64,000 bases of DNA from Novosphingobium sp. Chol11 (GCF_945870625.1 NZ_CAMBTS010000003.1:1-64000), one strand, 5' to 3'; positions 1-64,000 are shown, numbered from the stretch's first letter. Numbers and translations are program-made. The notes: generated by a model from the letters alone, not told the origin.

Positions 1-1232
1 GCAAAGGCAAAGTCGATCGGGGTGCTGCCCTTGGGCAACTGAAACAGCGCACCCTTGGGGGTGAAGGCGAAAATCCGATCCTGATAGATCGCCATCTTGG
101 TATGTTCGAGCAGCTCATCGGGATCGTGGCTGCCTTCGAGAATTTCCACCAGATCGCGCAGCCAGCCGACTTGGCCATCGGGCTTCTGCTTGTTTTTGTA
201 GGCCCAATGCGCGGCCAGCCCGAATTCGTTGGTCTGGTGCATCTCCCCGGTCTTGATCTGCACTTCCACGCGCATCGCGTTGTCATAGATCAGCGCGGTG
301 TGCAGGCTTTTGTAGCCGTTCATCTTAGGCGTGGAGATGTAGTCCTTGAACCGGCCCGGGATCATCTGCCAGGTGCGGTGGAACACGCCGAGCGCCTTGT
401 AGCAGTCATCTTCGGTCTCGGTCCGCACGCGAAACGCCATGATGTCGGTAATCTGTTCAAAGCTGACATGGCGCTCCGCCATCTTGCGCCAGATCGAATA
501 GGGATGCTTCTCGCGCCCCGAAACCTCGACCTTCAATCCCGCCTCGGCCAGCGCCTGCTTGATCGCCAGGGCGATTGAGCCGACTTGCGCGCCCGCCTCG
601 CTGCGGATTGCCGCCAGCCGCCCGGTGATCGTGGCATAGCCGTCGGGCTCCAGCTGCTCGAAGGCGAGGAGCTGCATCTCGCGCATGTACTCATACATGC
701 CCACCCGCTCGGCCAGCGGAGCGTAGATCTCCATCGTCTCGCGCGCGATGCGCAGCCGTTTCTCTCCGCTTTTAATGTAATGCAGCGTGCGCATGTTGTG
801 CAGCCGGTCGGCCAGCTTGACTAGGAGCACGCGCAAGTCTTCGCTCATCGCCAGCAGGAACTTGCGCAGGTTCTCCGCCGCGCGCTCATTGTCGCTCATA
901 GTCTCGATCTTCGAGAGCTTCGTCACCCCGTCGACCAGCCGCGCCACTTCGGGGCCGAACAGACGCTCGACCTCCTCCACCGTGGCCAGCGTGTCCTCCA
1001 CCGTATCGTGGAGCAGCGCGGTAATGATCGTTTCCTGATCGAGCTTCAGTTCGGTCATCAGCCCGGCGACCTCGACCGGATGCGAAAAGTAAGGATCGCC
1101 ACTGGCGCGTTTTTGGGAGCCGTGCTTCTGCACAGTGTAGACATAAGCCCGGTTCAGCATCGCCTCGTCCGCATCCGGATCATAAGCGAGCACCCGCTCG
1201 ACAAGTTCGTACTGGCGCAGCATCAGCACCAT
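1..1232 (-). CDS. RelA/SpoT-family (p)ppGpp synthetase/hydrolase, partial (C-terminus beyond left edge)
   Basis: Reverse strand reads MVLMLRQYELVERVLAYDPDADEAMLNRAYVYTVQKHGSQKRASGDPYFSHPVEVAG...ALLHDTVEDT (HD domain) and, at the left edge, FAFTPKGALFQLPKGSTPIDFAFA (TGS domain). Not in the ORF track because the stop lies outside the window. Confidence 0.9.
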   Translation of the reverse strand, partial: MVLMLRQYELVERVLAYDPDADEAMLNRAYVYTVQKHGSQKRASGDPYFSHPVEVAGLMTELKLDQETIITALLHDTVEDTLATVEEVERLFGPEVARLVDGVTKLSKIETMSDNERAAENLRKFLLAMSEDLRVLLVKLADRLHNMRTLHYIKSGEKRLRIARETMEIYAPLAERVGMYEYMREMQLLAFEQLEPDGYATITGRLAAIRSEAGAQVGSIALAIKQALAEAGLKVEVSGREKHPYSIWRKMAERHVSFEQITDIMAFRVRTETEDDCYKALGVFHRTWQMIPGRFKDYISTPKMNGYKSLHTALIYDNAMRVEVQIKTGEMHQTNEFGLAAHWAYKNKQKPDGQVGWLRDLVEILEGSHDPDELLEHTKMAIYQDRIFAFTPKGALFQLPKGSTPIDFAF

Positions 1233-1336
1233 AGATGGGCGGAGCGCAGCGGTCTCGGCAAGGAGAATCCCGGGCAATCAGCAATTCTTTCATGGAAGTG
1301 TGGTTATTGCGAGGCCGGAAGGACACGGATCGGGCG

Positions 1337-2545
1337 ATGAACAATGGTGCGCGCGGGCTGAAAGTGCTGTTCGAGGCGGTGCGCCGGGGCGATTGGCCGG
1401 GGGCAGAACGCGCGCGCGTCTATGCCGCGATGATCCTGCTCGCCTATTTGCCGATGATCGCCAAAGTCTATGGCGAGGCGACTGGCAAAGTCGGCAGCGA
1501 TTTTCTGGCGTTCTGGGGCGCAGGGCGGCTGATCGTGCAGGGTGTACCTGCGCAGGTCTATAACCTGGCCGCCGAGCAGGCTGCGCAAGGCCAGAGCGGC
1601 ACCGGTCAACTCGTGGCCTAGGTCAGCCCGCCGCCATTCCTGTTCGTCGCTGCGCCGCTCGGATTGATGTCCTATCCCGCCGCGTGGCTGGCCTTTGCCG
1701 CAATCGGCTGGGGCATCTGGTTTGCGGTTTCGCGCCATGCCGCGCCGCGCGGGCTGGTGCTGGCAGTGCTGGCGTTCCCCGGTGCCTATCTGGCCGCCAG
1801 CCACGCCCAAACCGGGTTTATCACCGGGGCGCTGCTGGTGGGCGGCGTGCTGCTTCTAGGGCGCAGGCCGTGGCTGGCAGGCGCTTTGTTCGGCGCGCTC
1901 GTCATCAAGCCGCATCTGGCGCTCATGGTGCCGCTGTGGCTGCTGGCCGGGCGGCAATGGCGCGCGCTGGCGGGCGGAGCGCTCAGCGCTGCGCTGCTGT
2001 GCCTCGCGTCGCTGGCCGCTTTCGGGTGGCAAACCTGGGCGGCATGGCCGCAAGCCTTCGCCGTCAGCCGCGAATTGATGGCGCAGGGCAGCGCCGCCGA
2101 ATTCTGGCTGCGCATGTGCACGCCCTATGCGGCCTTGCGCCTGTTTGCCGGGCCCGGCGGCGCGCTGGCGGGGCAAGCTGTGCTGACGCTGCTGTGCGCC
2201 GTATTGACCATGCTGGCATGGCGGCGCACCCGCGATGCACAGGCCACCGGTGCGATCATGCTCGCCGCCACCGCGCTCGGCTCGCCCTATCTGTTCAGCT
2301 ATGATCTGCCATTTTTGATCCAGCCCGTGATGTGGATTGCTGGGCAAGCGCTCGCCGGGAGTTGGCGCGCATGGGAAAAGCCCGCGATCATCGTCTTATG
2401 GCTATCCCCCCTTGCCACCCGCGCGCTGGCGCTGCCGCTGGGTATCAACCTCATGCCTTTGGCCGCCGCCGGGTTGGTTGCGCTCGTGTGGATGCGGCTA
2501 CCAAATGCGAGCGGCAAGCTATCCTTGGCCAGCGAACTTGATTAG
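1337..2545 (+). pseudogene. GT87/DUF2029-like polytopic membrane glycosyltransferase interrupted by in-frame TAG at 1619-1621
   Basis: MNNGARGLKVLFEAVRR...GSDFLAFWGAGRLIVQG...QLVA* followed in the same frame by VSPPPFLFVAAPLGLMSYPAAWLAF... to 2545; hydrophobic multi-TM protein with DUF2029-like FLAFW and PPPFL motifs. Confidence 0.65.
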
Positions 2546-2678
2546 TGACCGCCGGCACGACCGCGTTTGATTGCCAACCTACCCTAGCCGATGAGACGGT
2601 GCGCCTGCGTCCGTTGCAGCCGCCCAAAAGGCCATCCGATTCCGATCTCGTCTTGGCAAGTCAGGCTCGATATCCAGC

Positions 2679-3887
2679 TTAACGCCCTATTTGGCGGATC
2701 AATTCCGCCGTCAGGTATAGTCGGCGCGGCACGGCATCTAGCGAGACATACTCCGCATCGCCGGTGTGATAGCCATAGCCCGGCAGACCGAGAGCCTCGA
2801 TCACCGGCACGCCTGCTAACGCGGCATAGCCCGCATCGGTGCCGCCGCCCCAACGATCTTTCACCTCGATCGCCGCCCCAAGATCGGCATAAATCGCGCG
2901 CGCGCGGTCGATCAGCAGATTGCCTGCCGAGGTTGCGGTGAATGGCGGCCGGTTCACCCTCACCTCCACGGAAACCTGCGCTCCCGCCAAAGTCGGCAGC
3001 GCCAGCCTCTTGGCTATCTCGCTGCGAAACGCATCGATATCGGTGACGCTCGCCGTGCGTAGATCGCCGCTGAGCACCACACTGTCGGGGATGATATTGC
3101 GCGCCGGGCGCTGCTGGTTGATCACTGTCCAGTTGAAACGCTGTTTGCCTGGGCCCAGATCAAGATCTTTGGTCTTACGGATCACCTCGGCGGCTTCGAC
3201 CAGCGCATTGATGCCCTGTTCGGGCGAAACGCCGGCATGCGCGGACTTGCCGGTGATCGTGACAATGACGGTGTTCGTACCCGATGTGCCGCGCAGAAAG
3301 GTTTCAGCAATGCCTGTCGGCTCGAACGAGAGCACCGCATCTTTGCCGCGCGCCAGTTCGGTGATGATCGCGCCGGAGCCCTTCGATCCGGTTTCCTCAT
3401 CCGGGTTGATGGCAATGGTCAGCGTCTTGAAATCTCTCGGCCCGAGCAAGGCAAGCGCGTGAAGAATCACGGCAAGGCCCCCTTTGTCATCCGCAATTCC
3501 CGGACCATAAGCCCGCGCGCCCTCCAGCCGGAACGGTGCACGGGCCAGCGCGCCGCGCTGATAGACCGTATCCATATGCCCGATCAGCAGCAGGTTTCCG
3601 CGCCCGGTGCCCGCCATCCGCGCCACGAGAATATCGCCGACTGTGCCGGGCAAAGGCTTGATCCGCTCGACATTTGCACCAAGTGCCGCGAATCGGGCGC
3701 CGAGATAGTTCGCCGCTGCAGCCAAGCCTTCCGCATCGCCCGAACCAGTCTCGATATTGACCAGTTGTTCAAGCGTCGCCGTCAATTGGGATACTTGCGC
3801 CCCGGCAGCATCAAGCAATGCCTTGTCAGGTGCAGCGCGCGCGGGGTTTGCCAGCAAAACTGCAACTATCAGGGCAATGCGGCGCAT
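2679..3887 (-). CDS. M20 family metallopeptidase (glutamate carboxypeptidase-like), secreted
   Basis: Signal peptide MRRIALIVAVLLANPARA; GHMDTVY, GIADDKGG, NPDEETGSKGS, GGGTDAGYAA motifs of M20 enzymes. Confidence 0.85.
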   Translation of the reverse strand: MRRIALIVAVLLANPARAAPDKALLDAAGAQVSQLTATLEQLVNIETGSGDAEGLAAAANYLGARFAALGANVERIKPLPGTVGDILVARMAGTGRGNLLLIGHMDTVYQRGALARAPFRLEGARAYGPGIADDKGGLAVILHALALLGPRDFKTLTIAINPDEETGSKGSGAIITELARGKDAVLSFEPTGIAETFLRGTSGTNTVIVTITGKSAHAGVSPEQGINALVEAAEVIRKTKDLDLGPGKQRFNWTVINQQRPARNIIPDSVVLSGDLRTASVTDIDAFRSEIAKRLALPTLAGAQVSVEVRVNRPPFTATSAGNLLIDRARAIYADLGAAIEVKDRWGGGTDAGYAALAGVPVIEALGLPGYGYHTGDAEYVSLDAVPRRLYLTAELIRQIGR

Positions 3888-3966
3888 GATGTTTCCCGGA
3901 ATTATGTAAAGTATCTGTCGCCAGCCAGTAAGCGCTGACTGGGGTTCACCAATCCGTAGACCACCT

Positions 3967-4545
3967 CTAGCGGATATCCGCCAGAATGAATGAGATCGCA
4001 ACTCCCAGCATTACAATCGCAAAGACCCTGCGAACAAGCTTGGTGCGCGCCGGATCGCTGACCCACCGATTAGCTTTGCTCCCTGCCAGAACGATAGCAA
4101 GGTGTATCGTCGTCGCGATCGTCGCACTGATTAGCGAGAAAGCCAACGCCGCACTGATGCCCAAGGTTGCCCCGCGCATGAATTCCGGCGCGACGACCAG
4201 AAAGAAAATGTAAGCCTTGGGGTTGAGCAAATTGATCATCGCGCCGGTCAAAAAGGAGTGGCGGGCGGTATCACTGCGGCGCGGACCTTGCGCATTCTCC
4301 TCGGCACCCCGCCACGCCTCAATCGCGAGCCAAACCATCATCGCCGCACCCGCGACCCGCAGGCCATTCCATAGCTGCGGCGCGGTCTGCAAGAGTGCCG
4401 CGAGCCCCAGTGCGGCGAGCACGCCATTGCACAGCAGCCCCAGAGCGACACCTCCTACCGCCGCCAGACCAGACCGTCGTCCTTCGGTCGCGGCAAGGCC
4501 GGCAAGCCACGCCATGTTGGGACCGGGTGTTAGCTCGATCAGCAA
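3967..4545 (-). CDS. LysE family translocator
   Basis: ELTPGPNMAWL near N-terminus, NLLNPKAYIFFLVVAPEF; six-TM profile. Start may lie slightly upstream (non-ATG). Confidence 0.8.
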   Translation of the reverse strand: MLIELTPGPNMAWLAGLAATEGRRSGLAAVGGVALGLLCNGVLAALGLAALLQTAPQLWNGLRVAGAAMMVWLAIEAWRGAEENAQGPRRSDTARHSFLTGAMINLLNPKAYIFFLVVAPEFMRGATLGISAALAFSLISATIATTIHLAIVLAGSKANRWVSDPARTKLVRRVFAIVMLGVAISFILADIR

Positions 4546-4610
4546 AACAGCGAGTGCAAAACCAAGGTAATCCAGAGCGCGCTGCCCTCCGTGCGACTGC
4601 CGCTAAGGCG

Positions 4611-5240
4611 TTATCCCAACACCGGCGCATGCGGCGCGCTGCCTGTCGGCAGCAGTCCGGCAAACCTGGGATCGGGAAAGACCTCGACATACCGCTCATA
4701 GGGCACAAATCCCTGCCCCATATAGAACGGCAGCGCCCGGGCGTCGTCGAGCGTGCAAGTATGCACCCACACCCGCTCGATCCCCGTAACCCACGCCAGT
4801 TGCAGGGTCCGCCGCATCAGCCACTTGCCCAGACCTTTGCCAGTCGCGCCGGGGATCAGCCCAAAAAACGCGATCTCACTCTCGCGGTCCACGCGGAAAT
4901 CCAGCTCCAACATGCCCACTTCTACACCCGCGCGATCGACCACGGCATAAAGCTGCACCCGGGGATCATGGATGATCTCCGCCAGTTCCGCATCGCCCAG
5001 CACCAGCCGCGACCACCAGATCCACGGCGCGCCAACCCGGCGATAGAGCATGCGGTATTTCTCGGGCGCGGTGTCTTTCCAACGCACCAATTGCACCGGC
5101 ACATCCTGCTCGGGCACCAGCCGCGTAAGCCCTTGCGGTGCCTCCAGCATTTCCAACGCGGTCACCACACAGGGCAGATCGCCCGGCGCAATCGCATGAG
5201 ACCCGGCGGCGAGCGGTGTTACATGGTCGGGGATCATCAC
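4611..5240 (-). CDS. GNAT family N-acetyltransferase
   Basis: GLIPGATGKGLGKWLM acetyl-CoA loop; LPFYMGQGFVPYERY. Confidence 0.8.
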   Translation of the reverse strand: MMIPDHVTPLAAGSHAIAPGDLPCVVTALEMLEAPQGLTRLVPEQDVPVQLVRWKDTAPEKYRMLYRRVGAPWIWWSRLVLGDAELAEIIHDPRVQLYAVVDRAGVEVGMLELDFRVDRESEIAFFGLIPGATGKGLGKWLMRRTLQLAWVTGIERVWVHTCTLDDARALPFYMGQGFVPYERYVEVFPDPRFAGLLPTGSAPHAPVLG

Positions 5241-5255
5241 AGCGCCAACCGGAGC

Positions 5256-6119
5256 TCAGGTCCACACTGCCTCTGGCGGAAGGCTCATCAGGATCGCATC
5301 GATATTGCCCCCGGTCTTGAGGCCGAACAGCGTGCCCCGGTCATACACCAGATTGAACTCGGCATAGCGGCCGCGCCATTCGAGCTGCTGCAGCTTGTCT
5401 TCGGGGGTCCAGGCCATGTCCATGCGCCGCCGCACCAGACGCGGGTAAACATTCAAGAACGCTTCACCAACATCGCGCGTAAATGCAAAATTCGCCTCGA
5501 ACGCAGCGCTGTCCGGGCATTCGAGGTGATCGTAGAAAATCCCGCCAACGCCGCGATGAACCTTGCGGTGGGGAATGTAGAAATACTCGTCCGCCCATTT
5601 TTTAAAGCGCTCATAGTAATCTGCGCCATGGCGATCGCATGCGGCCTGGTAGGCGGCATGGAAATCGGCGGTATCTTCGGCATAGGGCAGCGGCGGATTA
5701 AGGTCGCCGCCTCCGCCAAACCAGGCCTTGCTGGTGACCAGAAACCGGGTGTTCATGTGGACAGCGGGCACATGCGGGTTGGCCATATGCGCCACCAGAC
5801 TGATGCCTGTCGCGGAAAATCCGGGGTTCTCGGCATCTGCGCCGTTGATCGATGCGGCAAAGGCAGGATCGAAGCTGCCGTGAACGGTCGAGACATTGAC
5901 CCCGACTTTCTCGAACACTTTGCCCTTCATCAATCCTTGAACGCCGCCGCCCCCATCAGCCTCGGCATCGCCGTCCTGCACCCGGTTCCAGCGGGTGAAG
6001 GCGAACGCAGCGTCGCTCCCGGCCTCGCGTTCGATCGCCTCGAACTCGGCGCAAATGCGGTCCCGCAAGCTTTCAAACCATGCGCGTGCGCGCGCCGAGC
6101 GTTCGTTGATGTCCGTCAT
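5256..6119 (-). CDS. hemF: Oxygen-dependent coproporphyrinogen III oxidase
   Basis: FTRWNRVQDGDAEADGGGGVQGLMKGKVFEKVGVNVSTVHG, HMNTRFLVTSKAWFGGGGDLNP, YIPHRKVHRGVGGIFYDHLE, EWRGRYAEFNLVYDRGTLFGLKTGGNIDAILMSLPP. Confidence 0.95.
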   Translation of the reverse strand: MTDINERSARARAWFESLRDRICAEFEAIEREAGSDAAFAFTRWNRVQDGDAEADGGGGVQGLMKGKVFEKVGVNVSTVHGSFDPAFAASINGADAENPGFSATGISLVAHMANPHVPAVHMNTRFLVTSKAWFGGGGDLNPPLPYAEDTADFHAAYQAACDRHGADYYERFKKWADEYFYIPHRKVHRGVGGIFYDHLECPDSAAFEANFAFTRDVGEAFLNVYPRLVRRRMDMAWTPEDKLQQLEWRGRYAEFNLVYDRGTLFGLKTGGNIDAILMSLPPEAVWT

Positions 6120-6164
6120 GCGCATGCTCTTGCCAAGCCGGAGCCGATCCGGCAAGAGCAAGAA

Positions 6165-6887
6165 ATGGTTCCCGTTTCGTTCGCCCCATTCGGCTTCGCC
6201 AACCGCGAGTTTGCGCTAGGCCCTGCGCGCGCGCTGTATTGGGCGGAGGAGCGCGCGCTGCTGGTCGCCGATCTCCATCTTGAAAAGGCCAGCTACTTTG
6301 CCAGCTACGGCCAGATGCTACCCCCTTATGACAGCCGCGAAACGCTCAGCCGCGTGGCGCGGGCGCTCAAGGCTTCGGGCGCGCGCCGGGTGTTCTGTCT
6401 CGGCGATAATTTTCATGACAGCGGCGGGCCAGACCGGCTTGAACCTGAAGCGGCGAGCATGCTCCGCGTTCTCGCCAGGCTGGTCGATTGGGTGTGGATT
6501 ACGGGCAATCACGATTGCAAGAATGGCAAAGCGCCGGGCAATTACCTACGCGAACTTGATGTCGCCGGAGTGATCCTGCGCCACGAAGCCAACCCCGGCG
6601 AAGTGCGGCCAGAGCTCTCGGGCCATTTCCATCCACGGCTGCGGATCAACGCGCGCGGCCGCCATATCGCGCGGCCCTGCGCGGTAACGAGCGAGAGCAA
6701 GCTCATTCTGCCCGCGTTCGGCGCGTTTACCGGCGGAATGGACGCTGCAGACCCGGCGATCACCGACGCGATGCAACCGGCGCAAGCGATCGACGCGCTA
6801 GTCCCTGCGTCAGGGCGGCTGGCGCGATTTGCGCTGTGGCGTGCTCCGCATGGCATGCAAACCGCCGCAAAGCTGGCGTGCGCATGA
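6165..6887 (+). CDS. pdeM: Ligase-associated DNA damage response endonuclease PdeM-like metallophosphoesterase
   Basis: VADLHLEKASYFASYGQMLPPYDS, LGDNFHD, ITGNHD, LSGHFHPR metallophosphoesterase motifs; ATG at 6165 inside longer ORF 4395..6887. Confidence 0.8.
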   Translation: MVPVSFAPFGFANREFALGPARALYWAEERALLVADLHLEKASYFASYGQMLPPYDSRETLSRVARALKASGARRVFCLGDNFHDSGGPDRLEPEAASMLRVLARLVDWVWITGNHDCKNGKAPGNYLRELDVAGVILRHEANPGEVRPELSGHFHPRLRINARGRHIARPCAVTSESKLILPAFGAFTGGMDAADPAITDAMQPAQAIDALVPASGRLARFALWRAPHGMQTAAKLACA

Positions 6888-7033
6888 TCTTGCCTTGATC
6901 ATCTCGGGGCATGGTCCCATCTGTTAACCTTCGCGCTTTATCTACAAGTGCTTTATGGTAAGAGCGCTTGAGTCCGCGCCGCGCGTGCGCGTTCGTTTCG
7001 TCGATCATGTCAACAATTCCAGGAGAGAGCACA

Positions 7034-7576
7034 ATAGCTACCCCACCCCGGCGCAGTATGGCGCCCCCCATCAAGAGCGGACCCCGCTACAACACGCTCA
7101 TTGTCTCGCCAAAAGTGCGCGTTATCGATGAGAATGGCGAAAATATCGGTGTGATGTACACCCGAGAAGCGATCGAACAGGCGGCCGAAGTCGGTCTCGA
7201 CCTTGTTGAAGTGTCGCCGAACGCCGATCCGCCGGTCTGCAAATTTCTTGATGTCGGCAAATTCCGGTACGAGGCGCAGAAAAAGGCCAACCTCGCCCGC
7301 AAAAGCCAAAAGACGCAGGAGATCAAAGAGATCAAGATGCGCCCCAACATCGACGATCACGACTATGACACCAAGATGCGCAGCGTGACCAAATTCCTTG
7401 AAGAGGGCGACAAGGTCAAACTCACGCTCCGGTTCCGCGGGCGCGAGCTTGCGCACCAGCAGCTGGGCATGAACCTTTTGCGCAAAGTGCAGGAAGATGT
7501 CGCAGAGATCGCCAAGATCGAAGCCTTTCCCCGCATGGAAGGCCGCCAGATGCTCATGGTGCTCGCACCTAAGTAA
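7034..7576 (+). CDS. infC: Translation initiation factor IF-3, apparent non-canonical AUA start
   Basis: [25 protein letters not shown]...[26 protein letters not shown]...[49 protein letters not shown] (7021-7027) is positioned for ATA at 7034. Confidence 0.9.
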
Positions 7577-7600
7577 CACTCCGAATTGATCTCTTCATAA

Positions 7601-7635
7601 CAAGGGCGCGCCTCACCAGCGCGCCCTTGTTTGTT
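7601..7635 (+). terminator. Rho-independent terminator after infC
   Basis: CAAGGGCGCG (7601-7610) / CGCGCCCTTG (7620-7629), 10-bp perfect stem with 9-nt loop, followed by TTTGTT. Confidence 0.8.
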
Positions 7636-7855
7636 CGATCCGCGGGCTGCGGATGATGTGGCAATTGTGCACCTGCGAGCACTTTTCTTGGCAGCGGCGC
7701 TTCAAAGGGTTGACCTCCTTTGCCGCCTGCGCAATTGAGCTTTTGTCCGGGGTTGATCAGTCTCCGTGCCAAGCGCGATTGAAAGTGCGGGCACAGGAAA
7801 GGCAGACGGCTCGGAAGCAGGACGGAATATCGCTCTTTATTGTTGGAGGATATTC

Positions 7856-8695
7856 ATGCGTACTTCTTTTCTTGGCCTCGCTTTGGCACTGGCCGCCGCC
7901 ACCCCTGCTTTTGCAGATGAAGCTGCTCCCCCCAAAGATGTCACCGTAACCGGCAGCGTCACGCTGATCTCCGATTATCGGTTCCGCGGCGTCTCTCAAT
8001 CAGACAAAGGTCCGGCAATTCAAGGCGGTATCACCGTCGCGCACAAAAGCGGCGCTTATGTGGGCATGTGGGCTTCGAACCTTGCCGGTTGGGGCCAGTT
8101 CGGCGGCGCCAACATGGAACTCGATTTGATCGCAGGTTATGCCAGAACGTTCGGAAGCGCCACGGTCGACGTCGGCGTCACCTGGTACATGTATCCGGCC
8201 GGCTCGGACTTTACCGACTTCGGTGAGCCTTACGTGAAGGTCAGCGGCATGGTCGGGCCGGTCAAGCTCCTGGCAGGCGTTGCTTATGCACCCAAGCAAC
8301 AGGCTCTTGGCCAGTGGTACAACACCGGCGCATCCAATGGCACGGGCATCCCGGATCGCCCTAATGCTGCCTATGACAACCTCTATGTCTGGGGCGATGT
8401 CTCGGGCGGCGTGCCGAACACCCCGATCACGCTCAAAGCGCACCTCGGTTACTCGAGGGGCAACCCCGGGCTCGGGCCAAATGGCACCAGCGTCGCACCG
8501 ACTGGCAAGTACTTCGATTGGCTGGTCGGCGCCGATGTTGCCGTTTATGGACCGCTGACGGTGGGCGTGGCCTATGTCGACACCGACATTACCAGAGCCG
8601 GTTCGGCTTATCTGCTGCCGAATTTCTCGTCGACCAAGAACGGCTCGTCGATCTCCGACTCCAAAGTGCTCGTTTCGATCACGGCCGCATTCTAA
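7856..8695 (+). CDS. TorF family putative porin
   Basis: Signal peptide MRTSFLGLALALAAATPAFA; VTGSVTLISDYRFRGVSQSDKGPAIQGGITV, typical of TorF/Gcw_chp porins; terminal Phe. Confidence 0.85.
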   Translation: MRTSFLGLALALAAATPAFADEAAPPKDVTVTGSVTLISDYRFRGVSQSDKGPAIQGGITVAHKSGAYVGMWASNLAGWGQFGGANMELDLIAGYARTFGSATVDVGVTWYMYPAGSDFTDFGEPYVKVSGMVGPVKLLAGVAYAPKQQALGQWYNTGASNGTGIPDRPNAAYDNLYVWGDVSGGVPNTPITLKAHLGYSRGNPGLGPNGTSVAPTGKYFDWLVGADVAVYGPLTVGVAYVDTDITRAGSAYLLPNFSSTKNGSSISDSKVLVSITAAF

Positions 8696-8706
8696 CCAGC
8701 CGCAAA

Positions 8707-8742
8707 CAGTGGCGGCTTCGGCATAAACCGGGGCCGCCACTG
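8707..8742 (+). terminator. Possible stem-loop terminator after porin gene
   Basis: CAGTGGCGGC (8707-8716) / GCCGCCACTG (8733-8742) 10-bp perfect stem, 16-nt loop; no clear T-tract. Confidence 0.4.
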
Positions 8743-8831
8743 CCACGCGAGCGGTTGAGAACGCCCCCTTCCCCCGCCCCCGCCCGCTCTGCTAGGCCCG
8801 GGCGACAAAATGCGGGGGCGACAAACATCAC

Positions 8832-10247
8832 ATGAATTCGCGTTCAATCGCCCTTGCCGTCGGGCCACTCGGCTTTATCGCCACGCTCCTGCTCGCCGCG
8901 CCTGCGGGCATGCCGCTGACTGCTTGGCAAACGGCGGGCCTTGTCTGGTGGATTGCCGTCTGGTGGATGACCGAGGCACTGCCGCTATCGGCCACCGCGA
9001 TGTTGCCGTTCATCGTGCTGCCGCTCATCGGTGTCACCGATGCCAACAAGACCGCCTCGGCCTATTATTCTCCCATCATGTTCCTGTTCATCGGCGGCGC
9101 ATTTCTGGCGCTGGCGATCGAGCGCACCGGGCTGCACCGCCGCCTAGCGCTGGCGATGCTGGCGCGCGCGGGCTCGAGCCCGGCGCGGCTGCTGTTTGCA
9201 GTGATGGCTGCCACCGCCACGATCTCGATGTTCATTTCGAACACCTCGACCGCGCTCATCATGATGCCGATGGCGCTGGCCATCCTTGCCTCGGGCGGGG
9301 TTAAACCGGGCGAGACGAATGGCATGGCGGGCGCATTGCCGATGGGCGTCGCCTTTGCCGCCACGCTAGGCGGCTATGGCACGATCGTCGGCACACCCAC
9401 CAATGCCATCGCCGTCGCCCTGCTTGATCGCACGCTGGGGGTGAAGATCAGCTTCATCGAATGGTCGCTGTTCGGCCTGCCGGTGGTCCTCATCGGGTTG
9501 CCGCTCGCCGCGTGGATCATTGCCAGTGTCCACGCTTTGCGCGATGATACCTTCGATCCCGAAGCAGCCCGCGGCGCCATCGAACATTCGGTCAGCTGGA
9601 CCGTGCCTGAGCGACGCTTGGTCCCAGTCTTCGCGCTGGCCGTTGCCGCCTGGGTAACGCTGCCGCTCACGCAGACGCTCTTTCCCAAAGGCGGACTGAC
9701 CGATGGCACAATCGCCGCCATTGCCGGGCTTGTGCTATTCGTGCTGCCCGATGGCACCGGGCGCGCGATGCTCACCTGGAAAGAGGCGAACCGCGCACCG
9801 TGGGATGTGGTGCTCATGTTCGGCGGCGGGCTCAGCCTCGCCATGGGCATGGACGCCTCCGGGCTCAGCGATTGGCTGGGCACGGCGATGCTCCCCCTTG
9901 CCGCCGTGCCGCTGCCGATTGTCGCGCTGGTGCTGGTCGCGTTCGTCATCGTCGTCACTGAATTTGCCAGCAACATCGCGGCTGCCAGCGGGATCATGCC
10001 TGTCGTCGCGGCGCTGTGCGGCGCGCTCAATGCCGATCCCATCCTGCTGGCGCTGCCTGCCGCGCTCGCCGCGAGCTGGGGTTTCATGCTTCCAGCGGGG
10101 ACCGGGCCGAATGCCTTGGCATGGAGCACCGGGCATATCGCCATGCCGCGCGTGCTGCGCGCCGGATTGATGTTCGATCTGGCAGGCGCGGTGCTGATCG
10201 TTGCTGTGGTCTGGGGCATGGCCTGGCTGATGCGCGCGCTGATCTGA
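8832..10247 (+). CDS. SLC13/DASS family sodium-coupled anion symporter
   Basis: Polytopic; ISMFISNTSTALIMMPMALAI, GTIVGTPTNAIAVALL, VVTEFASNIAAASGIMPV, LPAGTGPNALAWSTGHI motifs. Confidence 0.85.
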   Translation: MNSRSIALAVGPLGFIATLLLAAPAGMPLTAWQTAGLVWWIAVWWMTEALPLSATAMLPFIVLPLIGVTDANKTASAYYSPIMFLFIGGAFLALAIERTGLHRRLALAMLARAGSSPARLLFAVMAATATISMFISNTSTALIMMPMALAILASGGVKPGETNGMAGALPMGVAFAATLGGYGTIVGTPTNAIAVALLDRTLGVKISFIEWSLFGLPVVLIGLPLAAWIIASVHALRDDTFDPEAARGAIEHSVSWTVPERRLVPVFALAVAAWVTLPLTQTLFPKGGLTDGTIAAIAGLVLFVLPDGTGRAMLTWKEANRAPWDVVLMFGGGLSLAMGMDASGLSDWLGTAMLPLAAVPLPIVALVLVAFVIVVTEFASNIAAASGIMPVVAALCGALNADPILLALPAALAASWGFMLPAGTGPNALAWSTGHIAMPRVLRAGLMFDLAGAVLIVAVVWGMAWLMRALI

Positions 10248-10302
10248 ACCGCGCTGGACACAGCGGCGCGCCTGCGCCACCATCACGATCAAGGGGGCGC
10301 TG

Positions 10303-11412
10303 ATGGAACCAGAGGCCAACGTTTCCGCCTTCAGCAAGGGCGCAAGCAACGTACTTGGCTCGCCTCTGCGCGTGCTTTCGGGCACTCTGATCTTTGTCGC
10401 CTCGCTGTTCTGCATGTCCACGCTGGGCTATATGAGCGCCGGATGGCCGCTAGGCGATGCCGCCTACATGGTAGTGCTCACGATCTTCTCGGTCGGCTAT
10501 GGCGAGGTCCGCCCGATCGACAGCACTTTTCTGCGGCTGCTGACAACCGCCACCATCGTGCTCGGCTGCACCGGAATGATCGTGCTGACCGGCGCGCTGG
10601 TGCAAGTATTCACGCTGTTTCAGTTCCGCCAGCTCTTGGGGATGGGCAAGATGCAAACCGATATCGACAAGCTCAAGGACCATGCGATCATCTGCGGTTA
10701 TGGCCGCATCGGCATCCAGCTCGCCCGGGCGCTCACCGAAGCGCGCCATCCCTTCCTTATTGTGGAACGCAATCCGCTCAAAGCCGACGATGCCAAGGCG
10801 CACGGCTATCTTGCCCTGGTAGGAGAGGCCACGCACGAGGAAACCCTAAAACAAGCAGGCATCCTGCGCGCCCGCGTGCTTGCCTCGGTCTTGCCCGATG
10901 ATGCCGCCAATGTGTTCATCACGCTTTCGGCGCGCAGCCTCAATCCGCAACTGCAGATCATCGCGCGCGGCGAAGCCCCGACCACCGAGCGCAAGCTGTT
11001 TCAGGCAGGCGCCGACAAAGTGGTGATGCCGACGCATATCGGCGCGGAGCGGATCACCGAACTCATCCTCTTTCCCGCCACTGACAAGATCATGCACGAT
11101 GCCGAACATATCTCGGACGCGCGGCGTTTCTTGCACGATCTCGGCCTCGATGTCGAAGTCGTCACCGCGGCCCCCGGCGGCGCGCTGACCGGTGGCAGCG
11201 TCGGCGAAGCCGAACGACGCGGCAACAGCGCCTTCTTCATCGTCCAGATCGACCGCGCGAACGGCCAATCGATCCCGCACCCCGGCGAAGATGTCGGCAT
11301 AGAACCCGGCGACGCCGTGATGCTCGTGGTGCGCGGCAGCCGCCTTGCCGCCGGCGCAATCTTCAACGCCCCCGCCCGCCCGGTAAAGCACGGGCGGGCG
11401 TATCTGGGATAA
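10303..11412 (+). CDS. Potassium channel family protein with TrkA-N/NAD-binding domain
   Basis: Pore FSVGYGEVRPIDS; DHAIICGYGRIGIQLARAL RCK domain. Confidence 0.85.
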   Translation: MEPEANVSAFSKGASNVLGSPLRVLSGTLIFVASLFCMSTLGYMSAGWPLGDAAYMVVLTIFSVGYGEVRPIDSTFLRLLTTATIVLGCTGMIVLTGALVQVFTLFQFRQLLGMGKMQTDIDKLKDHAIICGYGRIGIQLARALTEARHPFLIVERNPLKADDAKAHGYLALVGEATHEETLKQAGILRARVLASVLPDDAANVFITLSARSLNPQLQIIARGEAPTTERKLFQAGADKVVMPTHIGAERITELILFPATDKIMHDAEHISDARRFLHDLGLDVEVVTAAPGGALTGGSVGEAERRGNSAFFIVQIDRANGQSIPHPGEDVGIEPGDAVMLVVRGSRLAAGAIFNAPARPVKHGRAYLG

Positions 11413-11449
11413 CCACCCGCACCCCGGCGAAGGCCGGGGGCGCGCCGCC

Positions 11450-14233
11450 TTACCCATGCGCCCCAAAGTAGTTCGCAATCGCCGCCGCCACGCGCAAGTT
11501 CAGCGCCTGCGCCCGCTCGATCGGGTCGATGAAGCGCGTCCGGATCGCGCCGTAGCCGTCGGTGCGCTGGTCAGGATAATCGGTCGGTTCGGTCACGGCG
11601 AAATCCTCGATTTCGGGCTCGACCACCGGATAGGCGCGGCGCAATTGCGCCAGCGCATCGTCCACGCGCAGCGACAGCACCATTTCGAGCACATCGTCGC
11701 GGCTGACATCGTTCGAGCGCGAGAACGGCGGCACCTGCACTGCGCGCAGGAACATATGCATCAGCAGCGCCATCCGCACTGCCTGCAACAGCCCGATGCT
11801 GCGCCGCTGATCATCCAGCGTCGCATCGCGCGCCTCTGCCGCTCCCGGCACCATCCCGAGCAGCCGGTGCAGCTTCATCCAGTCCACCCGCAGCCGCGAA
11901 GCAAGCCGTCGAAACACCCCCGCGCGGTCGTCCTTGGCAAGGTACTCGGCGAGCGCAAGGCAGGCGTTCTCGAGCGCAGTCTCGGTGCCCCGATAAGGCC
12001 GGCTGGCCCAGTATGCCGAATTGAACAGCTCGCCAAAGCTCGCCACCGTCTTGATCGAGGCGATGCCATTGGCCGCGCGCAGCAGCCGCACCAGCTGGCT
12101 GCCCCGCTCCGAACGGCCGAGCAATTCGGCCACCGCTTCGATTTCCTCGCCCGCCGCCGTGCCCGCGCCTGCGATCACATTCACCGGATAGCCGATCTGC
12201 TGGAGCACCGCGTTGTGCGGGATCGCGCGGATCTGGCGCAGGCTCATGGTGCGGTCTGCGCCCACATCCGATTGGCGGCGCGAAACCCGGCTGCCGGTTC
12301 CTTTGAGCATGCCAAGGCCGAACGCCGTCACCGCGCGGGCATACGTCATGCTTTCCAGATGCTCGCGCTGCACCCGCCGGATCGAGCGATAGAAATCAAG
12401 GCTAAGATCGGTGCGGTCGTAGAACGGATCTTTGGCGGTCTCCGCGTGGAGCGCCATTTCCGCCTCGACGATCCGCGTCAGCGTGGCCAGCGCCAACGCA
12501 TCGTTGCGGAAAAACAGGTAGCCGTCGCCGCCCTGAAAGCTCGCCTCGGGCTCGATGGCGATCTCTGCCCGGGCAAAGCGCCCGCGCGCCCAGCGGCTGA
12601 GCGGCCAAGTCAGCCGGTCCATAAAGCCCGAAGGATGCGCGCCGCGACCCATGCTTTCGCCGTGGGTATTGAAAATCAGCGCGGCAACATCGTTAAGCCC
12701 ATTGTTCTTCATCGCATCGGCCAGCCGCCCCTGCAGCCGCTCGATAGCCAGCGCGGCGGGCAATTGCCCCATGAACCGCCCGGCATCGGAAAAGCCGGTC
12801 TGCACCGAAACCCGCCCGCGCGCCCGCGCATATGCGCGATACGAATCCTCGGCCAGCAACGCTTCCAAAAAGCGACCGCCATGCTCCAGCGCGGCTTCGG
12901 TCTCGAACAGCGGCGAGACATCGACCTTGTCGTCGATCCCCAGTAGCCGCGCGAAATAGAGCGCCGCCAGCACGGTCTGCGGCTGCTCGCATTCGGCGAT
13001 CAGCATGCGGATCGGTGCATCTGCATCGATATGGTGGAGGATCTGCGCCATCACCAGAAACTGGCGCATCGCGGTCGATGTCTCGATCGCCAGCGCGGCG
13101 AAGTTCACCCGCAGCGGCTGCACATCGGCGAGCAGTTCGCGCAGCCGCGAGATCGCGCCCTTGCTCGCCAGATCGAGCGTGCCCTCGGGATCGATCCGGC
13201 GGCGCAGCGCATTCAGCAATTGCGACGAGTTCACCCGGAAATGGACCCAACCCATGCCCAGCCCATCGGCGCGCATCGCGGCGGCCAGCGTCGCCAGCGC
13301 AATCGCCGCCTCGCCCTCCGCCGTGCGCGCCTCATCCTCAAGCGCTGCAATCATCGGCGCAAGCGAGAGCAGCTTGTTCGGATCATCGGCAGTCAGATGA
13401 TTCGCCGCTGCCGCCAGTGCGTCGGGCTCGGTCAGCGGCTGCGCAAACAAGGCGGCCATCGCGGCGGCATGCGCCAGCGCGCCGTCAATCGCGTTCAGCA
13501 GGCCATGGCCGGGATCAATCGCGCGGAGGGCGGCGGCATAGTTCGCAAGCCGCCGCGCCTTCTCCTGAAGCCGGAACGCAATCGAGGTGGTCCAAGAAAT
13601 GTCGGTGCGCCCGTCCATGTCATAGCCGACCCATGTCGCAAAGCGGAACGGGAGAGGCCGGAAATCGAGCCAGCGCCCCGGCCAGCGCGTTCGCGCATGG
13701 GCCAGCAGCGCGGCATTGATGCGGTCGCGCGCCGTGCCCGCCCGCTCGATCGCGGCGAGGGCCTCGTCATGCTCAAATGCCAGCGTGATCGGCGCGGCCG
13801 CCTTTGGCACCATGCACCCCGTTGCCGCCATCGGATCGTCCGCCAGCGCCGCTTCGGCGACCGAATCGGCCTCAAGCGGGCTGAGCAGAAATGTCGGGTG
13901 CGCAGTAAAAACCGCATGGAGCAAAGGCTTTTCCCAGCGGCGGCGAAACTCGCCAAAGCTGTCCTCTTCATTCAGGAGCGCGCCGATCCGCGCCAGATTT
14001 CCCGCCGGATCGGTCGGCGCGGTCAGCCGCCGCAGCCTCGCCGCGCGCGCTTGCAGCGCTTCGTATTCCAGCTCGCTCACCAGCGCTTCCATCGCCGCCA
14101 GATCGAGCGCGCCGCTTTCCAGATCGCGCGATAGATCGTGGCTCAGCTGAAACACCGGATTGAACAGCGGCGTCTCGGCAGTGCGTGCATGAAGCTGCTG
14201 CAACCTCTCCCGCAAACCGCTCACTGAGATCAT
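11450..14233 (-). CDS. Phosphoenolpyruvate carboxylase-like protein (divergent active-site motifs)
   Basis: HAVFTAHPTFLLS, GYDMDGRTD, SPLFETEAALEHG, TGFSDAGRFMG, HGESMGRGAHP, RAIPHNAVLQQ align with PEPC motifs. SD AGGAG precedes ATG at 14233. Confidence 0.75.
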   Translation of the reverse strand: MISVSGLRERLQQLHARTAETPLFNPVFQLSHDLSRDLESGALDLAAMEALVSELEYEALQARAARLRRLTAPTDPAGNLARIGALLNEEDSFGEFRRRWEKPLLHAVFTAHPTFLLSPLEADSVAEAALADDPMAATGCMVPKAAAPITLAFEHDEALAAIERAGTARDRINAALLAHARTRWPGRWLDFRPLPFRFATWVGYDMDGRTDISWTTSIAFRLQEKARRLANYAAALRAIDPGHGLLNAIDGALAHAAAMAALFAQPLTEPDALAAAANHLTADDPNKLLSLAPMIAALEDEARTAEGEAAIALATLAAAMRADGLGMGWVHFRVNSSQLLNALRRRIDPEGTLDLASKGAISRLRELLADVQPLRVNFAALAIETSTAMRQFLVMAQILHHIDADAPIRMLIAECEQPQTVLAALYFARLLGIDDKVDVSPLFETEAALEHGGRFLEALLAEDSYRAYARARGRVSVQTGFSDAGRFMGQLPAALAIERLQGRLADAMKNNGLNDVAALIFNTHGESMGRGAHPSGFMDRLTWPLSRWARGRFARAEIAIEPEASFQGGDGYLFFRNDALALATLTRIVEAEMALHAETAKDPFYDRTDLSLDFYRSIRRVQREHLESMTYARAVTAFGLGMLKGTGSRVSRRQSDVGADRTMSLRQIRAIPHNAVLQQIGYPVNVIAGAGTAAGEEIEAVAELLGRSERGSQLVRLLRAANGIASIKTVASFGELFNSAYWASRPYRGTETALENACLALAEYLAKDDRAGVFRRLASRLRVDWMKLHRLLGMVPGAAEARDATLDDQRRSIGLLQAVRMALLMHMFLRAVQVPPFSRSNDVSRDDVLEMVLSLRVDDALAQLRRAYPVVEPEIEDFAVTEPTDYPDQRTDGYGAIRTRFIDPIERAQALNLRVAAAIANYFGAHG

Positions 14234-14256
14234 CGCCGCACTCCTACTGGGGGGAT

Positions 14257-14874
14257 TCAACCGCCTTGAAGCGCGGCGGCCGCGCGCGCGGCTTGCTCGA
14301 TCGCGGCCTCATCGGGGATACCCTTTGGCACCACCCAGCTGCCACCGACGCAAAGCACCGGATCAAACGCCAGCCATTCGGGCGCGCTGGCCAGCGTCAC
14401 GCCGCCGGTTGGGCAGAACTTGCAAGCGTGAAACGGCCCGGCCAACGCCTTCAAGGCGGCCAGCCCGCCCGATGTCGCCGCCGGGAAAAACTTGAACTGC
14501 GTCAGCCCCAGATCAAGCCCGCGCATGATATCGCCCGCATTGGCAATGCCCGGCAGATAGGGGATGCCTGCGGCGACCGCAGCCGCGCCCAGCCGGTCGG
14601 TCAGCCCGGGCGAAACGATGAACTCCGCGCCCGCATCGATCGCGGCTTGGAGCTCGTCCGGGTTGGTCACTGTTCCGGCGCCAACAATCGCGCCCTCCAC
14701 GCCCTTCATCGCGCGGATCACATCGAGCGCGGCGGCGGTGCGCAAAGTCACCTCCAGCACCCGCAATCCCCCCGCCACCAGCGCGTGCGCAATCGGCACG
14801 GCGTGCGCCGCATCTTCGATCACCAGCACCGGAATAACCGGCGCGGTGCGCATGATGGATTCTATTGGCGTCAT
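14257..14874 (-). CDS. eda: 2-dehydro-3-deoxyphosphogluconate (KDPG) aldolase
   Basis: PVIPVLVIEDAAHAVPIAHALVAGGLRVLEVTLRT, VGAGTVTNPDEL, FIVSPGLTD, FKFFPAATSGG, FCPTGGVTL. Confidence 0.93.
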   Translation of the reverse strand: MTPIESIMRTAPVIPVLVIEDAAHAVPIAHALVAGGLRVLEVTLRTAAALDVIRAMKGVEGAIVGAGTVTNPDELQAAIDAGAEFIVSPGLTDRLGAAAVAAGIPYLPGIANAGDIMRGLDLGLTQFKFFPAATSGGLAALKALAGPFHACKFCPTGGVTLASAPEWLAFDPVLCVGGSWVVPKGIPDEAAIEQAARAAAALQGG

Positions 14875-14971
14875 GGCTGCTGCCCCAGAGTTATGGAGGA
14901 CACAGCCTAACGTGCAAGCCCGGATTGTGCAGCCGCTAACACCGCAAGCGCATAGCTATTCTTGGGGTGGT

Positions 14972-15457
14972 TCAGTCGCTCAGTTCGGCAAGATCATGGT
15001 ATTGCCCGCGAAAGAACAGCAATGGCGTGCCTTCGTCGCGCTTGCCGAGCGCTTCCACGGCGCCCACCACCAGCCAGTGATCGCCAATTTCGGTCACCTG
15101 TTCGATCCGGCAATCGATCCATGCAATCGCATCTTCAAACACGGGCATGCCCGATGGGCTGTGATCGTGCGCAAGCTCGGCGAATTTGTCGTCGCTGCGC
15201 GCGGCAAAGCGGCGGCACAGTTCGAGCTGCTCTGCGCCCAGCACATTCACGCAAAACCGCCCCGCTGCCTCGATCCGCGGCCAGGTGGACGAGCGTTTGT
15301 CAGGAAAGAAGCCGACCAGCGGCGGATCGAGCGAAATCGAGGTAAACGAGCCTACCACCAGCCCATGCCGCCGCCCATCAGCCTCAACCGATGTGATGAC
15401 GCATACGCCCGTGGGATAAGTGCCCAGCACATCGCGGAAGGTTCGGGGATTAATCAT
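14972..15457 (-). CDS. Flavin reductase family protein
   Basis: FRDVLGTYPTGVCVITSVEADGRRHGLVVGSFTSISLDPPLVGFFPDKRSSTWPRI...FCVNVLGAEQ. Confidence 0.85.
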   Translation of the reverse strand: MINPRTFRDVLGTYPTGVCVITSVEADGRRHGLVVGSFTSISLDPPLVGFFPDKRSSTWPRIEAAGRFCVNVLGAEQLELCRRFAARSDDKFAELAHDHSPSGMPVFEDAIAWIDCRIEQVTEIGDHWLVVGAVEALGKRDEGTPLLFFRGQYHDLAELSD

Positions 15458-15491
15458 GGCCCCGCCCCCGTGAAAGCTTCGTGCCTCCGGG

Positions 15492-16229
15492 TCAAGCGTC
15501 GATCAGGGGTATTGCCGCAAGAACCCGCGCCGCCCATTCCCGGCGACAGATCAGCAGATCGGGCAAGTAGGTATCGGCATTGTTATAGACCAGCGGCGAA
15601 CCATCCATCCGCGAGACATGCAGCCCCGCGCCCGCCGCCACCGCCACCGGCGCGCAATTGTCCCACTCGAATTGCCCGCCCGAATGCAGATAGATCTCTG
15701 CCTCGCCGCGCACCACCGCCATCGCCTTGGCCCCCGCCGATCCCATGGCGATGAGCTCGCCGCCGATCATCTCGGCCACCGCCACCGCCTCGCGCGCGGG
15801 CCGCGTCCGGCTGACCATCAAGCGCGGCACATCGGCCATCGGCGGCAAAGCGGGCGGCGCTATGCTATCGAGCAGAATGCCCAGCGCGGGCAGCGCAACC
15901 GCGCCCAGCGACGCCTTGCCGCTCACTGCCAGGCCGATATGCACCGCCCAGTCGTTGCGCCCTTCGCCATATTCACGCGTGCCATCGAGCGGATCGATGA
16001 TCCACACCCGCTCCTTGTCCAGCCGCGCGGGGGTGTCCTTGGTTTCTTCTGACAAGACACCATCAGCGCCGCGATATGAGGCTATTTGCGCCATCAGCCA
16101 GGCATTGGCGCGCGCATCGCCCTCCGCGCCAAGCGCCTTGCCTTCGAGCACGCCGCCACTGCGCAGGTCCATCAATATCCGCCCCGCCCCCTCGGCCAGA
16201 AAGCGGGCTAATTCGATGTCGTTCATCAT
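15492..16229 (-). CDS. cysQ: 3'(2'),5'-bisphosphate nucleotidase CysQ / inositol monophosphatase family
   Basis: [54 protein letters not shown]; downstream of cysNC. Confidence 0.85.
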
Positions 16230-18067
16230 ATGGTTGGTGACCATTCGCCGATGATCCGCGCCAGGATCCGGTCTGCCGCATCCTCGGGCGTTTCGTTCAA
16301 GGTATTGACCCGGATTTCGGAAGCCTCGGGCGCTTCATAAGGGCTGTCGATCCCGGTGAAATTGCGCAAAGTCCCGCTGCGGGCTTTTTTGTAAAGCCCC
16401 TCCACATCGCGCCGCTCGGCCTCTTCCAAGGGGGTGTCGACATAAACCTCGATGAAATCGCCCTCGCCCATCATGGTGCGCACCATGTCGCGCTCGGCGC
16501 GAAACGGGCTGATGAACGCGGTCAGCACGATCAGGCCCGCATCGGTCATCAGCTTGGCCACTTCGCCCACGCGCCGGATATTTTCGATGCGATCGGCCTC
16601 GGTAAAGCCCAGATCCTTGTTCAGCCCATGGCGCACATTGTCGCCGTCGAGCAGAAAGGTGTGCTTGCCCTCGGCATGCAGCTTGCGTTCGACGATGTTG
16701 GCGATGGTCGATTTGCCCGAACCCGAAAGCCCGGTGAACCACACCACGGCGGGCTTCTGCCGCTTCAAACGGGCATGCGCCTCGCGCGTCACGTCGGTCG
16801 CCTGCCAATGCACATTCTGCGCGCGGCGCAGGCTGAAGTGCAGCATCCCCGTCGCCACCGTGGCATTGGTGATCTTGTCGATCAGGATGAACCCGCCTAG
16901 CGTGCGGCTTTGCGCATAGGCTTCAAAAGCGATTGCCCGGTCGGTGGAGAGCTCCGCCACGCCAATCGCATTCAGCTCCAGCGTCTTGCAAGCCATGTGC
17001 TCCAGCGTGTTGACATTGATGGTATATTTGGGCTCGCGGACCGTCGCCGAAACCGTCTGTGTCCCGCATTTCAGCCAATAGACCCGCCCCGGGATGAGCG
17101 CCTCATCCGCCATCCAGACAACCGTCGCCTCAAACTGATCGGCCACCTCGGGCGGCGCATCGGCCGCCGCGATCACATCGCCGCGCGAACAATCAATCTC
17201 ATCGGCGAAGCAAAGCGTTACCGATTGCCCTGCAACCGCTTCTGCGAGATCGCCGTCCAGCGTCACAATCCTGCTGACAGTGCTGGTCTTGCCGCTGGGC
17301 AGCACGCGCACAGCATCGCCGGACTCCACGGTGCCGGTTGCAATCAGGCCGGAAAAGCCGCGGAAATCCAGATTGGGCCAGTTCACCCATTGCACCGGCA
17401 GCCTCAACGGCTTTTGCGCATCGACCGCCGTATTCACATCCACCGTTTCGAGATGCGCGATCAGGCTGGGCCCTGCATACCCCGCCGTATTGGCCGAAGG
17501 TGCGGTGATGTTGTCGCCCTTGAAACCCGATATCGGCAGGGCTGTGAACGCCGCAATGCCGATGCTGCCTGCAAACGCTGCATAGTCCGCAACGATTTCG
17601 TCATAGCGCGCCTGATCATAACCGATCAGGTCCATCTTGTTCACCGCCAGATCGGCCGTGCTCGCGCCAGTCACCATGTTGCGCGTATATTGCTCGCGCC
17701 CCGGGCAATCCGCGACGATGAACTTGCGCTTCTCGGTATTGAAAAAGCGGTAGGCGACGTCGATGGTGATGCCCTGCTCGCGCTCTGCCGCCAGCCCATC
17801 GACCAACAGCGCAAAGTCGATCTCGGCCCCTTGGGTGCCCACCTTCTTCGAATCCGCTTCCAGCGCCGTCAGCTGATCCTCGAAGATCATCTTCGAATCA
17901 TAGAGCAACCGCCCGATCAGCGTCGATTTGCCATCGTCCACGCTGCCGCAGGTGATGAAGCGCAGCATCGTTTTGTGCTGATGCTGATCAAGATAGGCCT
18001 CGATGTCCGAGGCGATCAGCGCCTCGGTCTGGTAAATCGCAGCGCCGGGTTCTGAAACTGTAGCCAT
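16226..18067 (-). CDS. cysNC: Bifunctional sulfate adenylyltransferase subunit 1 / adenylylsulfate kinase, GTPase domain with internal deletion
   Basis: [23 protein letters not shown] and [21 protein letters not shown]...[13 protein letters not shown]. The segment [18 protein letters not shown] lacks the usual ILVDARKG...QTRRH... stretch. Confidence 0.85.
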
Positions 18068-18999
18068 CAGAAGTACCCCTGCTGCTTTTTGACTTCCATC
18101 CCGGCGCCGCCGGCGTCCTTGTCGATCATCCGCCCTTGCCGCTCGCTTGTCGTGGTCAGCAGCGTTTCCTGGATAACCTCGGGCAGCGTCGCGGCGGTGC
18201 TTGTAACAGCGCCGGTCAGCGGAAAGCAGCCCAGCGTGCGGAAACGGACCGAACGCTCGCTGATTTCAGGACGATAGCCCAACACCTTCTCAAGCCGCTC
18301 AAAAACGTCGGCCATGAACAGCTGCCCTTCCCATTCATACGTCGGGCGGATTGCCGCAAAATAGAGCGGCACGATCGGCACATCGTTGAGATGGATGTAT
18401 TGCCAGATATCGAGCTCGGTCCAATTCGAGATCGGGAACACCCGGATGCCCTCGTTCCGGTTCTTGCGCGCGTTGTAAAGGTTCCACAGCTCAGGCCGCT
18501 GGTTCTTGGGGTCCCAGCCGTGGCTGGCCGTGCGGAACGAAAAGATGCGCTCCTTGGCGCGGCTTTTCTCCTCATCGCGGCGCGCGCCGCCGAAGGCGGC
18601 ATCGAAGCCATGCAGGTCAAGCGCCTGTTTCAGCCCTTCGGTCTTCCACATGTCGGTGTGCAGCGCGCCGTGGTCGAACGGATTGATCCCGCGCTCGCGC
18701 GCCTCGGCGTTCTGATGCACGATCAGCTCCATGCCGGTGAGCGCAGTCACAGAATCGCGCAGCGCATACATGTCCTTGAACTTCCACGTCATATCGACAT
18801 GGAGCAGCGGAAACGGCGGCGGCGAGGGATAAAACGCCTTGCGCGCAAGATGCAGCATCACCGCGCTGTCCTTGCCCACAGAGTGCATCATCACCGGCTT
18901 GGTCGCCTCGGCCACCACTTCGCGCATGATATGGATCGCTTCGGCCTCAAGCCGCTGCAAATGAGTCAGCTTTGCTGTCATAGGCCGTGCGTCTGCCAC
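18067..18999 (-). CDS. cysD: Sulfate adenylyltransferase subunit 2
   Basis: [86 protein letters not shown]. Confidence 0.95.
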
Positions 19000-19095
19000 A
19001 AGCCCGCAGCAGGCGAACCATCAAAATCATGCTCGCCCCAAGCCAGACTATCACTGCGCGGGCACTACGCGGGCGTTTGCCCGGTGTCCTGCTGT

Positions 19096-20415
19096 TTAGC
19101 CCGGCTTGGCAACCTGCGCCGGTTCGATTGCGCTGCCCTGCGTGACACCCGGCGCGGTTTCAGGAATGTACCACAGCACCGGCAGGATCGCCGCCGCCAC
19201 CACCGCGATCATCGCGCCGGGGGCCAGCGGCCAGCCGGTCGCACCGATCAGCGCTTGCGCCGCCCACGGCGTAATCCCGCCAAACAGCGCGGTCGCGCTG
19301 GTCACGCCAAAGGCAAGGCCGGTCAGCCGCGCCTCGCCCGACAGCAGCTCGGCCGTGGCCACCGCGCCCACCGCACTCACCGCGCCGCCCAGAAACGCCA
19401 AGAGCAGCGCGCCGCCAAGCGCCGCCCAGAAGCCGCCGCCCGCCATCATGGAAAACAGCGTGATTGGCAAAATCGCACCCGCCACCGCCACCGCGATCAG
19501 CACCGGCCGCCGCCCGATGCGATCCGTCAGCATGCCCACCAGCGGCGTTATCGCGATTACCGCCAGCGCAGCCAGGGTCGAGAGCCACAGCGACATCCCC
19601 TCGCTCATAGCACCCACCGAGGTCAGAAACGTGGGCACATAGCCGATGCCGACGTAATAGGTGATCGAACCAAGCGCGGAGATCGAAAAGCCGCGCGCGA
19701 TGCCGAGGCGCTGCTGGGTCAGCGCATGATGCAGCGGCCGCTTGGGCACCGTGCCGCTCGCGCGCTGGCGCTCGTATTCGGGCGATTCCTCCATGTTCGC
19801 GCGCGCGGCCAGTACTGCCCCGGCCAGCAAAGCGCCCACAATGAACGGAATGCGCCAGCCCCATGTATCGAGCGCGGGCGGCGGCACCAGCGCCACGGTC
19901 AGCGCTGCCACACCCACGGCCATCAGCGCGCCCACTTCGCTTGCAGCGGCCGCGCAACTGGTGATCAGCCCGCGCCGCTTGGGCGGTGCGCCTTCGAGCA
20001 GATAAGCCACCACGCCGGTATACTCGCCGCCCACTGCAAAGGCCATCGCGCAGCGCAGCAACAGCAGCAGCCACCCCGCCGCAGATCCGATTACGGCATA
20101 AGTGGGCAACAGCGCGGTTATCAGCATTGCCGTGCTCATCACCGCCATCGAGAGCAGCATCGCCTTGCGCCGCCCATGCCGGTCGCCATAATGGCCCAGC
20201 ACCACCGCGCCGAGCGGGCGCAGCAGATAGGCGATTGCAAACCCGGCCAGCACTGCCGCAACCGACCCCGTGCCGCCGCCAAACATCACCCGCGATAAGA
20301 CCGTGGCGACATACAGATACAGCGTGAAATCGTACCACTCCACCGCTGTCGACGCCGCCGCGATGACCATCGAGCGGCGCGAAATCGGCCGATGAAGGCC
20401 TGCGTCATGATCCAT
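19096..20415 (-). CDS. MFS transporter (metabolite:H+ symporter-like)
   Basis: STAVEWYDFTLYLYVATVLSRVMF, RPLGAVVLGHYGDRHGRRKAMLLSM, GVVAYLLEGAPPKRRG, GMLTDRIGRRPVL. Confidence 0.85.
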   Translation of the reverse strand: MDHDAGLHRPISRRSMVIAAASTAVEWYDFTLYLYVATVLSRVMFGGGTGSVAAVLAGFAIAYLLRPLGAVVLGHYGDRHGRRKAMLLSMAVMSTAMLITALLPTYAVIGSAAGWLLLLLRCAMAFAVGGEYTGVVAYLLEGAPPKRRGLITSCAAAASEVGALMAVGVAALTVALVPPPALDTWGWRIPFIVGALLAGAVLAARANMEESPEYERQRASGTVPKRPLHHALTQQRLGIARGFSISALGSITYYVGIGYVPTFLTSVGAMSEGMSLWLSTLAALAVIAITPLVGMLTDRIGRRPVLIAVAVAGAILPITLFSMMAGGGFWAALGGALLLAFLGGAVSAVGAVATAELLSGEARLTGLAFGVTSATALFGGITPWAAQALIGATGWPLAPGAMIAVVAAAILPVLWYIPETAPGVTQGSAIEPAQVAKPG

Positions 20416-20585
20416 GTGGCTTCGATCCATCCGGCAATGTGCCCGGCGCCATCGCGCCCGCAAAGCACCAGCATAGCGTCTTGTCGCGCGTTGGCCAGCC
20501 TCTCTGGTTCGGTTGTATTGGCGCTAATTCAGGCTTCCCTTGCACTGGATTAGCGCTACGTTCGGTGAACTTGGGGGAGTCGGCG

Positions 20586-21122
20586 ATGCACAAGGCATTC
20601 ATGCGCGGGGCAAGATTCTCGGTACTGCTGATCGCCGCTGCCGCCACGATGGGCGCGGCCAAGCCGGTGATTGGCGAGCCTGCGCCGCCGCTGCAAATGA
20701 CCATGATCGATGGCACAAAAGTCACACTGGAGCAGCTGCGCGGGCAAGTCGTGCTGATCAATTTCTGGGCAACGTGGTGCGGCCCCTGCAAGCGAGAGCT
20801 TCCTATCCTGGATGCATATTATGAGCTGCAACGCAAATATGGCTTGCGCGTCTTCACCATCACCACCGAAGGATCGGTCCCGATCAGCCAGCTGAAGAAG
20901 CTCTTCGCGGCCATGCATATTACACCGATCCGGTCGCTCAAGGGCAAATATGCGCCCATTAACGGAGCCATTCCAACCAACTTCATCATCGATCGGTCGG
21001 GTCGCCTCCGCTATGCGCAGGCCAATGCTTTTGAACTCGATGATCTGAATCGCGAATTGGTTCCGCTCTTGAGAGAGAGGCCACCTGCCGATGCGGCGAT
21101 GCCGGAGCTGAGCACGCTTTGA
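20586..21122 (+). CDS. TlpA-like thiol:disulfide oxidoreductase
   Basis: Signal peptide, VVLINFWATWCGPCKRELPILDAYY (WCGPC), GAIPTNFIIDRSGRL. Confidence 0.85.
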   Translation: MHKAFMRGARFSVLLIAAAATMGAAKPVIGEPAPPLQMTMIDGTKVTLEQLRGQVVLINFWATWCGPCKRELPILDAYYELQRKYGLRVFTITTEGSVPISQLKKLFAAMHITPIRSLKGKYAPINGAIPTNFIIDRSGRLRYAQANAFELDDLNRELVPLLRERPPADAAMPELSTL

Positions 21123-21150
21123 TCGCTGCCGCGATCATAGCTAGGCCACC

Positions 21151-22137
21151 CTATCCCTTAATCACCGCGCGCGCCTCGCCCACTTGCCAGATCAGCATGG
21201 CCGGGATGCCCACCGCCAGATCGCGGGCGCGCTTGGCCAGCGACAGCGCCAGCGCGGCTTCGGCGGGCAGGCCAAACAGTGGCCCGATCAGCACATAAGC
21301 CCCTTCCTGAACGCCGATGCCACCGGGGATCAGGAATGCAGCGGTGCGCAGCGTGAAAATCAAGCTTTCGATGATAATCACGTTTTCGAGCGGCACCGGC
21401 TGGCCAATCGCGCGCAAGGCGATGACCGCCCCTGCTCCGCTGGCCACCCACGCCAGCAGATGCAGCAGGAAACAGCCGATCAGCCGCAGCCGCTGCTGAT
21501 AGATCGCCGCCAGCCGCGTCCGCACATCCTCCAGCGCCGCCGCCGATCCGGGCAGCAACGTTCCACCGATGCGCCCGGCAAAGGCCAGCATCGGTGCCTG
21601 CGCAAAGGCAAATACGAGGATTACCGCCACACTCGCTCCAAATCCGGTCAGCGCCAGCCCGAACAGCGGCATCCCCCCCGATTCCTGGTTGGGCACTTTG
21701 CCCAGCACCAATGCCAGCGCGACCAGCCCAAACAAAGTATAGACCAGCTGCGCCACCAGTTCGGCGGTCTGATCGGCGATGATCGAAGCATAGGCGACCG
21801 GCTGCGCAACACCGCGCGCGATCAACACCCGCAGCGCCACGACAATCCCGCCAAATTGCGAGAACGGCAGCACATCGGTCGCCGCCTCGCGCATGGTGCG
21901 CGCCCACACATAAGTGAACCGCGATTCGCCCGGCGTCAGCAATTGCCAGCCAAGCCCCAGAAAGGTGAGGATGACCAAGGTCCAGCTGGCATAGACCGCA
22001 AAGCGCACCAGCCCGATCCGGCCCAGAATGCCAAAAACCGCATCGAACCCGACCGATGCGATCAATGCCAATGTGATCGCCAGCCCGATCACGGTCGCTG
22101 CAATCGCGCCGACCACGGCCCACTGCTTACGGCTCAT
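21151..22137 (-). CDS. hpnL: HpnL-like membrane protein (lysylphosphatidylglycerol synthase TM region family)
   Basis: Multi-TM protein with UPF0104-like architecture, immediately downstream of hpnJ. Confidence 0.65.
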   Translation of the reverse strand: MSRKQWAVVGAIAATVIGLAITLALIASVGFDAVFGILGRIGLVRFAVYASWTLVILTFLGLGWQLLTPGESRFTYVWARTMREAATDVLPFSQFGGIVVALRVLIARGVAQPVAYASIIADQTAELVAQLVYTLFGLVALALVLGKVPNQESGGMPLFGLALTGFGASVAVILVFAFAQAPMLAFAGRIGGTLLPGSAAALEDVRTRLAAIYQQRLRLIGCFLLHLLAWVASGAGAVIALRAIGQPVPLENVIIIESLIFTLRTAAFLIPGGIGVQEGAYVLIGPLFGLPAEAALALSLAKRARDLAVGIPAMLIWQVGEARAVIKG

Positions 22138-22216
22138 GACCCGCACGCGATCATACGCGTGCGGGTCATGCCGCGCGAACATTCGTTGGCCTGCGCGTCA
22201 TGCCGCGCGGCAGATC

Positions 22217-23638
22217 TCAGGCGGCAAGCTTGCGGTCTCGCAGGAAGCGGAAGAATTCCACGCCTTCGCGCAAGCGGCGCTTCAGCATGTCGCTATCCGT
22301 CATCATTTCGCCGACGATCCCGGCGATCTTGCTCGGACGGAAATAGAACTTCTTGTAGAACATCTCGACCGCATCGAAGATTTCCGAGGCGGGCAGATGC
22401 TCGTAAGATAGCTGCGCAATCTGGTTGCCATCGTCATTCAGCAAGTCACGCTCGGCGGCAAACCAGCCGTTCACGGTCGCCTGATTGTGCAGGAAGGTGC
22501 CGGGATAGGGCGCGGCGAGAGACACCTGGATGGTGTGCGGATTGACCTCCTTGGCAAAGGCCAGGGTTTCCATGATCGTTTCGCGCGTTTCGCCGGGCAG
22601 GCCCAGAATGAACGTGCCGTGGACCTTGATCCCCAGCGTCTTGCAATCCTTGGCGAACTGGCGCGCAACTTCGACGCGCAGACCCTTTTTGATGTTGTGC
22701 AGGATCTGCTGGTTGCCGCTTTCAAAGCCCACGAGGAGCACGCGCAACCCGTTGTCCTTCATCACTTTCAACGTCTTATACGGGACATTGGCCTTGGCGT
22801 TGCAAGACCAGACCACGCCCAGCTTGCCCAGCTCGACCGCCAGCGCTTCGGTACGCGGCAGATTGTCGGTAAGCGTATCGTCGTCGAAGAAAATCTCCTT
22901 CGATTGCGGGAACGCCTGCATCACGTATTTCACTTCCTCGATCACATGGCCGATCGAGCGGACGCGGTAATTGTGCCCGCCCACGGTCTGCGGCCAGAGG
23001 CAGAAAGTGCAGCGCGATTTGCATCCGCGCCCGGTGTAAAAGCTGATGTAGGGGTGCAGCAGATAGCCGCCGTAGTACTTCTGGATATCCAGATCGCGCT
23101 TGTACACCGGGGTCACGAACGGCAGCAGATCCATATCGGTGACGATGGCGCGGTCCTGATTGTGGACGATCACACCCTCGCTGTTGCGATAGCTGATGCC
23201 ATCGATCCCGGCCCAGTTGTGCCCGTCGGCGATGTCCTTGATCGTGAAATCGAACTCGTTGCGCGCCACGAAATCGATCGCAGAAGAAGCCTTGAGGCTG
23301 CCCTCGGCATCGACCGCAACTTTGGCGCCGATCATCCCGATCTTGAGCGAGGGGTTCAGCGCTTTCAGCAATTCGGCGGTGCGCACGTCCTGATTGAACG
23401 AAGGCGTGGAAGTGTGCAGCACGACCAGATCGCGCTGGTGCGCCTCATGGCTGATATCGTCAAAGCTCAGGTCGTGGGCGGGCGCGTCGATCAGCTTGGA
23501 GCCTTCGATGAGCGCAGCGGGCTGTGCCAGCCAGGTGGGATACCAGAACGATTTGACCTCGCGCTTCATCTGATAGCGCGCACCTGCACCGCCATCGTAG
23601 CCATCGAAAGACGGACCCTGGAGAAACAAGGAACGCAT
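22217..23638 (-). CDS. hpnJ: Hopanoid biosynthesis radical SAM protein HpnJ
   Basis: MRSLFLQGPSFDGYDGGAGARYQMKREVKSFWYPTWLAQPAALI, GRGCKSRCTFCLWPQTVGGHNYRVRS (CxxxCxxC). Confidence 0.9.
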   Translation of the reverse strand: MRSLFLQGPSFDGYDGGAGARYQMKREVKSFWYPTWLAQPAALIEGSKLIDAPAHDLSFDDISHEAHQRDLVVLHTSTPSFNQDVRTAELLKALNPSLKIGMIGAKVAVDAEGSLKASSAIDFVARNEFDFTIKDIADGHNWAGIDGISYRNSEGVIVHNQDRAIVTDMDLLPFVTPVYKRDLDIQKYYGGYLLHPYISFYTGRGCKSRCTFCLWPQTVGGHNYRVRSIGHVIEEVKYVMQAFPQSKEIFFDDDTLTDNLPRTEALAVELGKLGVVWSCNAKANVPYKTLKVMKDNGLRVLLVGFESGNQQILHNIKKGLRVEVARQFAKDCKTLGIKVHGTFILGLPGETRETIMETLAFAKEVNPHTIQVSLAAPYPGTFLHNQATVNGWFAAERDLLNDDGNQIAQLSYEHLPASEIFDAVEMFYKKFYFRPSKIAGIVGEMMTDSDMLKRRLREGVEFFRFLRDRKLAA

Positions 23639-23663
23639 GCTCTTAAATCCTTAATCTGGTGCC

Positions 23664-24803
23664 TTAATCCGCGGCAATCCGGCCATCGCGCGCGACCTTG
23701 AATCGCGCGCCTCGCCATTCCACCCGATTACCAAAAAATGTCGTCAGGTAAACATAGAATGACACAATGTCGCGCGCGGGCAGCAGCCATTTGGGGCCGC
23801 TGGATTGGCCCGCCGCGCGGTCGACCCGCACCGCCAGCGTGAACCGCGCCGCCAGCGCTGCACCGACCGCCGACAGCGCAAACCAGCCCCCGCCGGTCAT
23901 CGCCGCGCCGATCAGCGCCAGCGGCAGGCAATGCGTCACCCCGCTGCCAATGAACCCCGCCCGGTCGATGCCATAGATCGTCCGCGTCCAGCGCAGCTCA
24001 TGGCGAATCAGCGTGCCCAGCGTCTCCTCGGCGCAGCAATGGATGATCGCGAGCGGCGGGACGACCGTGTGCAGGCCCAGCGCGCGCACCGCGCGGCCCA
24101 TCTCGTAATCATCGGCCAGCACATCGCAAAACCGGGCAAAGCCGCCAATCGCCTCCAGCACCTCGCGCCGCAGAGCCATCGTGGGCCCAAGCGCAGGCTG
24201 CCCCAGCCCGGTGGCGCAGGCCACGGCAACGCTGGGCATGAAGCGATAGGCAATGTCCATCGCCCCCAGCACCGACCACCATCCGGCATCGCCGCGCCCG
24301 ATATGAAAGCAGCTGGCAAGGCCGATCTCAGGATCGTTCGTGGCCGCCGCCAGCCGGTTCAGCGAGCCGGGCGGCAGCGCCACGTCGCTATCGCTGATCA
24401 CCACCAGCGGATGCGCGATCCGCGAGGCCATGTTGATCAGATTGGAGACCTTGTTGTTGCTGCCCCGGCGCGCGGGATCGATCACCAGCGCGATATTTGC
24501 AGCAGGATAACGCGCCATCAGCGCTTCAACCACCGCAATCGCCGGATCATCGCCATCGCGCAGGCCAAAGATGATCTGCAGCGGCGCGCCATAGTCCTGA
24601 CGCAGCAAAGTATCGAGGTTGGCGAGCAACTGCGGCTCGGTCCCGTGCAGCGGCTTGAGCACAGTCATCGGCAAAACAGCCTGGCCCGGACCCACCGGCG
24701 ACGGGGCATAGCGCCCGACCAAAAAGGTGGCCGCAATGGTATAGCCGATCCCGGCCAGCGCCAGTCCGTTGATGACCCAGCCCGCCAAGTCCGCGACAGT
24801 CAC
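23664..24803 (-). CDS. hpnI: Hopanoid biosynthesis glycosyltransferase HpnI
   Basis: PMTVLKPLHGTEPQLLANLDTLLRQDYGAPLQIIFGLRDGDDPA, VISDSDVALPPGSL, ELRWTRTIYGIDRAGFIGS; plausible GTG start at 24803 inside longer ORF. Confidence 0.85.
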   Translation of the reverse strand: MTVADLAGWVINGLALAGIGYTIAATFLVGRYAPSPVGPGQAVLPMTVLKPLHGTEPQLLANLDTLLRQDYGAPLQIIFGLRDGDDPAIAVVEALMARYPAANIALVIDPARRGSNNKVSNLINMASRIAHPLVVISDSDVALPPGSLNRLAAATNDPEIGLASCFHIGRGDAGWWSVLGAMDIAYRFMPSVAVACATGLGQPALGPTMALRREVLEAIGGFARFCDVLADDYEMGRAVRALGLHTVVPPLAIIHCCAEETLGTLIRHELRWTRTIYGIDRAGFIGSGVTHCLPLALIGAAMTGGGWFALSAVGAALAARFTLAVRVDRAAGQSSGPKWLLPARDIVSFYVYLTTFFGNRVEWRGARFKVARDGRIAAD

Positions 24804-24959
24804 GATCTGTGAAAAACTCCGTGTTGCGCTTGGGTGCCCCTGCCCGTAATCGGTCAAGCCAAGATAGACTGGGTCTTCGCGGCTTCCATCCCACGCGGAT
24901 TTGGCCAAGTCCATCATTTGCGCTGAAAAAGCGGGGGGCACCGCAAAAAGGGGATTGCG

Positions 24960-25961
24960 TTGGGTACGCGGGGGGATTTCGTGTTTGTGACTGGCGCGAC
25001 CGGCTTTGTCGGGGCCGCTGTCGCCCGCGCGCTGGTCGCGCGGGGCGAACGCGTGCGGGTGCTGGCGCGGGCCGCGAGCGACCGCAGCAACCTCATCGGG
25101 CTCGATGCCGAAGTCGTGATCGGCGATCTGCGCGATCCGGCCTCGATCACCGCCGCCGTGGCCGGCGCGCGGAGCGTATTCCATGTCGCGGCGGATTACC
25201 GGCTGTGGGTGGCCGATCCCGCGCAATTGATCCGCGATAATGTCGAAACCACGCGCACGATCATGGCGGCGGCGCTTGCGGGCGGTGCCGAACGGATCGT
25301 CTATACCAGCAGCGTGGCCACGCTGCTGCCCGATCCCGCCGGTCCCGCCGATGAAACGCGCGCTGGGTCGATGGAATCCACCGTCGGCGCATACAAGCAA
25401 TCGAAAGTGGCGGCCGAGCGGCTGGTCGAGGCGATGGTGAGCGAACAGGGCCTCCCCGCCGTGATCGTCAATCCCTCCACTCCGATCGGCCCGCGCGACG
25501 TCAAGCCCACGCCGACCGGGCGGATCATTGTGGAGGCGATGGCGGGCCGGATGCCGGCCTATGTTGAATGCGGGCTCAATCTGGTCCATGTCGATGATGT
25601 CGCCGCCGGGCATCTCGCCGCGCACGATCATGGCCGGATCGGCGAGCGCTATATTCTCGGCGGGCAGGATGTCGCGCTGGGCGAAATGCTTGCCGAAATC
25701 GCGCGGCTATGCGGGCGCAAACCGCCTACCGTGCGCATCCCGCGCGGCCCATTGTTTCCCTTTGCGCATATCAACGAAATGATGGCGCGGATGCTGGGCT
25801 ATGCGCCGTTCCTCACCGTCGATTCGCTGCGCATGGCGAAGTACAACATGTTCTACACCTCGGCCAAGGCAGAGGCCGAACTGGGTTATCGCGCGCGTCC
25901 CTTTGCTGAGGGACTGGCCGATGCAGCGGCGTGGTTTGCCGAGCGGCGGCGCGCGGCATGA
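24960..25961 (+). CDS. hpnA: Hopanoid-associated sugar epimerase HpnA
   Basis: VFVTGATGFVGAAVARALVARGERVRVLARAASDRSNLIGLDAEVVIGDLRD; YKQSKVAAE; PSTPIGPRDVKPTPTGRII. TTG start at 24960 or downstream GTG. Confidence 0.88.
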   Translation: MGTRGDFVFVTGATGFVGAAVARALVARGERVRVLARAASDRSNLIGLDAEVVIGDLRDPASITAAVAGARSVFHVAADYRLWVADPAQLIRDNVETTRTIMAAALAGGAERIVYTSSVATLLPDPAGPADETRAGSMESTVGAYKQSKVAAERLVEAMVSEQGLPAVIVNPSTPIGPRDVKPTPTGRIIVEAMAGRMPAYVECGLNLVHVDDVAAGHLAAHDHGRIGERYILGGQDVALGEMLAEIARLCGRKPPTVRIPRGPLFPFAHINEMMARMLGYAPFLTVDSLRMAKYNMFYTSAKAEAELGYRARPFAEGLADAAAWFAERRRAA

Positions 25962-27094
25962 TCTGGGCTTGGGTCGCGGGCGCATCGCTGCTCATCTGGC
26001 TTGGCCTGCTCATCGCGCGCGATGGCTTCTGGCTCACGCGCGAGCGGGATACGCACGGTATCTTGCCGCAGCCAGCGGCATGGCCGCCGGTCACTGCGGT
26101 TGTTCCTGCGCGCGATGAAGCCGATGTGATTGCCGCCACCATCGCCAGCCTGATCGCCCAGGATTATCCCGGCGCGTTCAAGATCATTCTGGTTGACGAT
26201 TCCAGCACCGACGGCACCGCAGAGGCCGCCCGCCGCGCCGCCGGAGCAAGCGAGCGGCTCACGATCCTGAGCGCCGCGCCGCTGGCACCGGGCTGGACCG
26301 GAAAGCTCTGGGCCGTATCGCAAGGGATCGCCGCAGCAGGAACCATCCCGCGCTATCTCCTGCTCACCGATGCCGATATCGCGCACGATGCCGATAGCGT
26401 GCGCATGCTCGTCATGCGCGCCGAAGCGGGCGGCCTCAAGCTGGTCTCGCTGATGGCCAAGCTGCGCTGCATCAGCTTTGCCGAGCGCGCCTTGATCCCG
26501 GCCTTTGTGTTCTTTTTTCAGCTGCTTTACCCCTTCGCACAGGTCAATCGCCCGCGCGGCCCCGGCGCGGCGGCGGGCGGCTGCATGCTGGTGGACCGCG
26601 ACACACTGGCGCAGGCCGGGGGCATCGGCGCCATCCGGGGCGCGCTGATCGATGATTGTGCCTTTGGCGCGATGATCAAGCGCCACGGGCCGATCTGGCT
26701 CGGGCTGACAAGCCGCGTGCGCAGCATTCGCCCTTATGATCACTGGCAAACCGTGGCGGCAATGATCTCGCGCTCGGCCTATGCGCAGCTCGCCTATTCG
26801 CCGCTGCTGCTCGCAGGCACGCTCGCGGGCCTCGCGCTGGTCTATGCCGCGCCGCCGCTGCTCGCGCTGTTTGGCAGCGGCACCGCGCGCTGGTTGGCGC
26901 TGGCCGCGTGGCTGCTGATGGCGCTGGCGTTTCAACCGATGCTGCGGTTCTACCAGCGTTCGCCGCTGTGGGGCGCGGCGCTGCCGCTGATCGCGGCGTT
27001 CTATGCCGGATGCACCTGGGCATCGGCATGGCAGCATTGGCGCGGGCGCGGCGGCCTCTGGAAGGGGCGCGTTCAGGCGGCGATCGGCGCATGA
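25958..27094 (+). CDS. hpnB: Hopanoid-associated glycosyltransferase HpnB
   Basis: VVPARDEADVIAATIASLIAQDYPGAFKIILVDDSSTDGTAE, PLAPGWTGKLWAVSQG, LLTDADIAHD; ATGA overlap with hpnA. Confidence 0.85.
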   Translation: MIWAWVAGASLLIWLGLLIARDGFWLTRERDTHGILPQPAAWPPVTAVVPARDEADVIAATIASLIAQDYPGAFKIILVDDSSTDGTAEAARRAAGASERLTILSAAPLAPGWTGKLWAVSQGIAAAGTIPRYLLLTDADIAHDADSVRMLVMRAEAGGLKLVSLMAKLRCISFAERALIPAFVFFFQLLYPFAQVNRPRGPGAAAGGCMLVDRDTLAQAGGIGAIRGALIDDCAFGAMIKRHGPIWLGLTSRVRSIRPYDHWQTVAAMISRSAYAQLAYSPLLLAGTLAGLALVYAAPPLLALFGSGTARWLALAAWLLMALAFQPMLRFYQRSPLWGAALPLIAAFYAGCTWASAWQHWRGRGGLWKGRVQAAIGA

Positions 27095-27963
27095 CCACCC
27101 CCTTGGCCGAAACCGATGCACGCGCGCTCGCCTCGGGCAAAGGGCACCGCGACGAGAATTTCCCGGTCGCCTCGTTCGTGCTTAAGCCTGAGCATCGCGC
27201 ACCGGTCATGGATTTCTATCGCTTCGCGCGGCTGGCCGATGACATTGCCGACGATCCAACCTCGCCGCCTGCAACAAAGCTGGCGCTGCTGGCGCAAATG
27301 CGCGCCGGAATAGATGGCACCTCACAGGCCAATCCCGAAGCTACCCAGTTGGCGCAAACGATGGCGCAGCGCGGGCTCGATCCGGCGCATGCGCGGGATC
27401 TGCTGAGTGCGTTCAAGCGCGATGCGCGCGGCGATCCCACGCCGACGTGGGACGCGCTGATGGATTATTGCCGTTACTCGGCGATGCCCGTCGGCCGCTA
27501 TGTGCTCGATGTTCACGGCGAGGCGCGGACAACCTGGCCCGCCAACGATGCGCTTTGCGCCGCGCTGCAGATCATCAATCATCTGCAGGATTGCGCGAAG
27601 GATTATCGCGCGATCCGCCGCGTCTATCTTCCGGCGGACATGCTGGCCGCGCACGGCAGTTCGGAGCAAGACTTGGACCATGCCGCCGCAACGCCGGGGC
27701 TGCGCGCCGTCATCCATGATCTGGCCCTGCGCGTGCAGGGACTGCTGGCCGAATCCAAAGAGTTTTCCGGTATGATCCGCGATGCGCGTCTCGCCATGGA
27801 GGTGGCGATCATTCATGGCCTCGCGGCAGACCTCGCCGCGCGCCTTGTTGCCCGCGATCCGCTGGCCGAGCGGGTGCATCACACCAAGTTCGAGGCAGCA
27901 GGGCTTGCGCTGCGCGCAGGCGCTGGGCAATGGTGGAATCGATTGAGGAGCCGCGCCCGATGA
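27091..27963 (+). CDS. hpnC: Squalene synthase HpnC (hydroxysqualene synthase)
   Basis: GHRDENFPVASFVLKPEHRAPVMDFYRFARLADDIADDP; YCRYSAMPVGRYVLDVHGE; ATGA overlap with hpnB. Confidence 0.9.
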   Translation: MTTPLAETDARALASGKGHRDENFPVASFVLKPEHRAPVMDFYRFARLADDIADDPTSPPATKLALLAQMRAGIDGTSQANPEATQLAQTMAQRGLDPAHARDLLSAFKRDARGDPTPTWDALMDYCRYSAMPVGRYVLDVHGEARTTWPANDALCAALQIINHLQDCAKDYRAIRRVYLPADMLAAHGSSEQDLDHAAATPGLRAVIHDLALRVQGLLAESKEFSGMIRDARLAMEVAIIHGLAADLAARLVARDPLAERVHHTKFEAAGLALRAGAGQWWNRLRSRAR

Positions 27964-28799
27964 ATGCCGACCAGACGCCCGCGGCCCTGCAATCCCAGGT
28001 TTCGGGTAGCTCGTTCTATGCCGGTATGCGCGTGCTCCCGCCTGCGCGGCGCGAAGCGATGTATGCCGTTTACGGCTTTTGCCGCGCGGTGGACGACATT
28101 GCCGACGACCACGAAGGCGAGCGAGCTTTGCGCCGCGCCGCGCTTCAGGCATGGCGCGATGATATTAACAATCTCTACGCCGGGCGTGCGCCCGGTGCCG
28201 CCGCGCTGGTTGCCCCGGCGGTGGAGCAATTCGGCCTCGATGCCGCCGATTTTCATGCGGTGATCGATGGCATGGCGATGGATATCGAGGCGGACATCTG
28301 CGCGCCCGACGCGGCAACGCTGGACCTTTATTGCGACCGGGTTGCTTCTGCCGTGGGGCGGCTTTCAGTCAAGATTTTCGGCATGAAGCACGCGCCGGGG
28401 ATCGAACTGGCGCATCATCTTGGCCGCGCGCTTCAGCTCACCAATATTTTGCGCGATATCGATGAAGATGCCGAGATTGGCCGGGCCTATCTGCCGCGCG
28501 AGCATTTGCTCGCGGCCGGGGTGAATATCGATACACCCGCGCACATCGCCATGGATGATCATGTCGATAAGGCCTGCCGCGATGTCGCCGCGCTCGCCCA
28601 TGTCCATTTTGCCGCCGCCAGCAAGATTCTCGCCGCGCGCCCCAAAGGCCACCTGATCGCGCCGCGCCTGATGGCCGCTGTCTATTCAAAGATTTTGCGG
28701 CGTATGGAAGCGGCGGGCTGGAACAAGCCGCGCCATCGGATCAAAGTCGGCAAGGCCGAACTGATCTGGACCGTCGTGCGCGTCGGCCTGCTGGGTTAA
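27960..28799 (+). CDS. hpnD: Presqualene diphosphate synthase HpnD
   Basis: SFYAGMRVLPPARREAMYAVYGFCRAVDDIADDHEG; AHHLGRALQLTNILRDIDEDAEIGRAYLPRE; ATGA overlap with hpnC. Confidence 0.92.
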   Translation: MNADQTPAALQSQVSGSSFYAGMRVLPPARREAMYAVYGFCRAVDDIADDHEGERALRRAALQAWRDDINNLYAGRAPGAAALVAPAVEQFGLDAADFHAVIDGMAMDIEADICAPDAATLDLYCDRVASAVGRLSVKIFGMKHAPGIELAHHLGRALQLTNILRDIDEDAEIGRAYLPREHLLAAGVNIDTPAHIAMDDHVDKACRDVAALAHVHFAAASKILAARPKGHLIAPRLMAAVYSKILRRMEAAGWNKPRHRIKVGKAELIWTVVRVGLLG

Positions 28800-28825
28800 A
28801 TCCAATGACGACAGGGCAAGGCTGA

Positions 28826-30073
28826 ATGCGCGCAGCGCATGTCGTCGGTGCGGGCCTCGCAGGGTTGTCAGCAGCCATGGTGCTGGCCGAGGCAGGTTTT
28901 GCCGTCACCATCCATGAAGCAGCGCCGCGCGCCGGCGGCCGCTGCCGATCATATTACGATGCCCAGCTCGGGCAGGAAATCGACAACGGCAACCACATCG
29001 TCTTCTCGGGCAACGAAGCGGTCAATCGTTACCTCGCGCGGATCGGCACGAGCGACAAACTGAGCGGCCCTGCGCATGCTGATTTCGATTTCCACGATCT
29101 GGGCGATGATACCCGCTGGACGCTGAAGGTTAACGATGGGCGCTTTCCCGGCTGGGTGTTCGATGCAGCCCGGCGCGCACCCGGCACTACGATTGCCGAT
29201 CATCTGGCGCTGGCGCGGTTGGCGGTGGCGCGCCGCCAGACCGTGATCGGCGATATCGCCCCCACCTCGGGCCTGTTCTGGGAGCGGGTGGTCGAACCCA
29301 TGCTCCTCGCCGTGCTCAATTGCCCCCCGGCGGGGGGCTCGGCGTGGCTGGCAGGGCGCTTTCTGATGGCCTCATTTGCGCGGGGCGGCGCGGCCTGCCG
29401 CCCGATGGTGGCAGAGCCGACGCTCGATGCCGCCTTTGTCGATCCCGCGCTGGCCTGGCTGGCCGAGCGCGGTGTAACGGTCAACTTCGGCGCGCGCCTG
29501 CGCAGCGTGCGCCTCGCCGGTGAACAGACCGCGGGCCTTGATTTCGGCGCGGGCGAAGTGGATGTGAGTGAAGCGCAAGTGATCTTTGCCGTGCCGCCCA
29601 ATGTGGTGAGCGCATTGGTTCCGGCGATCCCGGTGCCCGATGCCTTCTGCGCCATTCTCAACGCGCATTTTGCCATCGAACCACCCCGCGGCGCGCCGCC
29701 CGTGACCGCGCTCATCCATTCGACCGCGCAATGGGTGCTGTGCCATCCGGGCCGCGTGTCGGTCACGGTCAGCGGCGCGGATGACCTGATTGATCAGGGG
29801 CGCGAGGAACTGGCGGCGCGGCTCTGGTCCGATGTGCAGGCCACGCTGGGGATCACCGCGCCCCTCCCCGCGTGGCAGGTGGTCAAGGAAAAGCGCGCCA
29901 CGTTTGCCGCCACCCCCGCGCAGGACGCAAAGCGGCCAGCGGCAAAAACCCGCTGGCGCAATCTTTTCCTTGCGGGCGATTGGACGCAGACCCGCCTGCC
30001 AGCCACGATCGAAGGCGCCATCCAGTCAGGCGAAACCGCCGCCCGTCTGGCCAGCGCGCACTTGCGGCGCTAA
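28826..30073 (+). CDS. hpnE: Hydroxysqualene dehydroxylase HpnE
   Basis: HVVGAGLAGLSAAMVLAEAGFAVTIHEAAPRAGGRCRSYYD (FAD fold), NGNHIVFSGN, LFLAGDWTQTRLPATIEGAIQSGETAA. Confidence 0.9.
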   Translation: MRAAHVVGAGLAGLSAAMVLAEAGFAVTIHEAAPRAGGRCRSYYDAQLGQEIDNGNHIVFSGNEAVNRYLARIGTSDKLSGPAHADFDFHDLGDDTRWTLKVNDGRFPGWVFDAARRAPGTTIADHLALARLAVARRQTVIGDIAPTSGLFWERVVEPMLLAVLNCPPAGGSAWLAGRFLMASFARGGAACRPMVAEPTLDAAFVDPALAWLAERGVTVNFGARLRSVRLAGEQTAGLDFGAGEVDVSEAQVIFAVPPNVVSALVPAIPVPDAFCAILNAHFAIEPPRGAPPVTALIHSTAQWVLCHPGRVSVTVSGADDLIDQGREELAARLWSDVQATLGITAPLPAWQVVKEKRATFAATPAQDAKRPAAKTRWRNLFLAGDWTQTRLPATIEGAIQSGETAARLASAHLRR

Positions 30074-30082
30074 TAGCTCCTT

Positions 30083-32035
30083 ATGGCCTCGCTAATGCAC
30101 TCTTCTTCGCTCGCTGACGACCCTTTGACCTGCCTCGATGAAGCGGTCGACCGCGCCGTCGCCGCGCTCGGCCAAGTCCAGCGCGAAGACGGTCACTGGG
30201 TGTTCGAACTCGAAGCCGACGCGACAATCCCTGCGGAATATGTTCTGCTCAAGCACTATCTGGGCGAACCGCGCGACCTTCCGCGCGAGGCCGCGATCGG
30301 CCGCTATCTGCGCCGCATTCAAGGCAGCCATGGCGGATGGCCGCTGTTTCATGGCGGCGCGTTCGATATCAGCGCCACCATCAAAGCGTATTACGCGCTC
30401 AAAATTATCGGCGATACCATCGACTTGCCGCACATGGCGCGCGCCCGCGCCGCGATCCTGGCGGCGGGCGGTGCGGCGGCGAGCAATGTGTTCACCCGCA
30501 TCCAGCTGGCGCTGTTTGGCGCAGGGCCATGGTCTGCCGTGCCCACCATGCCGACCGAGCTGATCCTGCTGCCGCGCTGGTTCCCGGTACATCTTTCGAA
30601 AATGGCCTATTGGGCGCGCACCGTGATCGTCCCGCTGCTGGTGCTCACCAACCAACGCCCGGTGGCGCGCAATCCGCTCGGCGTGAAGGTCGATGAACTT
30701 TATGCGCCGGGCCGCGCCAAGCCAGTGGTGCAGGCGAAGACCAAGTTCTTGTGGAAGCACGGTTTTGCCGCGCTCGACGGCGTGCTCAAGGCCGTCGATC
30801 CACTGTGGCCAGCGGCCTTGCGAAAGCGCGCTACCGCCGCCTGCGTCGATTTCGTCACCGAGCGACTGAACGGCGAGGACGGGCTGGGCGCGATCTATCC
30901 TGCCATGGCGAACAGCGTGATGATGTTCGATTGCCTCGGCTATCCAGAAGACCATCCCCACCGCGCCATCGCGCGCCAGTCGGTCGAAAAGCTGGTCGCG
31001 CTGCGCGAGGACGGCGAGATTTATTGCCAGCCCTGCGTCTCGCCGGTGTGGGACACTGCCCTGACTGCGCATGCCATGCTCGAGGTCGGCGGCGAGGAAG
31101 CAGAGCGCCGCGCCGAAGCCGCGCTGGCATGGCTGAAGCCGCGCCAGGTGCTCGATGTCAAAGGCGATTGGGCCGAGCAGCGCCCCGATGTCCGCCCCGG
31201 CGGCTGGGCGTTTCAATACAACAACGCGCATTATCCCGATCTCGATGATACCGCCGTGGTGGTCATGGCGATGGACCGGGCGAAGAACTCGGCCGATTAC
31301 GAGCAGGCCATCGCACGCGGCGCCGAATGGACCGTCGGCCTGCAATCGAGGAACGGCGGCTGGGGCGCGTTCGATGCAGACAACACGCACGATTACCTCA
31401 ACAACATCCCCTTTGCCGATCACGGCGCTCTGCTCGATCCGCCCACCGCCGATGTTTCCGCGCGCTGCGTCTCGATGCTCGCGCAGATCGGCGAGCCGCT
31501 CACCAGTCCTCGGATGAAGGCCGCGCTCGCCTATCTGGAGGCCGAGCAGGAGCCCGACGGCAGCTGGTTCGGGCGCTGGGGGGTCAATTACATCTACGGC
31601 ACATGGTCGGTGCTTTGCGCGCTCAATGCCGCCAAAATCGATCCCGCCGGGCCCATGGTGCGCAAAGCCGCCGCCTGGCTCATCGCGATCCAGAACGCCG
31701 ATGGCGGCTGGGGCGAGGATTGCGAAAGCTATGCGCTCGATTACAAGGGCTATACGCCTGCGCCTTCCACCGCTTCGCAAACCGCATGGGCGCTGCTCGG
31801 ACTAATGGCGGTGGGCGTAACCGGCCATCCGGCGGTCGCACGCGGCATCGCCTATTTGCAAGACACGCAAACCGATGACGGGCTGTGGGAGCAGGAGCAT
31901 TACACCGGCGGTGGTTTCCCGCGCGTGTTTTATCTGCGTTATCATGGATATCCCAAATTCTTCCCGATGTGGGCCTTGGCGCGCTATCGCAACCTTATGC
32001 GGTCCAATGCGCGCGAAGTGGCATGGGGCATGTGA
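30083..32035 (+). CDS. shc: Squalene-hopene cyclase
   Basis: DLDD of the DXDD motif in NAHYPDLDDTAVVVMAMDRA; repeated QW motifs (QSRNGGWGAFD, QNADGGWGEDCESY, QTDDGLWEQEHYTGGGFPRVFYLRYHGY). Confidence 0.97.
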   Translation: MASLMHSSSLADDPLTCLDEAVDRAVAALGQVQREDGHWVFELEADATIPAEYVLLKHYLGEPRDLPREAAIGRYLRRIQGSHGGWPLFHGGAFDISATIKAYYALKIIGDTIDLPHMARARAAILAAGGAAASNVFTRIQLALFGAGPWSAVPTMPTELILLPRWFPVHLSKMAYWARTVIVPLLVLTNQRPVARNPLGVKVDELYAPGRAKPVVQAKTKFLWKHGFAALDGVLKAVDPLWPAALRKRATAACVDFVTERLNGEDGLGAIYPAMANSVMMFDCLGYPEDHPHRAIARQSVEKLVALREDGEIYCQPCVSPVWDTALTAHAMLEVGGEEAERRAEAALAWLKPRQVLDVKGDWAEQRPDVRPGGWAFQYNNAHYPDLDDTAVVVMAMDRAKNSADYEQAIARGAEWTVGLQSRNGGWGAFDADNTHDYLNNIPFADHGALLDPPTADVSARCVSMLAQIGEPLTSPRMKAALAYLEAEQEPDGSWFGRWGVNYIYGTWSVLCALNAAKIDPAGPMVRKAAAWLIAIQNADGGWGEDCESYALDYKGYTPAPSTASQTAWALLGLMAVGVTGHPAVARGIAYLQDTQTDDGLWEQEHYTGGGFPRVFYLRYHGYPKFFPMWALARYRNLMRSNAREVAWGM

Positions 32036-32676
32036 GCGGGGCCATCCTCGTCGCTACCGGCACCAAGCGCGAGGCGGCGACGCTGACGCAGTCGGGTTTT
32101 CTGGTTATTCCCGGCGGGGGCGATGCCGCCGCTCTCACAGCAAAGTTGATTGCAGCCGCGCCGGGCGCGCGCGGGGTGATGAGCTTCGGCTTTGCAGGCG
32201 CGCTGGATGATGCCTTGAAGCTGGGCGACTGGGTCATCGGGGAGCGGGTGGCAGGCGCTGCTCAAGCCACGTGCGATCCGGCGTGGGCGCAGACTTTGGC
32301 GGCGCAGATCCCCGGCGCACGCCGCGGCGCATGCTATGCCGATGGGCGGCTGATCGCAGACGCCTCGGAAAAACGAGAGCTCGGACAGCGCGGACTGCTC
32401 GCTGCCGATATGGAAAGCCACATTGCCGCGCAAATCGCCGTCGAGCTCGACTTGCCGTTTGCCATTGTTCGCTGTGTTTCGGACGAAGCACGCCATATCC
32501 TGCCCCCCGCCATCGCCCATGCCATGCGCCCAGACGGCGGGGTTGATGGCTGGTCGATGCTCGGCTCGGTGCTGCGCAAGCCGCAGCAACTGCCGAACCT
32601 TGCAGGCACCATTAGCGGTTTTCTGCGGGCGATGACGGCACTCAAACAGGGAGCGGCCTACATCAGGCCGTGCTGA
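32032..32676 (+). CDS. hpnG: HpnG phosphorylase family protein (adenosylhopane nucleosidase)
   Basis: GTG start overlapping shc stop; [31 protein letters not shown]-like fold; follows shc. Confidence 0.85.
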
Positions 32677-33406
32677 CCAAATCAGTTTGATCCGCCGGGC
32701 TTGTCACCAGATGGCCCCGTTCCACCCGCTCGGAATAACGGTCGATCAACCGATCGCCGTAGGGCCGCAGCAACACCGTGAAGCGCACCAGCTCCTCGAC
32801 GACATCGACAATCCGGTCATAATAGCTGGATGGCAGCATGCGTCCGTCCGCATCGAATTCCTGATAGGCCTTGGCGACGCTGGACTGGTTGGGGACGGTG
32901 AACATCCGCATCCACCGGCCCAGAATGCGCAGCGAATTAACCGAGTTGAAGGATTGCGAACCCGCGCTGACCTGCATCACTGCCAGGGTGCGGCCCTGCG
33001 TCGGGCGCTGGCCTCTGAACTCCAGCGGCAAGTGATCGATCTGGGTCTTCATGATCCCGGTGATCTGGCCATGGCGCTCGGGGCTGCACCAGACCTGCCC
33101 TTCGGACCACAGCGAATGCGCGCGCAATTCTGCGACAGCGGGATGATCATCGCCCGCGATCTGATCGGGCAGCGGCAGGTCTGACGGATCGAAAATGCGC
33201 GTCTCGCAGCCGAAATAGCGCAGCAGGCGTGCCGACTCCTCGACCACAAGGCGCGAATAGGAACGTTCCCGCAACGAGCCATAGAGCAGCAGGATGCGCG
33301 GCGGCGGGTCCATCGCGCCAAGCCCAAGCGCCGGACGGCGATGCGCAAATTCCGGCTTCAACGCGGGCAGATGTTCGGGATCTGAAAGTTCGCGCAAGCG
33401 GCTCAT
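32663..33406 (-). CDS. arsH: Arsenical resistance NADPH-dependent FMN reductase ArsH
   Basis: [117 protein letters not shown]. Confidence 0.93.
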
Positions 33407-34062
33407 CCCGCGTCACCGCCATCGAACAGCCACGCCCCGAGCCAATGTGCCGCCAGCGCCCCGGCAATCTGCGCGGCGATGAACGCCGGCACACTGGCGG
33501 GTGCAATCCCGCTGAACGTGTCGGTCAGCGCGCGCGCGATGGTGATCGCGGGGTTGGCAAAGCTGGTCGAAGCGGTGAACCAATAGGCGGCCGCGATATA
33601 GAGTGCCACGCTTGCCGCAACGCTATGCGGCGCAAACTTCACAGTGCCCAGAATTGTGAGCACCAAGCCGAACGTCGCGATGCCCTCAGCCAGCCACTGA
33701 CCTCCGCCCGCGCGGACATGCTGCGAAATCTGCAGGACCGGCAAGTCAAACATGGCATGCGCCGCGCACACGCCAAGAATACCGCCCACCAGCTGCACCG
33801 GGACATAAGCCAGCGCCAACGATGCGGGTTTTCCGCCGCGCAGATAGATGACCATGGTCACCGCAGGATTGAAATGCGCGCCTGAAATCGGCCCCAGCAT
33901 GGTGATCAGAACATAAAGGATCGCCGCTGTCGCCGCTGTATTGCCAGCCAGCGCAACCGCAACATTCCCGCCCGCCAGCTTCTCGGCCATGATACCCGAG
34001 CCGATCACGGTGGCAAACAGGAAAGCCGAGCCGATCGCCTCAGCGGCCAGCTTATGCTTCAC
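33403..34062 (-). CDS. MIP/aquaporin family channel in ars cassette (AqpS-like)
   Basis: Six-TM; two NPA motifs ([28 protein letters not shown]); overlaps arsC and arsH by 4 bp. Confidence 0.88.
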
Positions 34063-34565
34063 GCCGCGCCTTCCATCTGGCCGATCGCCGCCAATGTTGC
34101 GGTTAGCGCCTCGCGATCCATCGTTTCAAACGGCAACGCCAGCAGCGCCTTGGCGCGCATCTCGAGCCAGCGCCACGTATCCTCGAATGCTGCGTCCTCG
34201 GATGCTTCGCCGCCTGCAACATCCGCCGGATCAACGAGGCCCCAATGCGCGCGCAGCGGAGTTCCGGGAAAAACCGGGCAGGCCTCGCCTGCAGCATTGC
34301 CGCACACAGTGATCGCCAGATCGATATGCGGCGCGCCCGGCCCGGTAAACTCGTTCCAGCTCTTGGAGCGAAAGCCGGCCGTGTCGATGCTCCGCCGCGC
34401 CAGCAGCCGCAGCGCGCCGGGATGAGGCACGCCTTTGGGCTTGCTGCCCGCGCTGAACGCCTGAACCCGCCACTGCGCCAGATGGTTGAAAATCGCCTCG
34501 CCCAAAATCGAGCGCGCAGAATTGCCAGTGCACAGCACCAGAATATTGAATGCCGCAACCGTCAT
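34059..34565 (-). CDS. arsC: Arsenate reductase ArsC, low-molecular-weight phosphatase family
   Basis: NILVLCTGNSARSILGEAIFNHLA (CX5R loop), SAGSKPKGVPHPGALRLL, WGLVDPAD. Confidence 0.9.
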   Translation of the reverse strand: MTVAAFNILVLCTGNSARSILGEAIFNHLAQWRVQAFSAGSKPKGVPHPGALRLLARRSIDTAGFRSKSWNEFTGPGAPHIDLAITVCGNAAGEACPVFPGTPLRAHWGLVDPADVAGGEASEDAAFEDTWRWLEMRAKALLALPFETMDREALTATLAAIGQMEGAA

Positions 34566-34625
34566 GATGCATATCCCCGATGCTTATGTCTGCAGACCGC
34601 GCGGCCAAGCGCCCCGCCCGCCCCC

Positions 34626-35771
34626 TCAGGCGACCTTATGCACCCGCTTGTCTGCATCCGGATTGGCCGCCTTGATCAGCGCCAGTTCGCGCTCGACATG
34701 GCTGGAATGCACATCCTCCGCGGGCCGTGCGTTCGACAGGTCGATGTCTTTAGCCATCGGCCCTTCGGTGCGCACCCCCTTGCGGCTCACCGTGAACATC
34801 TTGAGCGGATTGCGGATCGCATCGCTGGCAGCGGTGCCTTCGAACCCGCAGTGCACCATGCAGTTCGAGCATTTCTCGTACTTGCCAACGCCGTACTGAT
34901 CCCAGTCGGTGCCTTCCATCAATTCGGCAAAGCTCTGCACATAGCCCTCGCCCACCAGATAGCAGGGCTTTTGCCAACCGAACACGGTGCGCAGCGGCAT
35001 CGACCAGGGCGTGCATTCATAAGTCTGATTACCCGCGAGGAAATCGAGGAACAGCGGCGAATTGGTAAAGGTCCACTTGCGACCGCCATCGCCCCGGCGA
35101 AACACATCGCGGAAGAAATTCTTGGTCCTCTCGCGCGTCAGGAAATGCTCCTGATCGGGCGCACGTTCATAAGCATAGCCGGGCGAGATCGTGATCTCGA
35201 CATCGCGCGCCTTCATCTCGTCAAAGAACGCGGCCAGCCGCTCAGAGCTCGCGCCATCGAACACGGTGCAATTGACCTGAACGCGAAAGCCCTTGGCCTT
35301 GGCCAGCTCGATCGCCTCGATCGCCACTTCGTAAGTGCCGTCCTGATCTACCGCATGATCGTGCATGCCCTTGTCGCCATCGAGATGGATCGACCACGTG
35401 AAAAAGGCCGACGGCGCATAGTCGTTGATCTTCTTTTTGAGCAGCAGTGCATTGGTGCACAGGATCACGAATTTCTTCTTGGCGATATAGCCCTGCACGA
35501 TCCGGGGCATATCGCGGTGAAGCAAAGGCTCGCCGCCCGCGATCGACACGGCCGGCGCGCCGCATTCGTCAATCGCGGCCATGCACTGGTCATAGCTCAG
35601 CCGCTGGTTCAGGATCGCATCGGGATAATCGATCTTACCGCATCCAGGGCACGCCAGATTGCAGCGCAGCAGCGGCTCCAGCATCAGCACCAGCGGATAT
35701 TTTCCGCCCTTGATATGCTGGCGAACGGTGTAGCTGCCAATGCGCAGCAGCGGAGAAAGCGGCAGGCTCAT
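34626..35771 (-). CDS. hpnH: Adenosyl-hopene transferase HpnH (radical SAM)
   Basis: MSLPLSPLLRIGSYTVRQHIKGGKYPLVLMLEPLLRCNLACPGCGKIDYPDAILNQRLS; SIAGGEPLLH; EYEKCSNCMVHCGFEGTA-like C-terminus. Confidence 0.95.
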   Translation of the reverse strand: MSLPLSPLLRIGSYTVRQHIKGGKYPLVLMLEPLLRCNLACPGCGKIDYPDAILNQRLSYDQCMAAIDECGAPAVSIAGGEPLLHRDMPRIVQGYIAKKKFVILCTNALLLKKKINDYAPSAFFTWSIHLDGDKGMHDHAVDQDGTYEVAIEAIELAKAKGFRVQVNCTVFDGASSERLAAFFDEMKARDVEITISPGYAYERAPDQEHFLTRERTKNFFRDVFRRGDGGRKWTFTNSPLFLDFLAGNQTYECTPWSMPLRTVFGWQKPCYLVGEGYVQSFAELMEGTDWDQYGVGKYEKCSNCMVHCGFEGTAASDAIRNPLKMFTVSRKGVRTEGPMAKDIDLSNARPAEDVHSSHVERELALIKAANPDADKRVHKVA

Positions 35772-35781
35772 TTCTGGTATC

Positions 35782-36738
35782 CTAGCAATTGGCCGCGGCG
35801 CTGCGCGCCATGGCACCATCCCGAAGCTCACGCGGAAGCGCGAATTCGATCTTTTCTTCCACGCCGTCAAGCGCCGACACTTCGACCGGGCCAAGACGGC
35901 GCATCGCGGCAATCACATGATCGATCAGCTCGTCGGGTGCCGAAGCACCGGCGGTCAGCCCCACGGCGTTGACCCCTTCGAACCAGGCTGGATCGAGCCC
36001 GTCACCATCGGCCACCAGATAGCTGGGCAGGCCAAGCTCGACCCCGATTTCGCGAAGACGGCTGGAGTTCGAGCTGTTTTCCGCGCCGACGACGATCAGG
36101 ATATCGGAAACCCGGCACAGGTCGCGCACCGCGCTCTGGCGGTTCTGCGTGGCGTAACAGATGTCGGCGATGTCGGGGCCGGCCACATCTTCGAAGGCCG
36201 CATGCAGCGCCGCGATAACCGTGCGCGTATCGTCGACGCTCAGTGTGGTCTGCGTGACATAGGCGATTGGCGCGCTGCGATCGATCGGCAGTGATTCGAC
36301 ATCGGCCGGAGTGGACACCAGATAAACCGGCGCATCGATCTGGCCAATCGTGCCTTCGACTTCGGCGTGGCCCGCGTGGCCGATCAAAACGATGGTGCGG
36401 CCCGCCGTGACATAGCGCCGCCCCTGATTGTGCACTTTGGTGACGAGCGGGCAAGTCGCGTCGATCACCGGAAGACCGCGCGCGGCGGCTTCTTCTTCAA
36501 CCGCCCGGGCGACCCCGTGGGCGCTGAAGATAGTCATTGCGCCGGGCGGGATATCGCTCAGCTCGTCCACGAAAATCGCGCCCTTGCTGCGCAACTTTTC
36601 CACGACATGACGGTTATGCACGATCTCATGCCGGACATAAACCGGAGCACCGTGCAGCTTGAGGGCGCGCTCGACAATCTCGATCGCGCGAACCACACCG
36701 GCACAGAATCCTCTTGGTTGGGCCAAAATTGCGCGCAA
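35782..36738 (-). CDS. ispH: 4-hydroxy-3-methylbut-2-enyl diphosphate reductase
   Basis: [103 protein letters not shown]. Start taken as TTG ([10 protein letters not shown]); ORF extends to 36786. Confidence 0.95.
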
Positions 36739-37059
36739 AGCTGCCTCCAATCGCCACCGTTTTAGCCGAATTCGATCCCGGCCCAAACGTCTTTTCGGAT
36801 AAACGGTCTCTTATTGCGCTATAGCCATGTTTGCCGGGAACAAAAGCCCCCGGGCTTCGGATAGGCTCCCGCTGGCGCAATTGATGTTTGCCCGCTGCAA
36901 AATCTGCAGCGCCCATGGCGCGCTTCTGGCAAGGTTAACCTTGCAACTGGCATGGCCCTGCGCTCTGGCCAGCAACACGGCATTAGGACCGTATGCTCTG
37001 GCTGGACCGGGTCGTTTGCCGCCGGTATAGCAGGCAGCATCGGGTGCAGGAAATTTCGC

Positions 37060-37695
37060 ATGGTCCAATTTGTTTCGCGCCGCCTCGTTCTTGGAAGTCT
37101 GCTGGCCGCATCGGCAGCGGAATCGGCCATGCCCGCGCTCGCGCAAAGCGGCGACCCTTCGACGCAAGCGGTAACCGCGCCGGTTCGCCAGTTGAACGAT
37201 GGGCTGCTGGCGATCATGAAGGCGGGCAGCACGGCGGGATATGCGGCGCGATTGAACCGGATCAGCCCGGTCGTCGATGCGACGTTCGATTTGCCGCTGA
37301 TGACCCGGCTTGTGGTTGGCTCGGTCTGGACCAAAACGCCCGCGACCGATCAATCCGCCGTCGCGGCCGCTTTCCGCAAGATGACCGCCGCGCGCTATGC
37401 CGCCAGCTTCAAAGGGTATTCGGGCGAAAGCTTCGAAATCGATCCCAAAGTAGAGGCACGCGGGCCAGACCGGCTTGTGCATACCAAACTCATCCGCCCG
37501 CGCGGGACACCGGTCGCGCTGGATTACCGGCTGCGACAGTCTGGCGGGCAATGGCGGATCATCGATATCTACTACCAGAACTCGATCAGCCAGATCGCGA
37601 CGCAGCGCTCTGATTTCGCGCGTATTCTCGCAACCGGCGGGGTCAAGGCACTCACCATCCATCTCACCCAGCTCGCCGCGACGTCTGCCAAATAA
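37060..37695 (+). CDS. hpnM: HpnM / MlaC-like phospholipid-binding periplasmic protein
   Basis: Signal-like N-terminus; YAARLNRISPVVDATFDLPLMTRLVVGSVW, YAASFKGYSGESFE, VALDYRLRQSGGQWRIIDIYYQNSISQIATQRSDFARIL. Confidence 0.85.
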   Translation: MVQFVSRRLVLGSLLAASAAESAMPALAQSGDPSTQAVTAPVRQLNDGLLAIMKAGSTAGYAARLNRISPVVDATFDLPLMTRLVVGSVWTKTPATDQSAVAAAFRKMTAARYAASFKGYSGESFEIDPKVEARGPDRLVHTKLIRPRGTPVALDYRLRQSGGQWRIIDIYYQNSISQIATQRSDFARILATGGVKALTIHLTQLAATSAK

Positions 37696-37698
37696 CGC

Positions 37699-38661
37699 AT
37701 GCGACTTGCACCGCCTGCATTGATCGCTCTGACGCTCACCGCCACGCCCCCGGCAATAGGGCAGACGGTGGAGCTTGCAGCGCCGCAAGCGGCGGCAGCG
37801 GCGCTGCCCGGTGCGACAGCGGCGGCTGTGCCCGCCACCACGGCCCCGCCCAGACCCCGCACCAAAGGCGATCCGTGGGAGAAGTTCAATCGCGGCATGT
37901 TCCGCCTGTTCCAGTCGTTCGATCGGGCGGTGTTTCGGCCGGTCGCGCTGGCGGTGGGCAAGATCATCCCGAAGCCGATCCGCAGCGGCATCCGCAATTT
38001 CCTGCGCAATCTGAGCGAGCCGGTGGTGTTCCTGAACGACGTGCTCCAGCTCAAGCCCGGGCGCGCGGTGCGCACGCTGGCGCGCTTCACGCTCAATTCC
38101 GCTGTCGGTCTCGGCGGGCTTGCCGATGTCGCCAAGACCGCCAAGCTGCCCCACCGCGACAATGGCCTCGGCAATACGCTGGCGCACTACGGCGTTGGCC
38201 CGGGACCCTACATTTTCCTGCCGATCATCGGACCGACGACACTGCGCGATTTCAGCAGCGCACAAGCCGACCGGTTGGTGCTGCCGCTCGCGGTGGGCAA
38301 GCCGTTCAACCGCTTCGACTGGCAATTGGCGACGGGCGCGCTGGCAGGCCTTGATCAACGCATCGAATCTGATGAGGACTTGCGCACTCTGCTGAGCGGC
38401 GCGGCCGATCCTTATGCGACGCTCCGCTCGGTCTATCTGCAATCGCGGATTGCCGAGATTGCCGAGATCAAAGGCAAGACTGCGACCCCAACCACCTTCG
38501 AAGATCCGCTGGAAGACCCGGCATCGGCGGACACAGCAGCTCCGACCGGCGCGGATGCTCCGGTTGCCGATCCGTCGCCCGCGCCGACAGAGGAAGCGCC
38601 TGCACCTCCTCCTGCGGCCAACGAGGTTCAGATCGAGCCGGCTTCCCCCGCCGGCACCTGA
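37699..38661 (+). CDS. mlaA: MlaA/VacJ family protein
   Basis: DPWEKFNRGMFRLFQSFDRAVFRPVA, VRTLARFTLNSAVGLGGLADVA, GLGNTLAHYGVGPGPYIFLPIIGPTTLRDF. No lipobox Cys in N-terminus. Confidence 0.88.
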   Translation: MRLAPPALIALTLTATPPAIGQTVELAAPQAAAAALPGATAAAVPATTAPPRPRTKGDPWEKFNRGMFRLFQSFDRAVFRPVALAVGKIIPKPIRSGIRNFLRNLSEPVVFLNDVLQLKPGRAVRTLARFTLNSAVGLGGLADVAKTAKLPHRDNGLGNTLAHYGVGPGPYIFLPIIGPTTLRDFSSAQADRLVLPLAVGKPFNRFDWQLATGALAGLDQRIESDEDLRTLLSGAADPYATLRSVYLQSRIAEIAEIKGKTATPTTFEDPLEDPASADTAAPTGADAPVADPSPAPTEEAPAPPPAANEVQIEPASPAGT

Positions 38662-41273
38662 TCATTCTTGCGCCGAGGCGGCCCGAGCAGCGCCGGTTCG
38701 AAGATCAGTGCGCAAACCAGCGTCCAAGCCAGCGAAATCATCAGCAACTTGCCCATGCTTGCGGTGCCGGGATGGGCCGAAAGCCACAGGCTGCCAAACG
38801 CCGTCCCTGTCGCAATCGCGCTGAACAGCACCGCGCGGGCGAGGCTCGATTGCAAGAGGCCGGTCTCGCCGCCGCGCCAGGCCATCACGAAATAGATATG
38901 GAATGCCACCCCCACGCCAAACAGGAGCGGGAAGGCAATGATGTTGGCAAAGTTGATGGGTTGCCCGATCAGTACGCAGCTCCCCAGCGTCAGAAATCCG
39001 GAAAGCACGACAGGCGCCAGCGTAAACGCCACCTCGCGAACATCGCGCAGCACCGCCAGCAGCAGCAGGCTGACCAGCACCAAGGCAATCACACCCGCCT
39101 GAACAAAAGACCAGGCGACCGTGCCGGCGGCCTCCTGCGTCGAAACCGGCAGGCCCGTTGCGCCCGGCGCGGCAGCGCGCACTGCTTTGGTAAAGCGGAC
39201 AATGGTGGCGTTGTCCGAAAGATCGCCCTTGGGAAAAACCTTCACCTGCGCGCGGCCATCGGCGGCCACCCAATTGCGCGCCACCTCGGGCGGGATCGTC
39301 TCGCGCGCAATCGGCTCTGCGGTCAAGGCCGCGCGCGTTTGATCGAGCATCTCCTTGAGCGGTTCGACAAGGACCGCTTCGGCCCGGCTGCGCACCGCAG
39401 GTGAAGCTGCGGCGACCGCATCCAGCGCGCTGGCCAAAGCCCGCGCGTGATCGGCCGCTTCCCCCTCGCTCGCGCCTCTAACCCGGCGCAGTTGCGGCGC
39501 TAATGCATGTAATGCGGCAATCGTTTCGGCATCGCTGGGCGGCGGGAGGGTGCTCAGCGGGTTAAGCGTGAGATCGAGCAGCAGGTTGGCATCCTGGATT
39601 GCGGCCAACTTGGTGTCCTGATCGGCGGGCACAAGGCTGTCGATCGAGACCGCCTGCGCCACTTCGGGCAAAGCCGCAAGCCGCGCCGCCAGCGCCTGCG
39701 CCGCCGCCGCGCTGGGTGTTAACACACTGATCACATTGGGCGTGCGCAGCGGATCGCGCGTCAAGTCGGTCAGTGTGCGCATCGCCGGTGCCTGCGGATC
39801 GCGCAAGTGCAGCGGATTGAAATCGAACGCCACCAACGGCAGCAGCGCGATGCTTCCCGCCATCGACAGCGCAAACGCCCAGAGCACCGCGCCGCGATGC
39901 CGCGCCAGATAGGCATCGGCCGCAGCACCTTTGGCAAAGCCCACTTCGGCCCCGGGCGCGCCCGGATCGAGCAACACAAGCGCTGCGGGCAGAACGGTGA
40001 TGCTGATGAGGAACGAGACCAACATGCCAAGGCCAGCGATGATCCCGAGCTCGGCGATACCGGTATAGTCGGTCGGCAGGAACGCCCCGAACCCGAGGAA
40101 AACCGCCCCCGCCGCGAGCGCCAGCGAACCGCCCAGCGCTTCGCCTGCGCGGATCAGCGCCTCGCGCGCGCCGTGACCGGCATGGCGTTCGGCATTGAAC
40201 CGCACGCTCAACTGGATGCCGAAATCCACGCCGAGCCCCACGAACAGTGGCACAAAGGCAATCGAGATCAGATTGAGCGCACCGACCGCGGCCAGCCCCA
40301 CCGCCAGGGTCATCGCCAGCCCCGCTGCAATCGTCATGATGATGGCGACAACGATTCTCACAGACCGGGTCGCAAACCAAAGCGTGATCAGCATCGCACC
40401 TAGCATCACCAGGCCGACCAGCCCGATATTGTCCTGCAGCGTGGCGAACTCCTCATCTGCCAGCGGGACTTCGCCGGTGGCGCGCACGCTGATGCCGTGC
40501 GCCGAATCGAGCGCCAGCCGCACGGCTTCCGCGCGCATGGCCGTCAGCGCCTTTTCGCCCGGCATCAGCGCGCCATAATCAAGCTGCGTTTGGGCGATGA
40601 TCAGTCGCCGTGTCGGCGCAGCAAGGCCGCCGCCCTGCGCCCCGAATAGCCTTGACCACGAGAAGAACGCCGCCTTGCCCTTGACCGATTGATCGAGCGC
40701 TGCCGCCAGATCGCGCATAGGGCGGTCGATCTTGTCAAGGCTGGCGGCTCCCTGCTCCACCCCGGTCAGCGCCGTGGACAGCGCCCCTGCTATCCCGCGC
40801 AAGCTGGGATCGGACGCAAGCGGCCCCAATAGCGGCTGCGCCTCGATCAGCGCCGCCATGGCCTGCTGAACTTCGGCCGTCGAGCCATAGAGCATGCCAT
40901 TGCGCGCAAAGAAATCGCCGCCGTCGGGCCGCATCACCGCGCGGAAATGCGCCGTGTCCGCCGTCATCCTCTCGGCCAGCGCCGCAGCGCCCCGCTCCGC
41001 CAACTCCGGCGTTGCGCCATCCACGATCACCAGCATCGAATCGGTAAACTGCGGAAACGCCGCGCCCAGCGCGACTTCCTGCTGCTTCCACGGCACCGAA
41101 GGCGCAATCAGCGCCCCGGCATTGGTGGTCATTGCAAAATGACCCATGACGTAGAATATCGCGGCGCCTAGCAGCAGCAGCGCAGCAGCGATGACCGCAC
41201 GCGGCCGCGCGACGCTGGCAGCCACGCAAAACGCCACCGGGGCGCGGGCCGATCCCGCGCGCGGCGCCATCAT
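38628..41273 (-). CDS. hpnN: HpnN hopanoid transporter, MMPL/RND family
   Basis: ~880 aa, two halves with multi-TM clusters; VPLFVGLGVDFGIQLSVRF, GFGAFLPTDYTGIAELGIIAGLGMLVSF; in hpn cluster. Confidence 0.88.
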   Translation of the reverse strand: MMAPRAGSARAPVAFCVAASVARPRAVIAAALLLLGAAIFYVMGHFAMTTNAGALIAPSVPWKQQEVALGAAFPQFTDSMLVIVDGATPELAERGAAALAERMTADTAHFRAVMRPDGGDFFARNGMLYGSTAEVQQAMAALIEAQPLLGPLASDPSLRGIAGALSTALTGVEQGAASLDKIDRPMRDLAAALDQSVKGKAAFFSWSRLFGAQGGGLAAPTRRLIIAQTQLDYGALMPGEKALTAMRAEAVRLALDSAHGISVRATGEVPLADEEFATLQDNIGLVGLVMLGAMLITLWFATRSVRIVVAIIMTIAAGLAMTLAVGLAAVGALNLISIAFVPLFVGLGVDFGIQLSVRFNAERHAGHGAREALIRAGEALGGSLALAAGAVFLGFGAFLPTDYTGIAELGIIAGLGMLVSFLISITVLPAALVLLDPGAPGAEVGFAKGAAADAYLARHRGAVLWAFALSMAGSIALLPLVAFDFNPLHLRDPQAPAMRTLTDLTRDPLRTPNVISVLTPSAAAAQALAARLAALPEVAQAVSIDSLVPADQDTKLAAIQDANLLLDLTLNPLSTLPPPSDAETIAALHALAPQLRRVRGASEGEAADHARALASALDAVAAASPAVRSRAEAVLVEPLKEMLDQTRAALTAEPIARETIPPEVARNWVAADGRAQVKVFPKGDLSDNATIVRFTKAVRAAAPGATGLPVSTQEAAGTVAWSFVQAGVIALVLVSLLLLAVLRDVREVAFTLAPVVLSGFLTLGSCVLIGQPINFANIIAFPLLFGVGVAFHIYFVMAWRGGETGLLQSSLARAVLFSAIATGTAFGSLWLSAHPGTASMGKLLMISLAWTLVCALIFEPALLGPPRRKNDQVPAGEAGSI

Positions 41274-41731
41274 CCGCCCTGCTTGCCGAGGAAATAGCGC
41301 AATTTCAGCGCAATCTTCTGCGCAGGTGCGGCAAAGCGAAACTTCGCGGCGGCGAACTTCGGTGCTGCGAAATTGATCGGCGCGTCGTTAGAAAAGCCAA
41401 CCCCCTCTTTGGGGACGCCAAAAAGCGCGCGGTCGACCTTCTTGTTGTCGTTCTCGTCATGAAACACCTGCGCCGCATAAGTGCCAAATGGCAGCCCCGG
41501 CACCGTCACAATCGTCGTGCCGGTGCGCGCGGGCGCGCTGAAGTTATACGGACACGTCTTGAGATACGTGCTCTCCGGGCAAATCGACACGCTGACCCGG
41601 CCATTGTTGCTGCGCACGTTGCTCACCGCAACGTCGAGTGATCCGGCTTCGCCGGGAGCGTTGGCGCAGAGCAGGAGCGGCGCGCTGAGCATCGCTGCCG
41701 CGGACAATCCCCGCACGGCGATCGCCTTCAC
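41270..41731 (-). CDS. DUF2141 domain-containing protein, secreted
   Basis: [22 protein letters not shown]...[47 protein letters not shown]. Confidence 0.85.
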
Positions 41732-43698
41732 GCTCTTACTTCGCCCTGTTTTCCTAAGCCGACCATTCCAACGCCCGCCATCCCTGCGCCATCGACGCCC
41801 GCGCTGTTTATCCGCAGCGCCTTGAGGACGCAGTCGATGATCGCATCGGCATCAAGCCCGGCCTGTTTGTACTGGGCCTCAGGCTTGTCGTGATCCTGAA
41901 ACACATCAGGAAGCCGCAAGGTGCGAATCTTGAGGCCCGCATCGGTCAGCCCTTCATCGCTCGCCATCGTCAGCACATGCGCGCCAAGCCCGCCAATGCT
42001 GCCTTCTTCCACCGTCACGGCCACTTCATGGGTCAACAGAAGATGGCGGATCAGCTCGACATCAAGCGGCTTGGCAAAACGCAAGTCGGCAACAGTGGTG
42101 GACAGTCCCTTGGCGTCCAGCGCGTCGGCGGCCTTCATTGCTTCCTCAAGCCGGGTGCCGAGCGACAGGATCGCGACTTTCTTGCCGGTGCGCACGATCC
42201 GGCCCTTGCCGATCTCAAGCAGTTGCGCATCTGCAGGCAAAGCCACCCCGGTGCCGTTGCCGCGCGGATAACGCAGCGCAATCGGGCCGCTGTCGTGGCG
42301 GACAGCAGTATGCACCATGTGCACCAGTTCCGCTTCGTCGGCTGCGGCCATCACCACCATGTTCGGCAAGGTCGCAAGGTAGGTGATATCGAACGAGCCG
42401 GCATGGGTGCAGCCGTCTGCGCCGACCAGCCCGGCGCGGTCGATCGCAAAGCGCACCGGCAGATTCTGGATCGCCACATCATGCACGACCTGATCGTACG
42501 CGCGCTGGAGGAAAGTGGAATAAATCGCTGCAAACGGCCGCATGCCCTGCGCGGCGAGCCCTGCGGCAAACGTCACCCCGTGCTGCTCGGCAATGCCGAC
42601 GTCGAAAAACCGATCAGGATAAGCCTTGGCGAAGGCATCGAGACCGGTGCCCGATGGCATGGCGGCGGTAATAGCGCAGATCGTGGGGTCGCTCTCGGCT
42701 TCTTTCAAAAGCTGCGCGCCGAACACGTTCTGATAGGCGGGCGGCCCCGGCGGGGCTTTGACCTGCGCGCCGGTAATCACATCGAATTTCTGCACGCCAT
42801 GGTACTTGTCGGCGCTGGCTTCGGCGGGGCCATAGCCCTTGCCCTTTGTCGTGACGACATGGATCAGACACGGACCTTCGGCCATATCGCGCACATTTTC
42901 GAGCACCGGAACGAGGTGTTCCAGATCATGCCCATCGATCGGCCCGACATAGTAGAAGCCCAGTTCTTCAAACATAGTGCCGCCCATGGCCATGCCGCGT
43001 GCAAATTCGTCTGTCTTCTTGAGGCTTTTGGCGAGCGGGCGCGGCAGTATCTTGGCAAAGCGCTTGAGCACGTCGCGGACGCCCATGAACTCGCGGCTCG
43101 ATACGATCCGCGCCAGATAGGCGGAAAGACCGCCCACCGGCGGCGCAATCGACATATCGTTGTCGTTGAGAATCACCACGAGGCGATTGCCCGCCTGCTC
43201 GGCATTGTTCATCGCCTCGTAGGCCATGCCCGCCGACATCGCGCCGTCGCCGATCACCGCAATCGCCTTGCCGGGCTGATCCGCCAACTTGTTGGCCACC
43301 GCAAAACCGATCGCCGCTGAAATCGAGGTGGACGAATGCGCCGCGCCGAACGGATCGTATTCGCTTTCGCTGCGCTTGGTGAAGCCCGAGAGGCCGCCGG
43401 GCTGGCGCAGCGTGCGGATGCGGTCGCGCCTGCCGGTCAGGATCTTGTGCGGGTAGGCTTGATGACCCACATCCCAGATCAGCCGGTCACGCGGCGTATC
43501 GAACACGTAATGGATCGCCACGGTCAATTCGACCACACCCAGGCCCGATCCCAGATGCCCGCCGGTAGTGCCGACGGCCGAGATCATTTCGGCGCGAAGT
43601 TCATCGGCAAGCTGGCGCAGATTCTCAGGTGCGAGTTCGCGAAGCTCAAGCGGAGTCGCTACCGTATCAAGCAGCGGAGTGTCAGGTCGATTGGACAT
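41728..43698 (-). CDS. dxs: 1-deoxy-D-xylulose-5-phosphate synthase
   Basis: [102 protein letters not shown]. Confidence 0.97.
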
Positions 43699-43970
43699 AA
43701 AGTCCTTGTTAGCCACTTCGCGCGCCGCTCGCAATCCAGTCTGTTGCGCTCGGCTGGAAAAGCGCGTTTCGGTCGGCCCGGATCATCGCCACAATCCGGC
43801 CCCGCGATCTGGCGCGATCGGCAATGCGGCAAACTCGCAGATAAATCTCACCTTGCGAGATCTGTGATATCGGGACATCTCGATTATGCGGACACCGGCG
43901 GCTAACGCTCATATCGGGTTTGATTTAGCGACTGGTGTCAACGACCGGCCTTGAAAGCGCGCCTTAGTAG

Positions 43971-44954
43971 ATGCCTGAGATGAGGAATGCCATGCCTGCA
44001 GCGCCCGAACCCGATCTTGCCCTGCCTTTCCAGGCCGCAGTGGTGCAGGCCGCCTCTTTGCCAAGCGACACGCCGGGCGCAGCGGCAAAAGCAGCCCTGC
44101 TGATCCACGAAGCCGCAAGCGCCGGCGCGCGGCTGATCGTCTTTCCCGAGGCGTTTCTTGGCGGCTATCCCAAAGGCGCAAGCTTTGGCGCGCCGGTGGG
44201 CATGCGCCGCCCCGAGGGGCGTGATGCTTTCGCTGCCTATTTCGCTGCTGCTATCGATCTTGATGGGCCGGAAGTCGCGGTCATCGCCGCTGCCACCGCG
44301 CAGACCGGCGCGTTTGTCGTGATGGGCGTGATCGAGCGCGACGGCGGTACGCTTTATTGCACGGCTTTGTTCTTTGACGGCGCAAAAGGGCTTGTCGCCA
44401 AACACCGGAAGCTGATGCCGACCGCGGCCGAGCGCCTGATCTGGGGCTTTGGCGATGGTTCGACCTTGCCGGTGATCGAGACCCCGCTGGGCCGGATCGG
44501 CGCGGTGATCTGCTGGGAGAACTATATGCCGATGCTGCGCATGGCGATGTATGATCAAGGGGTCACGCTCTATTGCGCGCCGACCGCCGATGATCGCGAA
44601 AGCTGGCCCGCGACCATGCGCCACATCGCGATGGAGGGGCGCTGCTTCGTGCTATCGGCCTGCCAGCATATCACGCGCGGCGCTTATCCGGCCGACCATG
44701 AATGCGCGCTGGGCGATGCGCCCGAAACCGTGTTGATGCGCGGCGGCAGCATGATCGTCGGCCCTTTGGGCGAGGTGCTGGCAGGGCCTGACTACAGCGG
44801 CGAAACCATCATTTATGCGCCCATCGATCCGGCGGCGATCGCACGCGGCAAGTATGATTTCGACGCGACCGGGCACTATGCGCGGCCCGATGTGTTCCAG
44901 CTTCGCGTAAACACTGCGCCCCAGCGCGCGGTTTCGCGCACCAGCGAAGGTTAG
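43971..44954 (+). CDS. Carbon-nitrogen hydrolase / nitrilase family protein
   Basis: RLIVFPEAFLGGYPKG (Glu), KHRKLMPTAAERLIWGFGDGS (Lys), IGAVICWENYMPMLRMAMYDQGVTLYCAPTADDRESW (Cys). Confidence 0.9.
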   Translation: MPEMRNAMPAAPEPDLALPFQAAVVQAASLPSDTPGAAAKAALLIHEAASAGARLIVFPEAFLGGYPKGASFGAPVGMRRPEGRDAFAAYFAAAIDLDGPEVAVIAAATAQTGAFVVMGVIERDGGTLYCTALFFDGAKGLVAKHRKLMPTAAERLIWGFGDGSTLPVIETPLGRIGAVICWENYMPMLRMAMYDQGVTLYCAPTADDRESWPATMRHIAMEGRCFVLSACQHITRGAYPADHECALGDAPETVLMRGGSMIVGPLGEVLAGPDYSGETIIYAPIDPAAIARGKYDFDATGHYARPDVFQLRVNTAPQRAVSRTSEG

Positions 44955-44958
44955 GCTC

Positions 44959-45576
44959 TTGGATTTCGATTTCAGCCAGACCTCGGGTGCCGACCGCTAC
45001 AAGCTGATGACCGCCAGCGTCACGCCGCGCCCCATCGCCTGGATCACCAGCCAATCCGCCGCAGGCCAGCGCAACGCCGCCCCATTCAGTTTTTTCAACA
45101 TGATGAGCGCCGATCCGCCACTGTTGGCGATCGGCCTGATGCGGCGCGGCGATGGTACGCACAAGGACACCGCCGCCAATATCCTCGAAACCGGGGAATT
45201 TGTGGTCAATCTCGTGGGCTATGGCGATGCCGAGGCGATGAACACGACCAGCATCGACGCACCTCCGGGCATCGACGAAATCGAATTTGCAAACCTGCAA
45301 ACGACCCCCTCTCTCGCAATTGCCCCGCCGCGCATTGCCAGCGCACCAGTCGCGATGGAATGCCGCCTGTCTGAAAAAATCGAGGCCGGCAGAACGACGA
45401 TTGCGGTCGGCGAAGTGCTCCGCTTCCATATTGCCGACCGCTTCATCAGCACCGAGCGGCTGCATGTCGATACGCTGGCGATGGAGTTGGTCGGCCGGAT
45501 GCACGGTGCCGGCTGGTACAGCCGCTCGGCCGAGCTTTTTCAGATGGCGCGTCCGGCATGGCCCCGCGAGGCATGA
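44959..45576 (+). CDS. Flavin reductase family protein
   Basis: RYKLMTASVTPRPIAWITSQSAAGQRNAAPFSFFNMMSADPPLLAIGL...HKDTAANILETGEFVVNLVGYGDAEAMNTTSIDAPPGIDEIEFA; TTG start. Confidence 0.85.
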   Translation: MDFDFSQTSGADRYKLMTASVTPRPIAWITSQSAAGQRNAAPFSFFNMMSADPPLLAIGLMRRGDGTHKDTAANILETGEFVVNLVGYGDAEAMNTTSIDAPPGIDEIEFANLQTTPSLAIAPPRIASAPVAMECRLSEKIEAGRTTIAVGEVLRFHIADRFISTERLHVDTLAMELVGRMHGAGWYSRSAELFQMARPAWPREA

Positions 45577-45605
45577 CAAGCAAAGACATCAGAGTGGGAA
45601 CAAGA

Positions 45606-47114
45606 ATGTCGGAAAATCTGGTCACGATCTTCTTCGAGCGACAACGCGGGTTCGAAAAAAAACCCGCGCTGATCTGGCAGGGCAATCCTGTCTGTACCTT
45701 TGGCGAACTGCCGGCGATGGTCGGCCGTTACCGCGCGGCGCTCAGGCAGCTTGGGGTGAAGCGCGGCGACCGGGTGATGGTCAAGACCGAAAACTCGCCG
45801 GCATTTGTCTTCACCTACCTCGCCATTCTGGCCAGCGGCGCCATGTTTGTGCCGCTCAACGCCGCCTACACGGCTGCGGAGGTTCAGGCGCTGGTCGAAG
45901 ACGCAGAGCCTGTATTGATCATCCACGCGGCGGCCACGGCCTTGCCAGCAGACGATGGCAGCATTGCCCGCATGACGCTCGAACCCGATGGCGGCGGCGC
46001 GCTGTCTTCGCTCGCGGCAACGCTCGCTCCCGATTTCTCGGTCGAAGAAATGGCCGCCACGGATCTGGCCGCAATCCTGTTTACCTCGGGCACGACGGGA
46101 CGCCCCAAAGGCGCGATGCTGATGCATCAAAACCTCTCCTCGAATGTGGCCGCGCTTTATGAAACGTGGCAATTCTCGGATGCTGACAGCATCTTGCATG
46201 CGCTTCCGCTGTTTCACGCGCATGGCCTGTTCGTGGCGCTGCATCTGGGGCTGTACAGCGCCGCGACCGTGACCATGCTGCCCAAGTTCGATCCCGCTGC
46301 GGTGATCGCCCTGTTGCCTGCGTCGACCGTGTTCATGGGTGTCCCGACATTCTATTCGCGTTTGCTTGCGCATGACGGATTCACGACTGCTACGGTCGCT
46401 TCAATCCGCCTGTTCGTCTCTGGATCGGCGCCGCTGCTCCCTTCGGTGTTCGCGTCGTTCGAGCAGCGCACCGGGCACCGCATCCTTGAGCGCTATGGCA
46501 TGACCGAAACGGTAATGATCACCTCGAATCCTTATGCTCCCGAAGGCCGGATTCCCGGCACCGTTGGCTATCCCCTGCCTGGCGTGTCCCTGCGGGTCAT
46601 CGGCGGGGAAGCGCTTGGTATCCTGCCTGCTGGCGAGATCGGCGACATCGAAATGAAGGGGCCGAACCTCTGCGCCGGATACTGGCGGCGGCCAGAGGCA
46701 ACCGCCGAAGCTTTCCGTGCAGACGGGTACTTCGCCACCGGCGATACCGGCGTGCAGGATGCCGGCGGCCGGCTGACAATCACGGGACGATCGAAAGATC
46801 TGATCATTTCGGGCGGGTTCAACATTTATCCGGCGGAACTGGAAATCCTCTTTGCCGAGATCGCGGGCGTGGCCGATGTGGCGATCATGGGGGTCCCCCA
46901 TCCCGATTTCGGCGAAGCTGTGGTCGCGGTGGTTATTGCAGACAGCCCGGACTTCGATCCGGCCACGGTCACACAGGTCGCGCAGGAACGTCTTGCACGC
47001 TTCAAGCAGCCCAAAGCGGTGCACGTGCTGGCTGAATTTCCGCGCAATGCCATGGGCAAAGTGCTGAAATCTGAGCTACGCCAGCGCTTTGCCGCCAGCT
47101 TTTCGAAAGCCTGA
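45606..47114 (+). CDS. AMP-dependent acyl-CoA synthetase/ligase (malonyl-CoA synthetase-like)
   Basis: AAILFTSGTTGRPKGAMLMHQNLSSN, ILERYGMTETVMITSNPY, YFATGDTGVQD, GRSKDLIISGGFNIYPAELE, RNAMGKVLKSELR. Confidence 0.9.
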   Translation: MSENLVTIFFERQRGFEKKPALIWQGNPVCTFGELPAMVGRYRAALRQLGVKRGDRVMVKTENSPAFVFTYLAILASGAMFVPLNAAYTAAEVQALVEDAEPVLIIHAAATALPADDGSIARMTLEPDGGGALSSLAATLAPDFSVEEMAATDLAAILFTSGTTGRPKGAMLMHQNLSSNVAALYETWQFSDADSILHALPLFHAHGLFVALHLGLYSAATVTMLPKFDPAAVIALLPASTVFMGVPTFYSRLLAHDGFTTATVASIRLFVSGSAPLLPSVFASFEQRTGHRILERYGMTETVMITSNPYAPEGRIPGTVGYPLPGVSLRVIGGEALGILPAGEIGDIEMKGPNLCAGYWRRPEATAEAFRADGYFATGDTGVQDAGGRLTITGRSKDLIISGGFNIYPAELEILFAEIAGVADVAIMGVPHPDFGEAVVAVVIADSPDFDPATVTQVAQERLARFKQPKAVHVLAEFPRNAMGKVLKSELRQRFAASFSKA

Positions 47115-47120
47115 GCGTCG

Positions 47121-47945
47121 TTAAGCCAAGCAGTGATCCGCCACCAGCCGGCGGAACAACGGCCCGTGCTCGATCATCGTCCAGTGGCCGCATTTGGCGA
47201 TGGTGTGAAGCTGCGAATTGGGCAGATGTTGGTGCAGGTTCCATGAGACGAGGGGATCGACCACGCGGTCGTCTCGGCCGTGCACCAGCAAGGTGGGATG
47301 GGTGATCCCCTGCAAGGCGTGGATCGGCAAGGTCTGCGCATCGAGCCAGCGCTGGCGCGGCGCGGGGAACAGGCGATGAAAGTGATCGAGCGCACCGGGC
47401 CGCGAACAGGCCTTGAGACGCATCGCGATCAGTTCGTCGGTCACCAGCGCTTGGTTCCAAGCCATGACGCTCAGTGCCTTTCGCATGTGCTCGGCCGTCG
47501 GCTGGAAGTCCCAGAGGATTTCAAGGTTTTCGTTGACGCGTGTCGGCCAGCCGCCCGGGCCCATCAGCACCAACCGGTCGCAGCGTTCGGGGTGTTTCCA
47601 CGCGAGCCACAACGCCAGCGACCCGCCGAAGCTGTTGCCCACGATGTGGGTTTTTGCGATCCCCAGCCCATCGAGCAGCGCGATGATCTGGTCGGTCCAT
47701 GAGTCCATGAAGCGGAAATCATAGTTTTCAGGTGTCTCGGTATAGCCAAAGCCGACAAGATCGGGCGCGATCACCCGAAAGCGGTCCTTCATCTCCGGAA
47801 TGAAACCGCGCCAATTGGCCCACGCGCAGACCCCGGCACCAGAACCATGCAGCACCAGCATGGCCGGGCCGGTGCCGTGATCATGATAGTTTGTGCGGTA
47901 GCCGCAGGTGTCTGCGAAAGTGCCGATTTCACTAACTTCGCTCAT
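47121..47945 (-). CDS. Alpha/beta hydrolase, meta-cleavage-product hydrolase-like
   Basis: MLVLHGSGAGVCAWANWRGFIPEMKDRFRVIAPDLVGFGYTETP; nucleophile IVGNSFGGSLALWLA; LLVHGRDDRVVDP; AKCGHWTMIEH. Confidence 0.85.
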   Translation of the reverse strand: MSEVSEIGTFADTCGYRTNYHDHGTGPAMLVLHGSGAGVCAWANWRGFIPEMKDRFRVIAPDLVGFGYTETPENYDFRFMDSWTDQIIALLDGLGIAKTHIVGNSFGGSLALWLAWKHPERCDRLVLMGPGGWPTRVNENLEILWDFQPTAEHMRKALSVMAWNQALVTDELIAMRLKACSRPGALDHFHRLFPAPRQRWLDAQTLPIHALQGITHPTLLVHGRDDRVVDPLVSWNLHQHLPNSQLHTIAKCGHWTMIEHGPLFRRLVADHCLA

Positions 47946-47970
47946 GCACAGGCTCCGCCATAGGGTTTCG

Positions 47971-47994
47971 ATGGAATTTCAATCGAACTTTGAT
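47971..47994 (+). promoter_or_regulatory. Operator-like 24-bp motif copy 1
   Basis: ATGGAATTTCAATCGAACTTTGAT in hydrolase/TonB-receptor divergent region; core TCAATYGA. Confidence 0.5.
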
Positions 47995-48085
47995 AGCGCA
48001 AGCCTGAAATGAATTCTAGACAGAAGTGGGTTTTAGTTTAAGCTTCAACTACCTTGCCCGCACCGCGCTGCGCGGCGAGTTTTAC

Positions 48086-48109
48086 ATTGAACTTCGATTG
48101 ACAATGCAT
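48086..48109 (-). promoter_or_regulatory. Operator-like 24-bp motif copy 2 (inverted)
   Basis: Reverse complement ATGCATTGTCAATCGAAGTTCAAT; same core as copies 1 and 3. Confidence 0.5.
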
Positions 48110-48138
48110 TGAAAATAAAAGTAGCCTGCAAGGGTGAA

Positions 48139-48150
48139 GGTGACGTCACC
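48139..48150. promoter_or_regulatory. Perfect 12-bp palindrome GGTGACGTCACC upstream of TonB receptor
   Basis: Direct reading; in the leader ~95 bp upstream of the start codon. Confidence 0.4.
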
Positions 48151-48244
48151 GAAAAATCGGGGCGGAGGAACACAGTGGCATCAGCCTGCTCAAAAGGCTG
48201 GTGCAAAGGTAGCTTGTTCAGGGATCAGACAAAAGGGGAGTCAC

Positions 48245-50704
48245 ATGCAAACGATCAAGAAGTCATTGCTTACGGCTTGTGCAACATCGCTGGCAATCGG
48301 CTGCGCCTTGCCCGCTGCCGCTCAGGATGCCGCCGCCAACGACGACCAGTCGGTCCTTTCCCAAGAAATCGTCGTGACCGCGCAGAAGCGCAGCGAGAAT
48401 GTGCAGGACGTGGGCATCACGATCAACGCCTATTCCGGCGAGCAATTGCGCGCGCTGGGCATCCAGAAAAGTTCCGACATCGCCAGCTACTCGCCCGGTG
48501 TATTCATCTCGGGCAGCCTTGCCGGGCAAAACACCCAGTTCACCATTCGCGGCGTAACGCAGAACGATTTCAATGACATCGTTGAAGCACCTAATGCGGC
48601 CTATCTGGATGAAGGCTACATCGCGATTGCACAAGGACAGTCGTTCGCGGTGTTCGACATCGAGCGCGTCGAGGTTTTGAAAGGACCGCAAGGCACCCTG
48701 TTTGGCCGCAATGCCACCGGCGGTCTGGTCCACTACATCAGCACATTGCCCTCGCTGACCAAGTGGGAAGGCTATATCGACGCCCGCTATGGCATCATGG
48801 AAGGCCCCGCCAGCCCGAGCGTGTTCACGTTGCAGGGCGCGGTCGGCGGGCCGCTGAACGAGAAAGTCGGCGTGCGCGCCGCAGGCCGCTGGAACAAGCA
48901 GCAGCCTTACTTGCGCAACCTCTATCCGCTTGGCGCGGTGGGCGGCTCGCCCGGCCCCGGCGCCGGTGCCAATCTCGGCGACGATGATACGCTGGCTGGC
49001 CGCTTCACCGTGTTGCTCGAACCAACCGAGGCCACGCAGTTCATCTTTTCGGCCAATGGCTCGCGCAGCCGCGTCGCCACCGGCCCTTATCAGCAGAAGT
49101 CGACCATCGCCCAGTTCGACGCCAACGGCGAACTTATCAACGTTCTCAATGCCGGGCCCAACGAGACGCGCGCCTCGATCGGCGTGAACGGCGCACCTAA
49201 TGTGATCAATGGCGATGCTGGTTCGGACCTTAATAACGACGGCGTGTTCGGCGGTCCCGGCGAAATTTACGGTCGTGCGCCCGGTGCAGACTTTTTCGGC
49301 TACACCGACCCTGATGGCAACGGCAACCTCTTCTCCAGCGATTTCGCGTTCAAGGATCAGGGCTATGTCGATACCTGGGGGCTGAACTTGCGGGGCAAGA
49401 TCGACCTCAGCGACAACGTCACGCTCTCGTCGATCACCGATTACAAGAACTTCAAGAAGCTGCTGTTCATCGACGTGGACGCTGGCCCGGCCAATCAGCT
49501 GGCCAATTATGGCAGCGTCGATGCCAAGAGCTTTACGCAGGAGCTGCGCCTCAACGGCAAGGCCGACCGGCTGAACTGGGCGGCAGGGCTTTATTATCTG
49601 CACATCGACAATCTATCGAGGAACGGCCTCAAGGCCCCGATCAACGGCCTTGTACCGGGCAACCCGATCGACATTGCCTCGACCGCGCGGCTCAAGACCA
49701 ACAGCTACTCGGCCTTCGGACAATTCGATTATGACCTGACCGACAAGTTCCGCGTCATTCTGGGCGCGCGCGTCATCCGCGAAGAGAAAGACTACAATTT
49801 TATCCAGGAGCTGTTTTTCTCGCCCGATCCCCGGGTCATCCAGCCAGGTCAGCCGCTCTTTCCCATCGGGCCGATCTATCCCGGCGGCGTGCCGTCGCGC
49901 TACCTCGACAAGAATGGCCAGACGCTGTGGGCGGGCAAGCTTCAGTTCGAGTATCGCCCGTCTGAGGGCACGCTGCTGTATGCGGGCGTCAACCGCGGCG
50001 TAAAGGCCGGCAGCTACAACGCGCAGCTCAACGGCGGCCTTGCGACACCCGACTCGGCGATCCGCTATGCGCCGGAAACCCTGTGGTCCTATGAAGGCGG
50101 CTTCAAGCTCTCGCTGCTTGACAACAAGGTGCGGCTGAACGGCGCGGTCTATTATTACGACTACAAGAACTATCAGTCGTTCCTGTTCACTGGTGTTTCA
50201 GGGCTCGTCATCAATTCCGATGCGCGCACGATCGGCGGTGAAATCTCGCTGATCACCAACCCGATACCCGGCATGGATCTGGCGCTGACCTTCTCCAAGT
50301 TCGACGCCAAGGTGAAGAATGTGCCGCTGCGCGTGGGCGGCCCGATCCGCAAGGATCTGAAACCCACTTATGCGCCCGAGACGCAAGCTTCCGGGATCAT
50401 CCGCTATGCCTGGGATATGTTCGGCGGCGAGATGGCAGCCAACGCCAACATCTCGTACTCGGCTTCGTTCTTTTACAATCTGCGCAATTTCGATGCGGAC
50501 AAGTTTGGCGCTTATACCAACATCGACCTTGGCCTGGGCTGGACATCGCCCAGCAAGAAATATGAAGTAGGGCTGATGGTCGATAACGCCACCAATCGCC
50601 GTATCGGCCTACAAGGGTTCGATCTGGCTGGTCTATGCGGATGCAACGAGGTGTCGTACAAGCTTGCACGCACTTTCGCGATCCGGACCCGCATCAGCTT
50701 CTAG
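48245..50704 (+). CDS. TonB-dependent receptor
   Basis: Signal peptide ending AAAQ; EIVVTAQKRSENVQDVGITINAYSGEQL plug, VEVLKGPQGTLFGRNATGG, terminal FAIRTRISF. Confidence 0.95.
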   Translation: MQTIKKSLLTACATSLAIGCALPAAAQDAAANDDQSVLSQEIVVTAQKRSENVQDVGITINAYSGEQLRALGIQKSSDIASYSPGVFISGSLAGQNTQFTIRGVTQNDFNDIVEAPNAAYLDEGYIAIAQGQSFAVFDIERVEVLKGPQGTLFGRNATGGLVHYISTLPSLTKWEGYIDARYGIMEGPASPSVFTLQGAVGGPLNEKVGVRAAGRWNKQQPYLRNLYPLGAVGGSPGPGAGANLGDDDTLAGRFTVLLEPTEATQFIFSANGSRSRVATGPYQQKSTIAQFDANGELINVLNAGPNETRASIGVNGAPNVINGDAGSDLNNDGVFGGPGEIYGRAPGADFFGYTDPDGNGNLFSSDFAFKDQGYVDTWGLNLRGKIDLSDNVTLSSITDYKNFKKLLFIDVDAGPANQLANYGSVDAKSFTQELRLNGKADRLNWAAGLYYLHIDNLSRNGLKAPINGLVPGNPIDIASTARLKTNSYSAFGQFDYDLTDKFRVILGARVIREEKDYNFIQELFFSPDPRVIQPGQPLFPIGPIYPGGVPSRYLDKNGQTLWAGKLQFEYRPSEGTLLYAGVNRGVKAGSYNAQLNGGLATPDSAIRYAPETLWSYEGGFKLSLLDNKVRLNGAVYYYDYKNYQSFLFTGVSGLVINSDARTIGGEISLITNPIPGMDLALTFSKFDAKVKNVPLRVGGPIRKDLKPTYAPETQASGIIRYAWDMFGGEMAANANISYSASFFYNLRNFDADKFGAYTNIDLGLGWTSPSKKYEVGLMVDNATNRRIGLQGFDLAGLCGCNEVSYKLARTFAIRTRISF

Positions 50705-50779
50705 ACTTGCCATCAAGCCCGCCGCTGCCTTTCACCAGGCGGCGGCGGAAAGCTTCTCTAACTCAAGGGCTTTTCCGAC

Positions 50780-51541
50780 GTGGCCGCCAGCAAACGTATT
50801 TTGATGATCGTGCCCGTGCCGGTGCCCGACGTTGCCCTGCCCAGCTTTGCGGCGCAGATTCCGCTCGAATTGGTGCGACCGGATATCGGCATCGATTTCA
50901 TCGGTTGCCGCAATGGCGCAAGGCTGATTGATTCGCCCTATGAACAGACGCTGGCCGATGCTTGGGTGCTGGAGGCAGGCGCGCGCGCCGAGGACCAGGG
51001 TTATGCGGCGGTCTGCGTCAATTCGATGAGCGACAGCGGGCTGGCTGCGCTGCGCTCCCGCTTGTCCATACCGGTCGTAGGACCAGGTCGCGCATCGTTC
51101 TTTCTCGCCGCCGACCTCGGCAAGAAATTCTCGGTGCTGACGATGTGGCAGCGCTGGCATCCGCTTTACGAAAAGCTTGCGCTCGAGACCGGCCTTGGCA
51201 GCTGCCTCGCCTCGATCCGCGATATCGACACCCGCCCCGATACGGCAGAGCTGCTGGCGGGCAAAGAGGACATCGTCTTTGCCAAGCTGGAGGAGCAAGC
51301 CCGCCGCGCGATCGACGAGGACGGCGCCGATGTGATCATCCTTGGTTCGACCACCATGCACCAATCGGCGACTTGGCTGGCATCGCGGTTGGAGGTGCCG
51401 GTGATCAATCCCGGCCTTGTCGCCTTCAAGTTGTGCGAGACGTTGATCGATCTGGGTCTGGCGCATTCGAAGAAGACCTATTTCGCCCCTGAAACTGCGC
51501 AGGATGATCTGTTGAGCCCGGTTCCGACGCTGTATCCCTGA
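50780..51541 (+). CDS. Aspartate/glutamate (hydantoin) racemase family protein with apparent Ser at both catalytic Cys positions
   Basis: AVCVNSMSDSGLAALRSRLSIPVVGPGRASF and VIILGSTTMHQSATWLASRLEVPVINPG; two-half fold typical of Asp/Glu racemases. Confidence 0.8.
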   Translation: MAASKRILMIVPVPVPDVALPSFAAQIPLELVRPDIGIDFIGCRNGARLIDSPYEQTLADAWVLEAGARAEDQGYAAVCVNSMSDSGLAALRSRLSIPVVGPGRASFFLAADLGKKFSVLTMWQRWHPLYEKLALETGLGSCLASIRDIDTRPDTAELLAGKEDIVFAKLEEQARRAIDEDGADVIILGSTTMHQSATWLASRLEVPVINPGLVAFKLCETLIDLGLAHSKKTYFAPETAQDDLLSPVPTLYP

Positions 51542-51655
51542 ACGAGGCACGAGCGCACAGCGCGTAGCCGCAACTGCCTTTGCCACACCTTGCCGGATCG
51601 GACGCTATAACCGATAGGGGAGCGTGACAGCAGCAGCGGGAACAGACGCTCGACC

Positions 51656-52189
51656 ATGAAATCGAAATACTATCGCAACTGGCACCTCGCCAACGATGAA
51701 ACCGAGTTCAAGGTGACCGAACTCGAGTTTGCGCTGATGCGCGTGATCGAAGCGTTCGCGCGGTGGGTCGCAGCCGCCGACGAAATGGTCGGCCTTTCCG
51801 AGCTGAAACATGCAGAGCATGTGATCCTGCATGTCATCCGGATGCAGAACCGCCCCAAGAGCGGCGCGACGATCGCGCGGCTGCTCAACCGCGACGATCT
51901 GCCCAACATCCAGTACAGCCTGCGCAAGCTCGAAAGCATCGGTCTGATCCACAAGATCAAGGAACCGGGCAGCAAGAATCACACGTATTCAATTACCAAG
52001 CTGGGCGAAGATCTGACCAACGAATATTCGCGGATGCGAAGCGAAATCCTGATCAAGAAATTCCGCAGCATTGCCGATTTCGACGGGCGGGTTGAGGACG
52101 CGACCGAATTGCTGGCGATCATCACCGGAATTTACGAGGAATCGGCGCGGTCATCGGTCTCGCTCAACCATGTGAGCGAGCCGGATTGA
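51656..52189 (+). CDS. Winged-helix (MarR-like) transcriptional regulator
   Basis: LKHAEHVILHVIRMQNRPKSGATIARLLNRDDLPNIQYSLRKLESIGLIHKIKEPGSKNHTYSITKLGEDLTNEYSRMR. Confidence 0.8.
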   Translation: MKSKYYRNWHLANDETEFKVTELEFALMRVIEAFARWVAAADEMVGLSELKHAEHVILHVIRMQNRPKSGATIARLLNRDDLPNIQYSLRKLESIGLIHKIKEPGSKNHTYSITKLGEDLTNEYSRMRSEILIKKFRSIADFDGRVEDATELLAIITGIYEESARSSVSLNHVSEPD

Positions 52190-52203
52190 GCCAGCGCCTT
52201 GCA

Positions 52204-53529
52204 CTATAGCCCCAGCTCGGCGCGCGGGCGCATCAGCGTGTCGATGCAGGCATAGAGGATTTTTTCGAGGCAGGGCATGAGATCGGGCACATACGTCGCG
52301 CCCATGCCGCCCAGCCCCTCGGCAATCGGTTCGGGCGATCCTGCGGCAGGCCAGGGCCAGCCGATGCGCGCGGTGGGCACGCCAAGGCGGCGCAGCGCTG
52401 CGCCGTCGGTTTGCCCGCCGAGCGGATCGGGGGTAGAATAGGCCTTGCCCTCAATCTGCTCCCACCCGCGCCGGCAAGACTGAATGATCCAGTTGGCCGG
52501 ATCGGTGCTGCCGCCGGGCGTCGAGCCATACATCTCCCAATCGCAATCGATATCAGGGAAGCGGCGCGCGAGATCATGCATGAACGCCTCGAACTGAGCC
52601 TTGACTTCACCCGGCGTGGTGCGCGGGCTGATCCGAACATCGAGAAAGATTTCGGTGACTGCGCTGGGGAACGCGGGCCGACCGGGCCAGCCACCCTGCA
52701 CCCCGGCAATCCAGCCATGGGGATAAATGTCGCCCGAACGGTTTTTCTCGGCATACGCGATCAGCCACTGTTCGATCTCGAGGATCACGGTGGCAGCGGG
52801 GACCACCGAACTGCGGAAACCCGGAGTGCCGCGCGGGACACCGGCATAGCCCAGCGTGCCTTTGACCTGCACTTTGAACCAGCCCATGCCGGGCTCCTCA
52901 TGATAGACCCAGTTCCATGGCTTCATGATGATCGCGAAATCGGGCGCCATGCCGCGATTGAGCAGATGGAACACGCCGTGGCTCATGCCCGCATTGTCGC
53001 GCTCGGGAATGGTGACGGGCATGCCGCCATCGGCGAACCCGACATTGAGATTGCCGAGCAGTGCAGCATCGGTCTCGATCAGCGCCGTCGCCACTTCGAG
53101 CAGGCTGGCGACCATCGCCTTGGGGTTTGACGAGCCCAGACCATAGATCCAATCACCGACCATTTTGGCAGATGGACGCAGATCGGCGAACTGCTCGGGC
53201 CCGGCCCAGGGAAAATCGCTCTTGTCGCCCTCCAGATGCGTGTCGATCGGAGCATAGAGCAGCAGCGTGGCGCCGCCGCCGCTCCCGCGCTTCTCGCCCA
53301 GCACATTGGCCGAGATCGGCGACATCGGATCAAGCATCGGTTTAAGCCCAATGCGCGCCATGTGCTGCGCGACGAATTCTGACGCGGCGCGGGTAGCACC
53401 GGTCGGGGAATGAATGTCGGTGATGTCGAACAGCAACTGCTTGAGACGCGCCGGATCGAGCTTGGCGCGGGCCTTGGCGTAAGCGGCCTCCATTTCCGGA
53501 GTAGAGGGCGCAGCGGCGGTGGGTTGCAT
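52204..53529 (-). CDS. M20 family metallohydrolase
   Basis: FDITDIHSPTGATRAASEFVAQHMARIG, LLLYAPIDTHLEGD, GLGSSNPKAMVASLLEVATAL, GGQTDGAALRRLGVPTARIG. Confidence 0.85.
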   Translation of the reverse strand: MQPTAAAPSTPEMEAAYAKARAKLDPARLKQLLFDITDIHSPTGATRAASEFVAQHMARIGLKPMLDPMSPISANVLGEKRGSGGGATLLLYAPIDTHLEGDKSDFPWAGPEQFADLRPSAKMVGDWIYGLGSSNPKAMVASLLEVATALIETDAALLGNLNVGFADGGMPVTIPERDNAGMSHGVFHLLNRGMAPDFAIIMKPWNWVYHEEPGMGWFKVQVKGTLGYAGVPRGTPGFRSSVVPAATVILEIEQWLIAYAEKNRSGDIYPHGWIAGVQGGWPGRPAFPSAVTEIFLDVRISPRTTPGEVKAQFEAFMHDLARRFPDIDCDWEMYGSTPGGSTDPANWIIQSCRRGWEQIEGKAYSTPDPLGGQTDGAALRRLGVPTARIGWPWPAAGSPEPIAEGLGGMGATYVPDLMPCLEKILYACIDTLMRPRAELGL

Positions 53530-53531
53530 AA

Positions 53532-54713
53532 TCAGATCTCCCGGAAGGCGGCGTGGGCGAGAATAGCGGGCGCATTGGCGAACAGCTGGCGGTCGGTGCC
53601 GGGCGCGGCGATGATCTGGAGGCCGAGTGGCAGGCCATCCGCGCCCCATGCCGCGGGGAATCCAAGGCAGGGCACGCCGATCGCGGTCCAGATGCGCTGG
53701 AACGCGGGATCGCCGGTCGCGCTCAGCCCGGCCGGGGCCGTGCCGGGCGCACCGGGAACCAGCAGCAAGTCGGCCTGTGCGAAAACTTCGGGGCAGAGCG
53801 CCGTGCATTTGCGCTGGAGCGCAAGAGCGGCCTGATAATCGGCCTCCTTTTCGGCCTCGCCCTGATCGATCATGGCGGCGAAGGCCGCGCTGACCTGCGC
53901 CGGATGATCTCGGCGGATATAACCCAGCATAAGCGCGGCTTCGCGGCGGTGGATGAGCGCCTGCGCCGCCGACAGCCAGGCAAATGGCGCGGGCAGCTCA
54001 ATGTCGATCACGCAATGGTCGGCGGCTTGCAGCCCGGCGGCAAATGCTAAGAAGGCGTCCATCATCGGCGCGGAGGCCAGCGACCAAAGCGGACTGCGGC
54101 ACAGGCCAATGGTGAGCGTAGACACGGCAATTGGGCTTGCGCTGTCTTGCGCCAAGACCGCATCTGCGGCGCCCAGCACGGCGAGATTGCGCGCAAACAG
54201 GCCAAGCGTATCGAGGCTGGGCGCGGTTTCCAGCACACCGCCAAGCGGATAGCGGCCGAACGTGGGCTTGAAACCGAGCGTACCGCAGAAGCTGGCGGGA
54301 CGAATGACTGAGCCTGCTGTCTGGGTGCCGAGCGCAAAGTCCGCTTGTCCATCGGCGACCACGGCTGCCGATCCGCTGGAGGAACCGCCGGGGGTATGCG
54401 CCAGATTGCGCGGATTGGCGGTAGGGCCGGGATGATAAGTGGCAAACTCGGCGGTGACGGTCTTGCCCAGCACGACCGCTCCCGCAGCGCGCAGCCGGGC
54501 CACGCTGGTCGCATCGGCCAGCGCCCGATGGTCGGCATAGATGGGCGAACCATGCGTTGTGGGCATGCCCGCTACGTCGATCACATCTTTAACGCCGAGC
54601 ACCAGACCCGCGAGTGGCCCCGCGCCGCCTTGCGCAGAACGGTCGATATGCACCCAGCCCCTTACCGCCGCGTCGCGCTCGTCGATGCGGGCCAGGCAAT
54701 CGCTCAGTGCCAT
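53532..54713 (-). CDS. Amidase (amidase-signature family)
   Basis: GVKDVIDVAGMPTTHGSPIYAD, HTPGGSSSGSAAVVADGQADFALGTQTAGSVIRPASFCGTLGFKPTFGRYPLGG (Ser-cisSer-Lys triad). Confidence 0.92.
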   Translation of the reverse strand: MALSDCLARIDERDAAVRGWVHIDRSAQGGAGPLAGLVLGVKDVIDVAGMPTTHGSPIYADHRALADATSVARLRAAGAVVLGKTVTAEFATYHPGPTANPRNLAHTPGGSSSGSAAVVADGQADFALGTQTAGSVIRPASFCGTLGFKPTFGRYPLGGVLETAPSLDTLGLFARNLAVLGAADAVLAQDSASPIAVSTLTIGLCRSPLWSLASAPMMDAFLAFAAGLQAADHCVIDIELPAPFAWLSAAQALIHRREAALMLGYIRRDHPAQVSAAFAAMIDQGEAEKEADYQAALALQRKCTALCPEVFAQADLLLVPGAPGTAPAGLSATGDPAFQRIWTAIGVPCLGFPAAWGADGLPLGLQIIAAPGTDRQLFANAPAILAHAAFREI

Positions 54714-54717
54714 CCCC

Positions 54718-55584
54718 TCAAGCGCCCACGAACCGGTGGCCCCAAAGCATGGGCGCATCATAATTGCGGATTTCCCAATCCGGCCCGATCTCCCGTCCGC
54801 CGAAGCCATACTCCATCCAGAAGCCGGACGGGGTCTGGAGATAGAAGCTTTGCATATGGTCGTTCGAATGCTTGCCCGGCTCGATCATCACCGGGATCCC
54901 CATGTCGCGCACCAGATCATAGCCATAACCGACGTCGTCCAGCGACTGAGCCTCGACCAGCAAGTGCATCAACTCGCCCGCAGGCCCCGGATCGGCCTTC
55001 ATCAGCGCCAGCGTATGATGGCGCGGATTGCAATGCAGGAACACCGCGTCGTTATCATCCCACGCGATGTAGTCCGACACGGCAAAGCCCATGACCTCCT
55101 CATAGAATTTGACCGAGGCGGACAAATCATCGACCCAATAGACAACATGGCCAAGGCCCAGCGCGCCGGTCTTGTAGCCGCTGATCCCCCGGCTGGGAGT
55201 GAACGGGGTGTTCGATACCAGCGGACCGAAATAGAGCTCCTGCCGGTTTCCGATCATCGGGCAGGTGAAGCTGTAAAGCTGCTTGACCTTGCGCTCATCG
55301 CACAGCGCGGCGGTTTCGGCAGTGACCACGACCTGACGCTTGCGCAAAGCGTCGACCGTCGCCTCTAGCTTGGCCACGGTCGCTACCTCCCAACCGATCA
55401 CCGTTACACTGTCGGAGTCTGAAGGAACCAGCGTCAAGCGGTGATGATAGCTGTCGATCCGGTAATCGATCGCGCCATCGCCCCGGGGACGCGGCTCCAT
55501 GCCAAACACCTTTTCGAGCAGCGCGCGCCATTCATCGAGCTTGCTGACATTGAAAGCGACATATCCCAGACTGTCGACGCCCAT
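54718..55584 (-). CDS. Type I extradiol ring-cleavage dioxygenase (VOC superfamily, two-domain)
   Basis: MGVDSLGYVAFNVSKLDEWRALLEKVFGM; metal-ligand motifs LGHVVYWVDD, PRHHTLALM, GFWMEYGFGG. Confidence 0.9.
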   Translation of the reverse strand: MGVDSLGYVAFNVSKLDEWRALLEKVFGMEPRPRGDGAIDYRIDSYHHRLTLVPSDSDSVTVIGWEVATVAKLEATVDALRKRQVVVTAETAALCDERKVKQLYSFTCPMIGNRQELYFGPLVSNTPFTPSRGISGYKTGALGLGHVVYWVDDLSASVKFYEEVMGFAVSDYIAWDDNDAVFLHCNPRHHTLALMKADPGPAGELMHLLVEAQSLDDVGYGYDLVRDMGIPVMIEPGKHSNDHMQSFYLQTPSGFWMEYGFGGREIGPDWEIRNYDAPMLWGHRFVGA

Positions 55585-55606
55585 TTCATCTACTTTCCGC
55601 TAAATT

Positions 55607-56662
55607 TCAGCTGGCTACGAACCGTTCCGAATGAATGTTGTCAGGAGCCAGGCCCAGTGCTTCGAGATGGCTGCGCGCGGCCTCGACCATGCCTGGTGGA
55701 CCGCACAGATAAGCCACCGACGCAGGATCGATCGCGCCGCCCTGCCCCACTGCCTCGACCGGATTGCCGACGCGCACCGGGTCTGAGGCCGGACCGCGAT
55801 CAACCGACAATTGGACCGAGAGGCCGGGAAGCCAATGCTGGCGCAATTCCAGCGCATCACGGTGGAACAGCCCCTCTTCGCTGGTGCAGCCAAAGCTCAA
55901 AAGGATGGGCGGTTTGCGCCCCGGCCGAGCGCGGATCTGGTCGATCATCGCCATCATGGGAGCAAGGCCCGTGCCGCCGGCGATCATGATATGCGGGACC
56001 TTTTCGCCCTCGCGCAGGAAGAACGCGCCGTGCGGCCCGGCAATCTCCACGACCGCATCGGGGGCTGCGCGATTGAGCAACCATTCCGACATCACCCCGC
56101 CTGGCAGCAGGCGAACGAGCAGTTCGATCTTGGGCAATTGCGCGGGCGTGGAGGCAATCGAATAGCTGCGTGTCTGATCGGTTCCTGGAACCTTGATCTG
56201 AATGAACTGACCTGGGCGAAAGTCGATCCAGCTGCCTTCTGCCAGCTCTAGCTCCAGTCGGATCACGTCGGCGGCGACGCGCTCGACCGCATTCACGAAA
56301 GTCTGCGCCGCGCTCACCTGCTGGCCGCCAGTACTGTCATAACCCAGCGTGAAGCGGCAATCGCCGCGCGCTTGAGTGACGCACAGCAACCGCTTGCCCG
56401 CTGCCATTTCCGAGGCGAACAACGAGGAGTTGCTGCCGGGCAAAGTGCCTGCCTCGCCCTCCACCAATGTCGCCAGACAGCTTGAGCAAGTGCCCGAACG
56501 GCATTGATGGAGCAGCGGCAGTCCGGCTTCCAGACCGGCCGCAAGAATGCTGCTGCCGGTCGGAATGCTCAAGGTATGCTCGGCGCCGTCACTGAACGTG
56601 AAAGTGACATGAGAAGCGCCGAGGTCCACCGCTGTCTGATCGCTCTCAGTAGCTGTTAACAT
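55607..56662 (-). CDS. Ring-hydroxylating oxygenase reductase: plant-type 2Fe-2S plus FAD/NAD(P)H domains
   Basis: LPLLHQCRSGTCSSCLATLVEGEA (CX4CX2C), TRSYSIAS, GGVMSEWLLN, HIMIAGGTGLAPMMAMI, YLCGPPGMVEAA. Confidence 0.92.
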   Translation of the reverse strand: MLTATESDQTAVDLGASHVTFTFSDGAEHTLSIPTGSSILAAGLEAGLPLLHQCRSGTCSSCLATLVEGEAGTLPGSNSSLFASEMAAGKRLLCVTQARGDCRFTLGYDSTGGQQVSAAQTFVNAVERVAADVIRLELELAEGSWIDFRPGQFIQIKVPGTDQTRSYSIASTPAQLPKIELLVRLLPGGVMSEWLLNRAAPDAVVEIAGPHGAFFLREGEKVPHIMIAGGTGLAPMMAMIDQIRARPGRKPPILLSFGCTSEEGLFHRDALELRQHWLPGLSVQLSVDRGPASDPVRVGNPVEAVGQGGAIDPASVAYLCGPPGMVEAARSHLEALGLAPDNIHSERFVAS

Positions 56663-57953
56663 CTTCGATCTTTTCGACAAAATAACCGGGAGCCTTGCCC
56701 TCGGCGAGCCGCCGCAGGCGGATGCTCGATGTCTTGGTGGCACCCGTTACACCCTTGCCCGGCTTGGCAATGCCGCGGTTCCAGCGCGAGGCGACCTTGC
56801 GCCAGGTGATGGCCGAAACATCGGTGGCGGCCAGTTGTTCGTTGTCCCAGCCAGTGCCGTCGGCGTAAAACTCCTCCATCGCTTCGCGCGCGTAGAGATC
56901 GCAATCGTTGAACCCGCGCAGGCACAGAGGCATGAACACCCGGTCGAAGCGGTGCTTGAACGCCTTCTTTTCCTCGTCGGTCTTGCAGACCCGGACCATC
57001 ACTTCCCAATACTCGTAGAGGTCGTCGGTGATCGGCACATACCATTCATACTGGACGATATGTTCTTCGGGCCAGTTTTCGACCATCAAGCAGCCAGGCA
57101 GGACGACCGACGTGCGATAGAAGCGACCATTGAGCGCATCGATCTTGAGACCCAATTGCGGGTTCTCCATCACCGGCTTCCACCGATCGGTGAACAGCCA
57201 CTGGATCAGGCCCTTGGGGCCGTCTTCGTCTTCGGTGAGCGTGATCGGCTCTTCATGATCGGGCAGGATACCCAGCGGCAGCACCCAGTTCAGTGCGTGG
57301 ACGATGGTGTTCTCCATGTGCACCAGAATGTGCGCGTTATCGAACCCATTTTCGCAGGCGATGCGCCAGTTGCTCTGGCCAGTGCGATGCAGCCCTAGTG
57401 CCACCGCGCCTTCATCGAGCAGGCTCGGCGCCGCGGGCCAAAGCGGATGCGGGAAGCGCTCGCTGTTTTCCGGAAAGCGGATCGGCAGATCCTGCGACAA
57501 CGGCGGAACATCCTCGAGCGGATAATCGTCTTCGCGAACGAACACGAAGATCATGCCGCCGGCTTCTTCGACAGGATAAGAGGTGATGCCCGCGGTGCCG
57601 ACGAGCGGATCATCGGGATTGGCGACGATGGTCGAGAGCAGGCCATCAGCCAGATCAAACGTAAAGCCATGATACCAGCAGGTGATCGAGCTTTTGTTGA
57701 AGCAGGTCGGCTTGGCCGAAAGACGCACGCCGCGGTGCAGGCACTGGTCCTTGAGCGCGAAAACCTTGCCATCGACACGGCGCAGCACGATGGGGATGCC
57801 GCAAATCTGGATGCCTTCGACTTTATCCTCGGGCAGCTCCTCGCTGAACAGCGCGGGATACCAATGATTGACGAAGCCCCAGGCGGCGTCCTTGTATGGC
57901 TGGTACTGGCTTTGCAAGGCGCTGTCGTTCAGCCGCTTGTCGCTGGTACTCAT
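56646..57953 (-). CDS. Rieske aromatic ring-hydroxylating oxygenase, alpha subunit
   Basis: DQCLHRGVRLSAKPTCFNKSSITCWYHGFTFDLADG (CXH-X17-CXXH Rieske) and ENGFDNAHILVHMEN (Fe ligands); CarAa-like overall. Confidence 0.93.
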   Translation of the reverse strand: MSTSDKRLNDSALQSQYQPYKDAAWGFVNHWYPALFSEELPEDKVEGIQICGIPIVLRRVDGKVFALKDQCLHRGVRLSAKPTCFNKSSITCWYHGFTFDLADGLLSTIVANPDDPLVGTAGITSYPVEEAGGMIFVFVREDDYPLEDVPPLSQDLPIRFPENSERFPHPLWPAAPSLLDEGAVALGLHRTGQSNWRIACENGFDNAHILVHMENTIVHALNWVLPLGILPDHEEPITLTEDEDGPKGLIQWLFTDRWKPVMENPQLGLKIDALNGRFYRTSVVLPGCLMVENWPEEHIVQYEWYVPITDDLYEYWEVMVRVCKTDEEKKAFKHRFDRVFMPLCLRGFNDCDLYAREAMEEFYADGTGWDNEQLAATDVSAITWRKVASRWNRGIAKPGKGVTGATKTSSIRLRRLAEGKAPGYFVEKIEDVNSY

Positions 57954-58042
57954 CCGCACGGTGGTGCGGCGGCGGATCGGTGAGGCTTCGTTCATCGCGC
58001 AAATCCTTTCAAGGAAACAGGACAAGTCATTGAATTAAAATG

Positions 58043-58930
58043 CTAGAGCGTGCCGAGAAGGAAACGGGAGACGACATCGTCATGCTCCTCTGGGCGTTCC
58101 CATTGCGGCCAATGCGCGCAGCCGCGCATGATATGCTTTTTGGCGCCGGGAATGATCGCCTCAAGCCGGTCAGCCGCATCTTCGCCGTGGATCGGGTTCT
58201 TGTCGGTCCACAGTACCAGCGCGGGGCAGCTGATTTTCCGGATATCGTCTTCCTGCCAATAATATTCGGCAATATCGGGGGCGAACAAGCGCTCATAATA
58301 CTCGATCAGCGCGGTGCGGGTTTCGGGGATGAACCACAGCGTCTGGCGCAATTCGACCAGTTCGTCGGTCACACCGCCGAGCGGCATCAGCCAGTCCAGA
58401 CGCTTGCGCAGCAGCTCGCGCGTCGGGTTCAGCAGCGCGTTCATCGAGGTTTCGCGCAGCGCGTTGAGGTCTGATCCGCCCTCGTGGACATGGGCGGGAT
58501 CAAGATGCATCCCCCACGAAGTGTTGAGAATCACCTTCGAGGTGCGATCCGGATGGTTGATCGCCATATCAAAGGCGATCCAACCGCCGAGCGACTCCCC
58601 CTCGACCACCGCCTTTTCAATGCCGAGATGGTCCATCAGATTGATGAGCTGATCAGTGAACTGGGTCAGCCAGTTTTCAGCAGCGCGAGGCGCGCCGTTT
58701 GAGTATGCCGGACGCGAAGACATGCCATGCCAGATGAAATCGATCGCATGCGGCTGGCATACTTTGCTCAGCCGCATCAGATTGCGCGAGTATGTCTCCG
58801 CATGGCCGCCGCCGCCATGGAGCAGGAACACATGTTCGCCGCTGCCCGGCGCAGAGATGGCGCGGGTCGTGTACTTTCCGGTATCGATGAACCGAGTCTC
58901 GGTACCGAGCAGATCGACATGGATCGTCAT
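58043..58930 (-). CDS. Alpha/beta hydrolase (meta-cleavage-product hydrolase-like)
   Basis: HVFLLHGGGGHAETYSRNLMRLSKVCQPHAIDFIWHGMSSRP; nucleophile VEGESLGGWIAFDMA; CAHWPQWERPEEH. Confidence 0.85.
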   Translation of the reverse strand: MTIHVDLLGTETRFIDTGKYTTRAISAPGSGEHVFLLHGGGGHAETYSRNLMRLSKVCQPHAIDFIWHGMSSRPAYSNGAPRAAENWLTQFTDQLINLMDHLGIEKAVVEGESLGGWIAFDMAINHPDRTSKVILNTSWGMHLDPAHVHEGGSDLNALRETSMNALLNPTRELLRKRLDWLMPLGGVTDELVELRQTLWFIPETRTALIEYYERLFAPDIAEYYWQEDDIRKISCPALVLWTDKNPIHGEDAADRLEAIIPGAKKHIMRGCAHWPQWERPEEHDDVVSRFLLGTL

Positions 58931-59011
58931 TGGCCATTCTCCCGCAGCCAGAGCCTCATGCTCCCGAGTCTCATGAACCCTTGCCGCTGATGGACAGTGT
59001 GACATCATGAA

Positions 59012-59035
59012 ATAGAAAATCAATTGATATTCTAT
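59012..59035. promoter_or_regulatory. Operator-like 24-bp near-perfect palindrome, motif copy 3
   Basis: ATAGAAAATCAATTGATATTCTAT: ATAGAA/TTCTAT arms flanking TCAATTGA. Confidence 0.6.
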
Positions 59036-59141
59036 CAAAGCTGGCCGATCACCGGTTGACTCGACCCTGGCATGATCGCAACTCTGCGCAGAGGCTAACG
59101 CAGATCTGCCGCCGGTGAGATTCTCACAGAAGGACCGCTGA

Positions 59142-60248
59142 ATGTCGCATGTTGAAAACCGGATGCGCCGCGCCAATCACTTCAAGCTGGGCACGTTTTC
59201 CACCAATTGCTCTGGCGGCATGTCGGTGACCAAAATCCCGGAGCGCTGGGATGCCAGCTGGGAGAGCAATCTGGCGATCGCGCAGTTGCTCGATGATGCC
59301 GGGATTGACTTCATGCTGCCAATCGCGCGGTGGATCGGCTATGGCGGGGAGACCAATTTTCACGGGTCCGTGCTGGAAACGATGACTTGGGCAGCGGGGC
59401 TTCTGGCCTTGACCAAGCGCATCTCGGTCATCGCTACGATCCACACAACCGCCAATCATCCAGTCGTCGTGGCCAAGCAGATCGCCACGATCGATGCCAT
59501 CGGCCGGGGTCGCGCCGGGCTCAATATCGTGGCCGGCTGGAACAAGCCCGAATACGAAGCGCTGGGGCTGACGCTGCCTGACGACCACGAGACGCGCTAT
59601 GGCTATGCGCAGGAATGGTTCGACATCATCGAGGCGCTGTGGAGCAAGTGCGGCGCGTTTGATATGAAAACGCCGCACTTCGATCTCAAGGGCGTTGAAT
59701 CCGAGCCCAAGCCGGTAAACGGGCGGCCTCCGATCATGAATGCGGCGGGATCAGAGCTCGGGCGGGAATTTGCCACGCGAAATGCCGATTTCCTGTTCAC
59801 TTCGGTGATCGACTTCGAACGCTCGCGCGGGGAAATCGCCGAGCTGAAAAACCAGGCCGCCGCTGCGGGCCGCGATGTCGATGTGCTGACCTTCAGCCAT
59901 GTCGTTTGCCGCCCGGCCGAGCAGGAAGCGAAGGACTACCTCCAATATTTTGCCAAGGACAACGCCGACTGGGTCGCCGTCGACAATCTGGTGCGCCTTC
60001 AGATCGCGCATGCACATAGCTTTCCGCACGACCTGTTGATGCTCATCCGCGACCGCTTTGCGATGGGCCATGGCGGCGTTCCTCTGATCGGAACGCCCGA
60101 GCAAGTGGCGGACGGTATCTGCCAGATGCACGATCTGGGCCTTGGCGGGACAACCCTCTCGTTTGCCGACTATACCAAGGAGTTCCCGTATTTTCGGGAT
60201 AATGTGCTGCCCATTCTAGAGGCGCGCGGCATCCGCCAGCCGGGTTAA
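59142..60248 (+). CDS. LLM-class flavin-dependent monooxygenase (RutA-like)
   Basis: FKLGTFSTNCSGGMSVTKIPERWDASWESNLAIAQLLDDAGIDFMLPIARWIGYGGETNFHG; TIHTTANHPVVVAKQIATIDAIGRGRAGLNIVAGWNKPEYEALG. Confidence 0.9.
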   Translation: MSHVENRMRRANHFKLGTFSTNCSGGMSVTKIPERWDASWESNLAIAQLLDDAGIDFMLPIARWIGYGGETNFHGSVLETMTWAAGLLALTKRISVIATIHTTANHPVVVAKQIATIDAIGRGRAGLNIVAGWNKPEYEALGLTLPDDHETRYGYAQEWFDIIEALWSKCGAFDMKTPHFDLKGVESEPKPVNGRPPIMNAAGSELGREFATRNADFLFTSVIDFERSRGEIAELKNQAAAAGRDVDVLTFSHVVCRPAEQEAKDYLQYFAKDNADWVAVDNLVRLQIAHAHSFPHDLLMLIRDRFAMGHGGVPLIGTPEQVADGICQMHDLGLGGTTLSFADYTKEFPYFRDNVLPILEARGIRQPG

Positions 60249-60261
60249 CCGCGAGCGCGGA

Positions 60262-61152
60262 TCAACGGGCGTAAGCCGCCGCCAGCGCGAGCACGCCCTG
60301 TGCTTGCTTCAAATGCGGAAGATCGAGCATCCGCCCGTCCAGCCCGACGGTGCCCGCGCCCGGCTCTTCGGCAAAAGCGGCGAGCACGCGGTGCGCGTGA
60401 TCGATCTCTGCGGACGAGGGCATGTAGCTTTCATTGATCGCTGCCACTTGCGCTGGATGAATGGCAAGGCGGCCGGTGAAGCCCTCACCGCGCGATTCCT
60501 GCGAAGCTGCGCGCAGCCCGGCCTCGTCGCGGAAATCGGCGTAGAGCGTGTCGATCGGCTGCACCCCGGTCGCGCGCGCCGCCATTAGCGTGAGGACCCG
60601 CGCCATGCGGTATGCCATCGCCCAAGCCCCAGCCGGATCGCGGTTTGTGCTGGCACCGAGCGCCGCGGACAGATCCTCCGCCCCCCACGTGAGGCCCACC
60701 AAACGTTCCAAACGGGCGCCGGCATAATCGCCCAGCCGGAACGGGGCGATGGCGGTTTCGGTCGCCACCGGCAAGATGCGAATTGATCCGGCGGGAACTC
60801 CGGCCTGCACTTCGAGGGCATCGAGATAAAGCGAGAGCTTGAAGACATCGGCGGGGCCGTCGGCCTTGGGCAGCATCAGCCCATCAGGCTGAGCCGAGAC
60901 GACCTCGACAAGGTCTTCCAGCGCCAGCGCAGTATCGAGCGGATTGATCCGCACCCATAGCTGGCTTGTGCGCGCGGCGCGGGGCCTCGCGCGCAGGAAA
61001 TCCGGCACCAGTTCGCGCGCCAAAGGCTTTTGCGAAAGGGAGACCGAATCCTCCAAATCGAGGATCAGCGCATCGGCGCCCGCGCCATCGGCCTTGGCCA
61101 GTTTCTTCGCGCTGTCGCCCGGGATGAACAGCAGCGAGCGCAGCGGGGTCAT
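60262..61152 (-). CDS. HpcH/HpaI aldolase / citrate lyase beta-like (CitE) protein
   Basis: MTPLRSLLFIPGDSAKKLAKADGAGADALILDLEDSV; WVRINPLDT; LMLPKADGPADV; IHPAQVAAINESYMPS. Confidence 0.9.
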   Translation of the reverse strand: MTPLRSLLFIPGDSAKKLAKADGAGADALILDLEDSVSLSQKPLARELVPDFLRARPRAARTSQLWVRINPLDTALALEDLVEVVSAQPDGLMLPKADGPADVFKLSLYLDALEVQAGVPAGSIRILPVATETAIAPFRLGDYAGARLERLVGLTWGAEDLSAALGASTNRDPAGAWAMAYRMARVLTLMAARATGVQPIDTLYADFRDEAGLRAASQESRGEGFTGRLAIHPAQVAAINESYMPSSAEIDHAHRVLAAFAEEPGAGTVGLDGRMLDLPHLKQAQGVLALAAAYAR

Positions 61153-61601
61153 GCCGGCTTCTTCCGCTGCAGCCCGCTGCGCTTGCACGTGGCAACCAGT
61201 TCGCCGCGCTGGTTGTGCGCGCGGTGAAGGAAGGTGACGATCCCGGCATCGGGGCGGGATTTGGAATCGCGCAATTCCACCACCTCGGTCTCGATCCGCA
61301 GCGTATCGCCGATGAACACAGGGGAGGGAAAGCGGACCTCGTCCCAGCCGAGATTGGCAACCGCCGTGCCGAGCGTGGTATCGCCCACTGAAACGCCGAC
61401 CATCAGCCCCAGCGTAAACGCCGAATTGACGATGATCTGGCCGTACTCGCTATCTTTCATGTATTCGGCATCGAGATGGAGCTGCGCCGGATTGTGCGTC
61501 AGCGCGCAGGTCATCAGATTGTCGGTCTCGGTTACCGTCCGCCGCAGCGCATGCGCAAACTTCTGCCCCACAAACAGTTCATCAAACCAGACCCCAGCCA
61601 T
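61149..61601 (-). CDS. MaoC family (R)-hydratase-like protein
   Basis: FDELFVGQKFAHALRRTVTETDNLMTCALTHNPAQLHLDAEYMKDSEYGQIIVNSAFTLGLMVGVSV; 4-bp overlap with CitE gene. Confidence 0.9.
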   Translation of the reverse strand: MAGVWFDELFVGQKFAHALRRTVTETDNLMTCALTHNPAQLHLDAEYMKDSEYGQIIVNSAFTLGLMVGVSVGDTTLGTAVANLGWDEVRFPSPVFIGDTLRIETEVVELRDSKSRPDAGIVTFLHRAHNQRGELVATCKRSGLQRKKPA

Positions 61602-61750
61602 CCGTGCCGCCCCAATCTTTCAAGGATTATGCCCGGCTGCCGGGCGTTCCTTCAAACCCGTGGGTAAGGCCAAGCGGCGCACCGGGCAACCGGCGTTCGA
61701 ACCACAGACTTAGGCAAATGATGCAGACGGCAGAATTGCAGAACGGCAGC

Positions 61751-62176
61751 TCACCACTTGCCCGCCCCGGGAAACTTGCGGGCGCTGAGTTCGTTGGCCG
61801 AGATCACCGGCGCTTCGCCGACCGGTAAACCGTTGCTGGCTGAGATCAGCGCGGTCAATTTCAGCACTTGCGCTTCAGACAAAGTGCCTGCCTGCCCCAC
61901 CGGCATCGTCGAGATAATCCGGCTGCAAAGCGCGCGCATCGGCTTATCGCTGTAGGCGGCTCGGAATGCCGGCACGATCAGGCTTGGCCCCAGTGCACCT
62001 TGCAGATTGGGACCATGACACACCGCGCAAGTATCGGCAAACAGGCGGCGGCCTTCCTCCACTTGCTCGGCAGAAAACGTGGCGGGCACCTTTGGCATGC
62101 GCCGCGATGTTGCGGGTGCCGCCGATGCTGCCGCTGCCGCTGAGACGACTGCCGCCAGCAAGAGCAAGCGCATCAT
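61751..62176 (-). CDS. Secreted c-type cytochrome
   Basis: Signal peptide, GRRLFADTCAVCHGPNLQGALGPSLI (CXXCH), STMPVGQAGTL. Confidence 0.88.
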   Translation of the reverse strand: MMRLLLLAAVVSAAAAASAAPATSRRMPKVPATFSAEQVEEGRRLFADTCAVCHGPNLQGALGPSLIVPAFRAAYSDKPMRALCSRIISTMPVGQAGTLSEAQVLKLTALISASNGLPVGEAPVISANELSARKFPGAGKW

Positions 62177-62253
62177 GGCCTCACGCATCCATTCGCCAGA
62201 ACCTTCGGCCCAGAACGCGAGATATCGCGGCGCGCCCGTTTCATCAGCAGCCT

Positions 62254-62757
62254 TCACGGCTTGGCCGGAGTGCGCGCACTCCAATGCATATGCGCCATCG
62301 ACCAGCGCCCGCCGCGTTTGAACCACGCCTCGGTCATGTGGTACATCACTGTGGGTTCGGTTGCGGCGGGCAGCCCGCCTTTCCGGCCAATCACTGGCAT
62401 CGCGAATGTGGCAACCACAGCGTCTCCTTTTGGCGAGACGCGCATTTGCAGATCTTCGATGGCCAGCGATGACACGCCCCCGCCCTCGCCCACAACTTTG
62501 GTCCAGCGGGTCACATAATCCTGCTTTACCCAGCGCGCGTTCGGGCCGTTCCAGACCATGATGTCGTCATCAAAATAGGAAAAGTACGCCGCCAGATCAT
62601 TCACGGCATAGGCCGCCGCGACTTTGCGCACGAGCGCTTCCACTTCGGCGCTGGCGCTGGCCTGCGGCGAGGATCTGGCCATGCTGATCTGCGCTGCTGC
62701 GCTCACGGGAAGCGCCATGGCGGCCAAGCTCAGGCAAATCCGGCGAAAGCCTCGCAT
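62254..62757 (-). CDS. SnoaL/NTF2-like (DUF4440) secreted protein
   Basis: Signal peptide; VRKVAAAYAVNDLAAYFSYFDDDIMVWNGPNARWVKQDYVTRWTKVV...WSMAHMHWS. Confidence 0.75.
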   Translation of the reverse strand: MRGFRRICLSLAAMALPVSAAAQISMARSSPQASASAEVEALVRKVAAAYAVNDLAAYFSYFDDDIMVWNGPNARWVKQDYVTRWTKVVGEGGGVSSLAIEDLQMRVSPKGDAVVATFAMPVIGRKGGLPAATEPTVMYHMTEAWFKRGGRWSMAHMHWSARTPAKP

Positions 62758-62761
62758 CGGC

Positions 62762-64000
62762 TTACTTAAGCCCGTAGGCGATCCACGACGCCCCTTTCGC
62801 GCTGCTCGACACCGCCACCACAATGCGCTGACCGGCGGCCGTCTGGTAGCTGACCGGCGATGTCGTTGCCCCTGCCGGCATGGGAACCTGGCCAACCAGC
62901 GCACCAGTGCTCTTATCATACGCGCTCAGCTTGGCCGGGCCGTCATAACCTGCCGTATCCCAGACAACGCTGCTGCCGTCTGGCACCAGCAGCAGCGATT
63001 TGGTAACAATCAGCGGCACGCGCGAAGCGATCCCCGTTGGCGGAAACTTTGCCCCCTTCAATGCCGGATTGGCGCGGATCTGCGGATCATCGCCATTGGC
63101 GATGGTCCACAATTTATCGCCCTTGTTCATGTCATATGCGGTGATGCGGCCATAGGGCGGCTTGATGATCGGCAATCCTGATGATGTCGGCGGGACCAGC
63201 GGTAGCCCGCCATGATCATAACCATCAGGCTTGGGGGCACCTGGCGCGACCGGAGCAGGTTTGCCCGGAACCACCGGCTTGGGAATGATATAGGCCGTGC
63301 TTGCAGCCGGATCGGGCGCCTTGATCAAGCCATAAACCGTCGGTTTGGTTCTTGCAACAGCGTAATAGCGGCCGGTTTCGGGGTCGAATGCACCAGTATT
63401 CCAGTTTCCTGAACCCCACACCCCGGGCGAAGCCAGTGTGCCCAGCGAGGTTTCGGTGATCAGCGAAGGCGGGGTAAACAAAGGCCCCAATCGGTACTTT
63501 GCAGCCGTCGCCTGCGCCTCTTTGGCCGTTTCAGGCGTGAAGCTGGCAAGGTCTGCCAGCGTCACACCCTGCTGATCGAAAGCTGGCGGCTTGGATGGGA
63601 AAGGCTGCGTTGGCGAGGTATGTTCGCCCGGAATGTCGGACTGCGGAACGGGTCGCTCCTCGATCGGCCAGACCGGCGTGCCCGTTGCCCGGTCAAACAC
63701 ATAAAGGAACCCGGTTTTCCCGGCCTGAATGACCGACTTGATCGGACGCCCATCGACGACCAGATCGGCCAGCACCGGCGGCGCGGCCAGATCATAATCC
63801 CAAAGATCGTGATGGACCATCTGGAAGTGCCACACACGCTTGCCGGTCTTGGCATCCAGCGCCACCAGACTGCTGCCGAAAAGATTATCGCCCTTGCGGT
63901 GGCCGCCATAATACATCGGCGGGGCGGATAGCGGGACATACACAATCCCCAGCGCCTCATCCGCGCTCATCGGCGACCACGCCCCTTGCGCGCCGGACGA
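62762..64000 (-). CDS. PQQ-dependent dehydrogenase (quinoprotein glucose/alcohol dehydrogenase-like), partial (N-terminus beyond right edge)
   Basis: Frame open to window end: SSGAQGAWSPMSADEALGIVYVPLSAPPMYYGGHRKGDNLFGSSLVALDAKTGKRVWHFQMVHHDLWDYDLAAPPVL; beta-propeller W motifs. Confidence 0.88.
   Translation of the reverse strand, partial: SSGAQGAWSPMSADEALGIVYVPLSAPPMYYGGHRKGDNLFGSSLVALDAKTGKRVWHFQMVHHDLWDYDLAAPPVLADLVVDGRPIKSVIQAGKTGFLYVFDRATGTPVWPIEERPVPQSDIPGEHTSPTQPFPSKPPAFDQQGVTLADLASFTPETAKEAQATAAKYRLGPLFTPPSLITETSLGTLASPGVWGSGNWNTGAFDPETGRYYAVARTKPTVYGLIKAPDPAASTAYIIPKPVVPGKPAPVAPGAPKPDGYDHGGLPLVPPTSSGLPIIKPPYGRITAYDMNKGDKLWTIANGDDPQIRANPALKGAKFPPTGIASRVPLIVTKSLLLVPDGSSVVWDTAGYDGPAKLSAYDKSTGALVGQVPMPAGATTSPVSYQTAAGQRIVVAVSSSAKGASWIAYGLK

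Follow-up and report, generated by a model that had tools for sequence, protein, structure and literature searches.

A conserved gene island around an OxoO-type Rieske oxygenase in Novosphingobium sp. Chol11, possibly for the degradation of fused N-heteroaromatic lactams

The window, by which we refer to the whole analyzed stretch of 64,000 nucleotides from Novosphingobium sp. Chol11 (GCF_945870625.1, NZ_CAMBTS010000003.1:1-64000), contains a series of catabolic genes around a gene for a Rieske oxygenase (Table 1). The ORFs were assigned to families with Pfam and NCBIfam profiles, and most of the assignments proposed in a first-pass annotation were borne out, including those of the nitrilase, the reductases, the ligase, the hydrolases, the TonB receptor, the amidase, the extradiol dioxygenase, the Rieske oxygenase, the LLM protein and the CitE-like and MaoC-like proteins. 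The ORF for the amidase, as called from its first start, overlapped the ORF for the extradiol dioxygenase. The flavin reductase may be the partner of the LLM protein.

Table 1. Predicted genes of the island and its flanks, with positions counted from the first nucleotide of the window.
Predicted product	Position	Strand	Family evidence and occurrence
Nitrilase	43971-44954	+	Pfam/NCBIfam; outside the conserved island, adjoining it; near 0/80 loci
Flavin reductase	44959-45576	+	Pfam/NCBIfam; outside the conserved island; 38-43% identity near 2/80 loci
AMP-dependent CoA ligase, MatB (malonyl-CoA synthetase) type	45558-47114	+	NCBIfam malonyl-CoA synthase 624.5 bits (cut-off 558)
Alpha/beta hydrolase abH1, meta-cleavage-product hydrolase type	47121-47945	-	HsaD 173 bits, BphD 142 bits, both below cut-off
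TonB-dependent outer-membrane receptor, presumably for uptake	48134-50704	+	PF00593, PF07715; 77-82% identity in L011, L012, L015
Asp/Glu-racemase superfamily protein, single catalytic-type Cys	50780-51541	+	PF01177
Winged-helix (MarR-like) regulator	51656-52189	+	PF13463 HTH_27 45.5 bits; near the Rieske gene in 31-32/80 loci
M20-fold protein, candidate aryl C-N hydrolase	52204-53529	-	Related to 5-nitroanthranilate aminohydrolase; near the Rieske gene in 66/80 loci
Amidase-signature amidase	53532-54809	-	PF01425 231 bits; kept in 19/23 sphingomonad/gammaproteobacterial loci
Type I extradiol dioxygenase, BphC-like	54718-55584	-	Biphenyl-2,3-diol 1,2-dioxygenase model; PDB 1han E 3e-56
2Fe-2S/FAD/NAD reductase of the Rieske system	55607-56743, likely start near 56662	-	PF00111, PF00970, PF00175; near the Rieske gene in 72/80 loci
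Rieske oxygenase, OxoO family	56646-57968 (about)	-	PF11723; phmmer 1z01 E 4e-237, residues 3-436
Alpha/beta hydrolase abH2, meta-cleavage-product hydrolase type	58043-59176, actual start further downstream	-	PF00561; HsaD 102 bits, below cut-off
LLM flavin monooxygenase between RutA and SfnG	59142-60248	+	88-91% identity in L011-L015
CitE-like lyase	60262-61188	-	RipC 155 bits, below cut-off; near 0/80 loci
MaoC-like hydratase	61149-61601	-	RipB 123 bits, below cut-off; near 0/80 loci

The conservation of these genes was studied at 80 related Rieske loci, of which the flanks were scanned up to 10 kb around the Rieske gene. The genes for the TonB receptor, the Asp/Glu-racemase-like protein, the winged-helix regulator, the M20-like protein, the amidase, the extradiol dioxygenase, the reductase, the Rieske oxygenase and a hydrolase recurred together, joined in the nearest relatives by the LLM gene, while a second hydrolase gene and the gene for the malonyl-CoA-synthetase-type ligase were linked to this core. 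Independent genomes contained the identical gene set in identical order. Moreover, when 201 genomes of the order were compared, the genes for the Rieske protein and the M20-like protein (at least 67% identity) were present in the same 3 genomes, so the island is more than a chance assembly. In contrast, homologs of the nitrilase, CitE, MaoC, cytochrome c and PQQ dehydrogenase genes were located within up to 10 kb of none of the 80 Rieske genes, so that the island as first drawn, 43971-64000, is unsupported at its right border and partly also at its left. Judged by gene conservation, the island is narrower and spans about 45558-60248. The earlier view of a co-conserved catabolic island for N-containing aromatics, with Rieske hydroxylation, meta-cleavage, amide-type hydrolases, a TonB receptor and a linked regulator, thus held for this interval, as did the conservation of gene order that it had put forward as a check, but neither extends to the flanking nitrilase, CitE, MaoC and PQQ/cytochrome genes. 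A citraconate- or mesaconate-type ending via CitE and MaoC, resembling the itaconate proteins RipC and RipB, was rejected because both genes were missing from all 80 loci. It was also noted that one match fell on a Cupriavidus necator plasmid, for which the record carried no annotation.

The Rieske protein scored 790 bits against OxoO (PDB 1z01) compared to about 290 bits against carbazole dioxygenase, the next relative. It was 71.8% identical to OxoO over the full length, and OxoO was nested within the tree. The CLHRG/CWYHG, NAHILVH and FND.DLYARE segments aligned with 1z01, such that the Rieske CxH/CxxH and mononuclear iron sites are kept. By this family placement the protein belongs with the 2-oxo-1,2-dihydroquinoline 8-monooxygenase (OxoO), and not with the biphenyl or carbazole enzymes to which the island had been compared.

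The protein first described as an M20 hydrolase fell short of that assignment, with a score of 16.3 bits against Pfam M20, for which the cut-off is 24.6. A comparison with three canonical M20 proteins encoded elsewhere in the window genome revealed that all of the canonical metal ligands were missing: GHxD, D, EE, E(P) and the C-terminal H were replaced by PID, N, GGM, K and no counterpart, respectively. The nearest solved relative was 5-nitroanthranilate aminohydrolase, both in sequence (phmmer, 5k8p, E 9e-19) and in fold, where a Foldseek search with the AlphaFold model (mean pLDDT 79, with poor confidence for residues 170-174) gave 5k8p as the best match (E 1.1e-30), followed by an M20 protein at 4e-22. 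The relative, solved as 5k8m-5k8p, hydrolyses an aryl C-N bond. It retains SHLD and, where the EAT site aligns, an acidic residue, whereas (A/S)PID and KPWN are found in the island family and are invariant or nearly so; at the aligned metal sites, H is replaced by P and E by K. The transfer of the aryl-amine chemistry is therefore weak, since these ligands are kept in 5-nitroanthranilate aminohydrolase. The metal site has been lost and the chemistry is probably of a novel kind, and the protein is a candidate for the step from a hydroxylated lactam to a catechol. With surroundings of the former metal site that are invariant and a distribution that tracks the oxygenase, with which it almost always occurs, it is a good target in the search for new enzyme chemistry.

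At 35 of the 80 loci, the racemase-like gene was no more than 10 kb away from the Rieske gene. Its product was confirmed as a member of the PF01177 family, but an alignment of 27 sequences showed that only one of the two catalytic Cys residues of Asp/Glu/hydantoin racemases is kept; the first is invariant and the second is replaced by Thr in the motif GSTTMHQS. A hydantoin/N-carbamoylase route through the racemase-like and M20-like proteins was rejected because both lack the defining catalytic residues. The extradiol dioxygenase scored below the equivalog cut-offs for BphC, the biphenyl-2,3-diol 1,2-dioxygenase (282 versus 366 bits), and for HsaC (194 versus 450 bits), and these scores place it in the BphC/HsaC superfamily without fixing its function.

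The best solved relatives of the CoA ligase were the malonyl-CoA synthetases 4fuq and 4fut (450 bits), and orthologs with 69% to 76% identity were present in 8 other island genomes. The abH1 gene adjoined the ligase gene in genomes G001 and G002, and in a comparison of 22 sphingomonad and gammaproteobacterial genomes all 9 with the ligase (at least 69% identity) also contained abH1 (at least 59%). Neither gene was found at these thresholds in 3 genomes with quinoline 2-oxidoreductase, nor were abH1 and a close ligase present at the gammaproteobacterial LLM loci L024, L025 and L028. Within the Sphingomonadales, abH1 and the malonate ligase accompany the island types with a flavin monooxygenase or an LLM protein, not the quinoline type, and in genomes G006, G007, G009 and G010 the ligase gene was located about 4 kb or less from a gene for a group-E (styrene/indole-type) monooxygenase. 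For the other hydrolase, abH2, 17 close relatives adjoined the Rieske gene. We propose that the hydrolase would release malonate or methylmalonate and that the ligase would activate it. Other small diacids may also be substrates of MatB-type ligases.

The enzyme that would supply the lactam varied between genomes. The gene for the large subunit of quinoline 2-oxidoreductase (QorL; 1087 bits to 1t3q versus 491 to CO dehydrogenase) adjoined the same core in 3 of the 50 Rieske-bearing genomes (L016, L020, L030). Culturable carriers of the island include Novosphingobium sp. Fuku2-ISO-50 (L021) and, for the quinoline variant, Rhizorhabdus histidinilytica (L030). No ortholog was found in the window genome (93.8% complete), and 46 of the remaining 49 had none either; these genomes contained only paralogs of 33% to 39% identity; the best match to QorMSL in the window genome was a CO-dehydrogenase-like paralog on contig C11 (34%). 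OxoO, known from quinoline degradation, thus belongs to a family of which most carriers lack quinoline 2-oxidoreductase. Group-E monooxygenases of at least 50% identity were identified in 17 of the 50 genomes, and near the Rieske gene at 10 loci, with no match in the window genome (G000). A published group-E flavoprotein monooxygenase, SkaA, converts skatole to 3-methyloxindole (PMC13101512). Since neither entry enzyme was found in the window genome, the lactam-forming step is either missing or carried out by the LLM protein.

These data bear on the possibility that the substrate of the island is quinoline itself or 2-oxoquinoline, degraded as in Pseudomonas putida 86 by way of 8-hydroxycoumarin, a known quinoline intermediate in that strain (PMC7913881), with the skeleton leaving as succinate or fumarate and 2-hydroxypentadienoate. 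The OxoO family membership and the 3 QorL neighbors agree with such a route, but it is an unlikely one here given that no quinoline 2-oxidoreductase ortholog was found in the window genome or in most of the others, and given the presence in the window of the malonate-type ligase and abH1, which the 3 quinoline-type genomes lack. The related search for genes of the kynurenic acid (tryptophan quinoline) pathway in open-access papers returned none.

The LLM protein shares its fold family with RutA and SfnG, and its nearest solved relatives were 8t0u and 5wan, but it differs from both in scoring far below the NCBIfam cut-offs (186 bits for SfnG; 161 bits for RutA, cut-off 498). Together with a gene for a GMC oxidoreductase, the LLM gene recurred at L011, L012, L015, L024 and L104, and in the last of these, from Azoarcus, it was followed by a flavin reductase-like ORF and, as judged by eye, a nitroreductase/RutE-like ORF, as in Rut clusters. 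Such features would suit another lactam compound, such as an alkaloid, a plant or algal oxindole or a pyrimidine-like ring, of which a RutA-like LLM protein opens the amide first and the Rieske and meta-cleavage enzymes take the aryl remainder, a scheme close to that of the first-pass annotation. We find this improbable in view of the low RutA score and of the presence of the LLM gene (at least 68% identity) in only 14 of the 50 Rieske-bearing genomes, from which it follows that the core does not need it. The substrate with separate aryl and N-containing ring groups that was originally envisaged reads less well than a fused bicyclic lactam of the oxindole or quinolinone type, and aryl-pyrimidines, chloridazon and hydantoins found no support as substrates.

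An upper meta-cleavage pathway of the carbazole, chloridazon or aryl-pyrimidine type has the Rieske, extradiol and hydrolase classes in common with the island, and carbazole dioxygenase is the next Rieske relative. The carbazole pathway itself was rejected on the placement of the Rieske protein, far closer to OxoO than to CarAa, and the whole type is very unlikely; moreover, the extradiol enzyme of carbazole clusters, CarBaBb, has two subunits, unlike the single-subunit type I enzyme of the window. A riboflavin/lumichrome pathway, in which a Rieske enzyme opens the quinoxaline ring before the catechol is cleaved, has a similar logic of amide hydrolases, Rieske and extradiol enzymes, but is scarcely credible and was refuted as a direct match, since the published lum gene list (a two-subunit Rieske enzyme whose ferredoxin and reductase are separate proteins, along with a P450, a xanthine oxidase-type enzyme and a TPP decarboxylase) is not what the island contains (PMC12746152).

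The explanation that we favor, tentatively and with the balance still slightly against it, is that the core serves the catabolism of a fused bicyclic N-heteroaromatic lactam. Most likely this would be an oxindole-type compound that stems from indole, skatole or a related molecule. We infer that the substrate would be taken up by the TonB receptor and that its benzo ring would be hydroxylated next to the ring nitrogen by the Rieske protein and its reductase. The M20-like protein could then hydrolyse the aryl C-N bond to give a catechol that bears an acetamide-type side chain. In an alternative version, the oxygenase might attack the angular carbon, with spontaneous ring opening as for carbazole. 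The amidase would convert the side-chain amide to the acid, the BphC-like dioxygenase would cut the catechol next to the side chain, and an alpha/beta hydrolase would split the cleavage product to yield 2-hydroxypentadienoate along with malonate, or with methylmalonate in the case of a substrate that has the methyl group of skatole. The MatB-type ligase would yield malonyl-CoA or methylmalonyl-CoA, and 2-hydroxypentadienoate would in parallel be processed via DmpE/F/G-type genes. Such genes are located on the window's own contig, C66, and are 74% to 90% identical to those adjoining other islands.

Speaking for the oxindole reading are the OxoO placement, the QorL and group-E neighbors, the MatB-type ligase and its coincidence with abH1, the DmpE/F/G-type genes, the solved relative of the M20-like protein and the co-occurrence of its gene with the Rieske gene. 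Against it count the lack of matches to either entry enzyme in the window genome, the absence of abH1 and a close ligase from the gammaproteobacterial LLM loci, and the want of a clear step for the racemase-like and LLM proteins. In addition, the lactam on which OxoO acts, as an 8-monooxygenase, is six-membered, and both the extradiol dioxygenase and the hydrolases score below the curated cut-offs for named functions. A bolder and rather doubtful extension is that the OxoO-type core is a widespread module for fused lactams with a swappable entry enzyme (quinoline 2-oxidoreductase, group-E or a new LLM kind), in which a metal-free M20-fold aryl C-N hydrolase with a new type of active site would provide the missing step of the 8-hydroxycoumarin quinoline route and of the aerobic oxindole and skatole routes. 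Aerobic breakdown of indole- and quinoline-type heterocycles is relevant to coking waste, manure odor and tryptophan turnover. The steps after oxindole or quinolinone are genetically poorly defined, and the island offers a compact and testable candidate gene set.

Searches of open-access papers on OxoO and quinoline, oxindole and Rieske enzymes, and oxindole and malonyl-CoA returned no matching named gene cluster. Within that literature the gene order matches no described pathway, as had been supposed, although the OxoO quinoline pathway is described, as is the group-E entry to 3-methyloxindole (PMC13101512). Compared to OxoO/OxoR of P. putida 86, the window contains a Rieske protein of the same family (72% over the full length) and an adjoining 2Fe-2S/FAD reductase gene. 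However, OxoO belongs to a Pseudomonas clade (91% to L088) and the window protein to a distinct clade from sphingomonads; its genome lacks quinoline 2-oxidoreductase, and its island has extradiol, hydrolase and ligase genes of its own. The quinoline-type islands, with the enzyme represented by 1t3q, share the core, whereas the window has the malonate-type ligase and abH1 in place of QorL. The ska cluster of Rhodococcus resembles the group-E island variants in combining a flavin epoxidase with a Rieske oxygenase that presumably acts on oxindole, but its Rieske system has three components and the window lacks a SkaA-type gene (PMC13101512). CarAa, the carbazole 1,9a-dioxygenase, is likewise a single-subunit oxygenase of PF11723, although the identity of the window protein to plasmid-borne carbazole-type Rieske proteins is 37% to 38%, compared to 72% to OxoO. 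Finally, the ligase is of the same family and subfamily as the malonyl-CoA synthetase MatB (4fuq), above the cut-off and with malonate or methylmalonate as predicted substrate, and differs from it in being linked to a meta-cleavage hydrolase.

The Rieske protein of the window was searched against about 85,000 species genomes, which yielded 80 loci with homologs of 70% to 95% identity. A reductase gene was located near the Rieske gene in 72 of the 80 loci, a gene for the M20-like protein in 66, the racemase-like gene in 35 and the regulator gene in 31 to 32, while the BphC-like extradiol gene was found in 22 and the amidase gene in 19 of the 23 sphingomonad and gammaproteobacterial loci, all of these counts being lower bounds because many contigs are cut. 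In the latter 23 loci, the genes for the hydrolase, Rieske oxygenase, reductase, extradiol dioxygenase, amidase and M20-like protein retained their order and strand wherever present. None of the 80 related loci had genes for a nitrilase, CitE, MaoC, cytochrome c, PQQ dehydrogenase or second Rieske protein nearby. The first-pass annotation had delimited a catabolic island at 43971-64000; nearly all of its family calls were confirmed by Pfam and NCBIfam, and the island largely stood, but the borders, two enzyme labels and the inclusion of the nitrilase, CitE and MaoC genes did not. In the nearest relative, the genes for the hydrolase abH1 and the CoA ligase are located about 2.5 kb past the TonB receptor gene, and both therefore belong to the island.

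Features of the island and its flanks (window positions unless another sequence is named; C3 is the contig of the window, L009 an excerpt of C3 that extends past the window end)
Feature	Coordinates	Remark
Hopanoid-type neighbourhood	28826-43734	amine-oxidase-type protein, squalene-hopene cyclase, MMPL transporter, DUF2141, DXS
Conserved catabolic core	~45558-60248	
CoA ligase (MatB type)	45558-47114	
abH1 (alpha/beta hydrolase)	47121-47945	
TonB receptor	48134-50704	
Racemase-like protein	50780-51541	
Regulator	51656-52189	
M20-like protein	52204-53529	
Amidase	53532-54809	
Extradiol dioxygenase	54718-55584	
Reductase	55607-56743	(-) strand
Rieske oxygenase	56646-57968	(-) strand
LLM (flavin monooxygenase)	59142-60248	
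PQQ-type dehydrogenase, cytochrome c, SnoaL-like protein	61751-64000 and L009:12763-14847	
SnoaL/Ring_hydroxyl_B-like small gene	L009:15093-15677	divergent from second Rieske alpha gene
Second Rieske oxygenase alpha subunit	C3:65702-67135 (= L009:15703-17136)	just beyond window end; unrelated to island Rieske

The window covers the first 64,000 of the 70,227 bases of its contig, and the genome comprises 3.23 Mb in 179 contigs. The hopanoid-type neighbourhood directly adjoins the island on the left, and the right flank, with the PQQ dehydrogenase and second Rieske genes, extends beyond the window end. The LLM-type islands of relatives contained a GMC oxidoreductase gene (cluster c38) in place of the PQQ set, close to either the TonB receptor gene or the LLM gene. 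Within the order the island is uncommon: only 3 of the 201 genomes contained the Rieske gene, and these same 3 were the only ones with the M20-like gene at 67% identity or above (Fisher's test 7.5e-7, the related genomes not being independent).

The island Rieske protein matched the 2-oxo-1,2-dihydroquinoline 8-monooxygenase (OxoO) of Pseudomonas putida 86 (PDB chain 1z01) with 790 bits across residues 3-436, followed by carbazole dioxygenases at about 290 bits. In a maximum likelihood tree of 83 Rieske sequences, OxoO was placed among Pseudomonas proteins, with 91% identity to L088, whereas the window protein, 72% identical to OxoO, clustered with L011-L015 (support 100/99) inside a separate sphingomonad clade. 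Because of this identity and placement, the window protein is, as judged from sequence, a member of the OxoO family, yet the P. putida 86 enzyme has closer kin. Two OxoO-type Rieske genes per locus were observed in L017, L077 and L088, one being divergent in L017 and L077, and the 2 Rieske copies (81% and 69%) in a genome of the same genus as that of the window matched the Novosphingobium arvoryzae locus L017. It was also noted that L038, from a metagenome-assembled genome labelled Klebsiella pneumoniae, grouped with the freshwater gammaproteobacterial locus L028, and that this organism label looks wrong. Ring-hydroxylating oxygenases are plentiful in the 3.2 Mb genome of the window, with 19 Ring_hydroxyl_A matches.

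Three types of entry gene were associated with the island. A molybdenum hydroxylase adjoins it in L016, L020 and L030, and the large subunit in L016 scored 1087 bits to quinoline 2-oxidoreductase versus 491 to CO dehydrogenase; orthologs (67% to 100%) were found only in these 3 of 50 genomes. A group-E (styrene/indole-type) monooxygenase of at least 50% identity was present in 17 of the 50, in one case split across 2 contigs, and in 10 loci its gene adjoined or lay near that of the Rieske protein; SkaA, an enzyme of this group, converts skatole to 3-methyloxindole (PMC13101512). The LLM gene (at least 68%) was identified in 14 of the 50 and is the sole entry gene of the three in the window genome. 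At these thresholds, each of the 22 sphingomonad and gammaproteobacterial genomes contained at most one of them. In the Rieske tree, the quinoline-type pair L016/L020 was nested within the clade of group-E-type loci, which suggests that the entry step has been swapped on a common core. The LLM protein scored under both the RutA and SfnG cut-offs. In L100 (G002:C56) and L105 (Cupriavidus necator A5-1), ORFs for putative indolepyruvate ferredoxin oxidoreductase subunits and a cyclase/isatin-hydrolase-type protein were read by eye near ligase or LLM orthologs, possibly representing another indole-linked module.

The only strong solved relative of the M20-like protein by sequence was 5-nitroanthranilate aminohydrolase (E 9e-19), which hydrolyzes an aromatic amine to a phenol (PMC10306065). 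This enzyme also ranked first (E 1.1e-30), with other M20 proteins much lower, in a structure search with an AlphaFold2 model (24 sequences, mean pLDDT 79), the domain orientation of which is uncertain because TM was about 0.6. Alignment to 3 canonical M20 proteins from the window genome revealed (A/S)PID at the GHxD position, Asn for the bridging Asp, GG(M) for EE, K of KPW for the E of EP, and no counterpart of the C-terminal His. The site is remodelled rather than decayed, because the substituted residues vary little or not at all across 24 to 54 sequences from alpha-, beta- and gammaproteobacteria. We infer that the M20-like protein may replace the ring nitrogen of a hydroxylated lactam by hydrolysis. 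It would convert 8-hydroxyquinolinone to a catechol amide or to 8-hydroxycoumarin, which P. putida 86 is known to form as an intermediate (PMC7913881), and 7-hydroxyoxindole to 2,3-dihydroxyphenylacetamide, which would be a natural substrate for the amidase. Alternatively, the Rieske oxygenase may attack the angular carbon so that the ring opens unaided, and the M20-like protein would have another role. The racemase-like protein has kept one catalytic-type cysteine in the 27 sequences compared, and the usual two-cysteine racemization is not expected since the second position is Thr. A second gene of the Asp/Glu-racemase superfamily near the regulator gene, arylmalonate decarboxylase-like by score (cluster c34), was observed in L011, L018, L020, L022, L029 and L083; none was seen in the island of the window.

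The CoA ligase scored above the NCBIfam cut-off for malonyl-CoA synthase and had malonyl-CoA synthetases as its best solved relatives. Its orthologs (at least 69%) were present in 9 genomes, namely the sphingomonad LLM-type G000 (that of the window) to G003 and the group-E-type G006, G007, G009, G010 and G011, all 9 of which contained abH1 at 61% or more (split over 2 contigs in G002), and both genes were missing from all 3 quinoline-type genomes. By analogy with the known BphC and BphD reactions, a catechol whose side chain is a two-carbon acid would, after meta-cleavage and then hydrolysis, release malonate, or methylmalonate if the methyl group of skatole is retained, whereas a six-membered quinolinone would yield a four-carbon diacid and not need a malonate-type ligase. 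An oxindole-type substrate is preferred mainly because this chemistry would account for the distribution of the ligase. Cleavage would also give 2-hydroxypentadienoate, for which contig C66 contains candidate hydratase, acetaldehyde dehydrogenase and aldolase genes with 74%, 81% and 90% identity, respectively, to their counterparts next to other islands.

The first-pass annotation was right about the kind of pathway, nitrogen-aromatic meta-cleavage with amide hydrolysis, but mistaken in the substrate class and in the closest pathway, given as biphenyl/carbazole-like. No published cluster with this gene order was found in the open-access literature, although such absence is not proven. The island is a variant whose central oxygenase comes from a known family, and its most novel parts are the modular entry steps and the M20-like protein without a metal site, which shares the Asn for the bridging Asp with 5-nitroanthranilate aminohydrolase.
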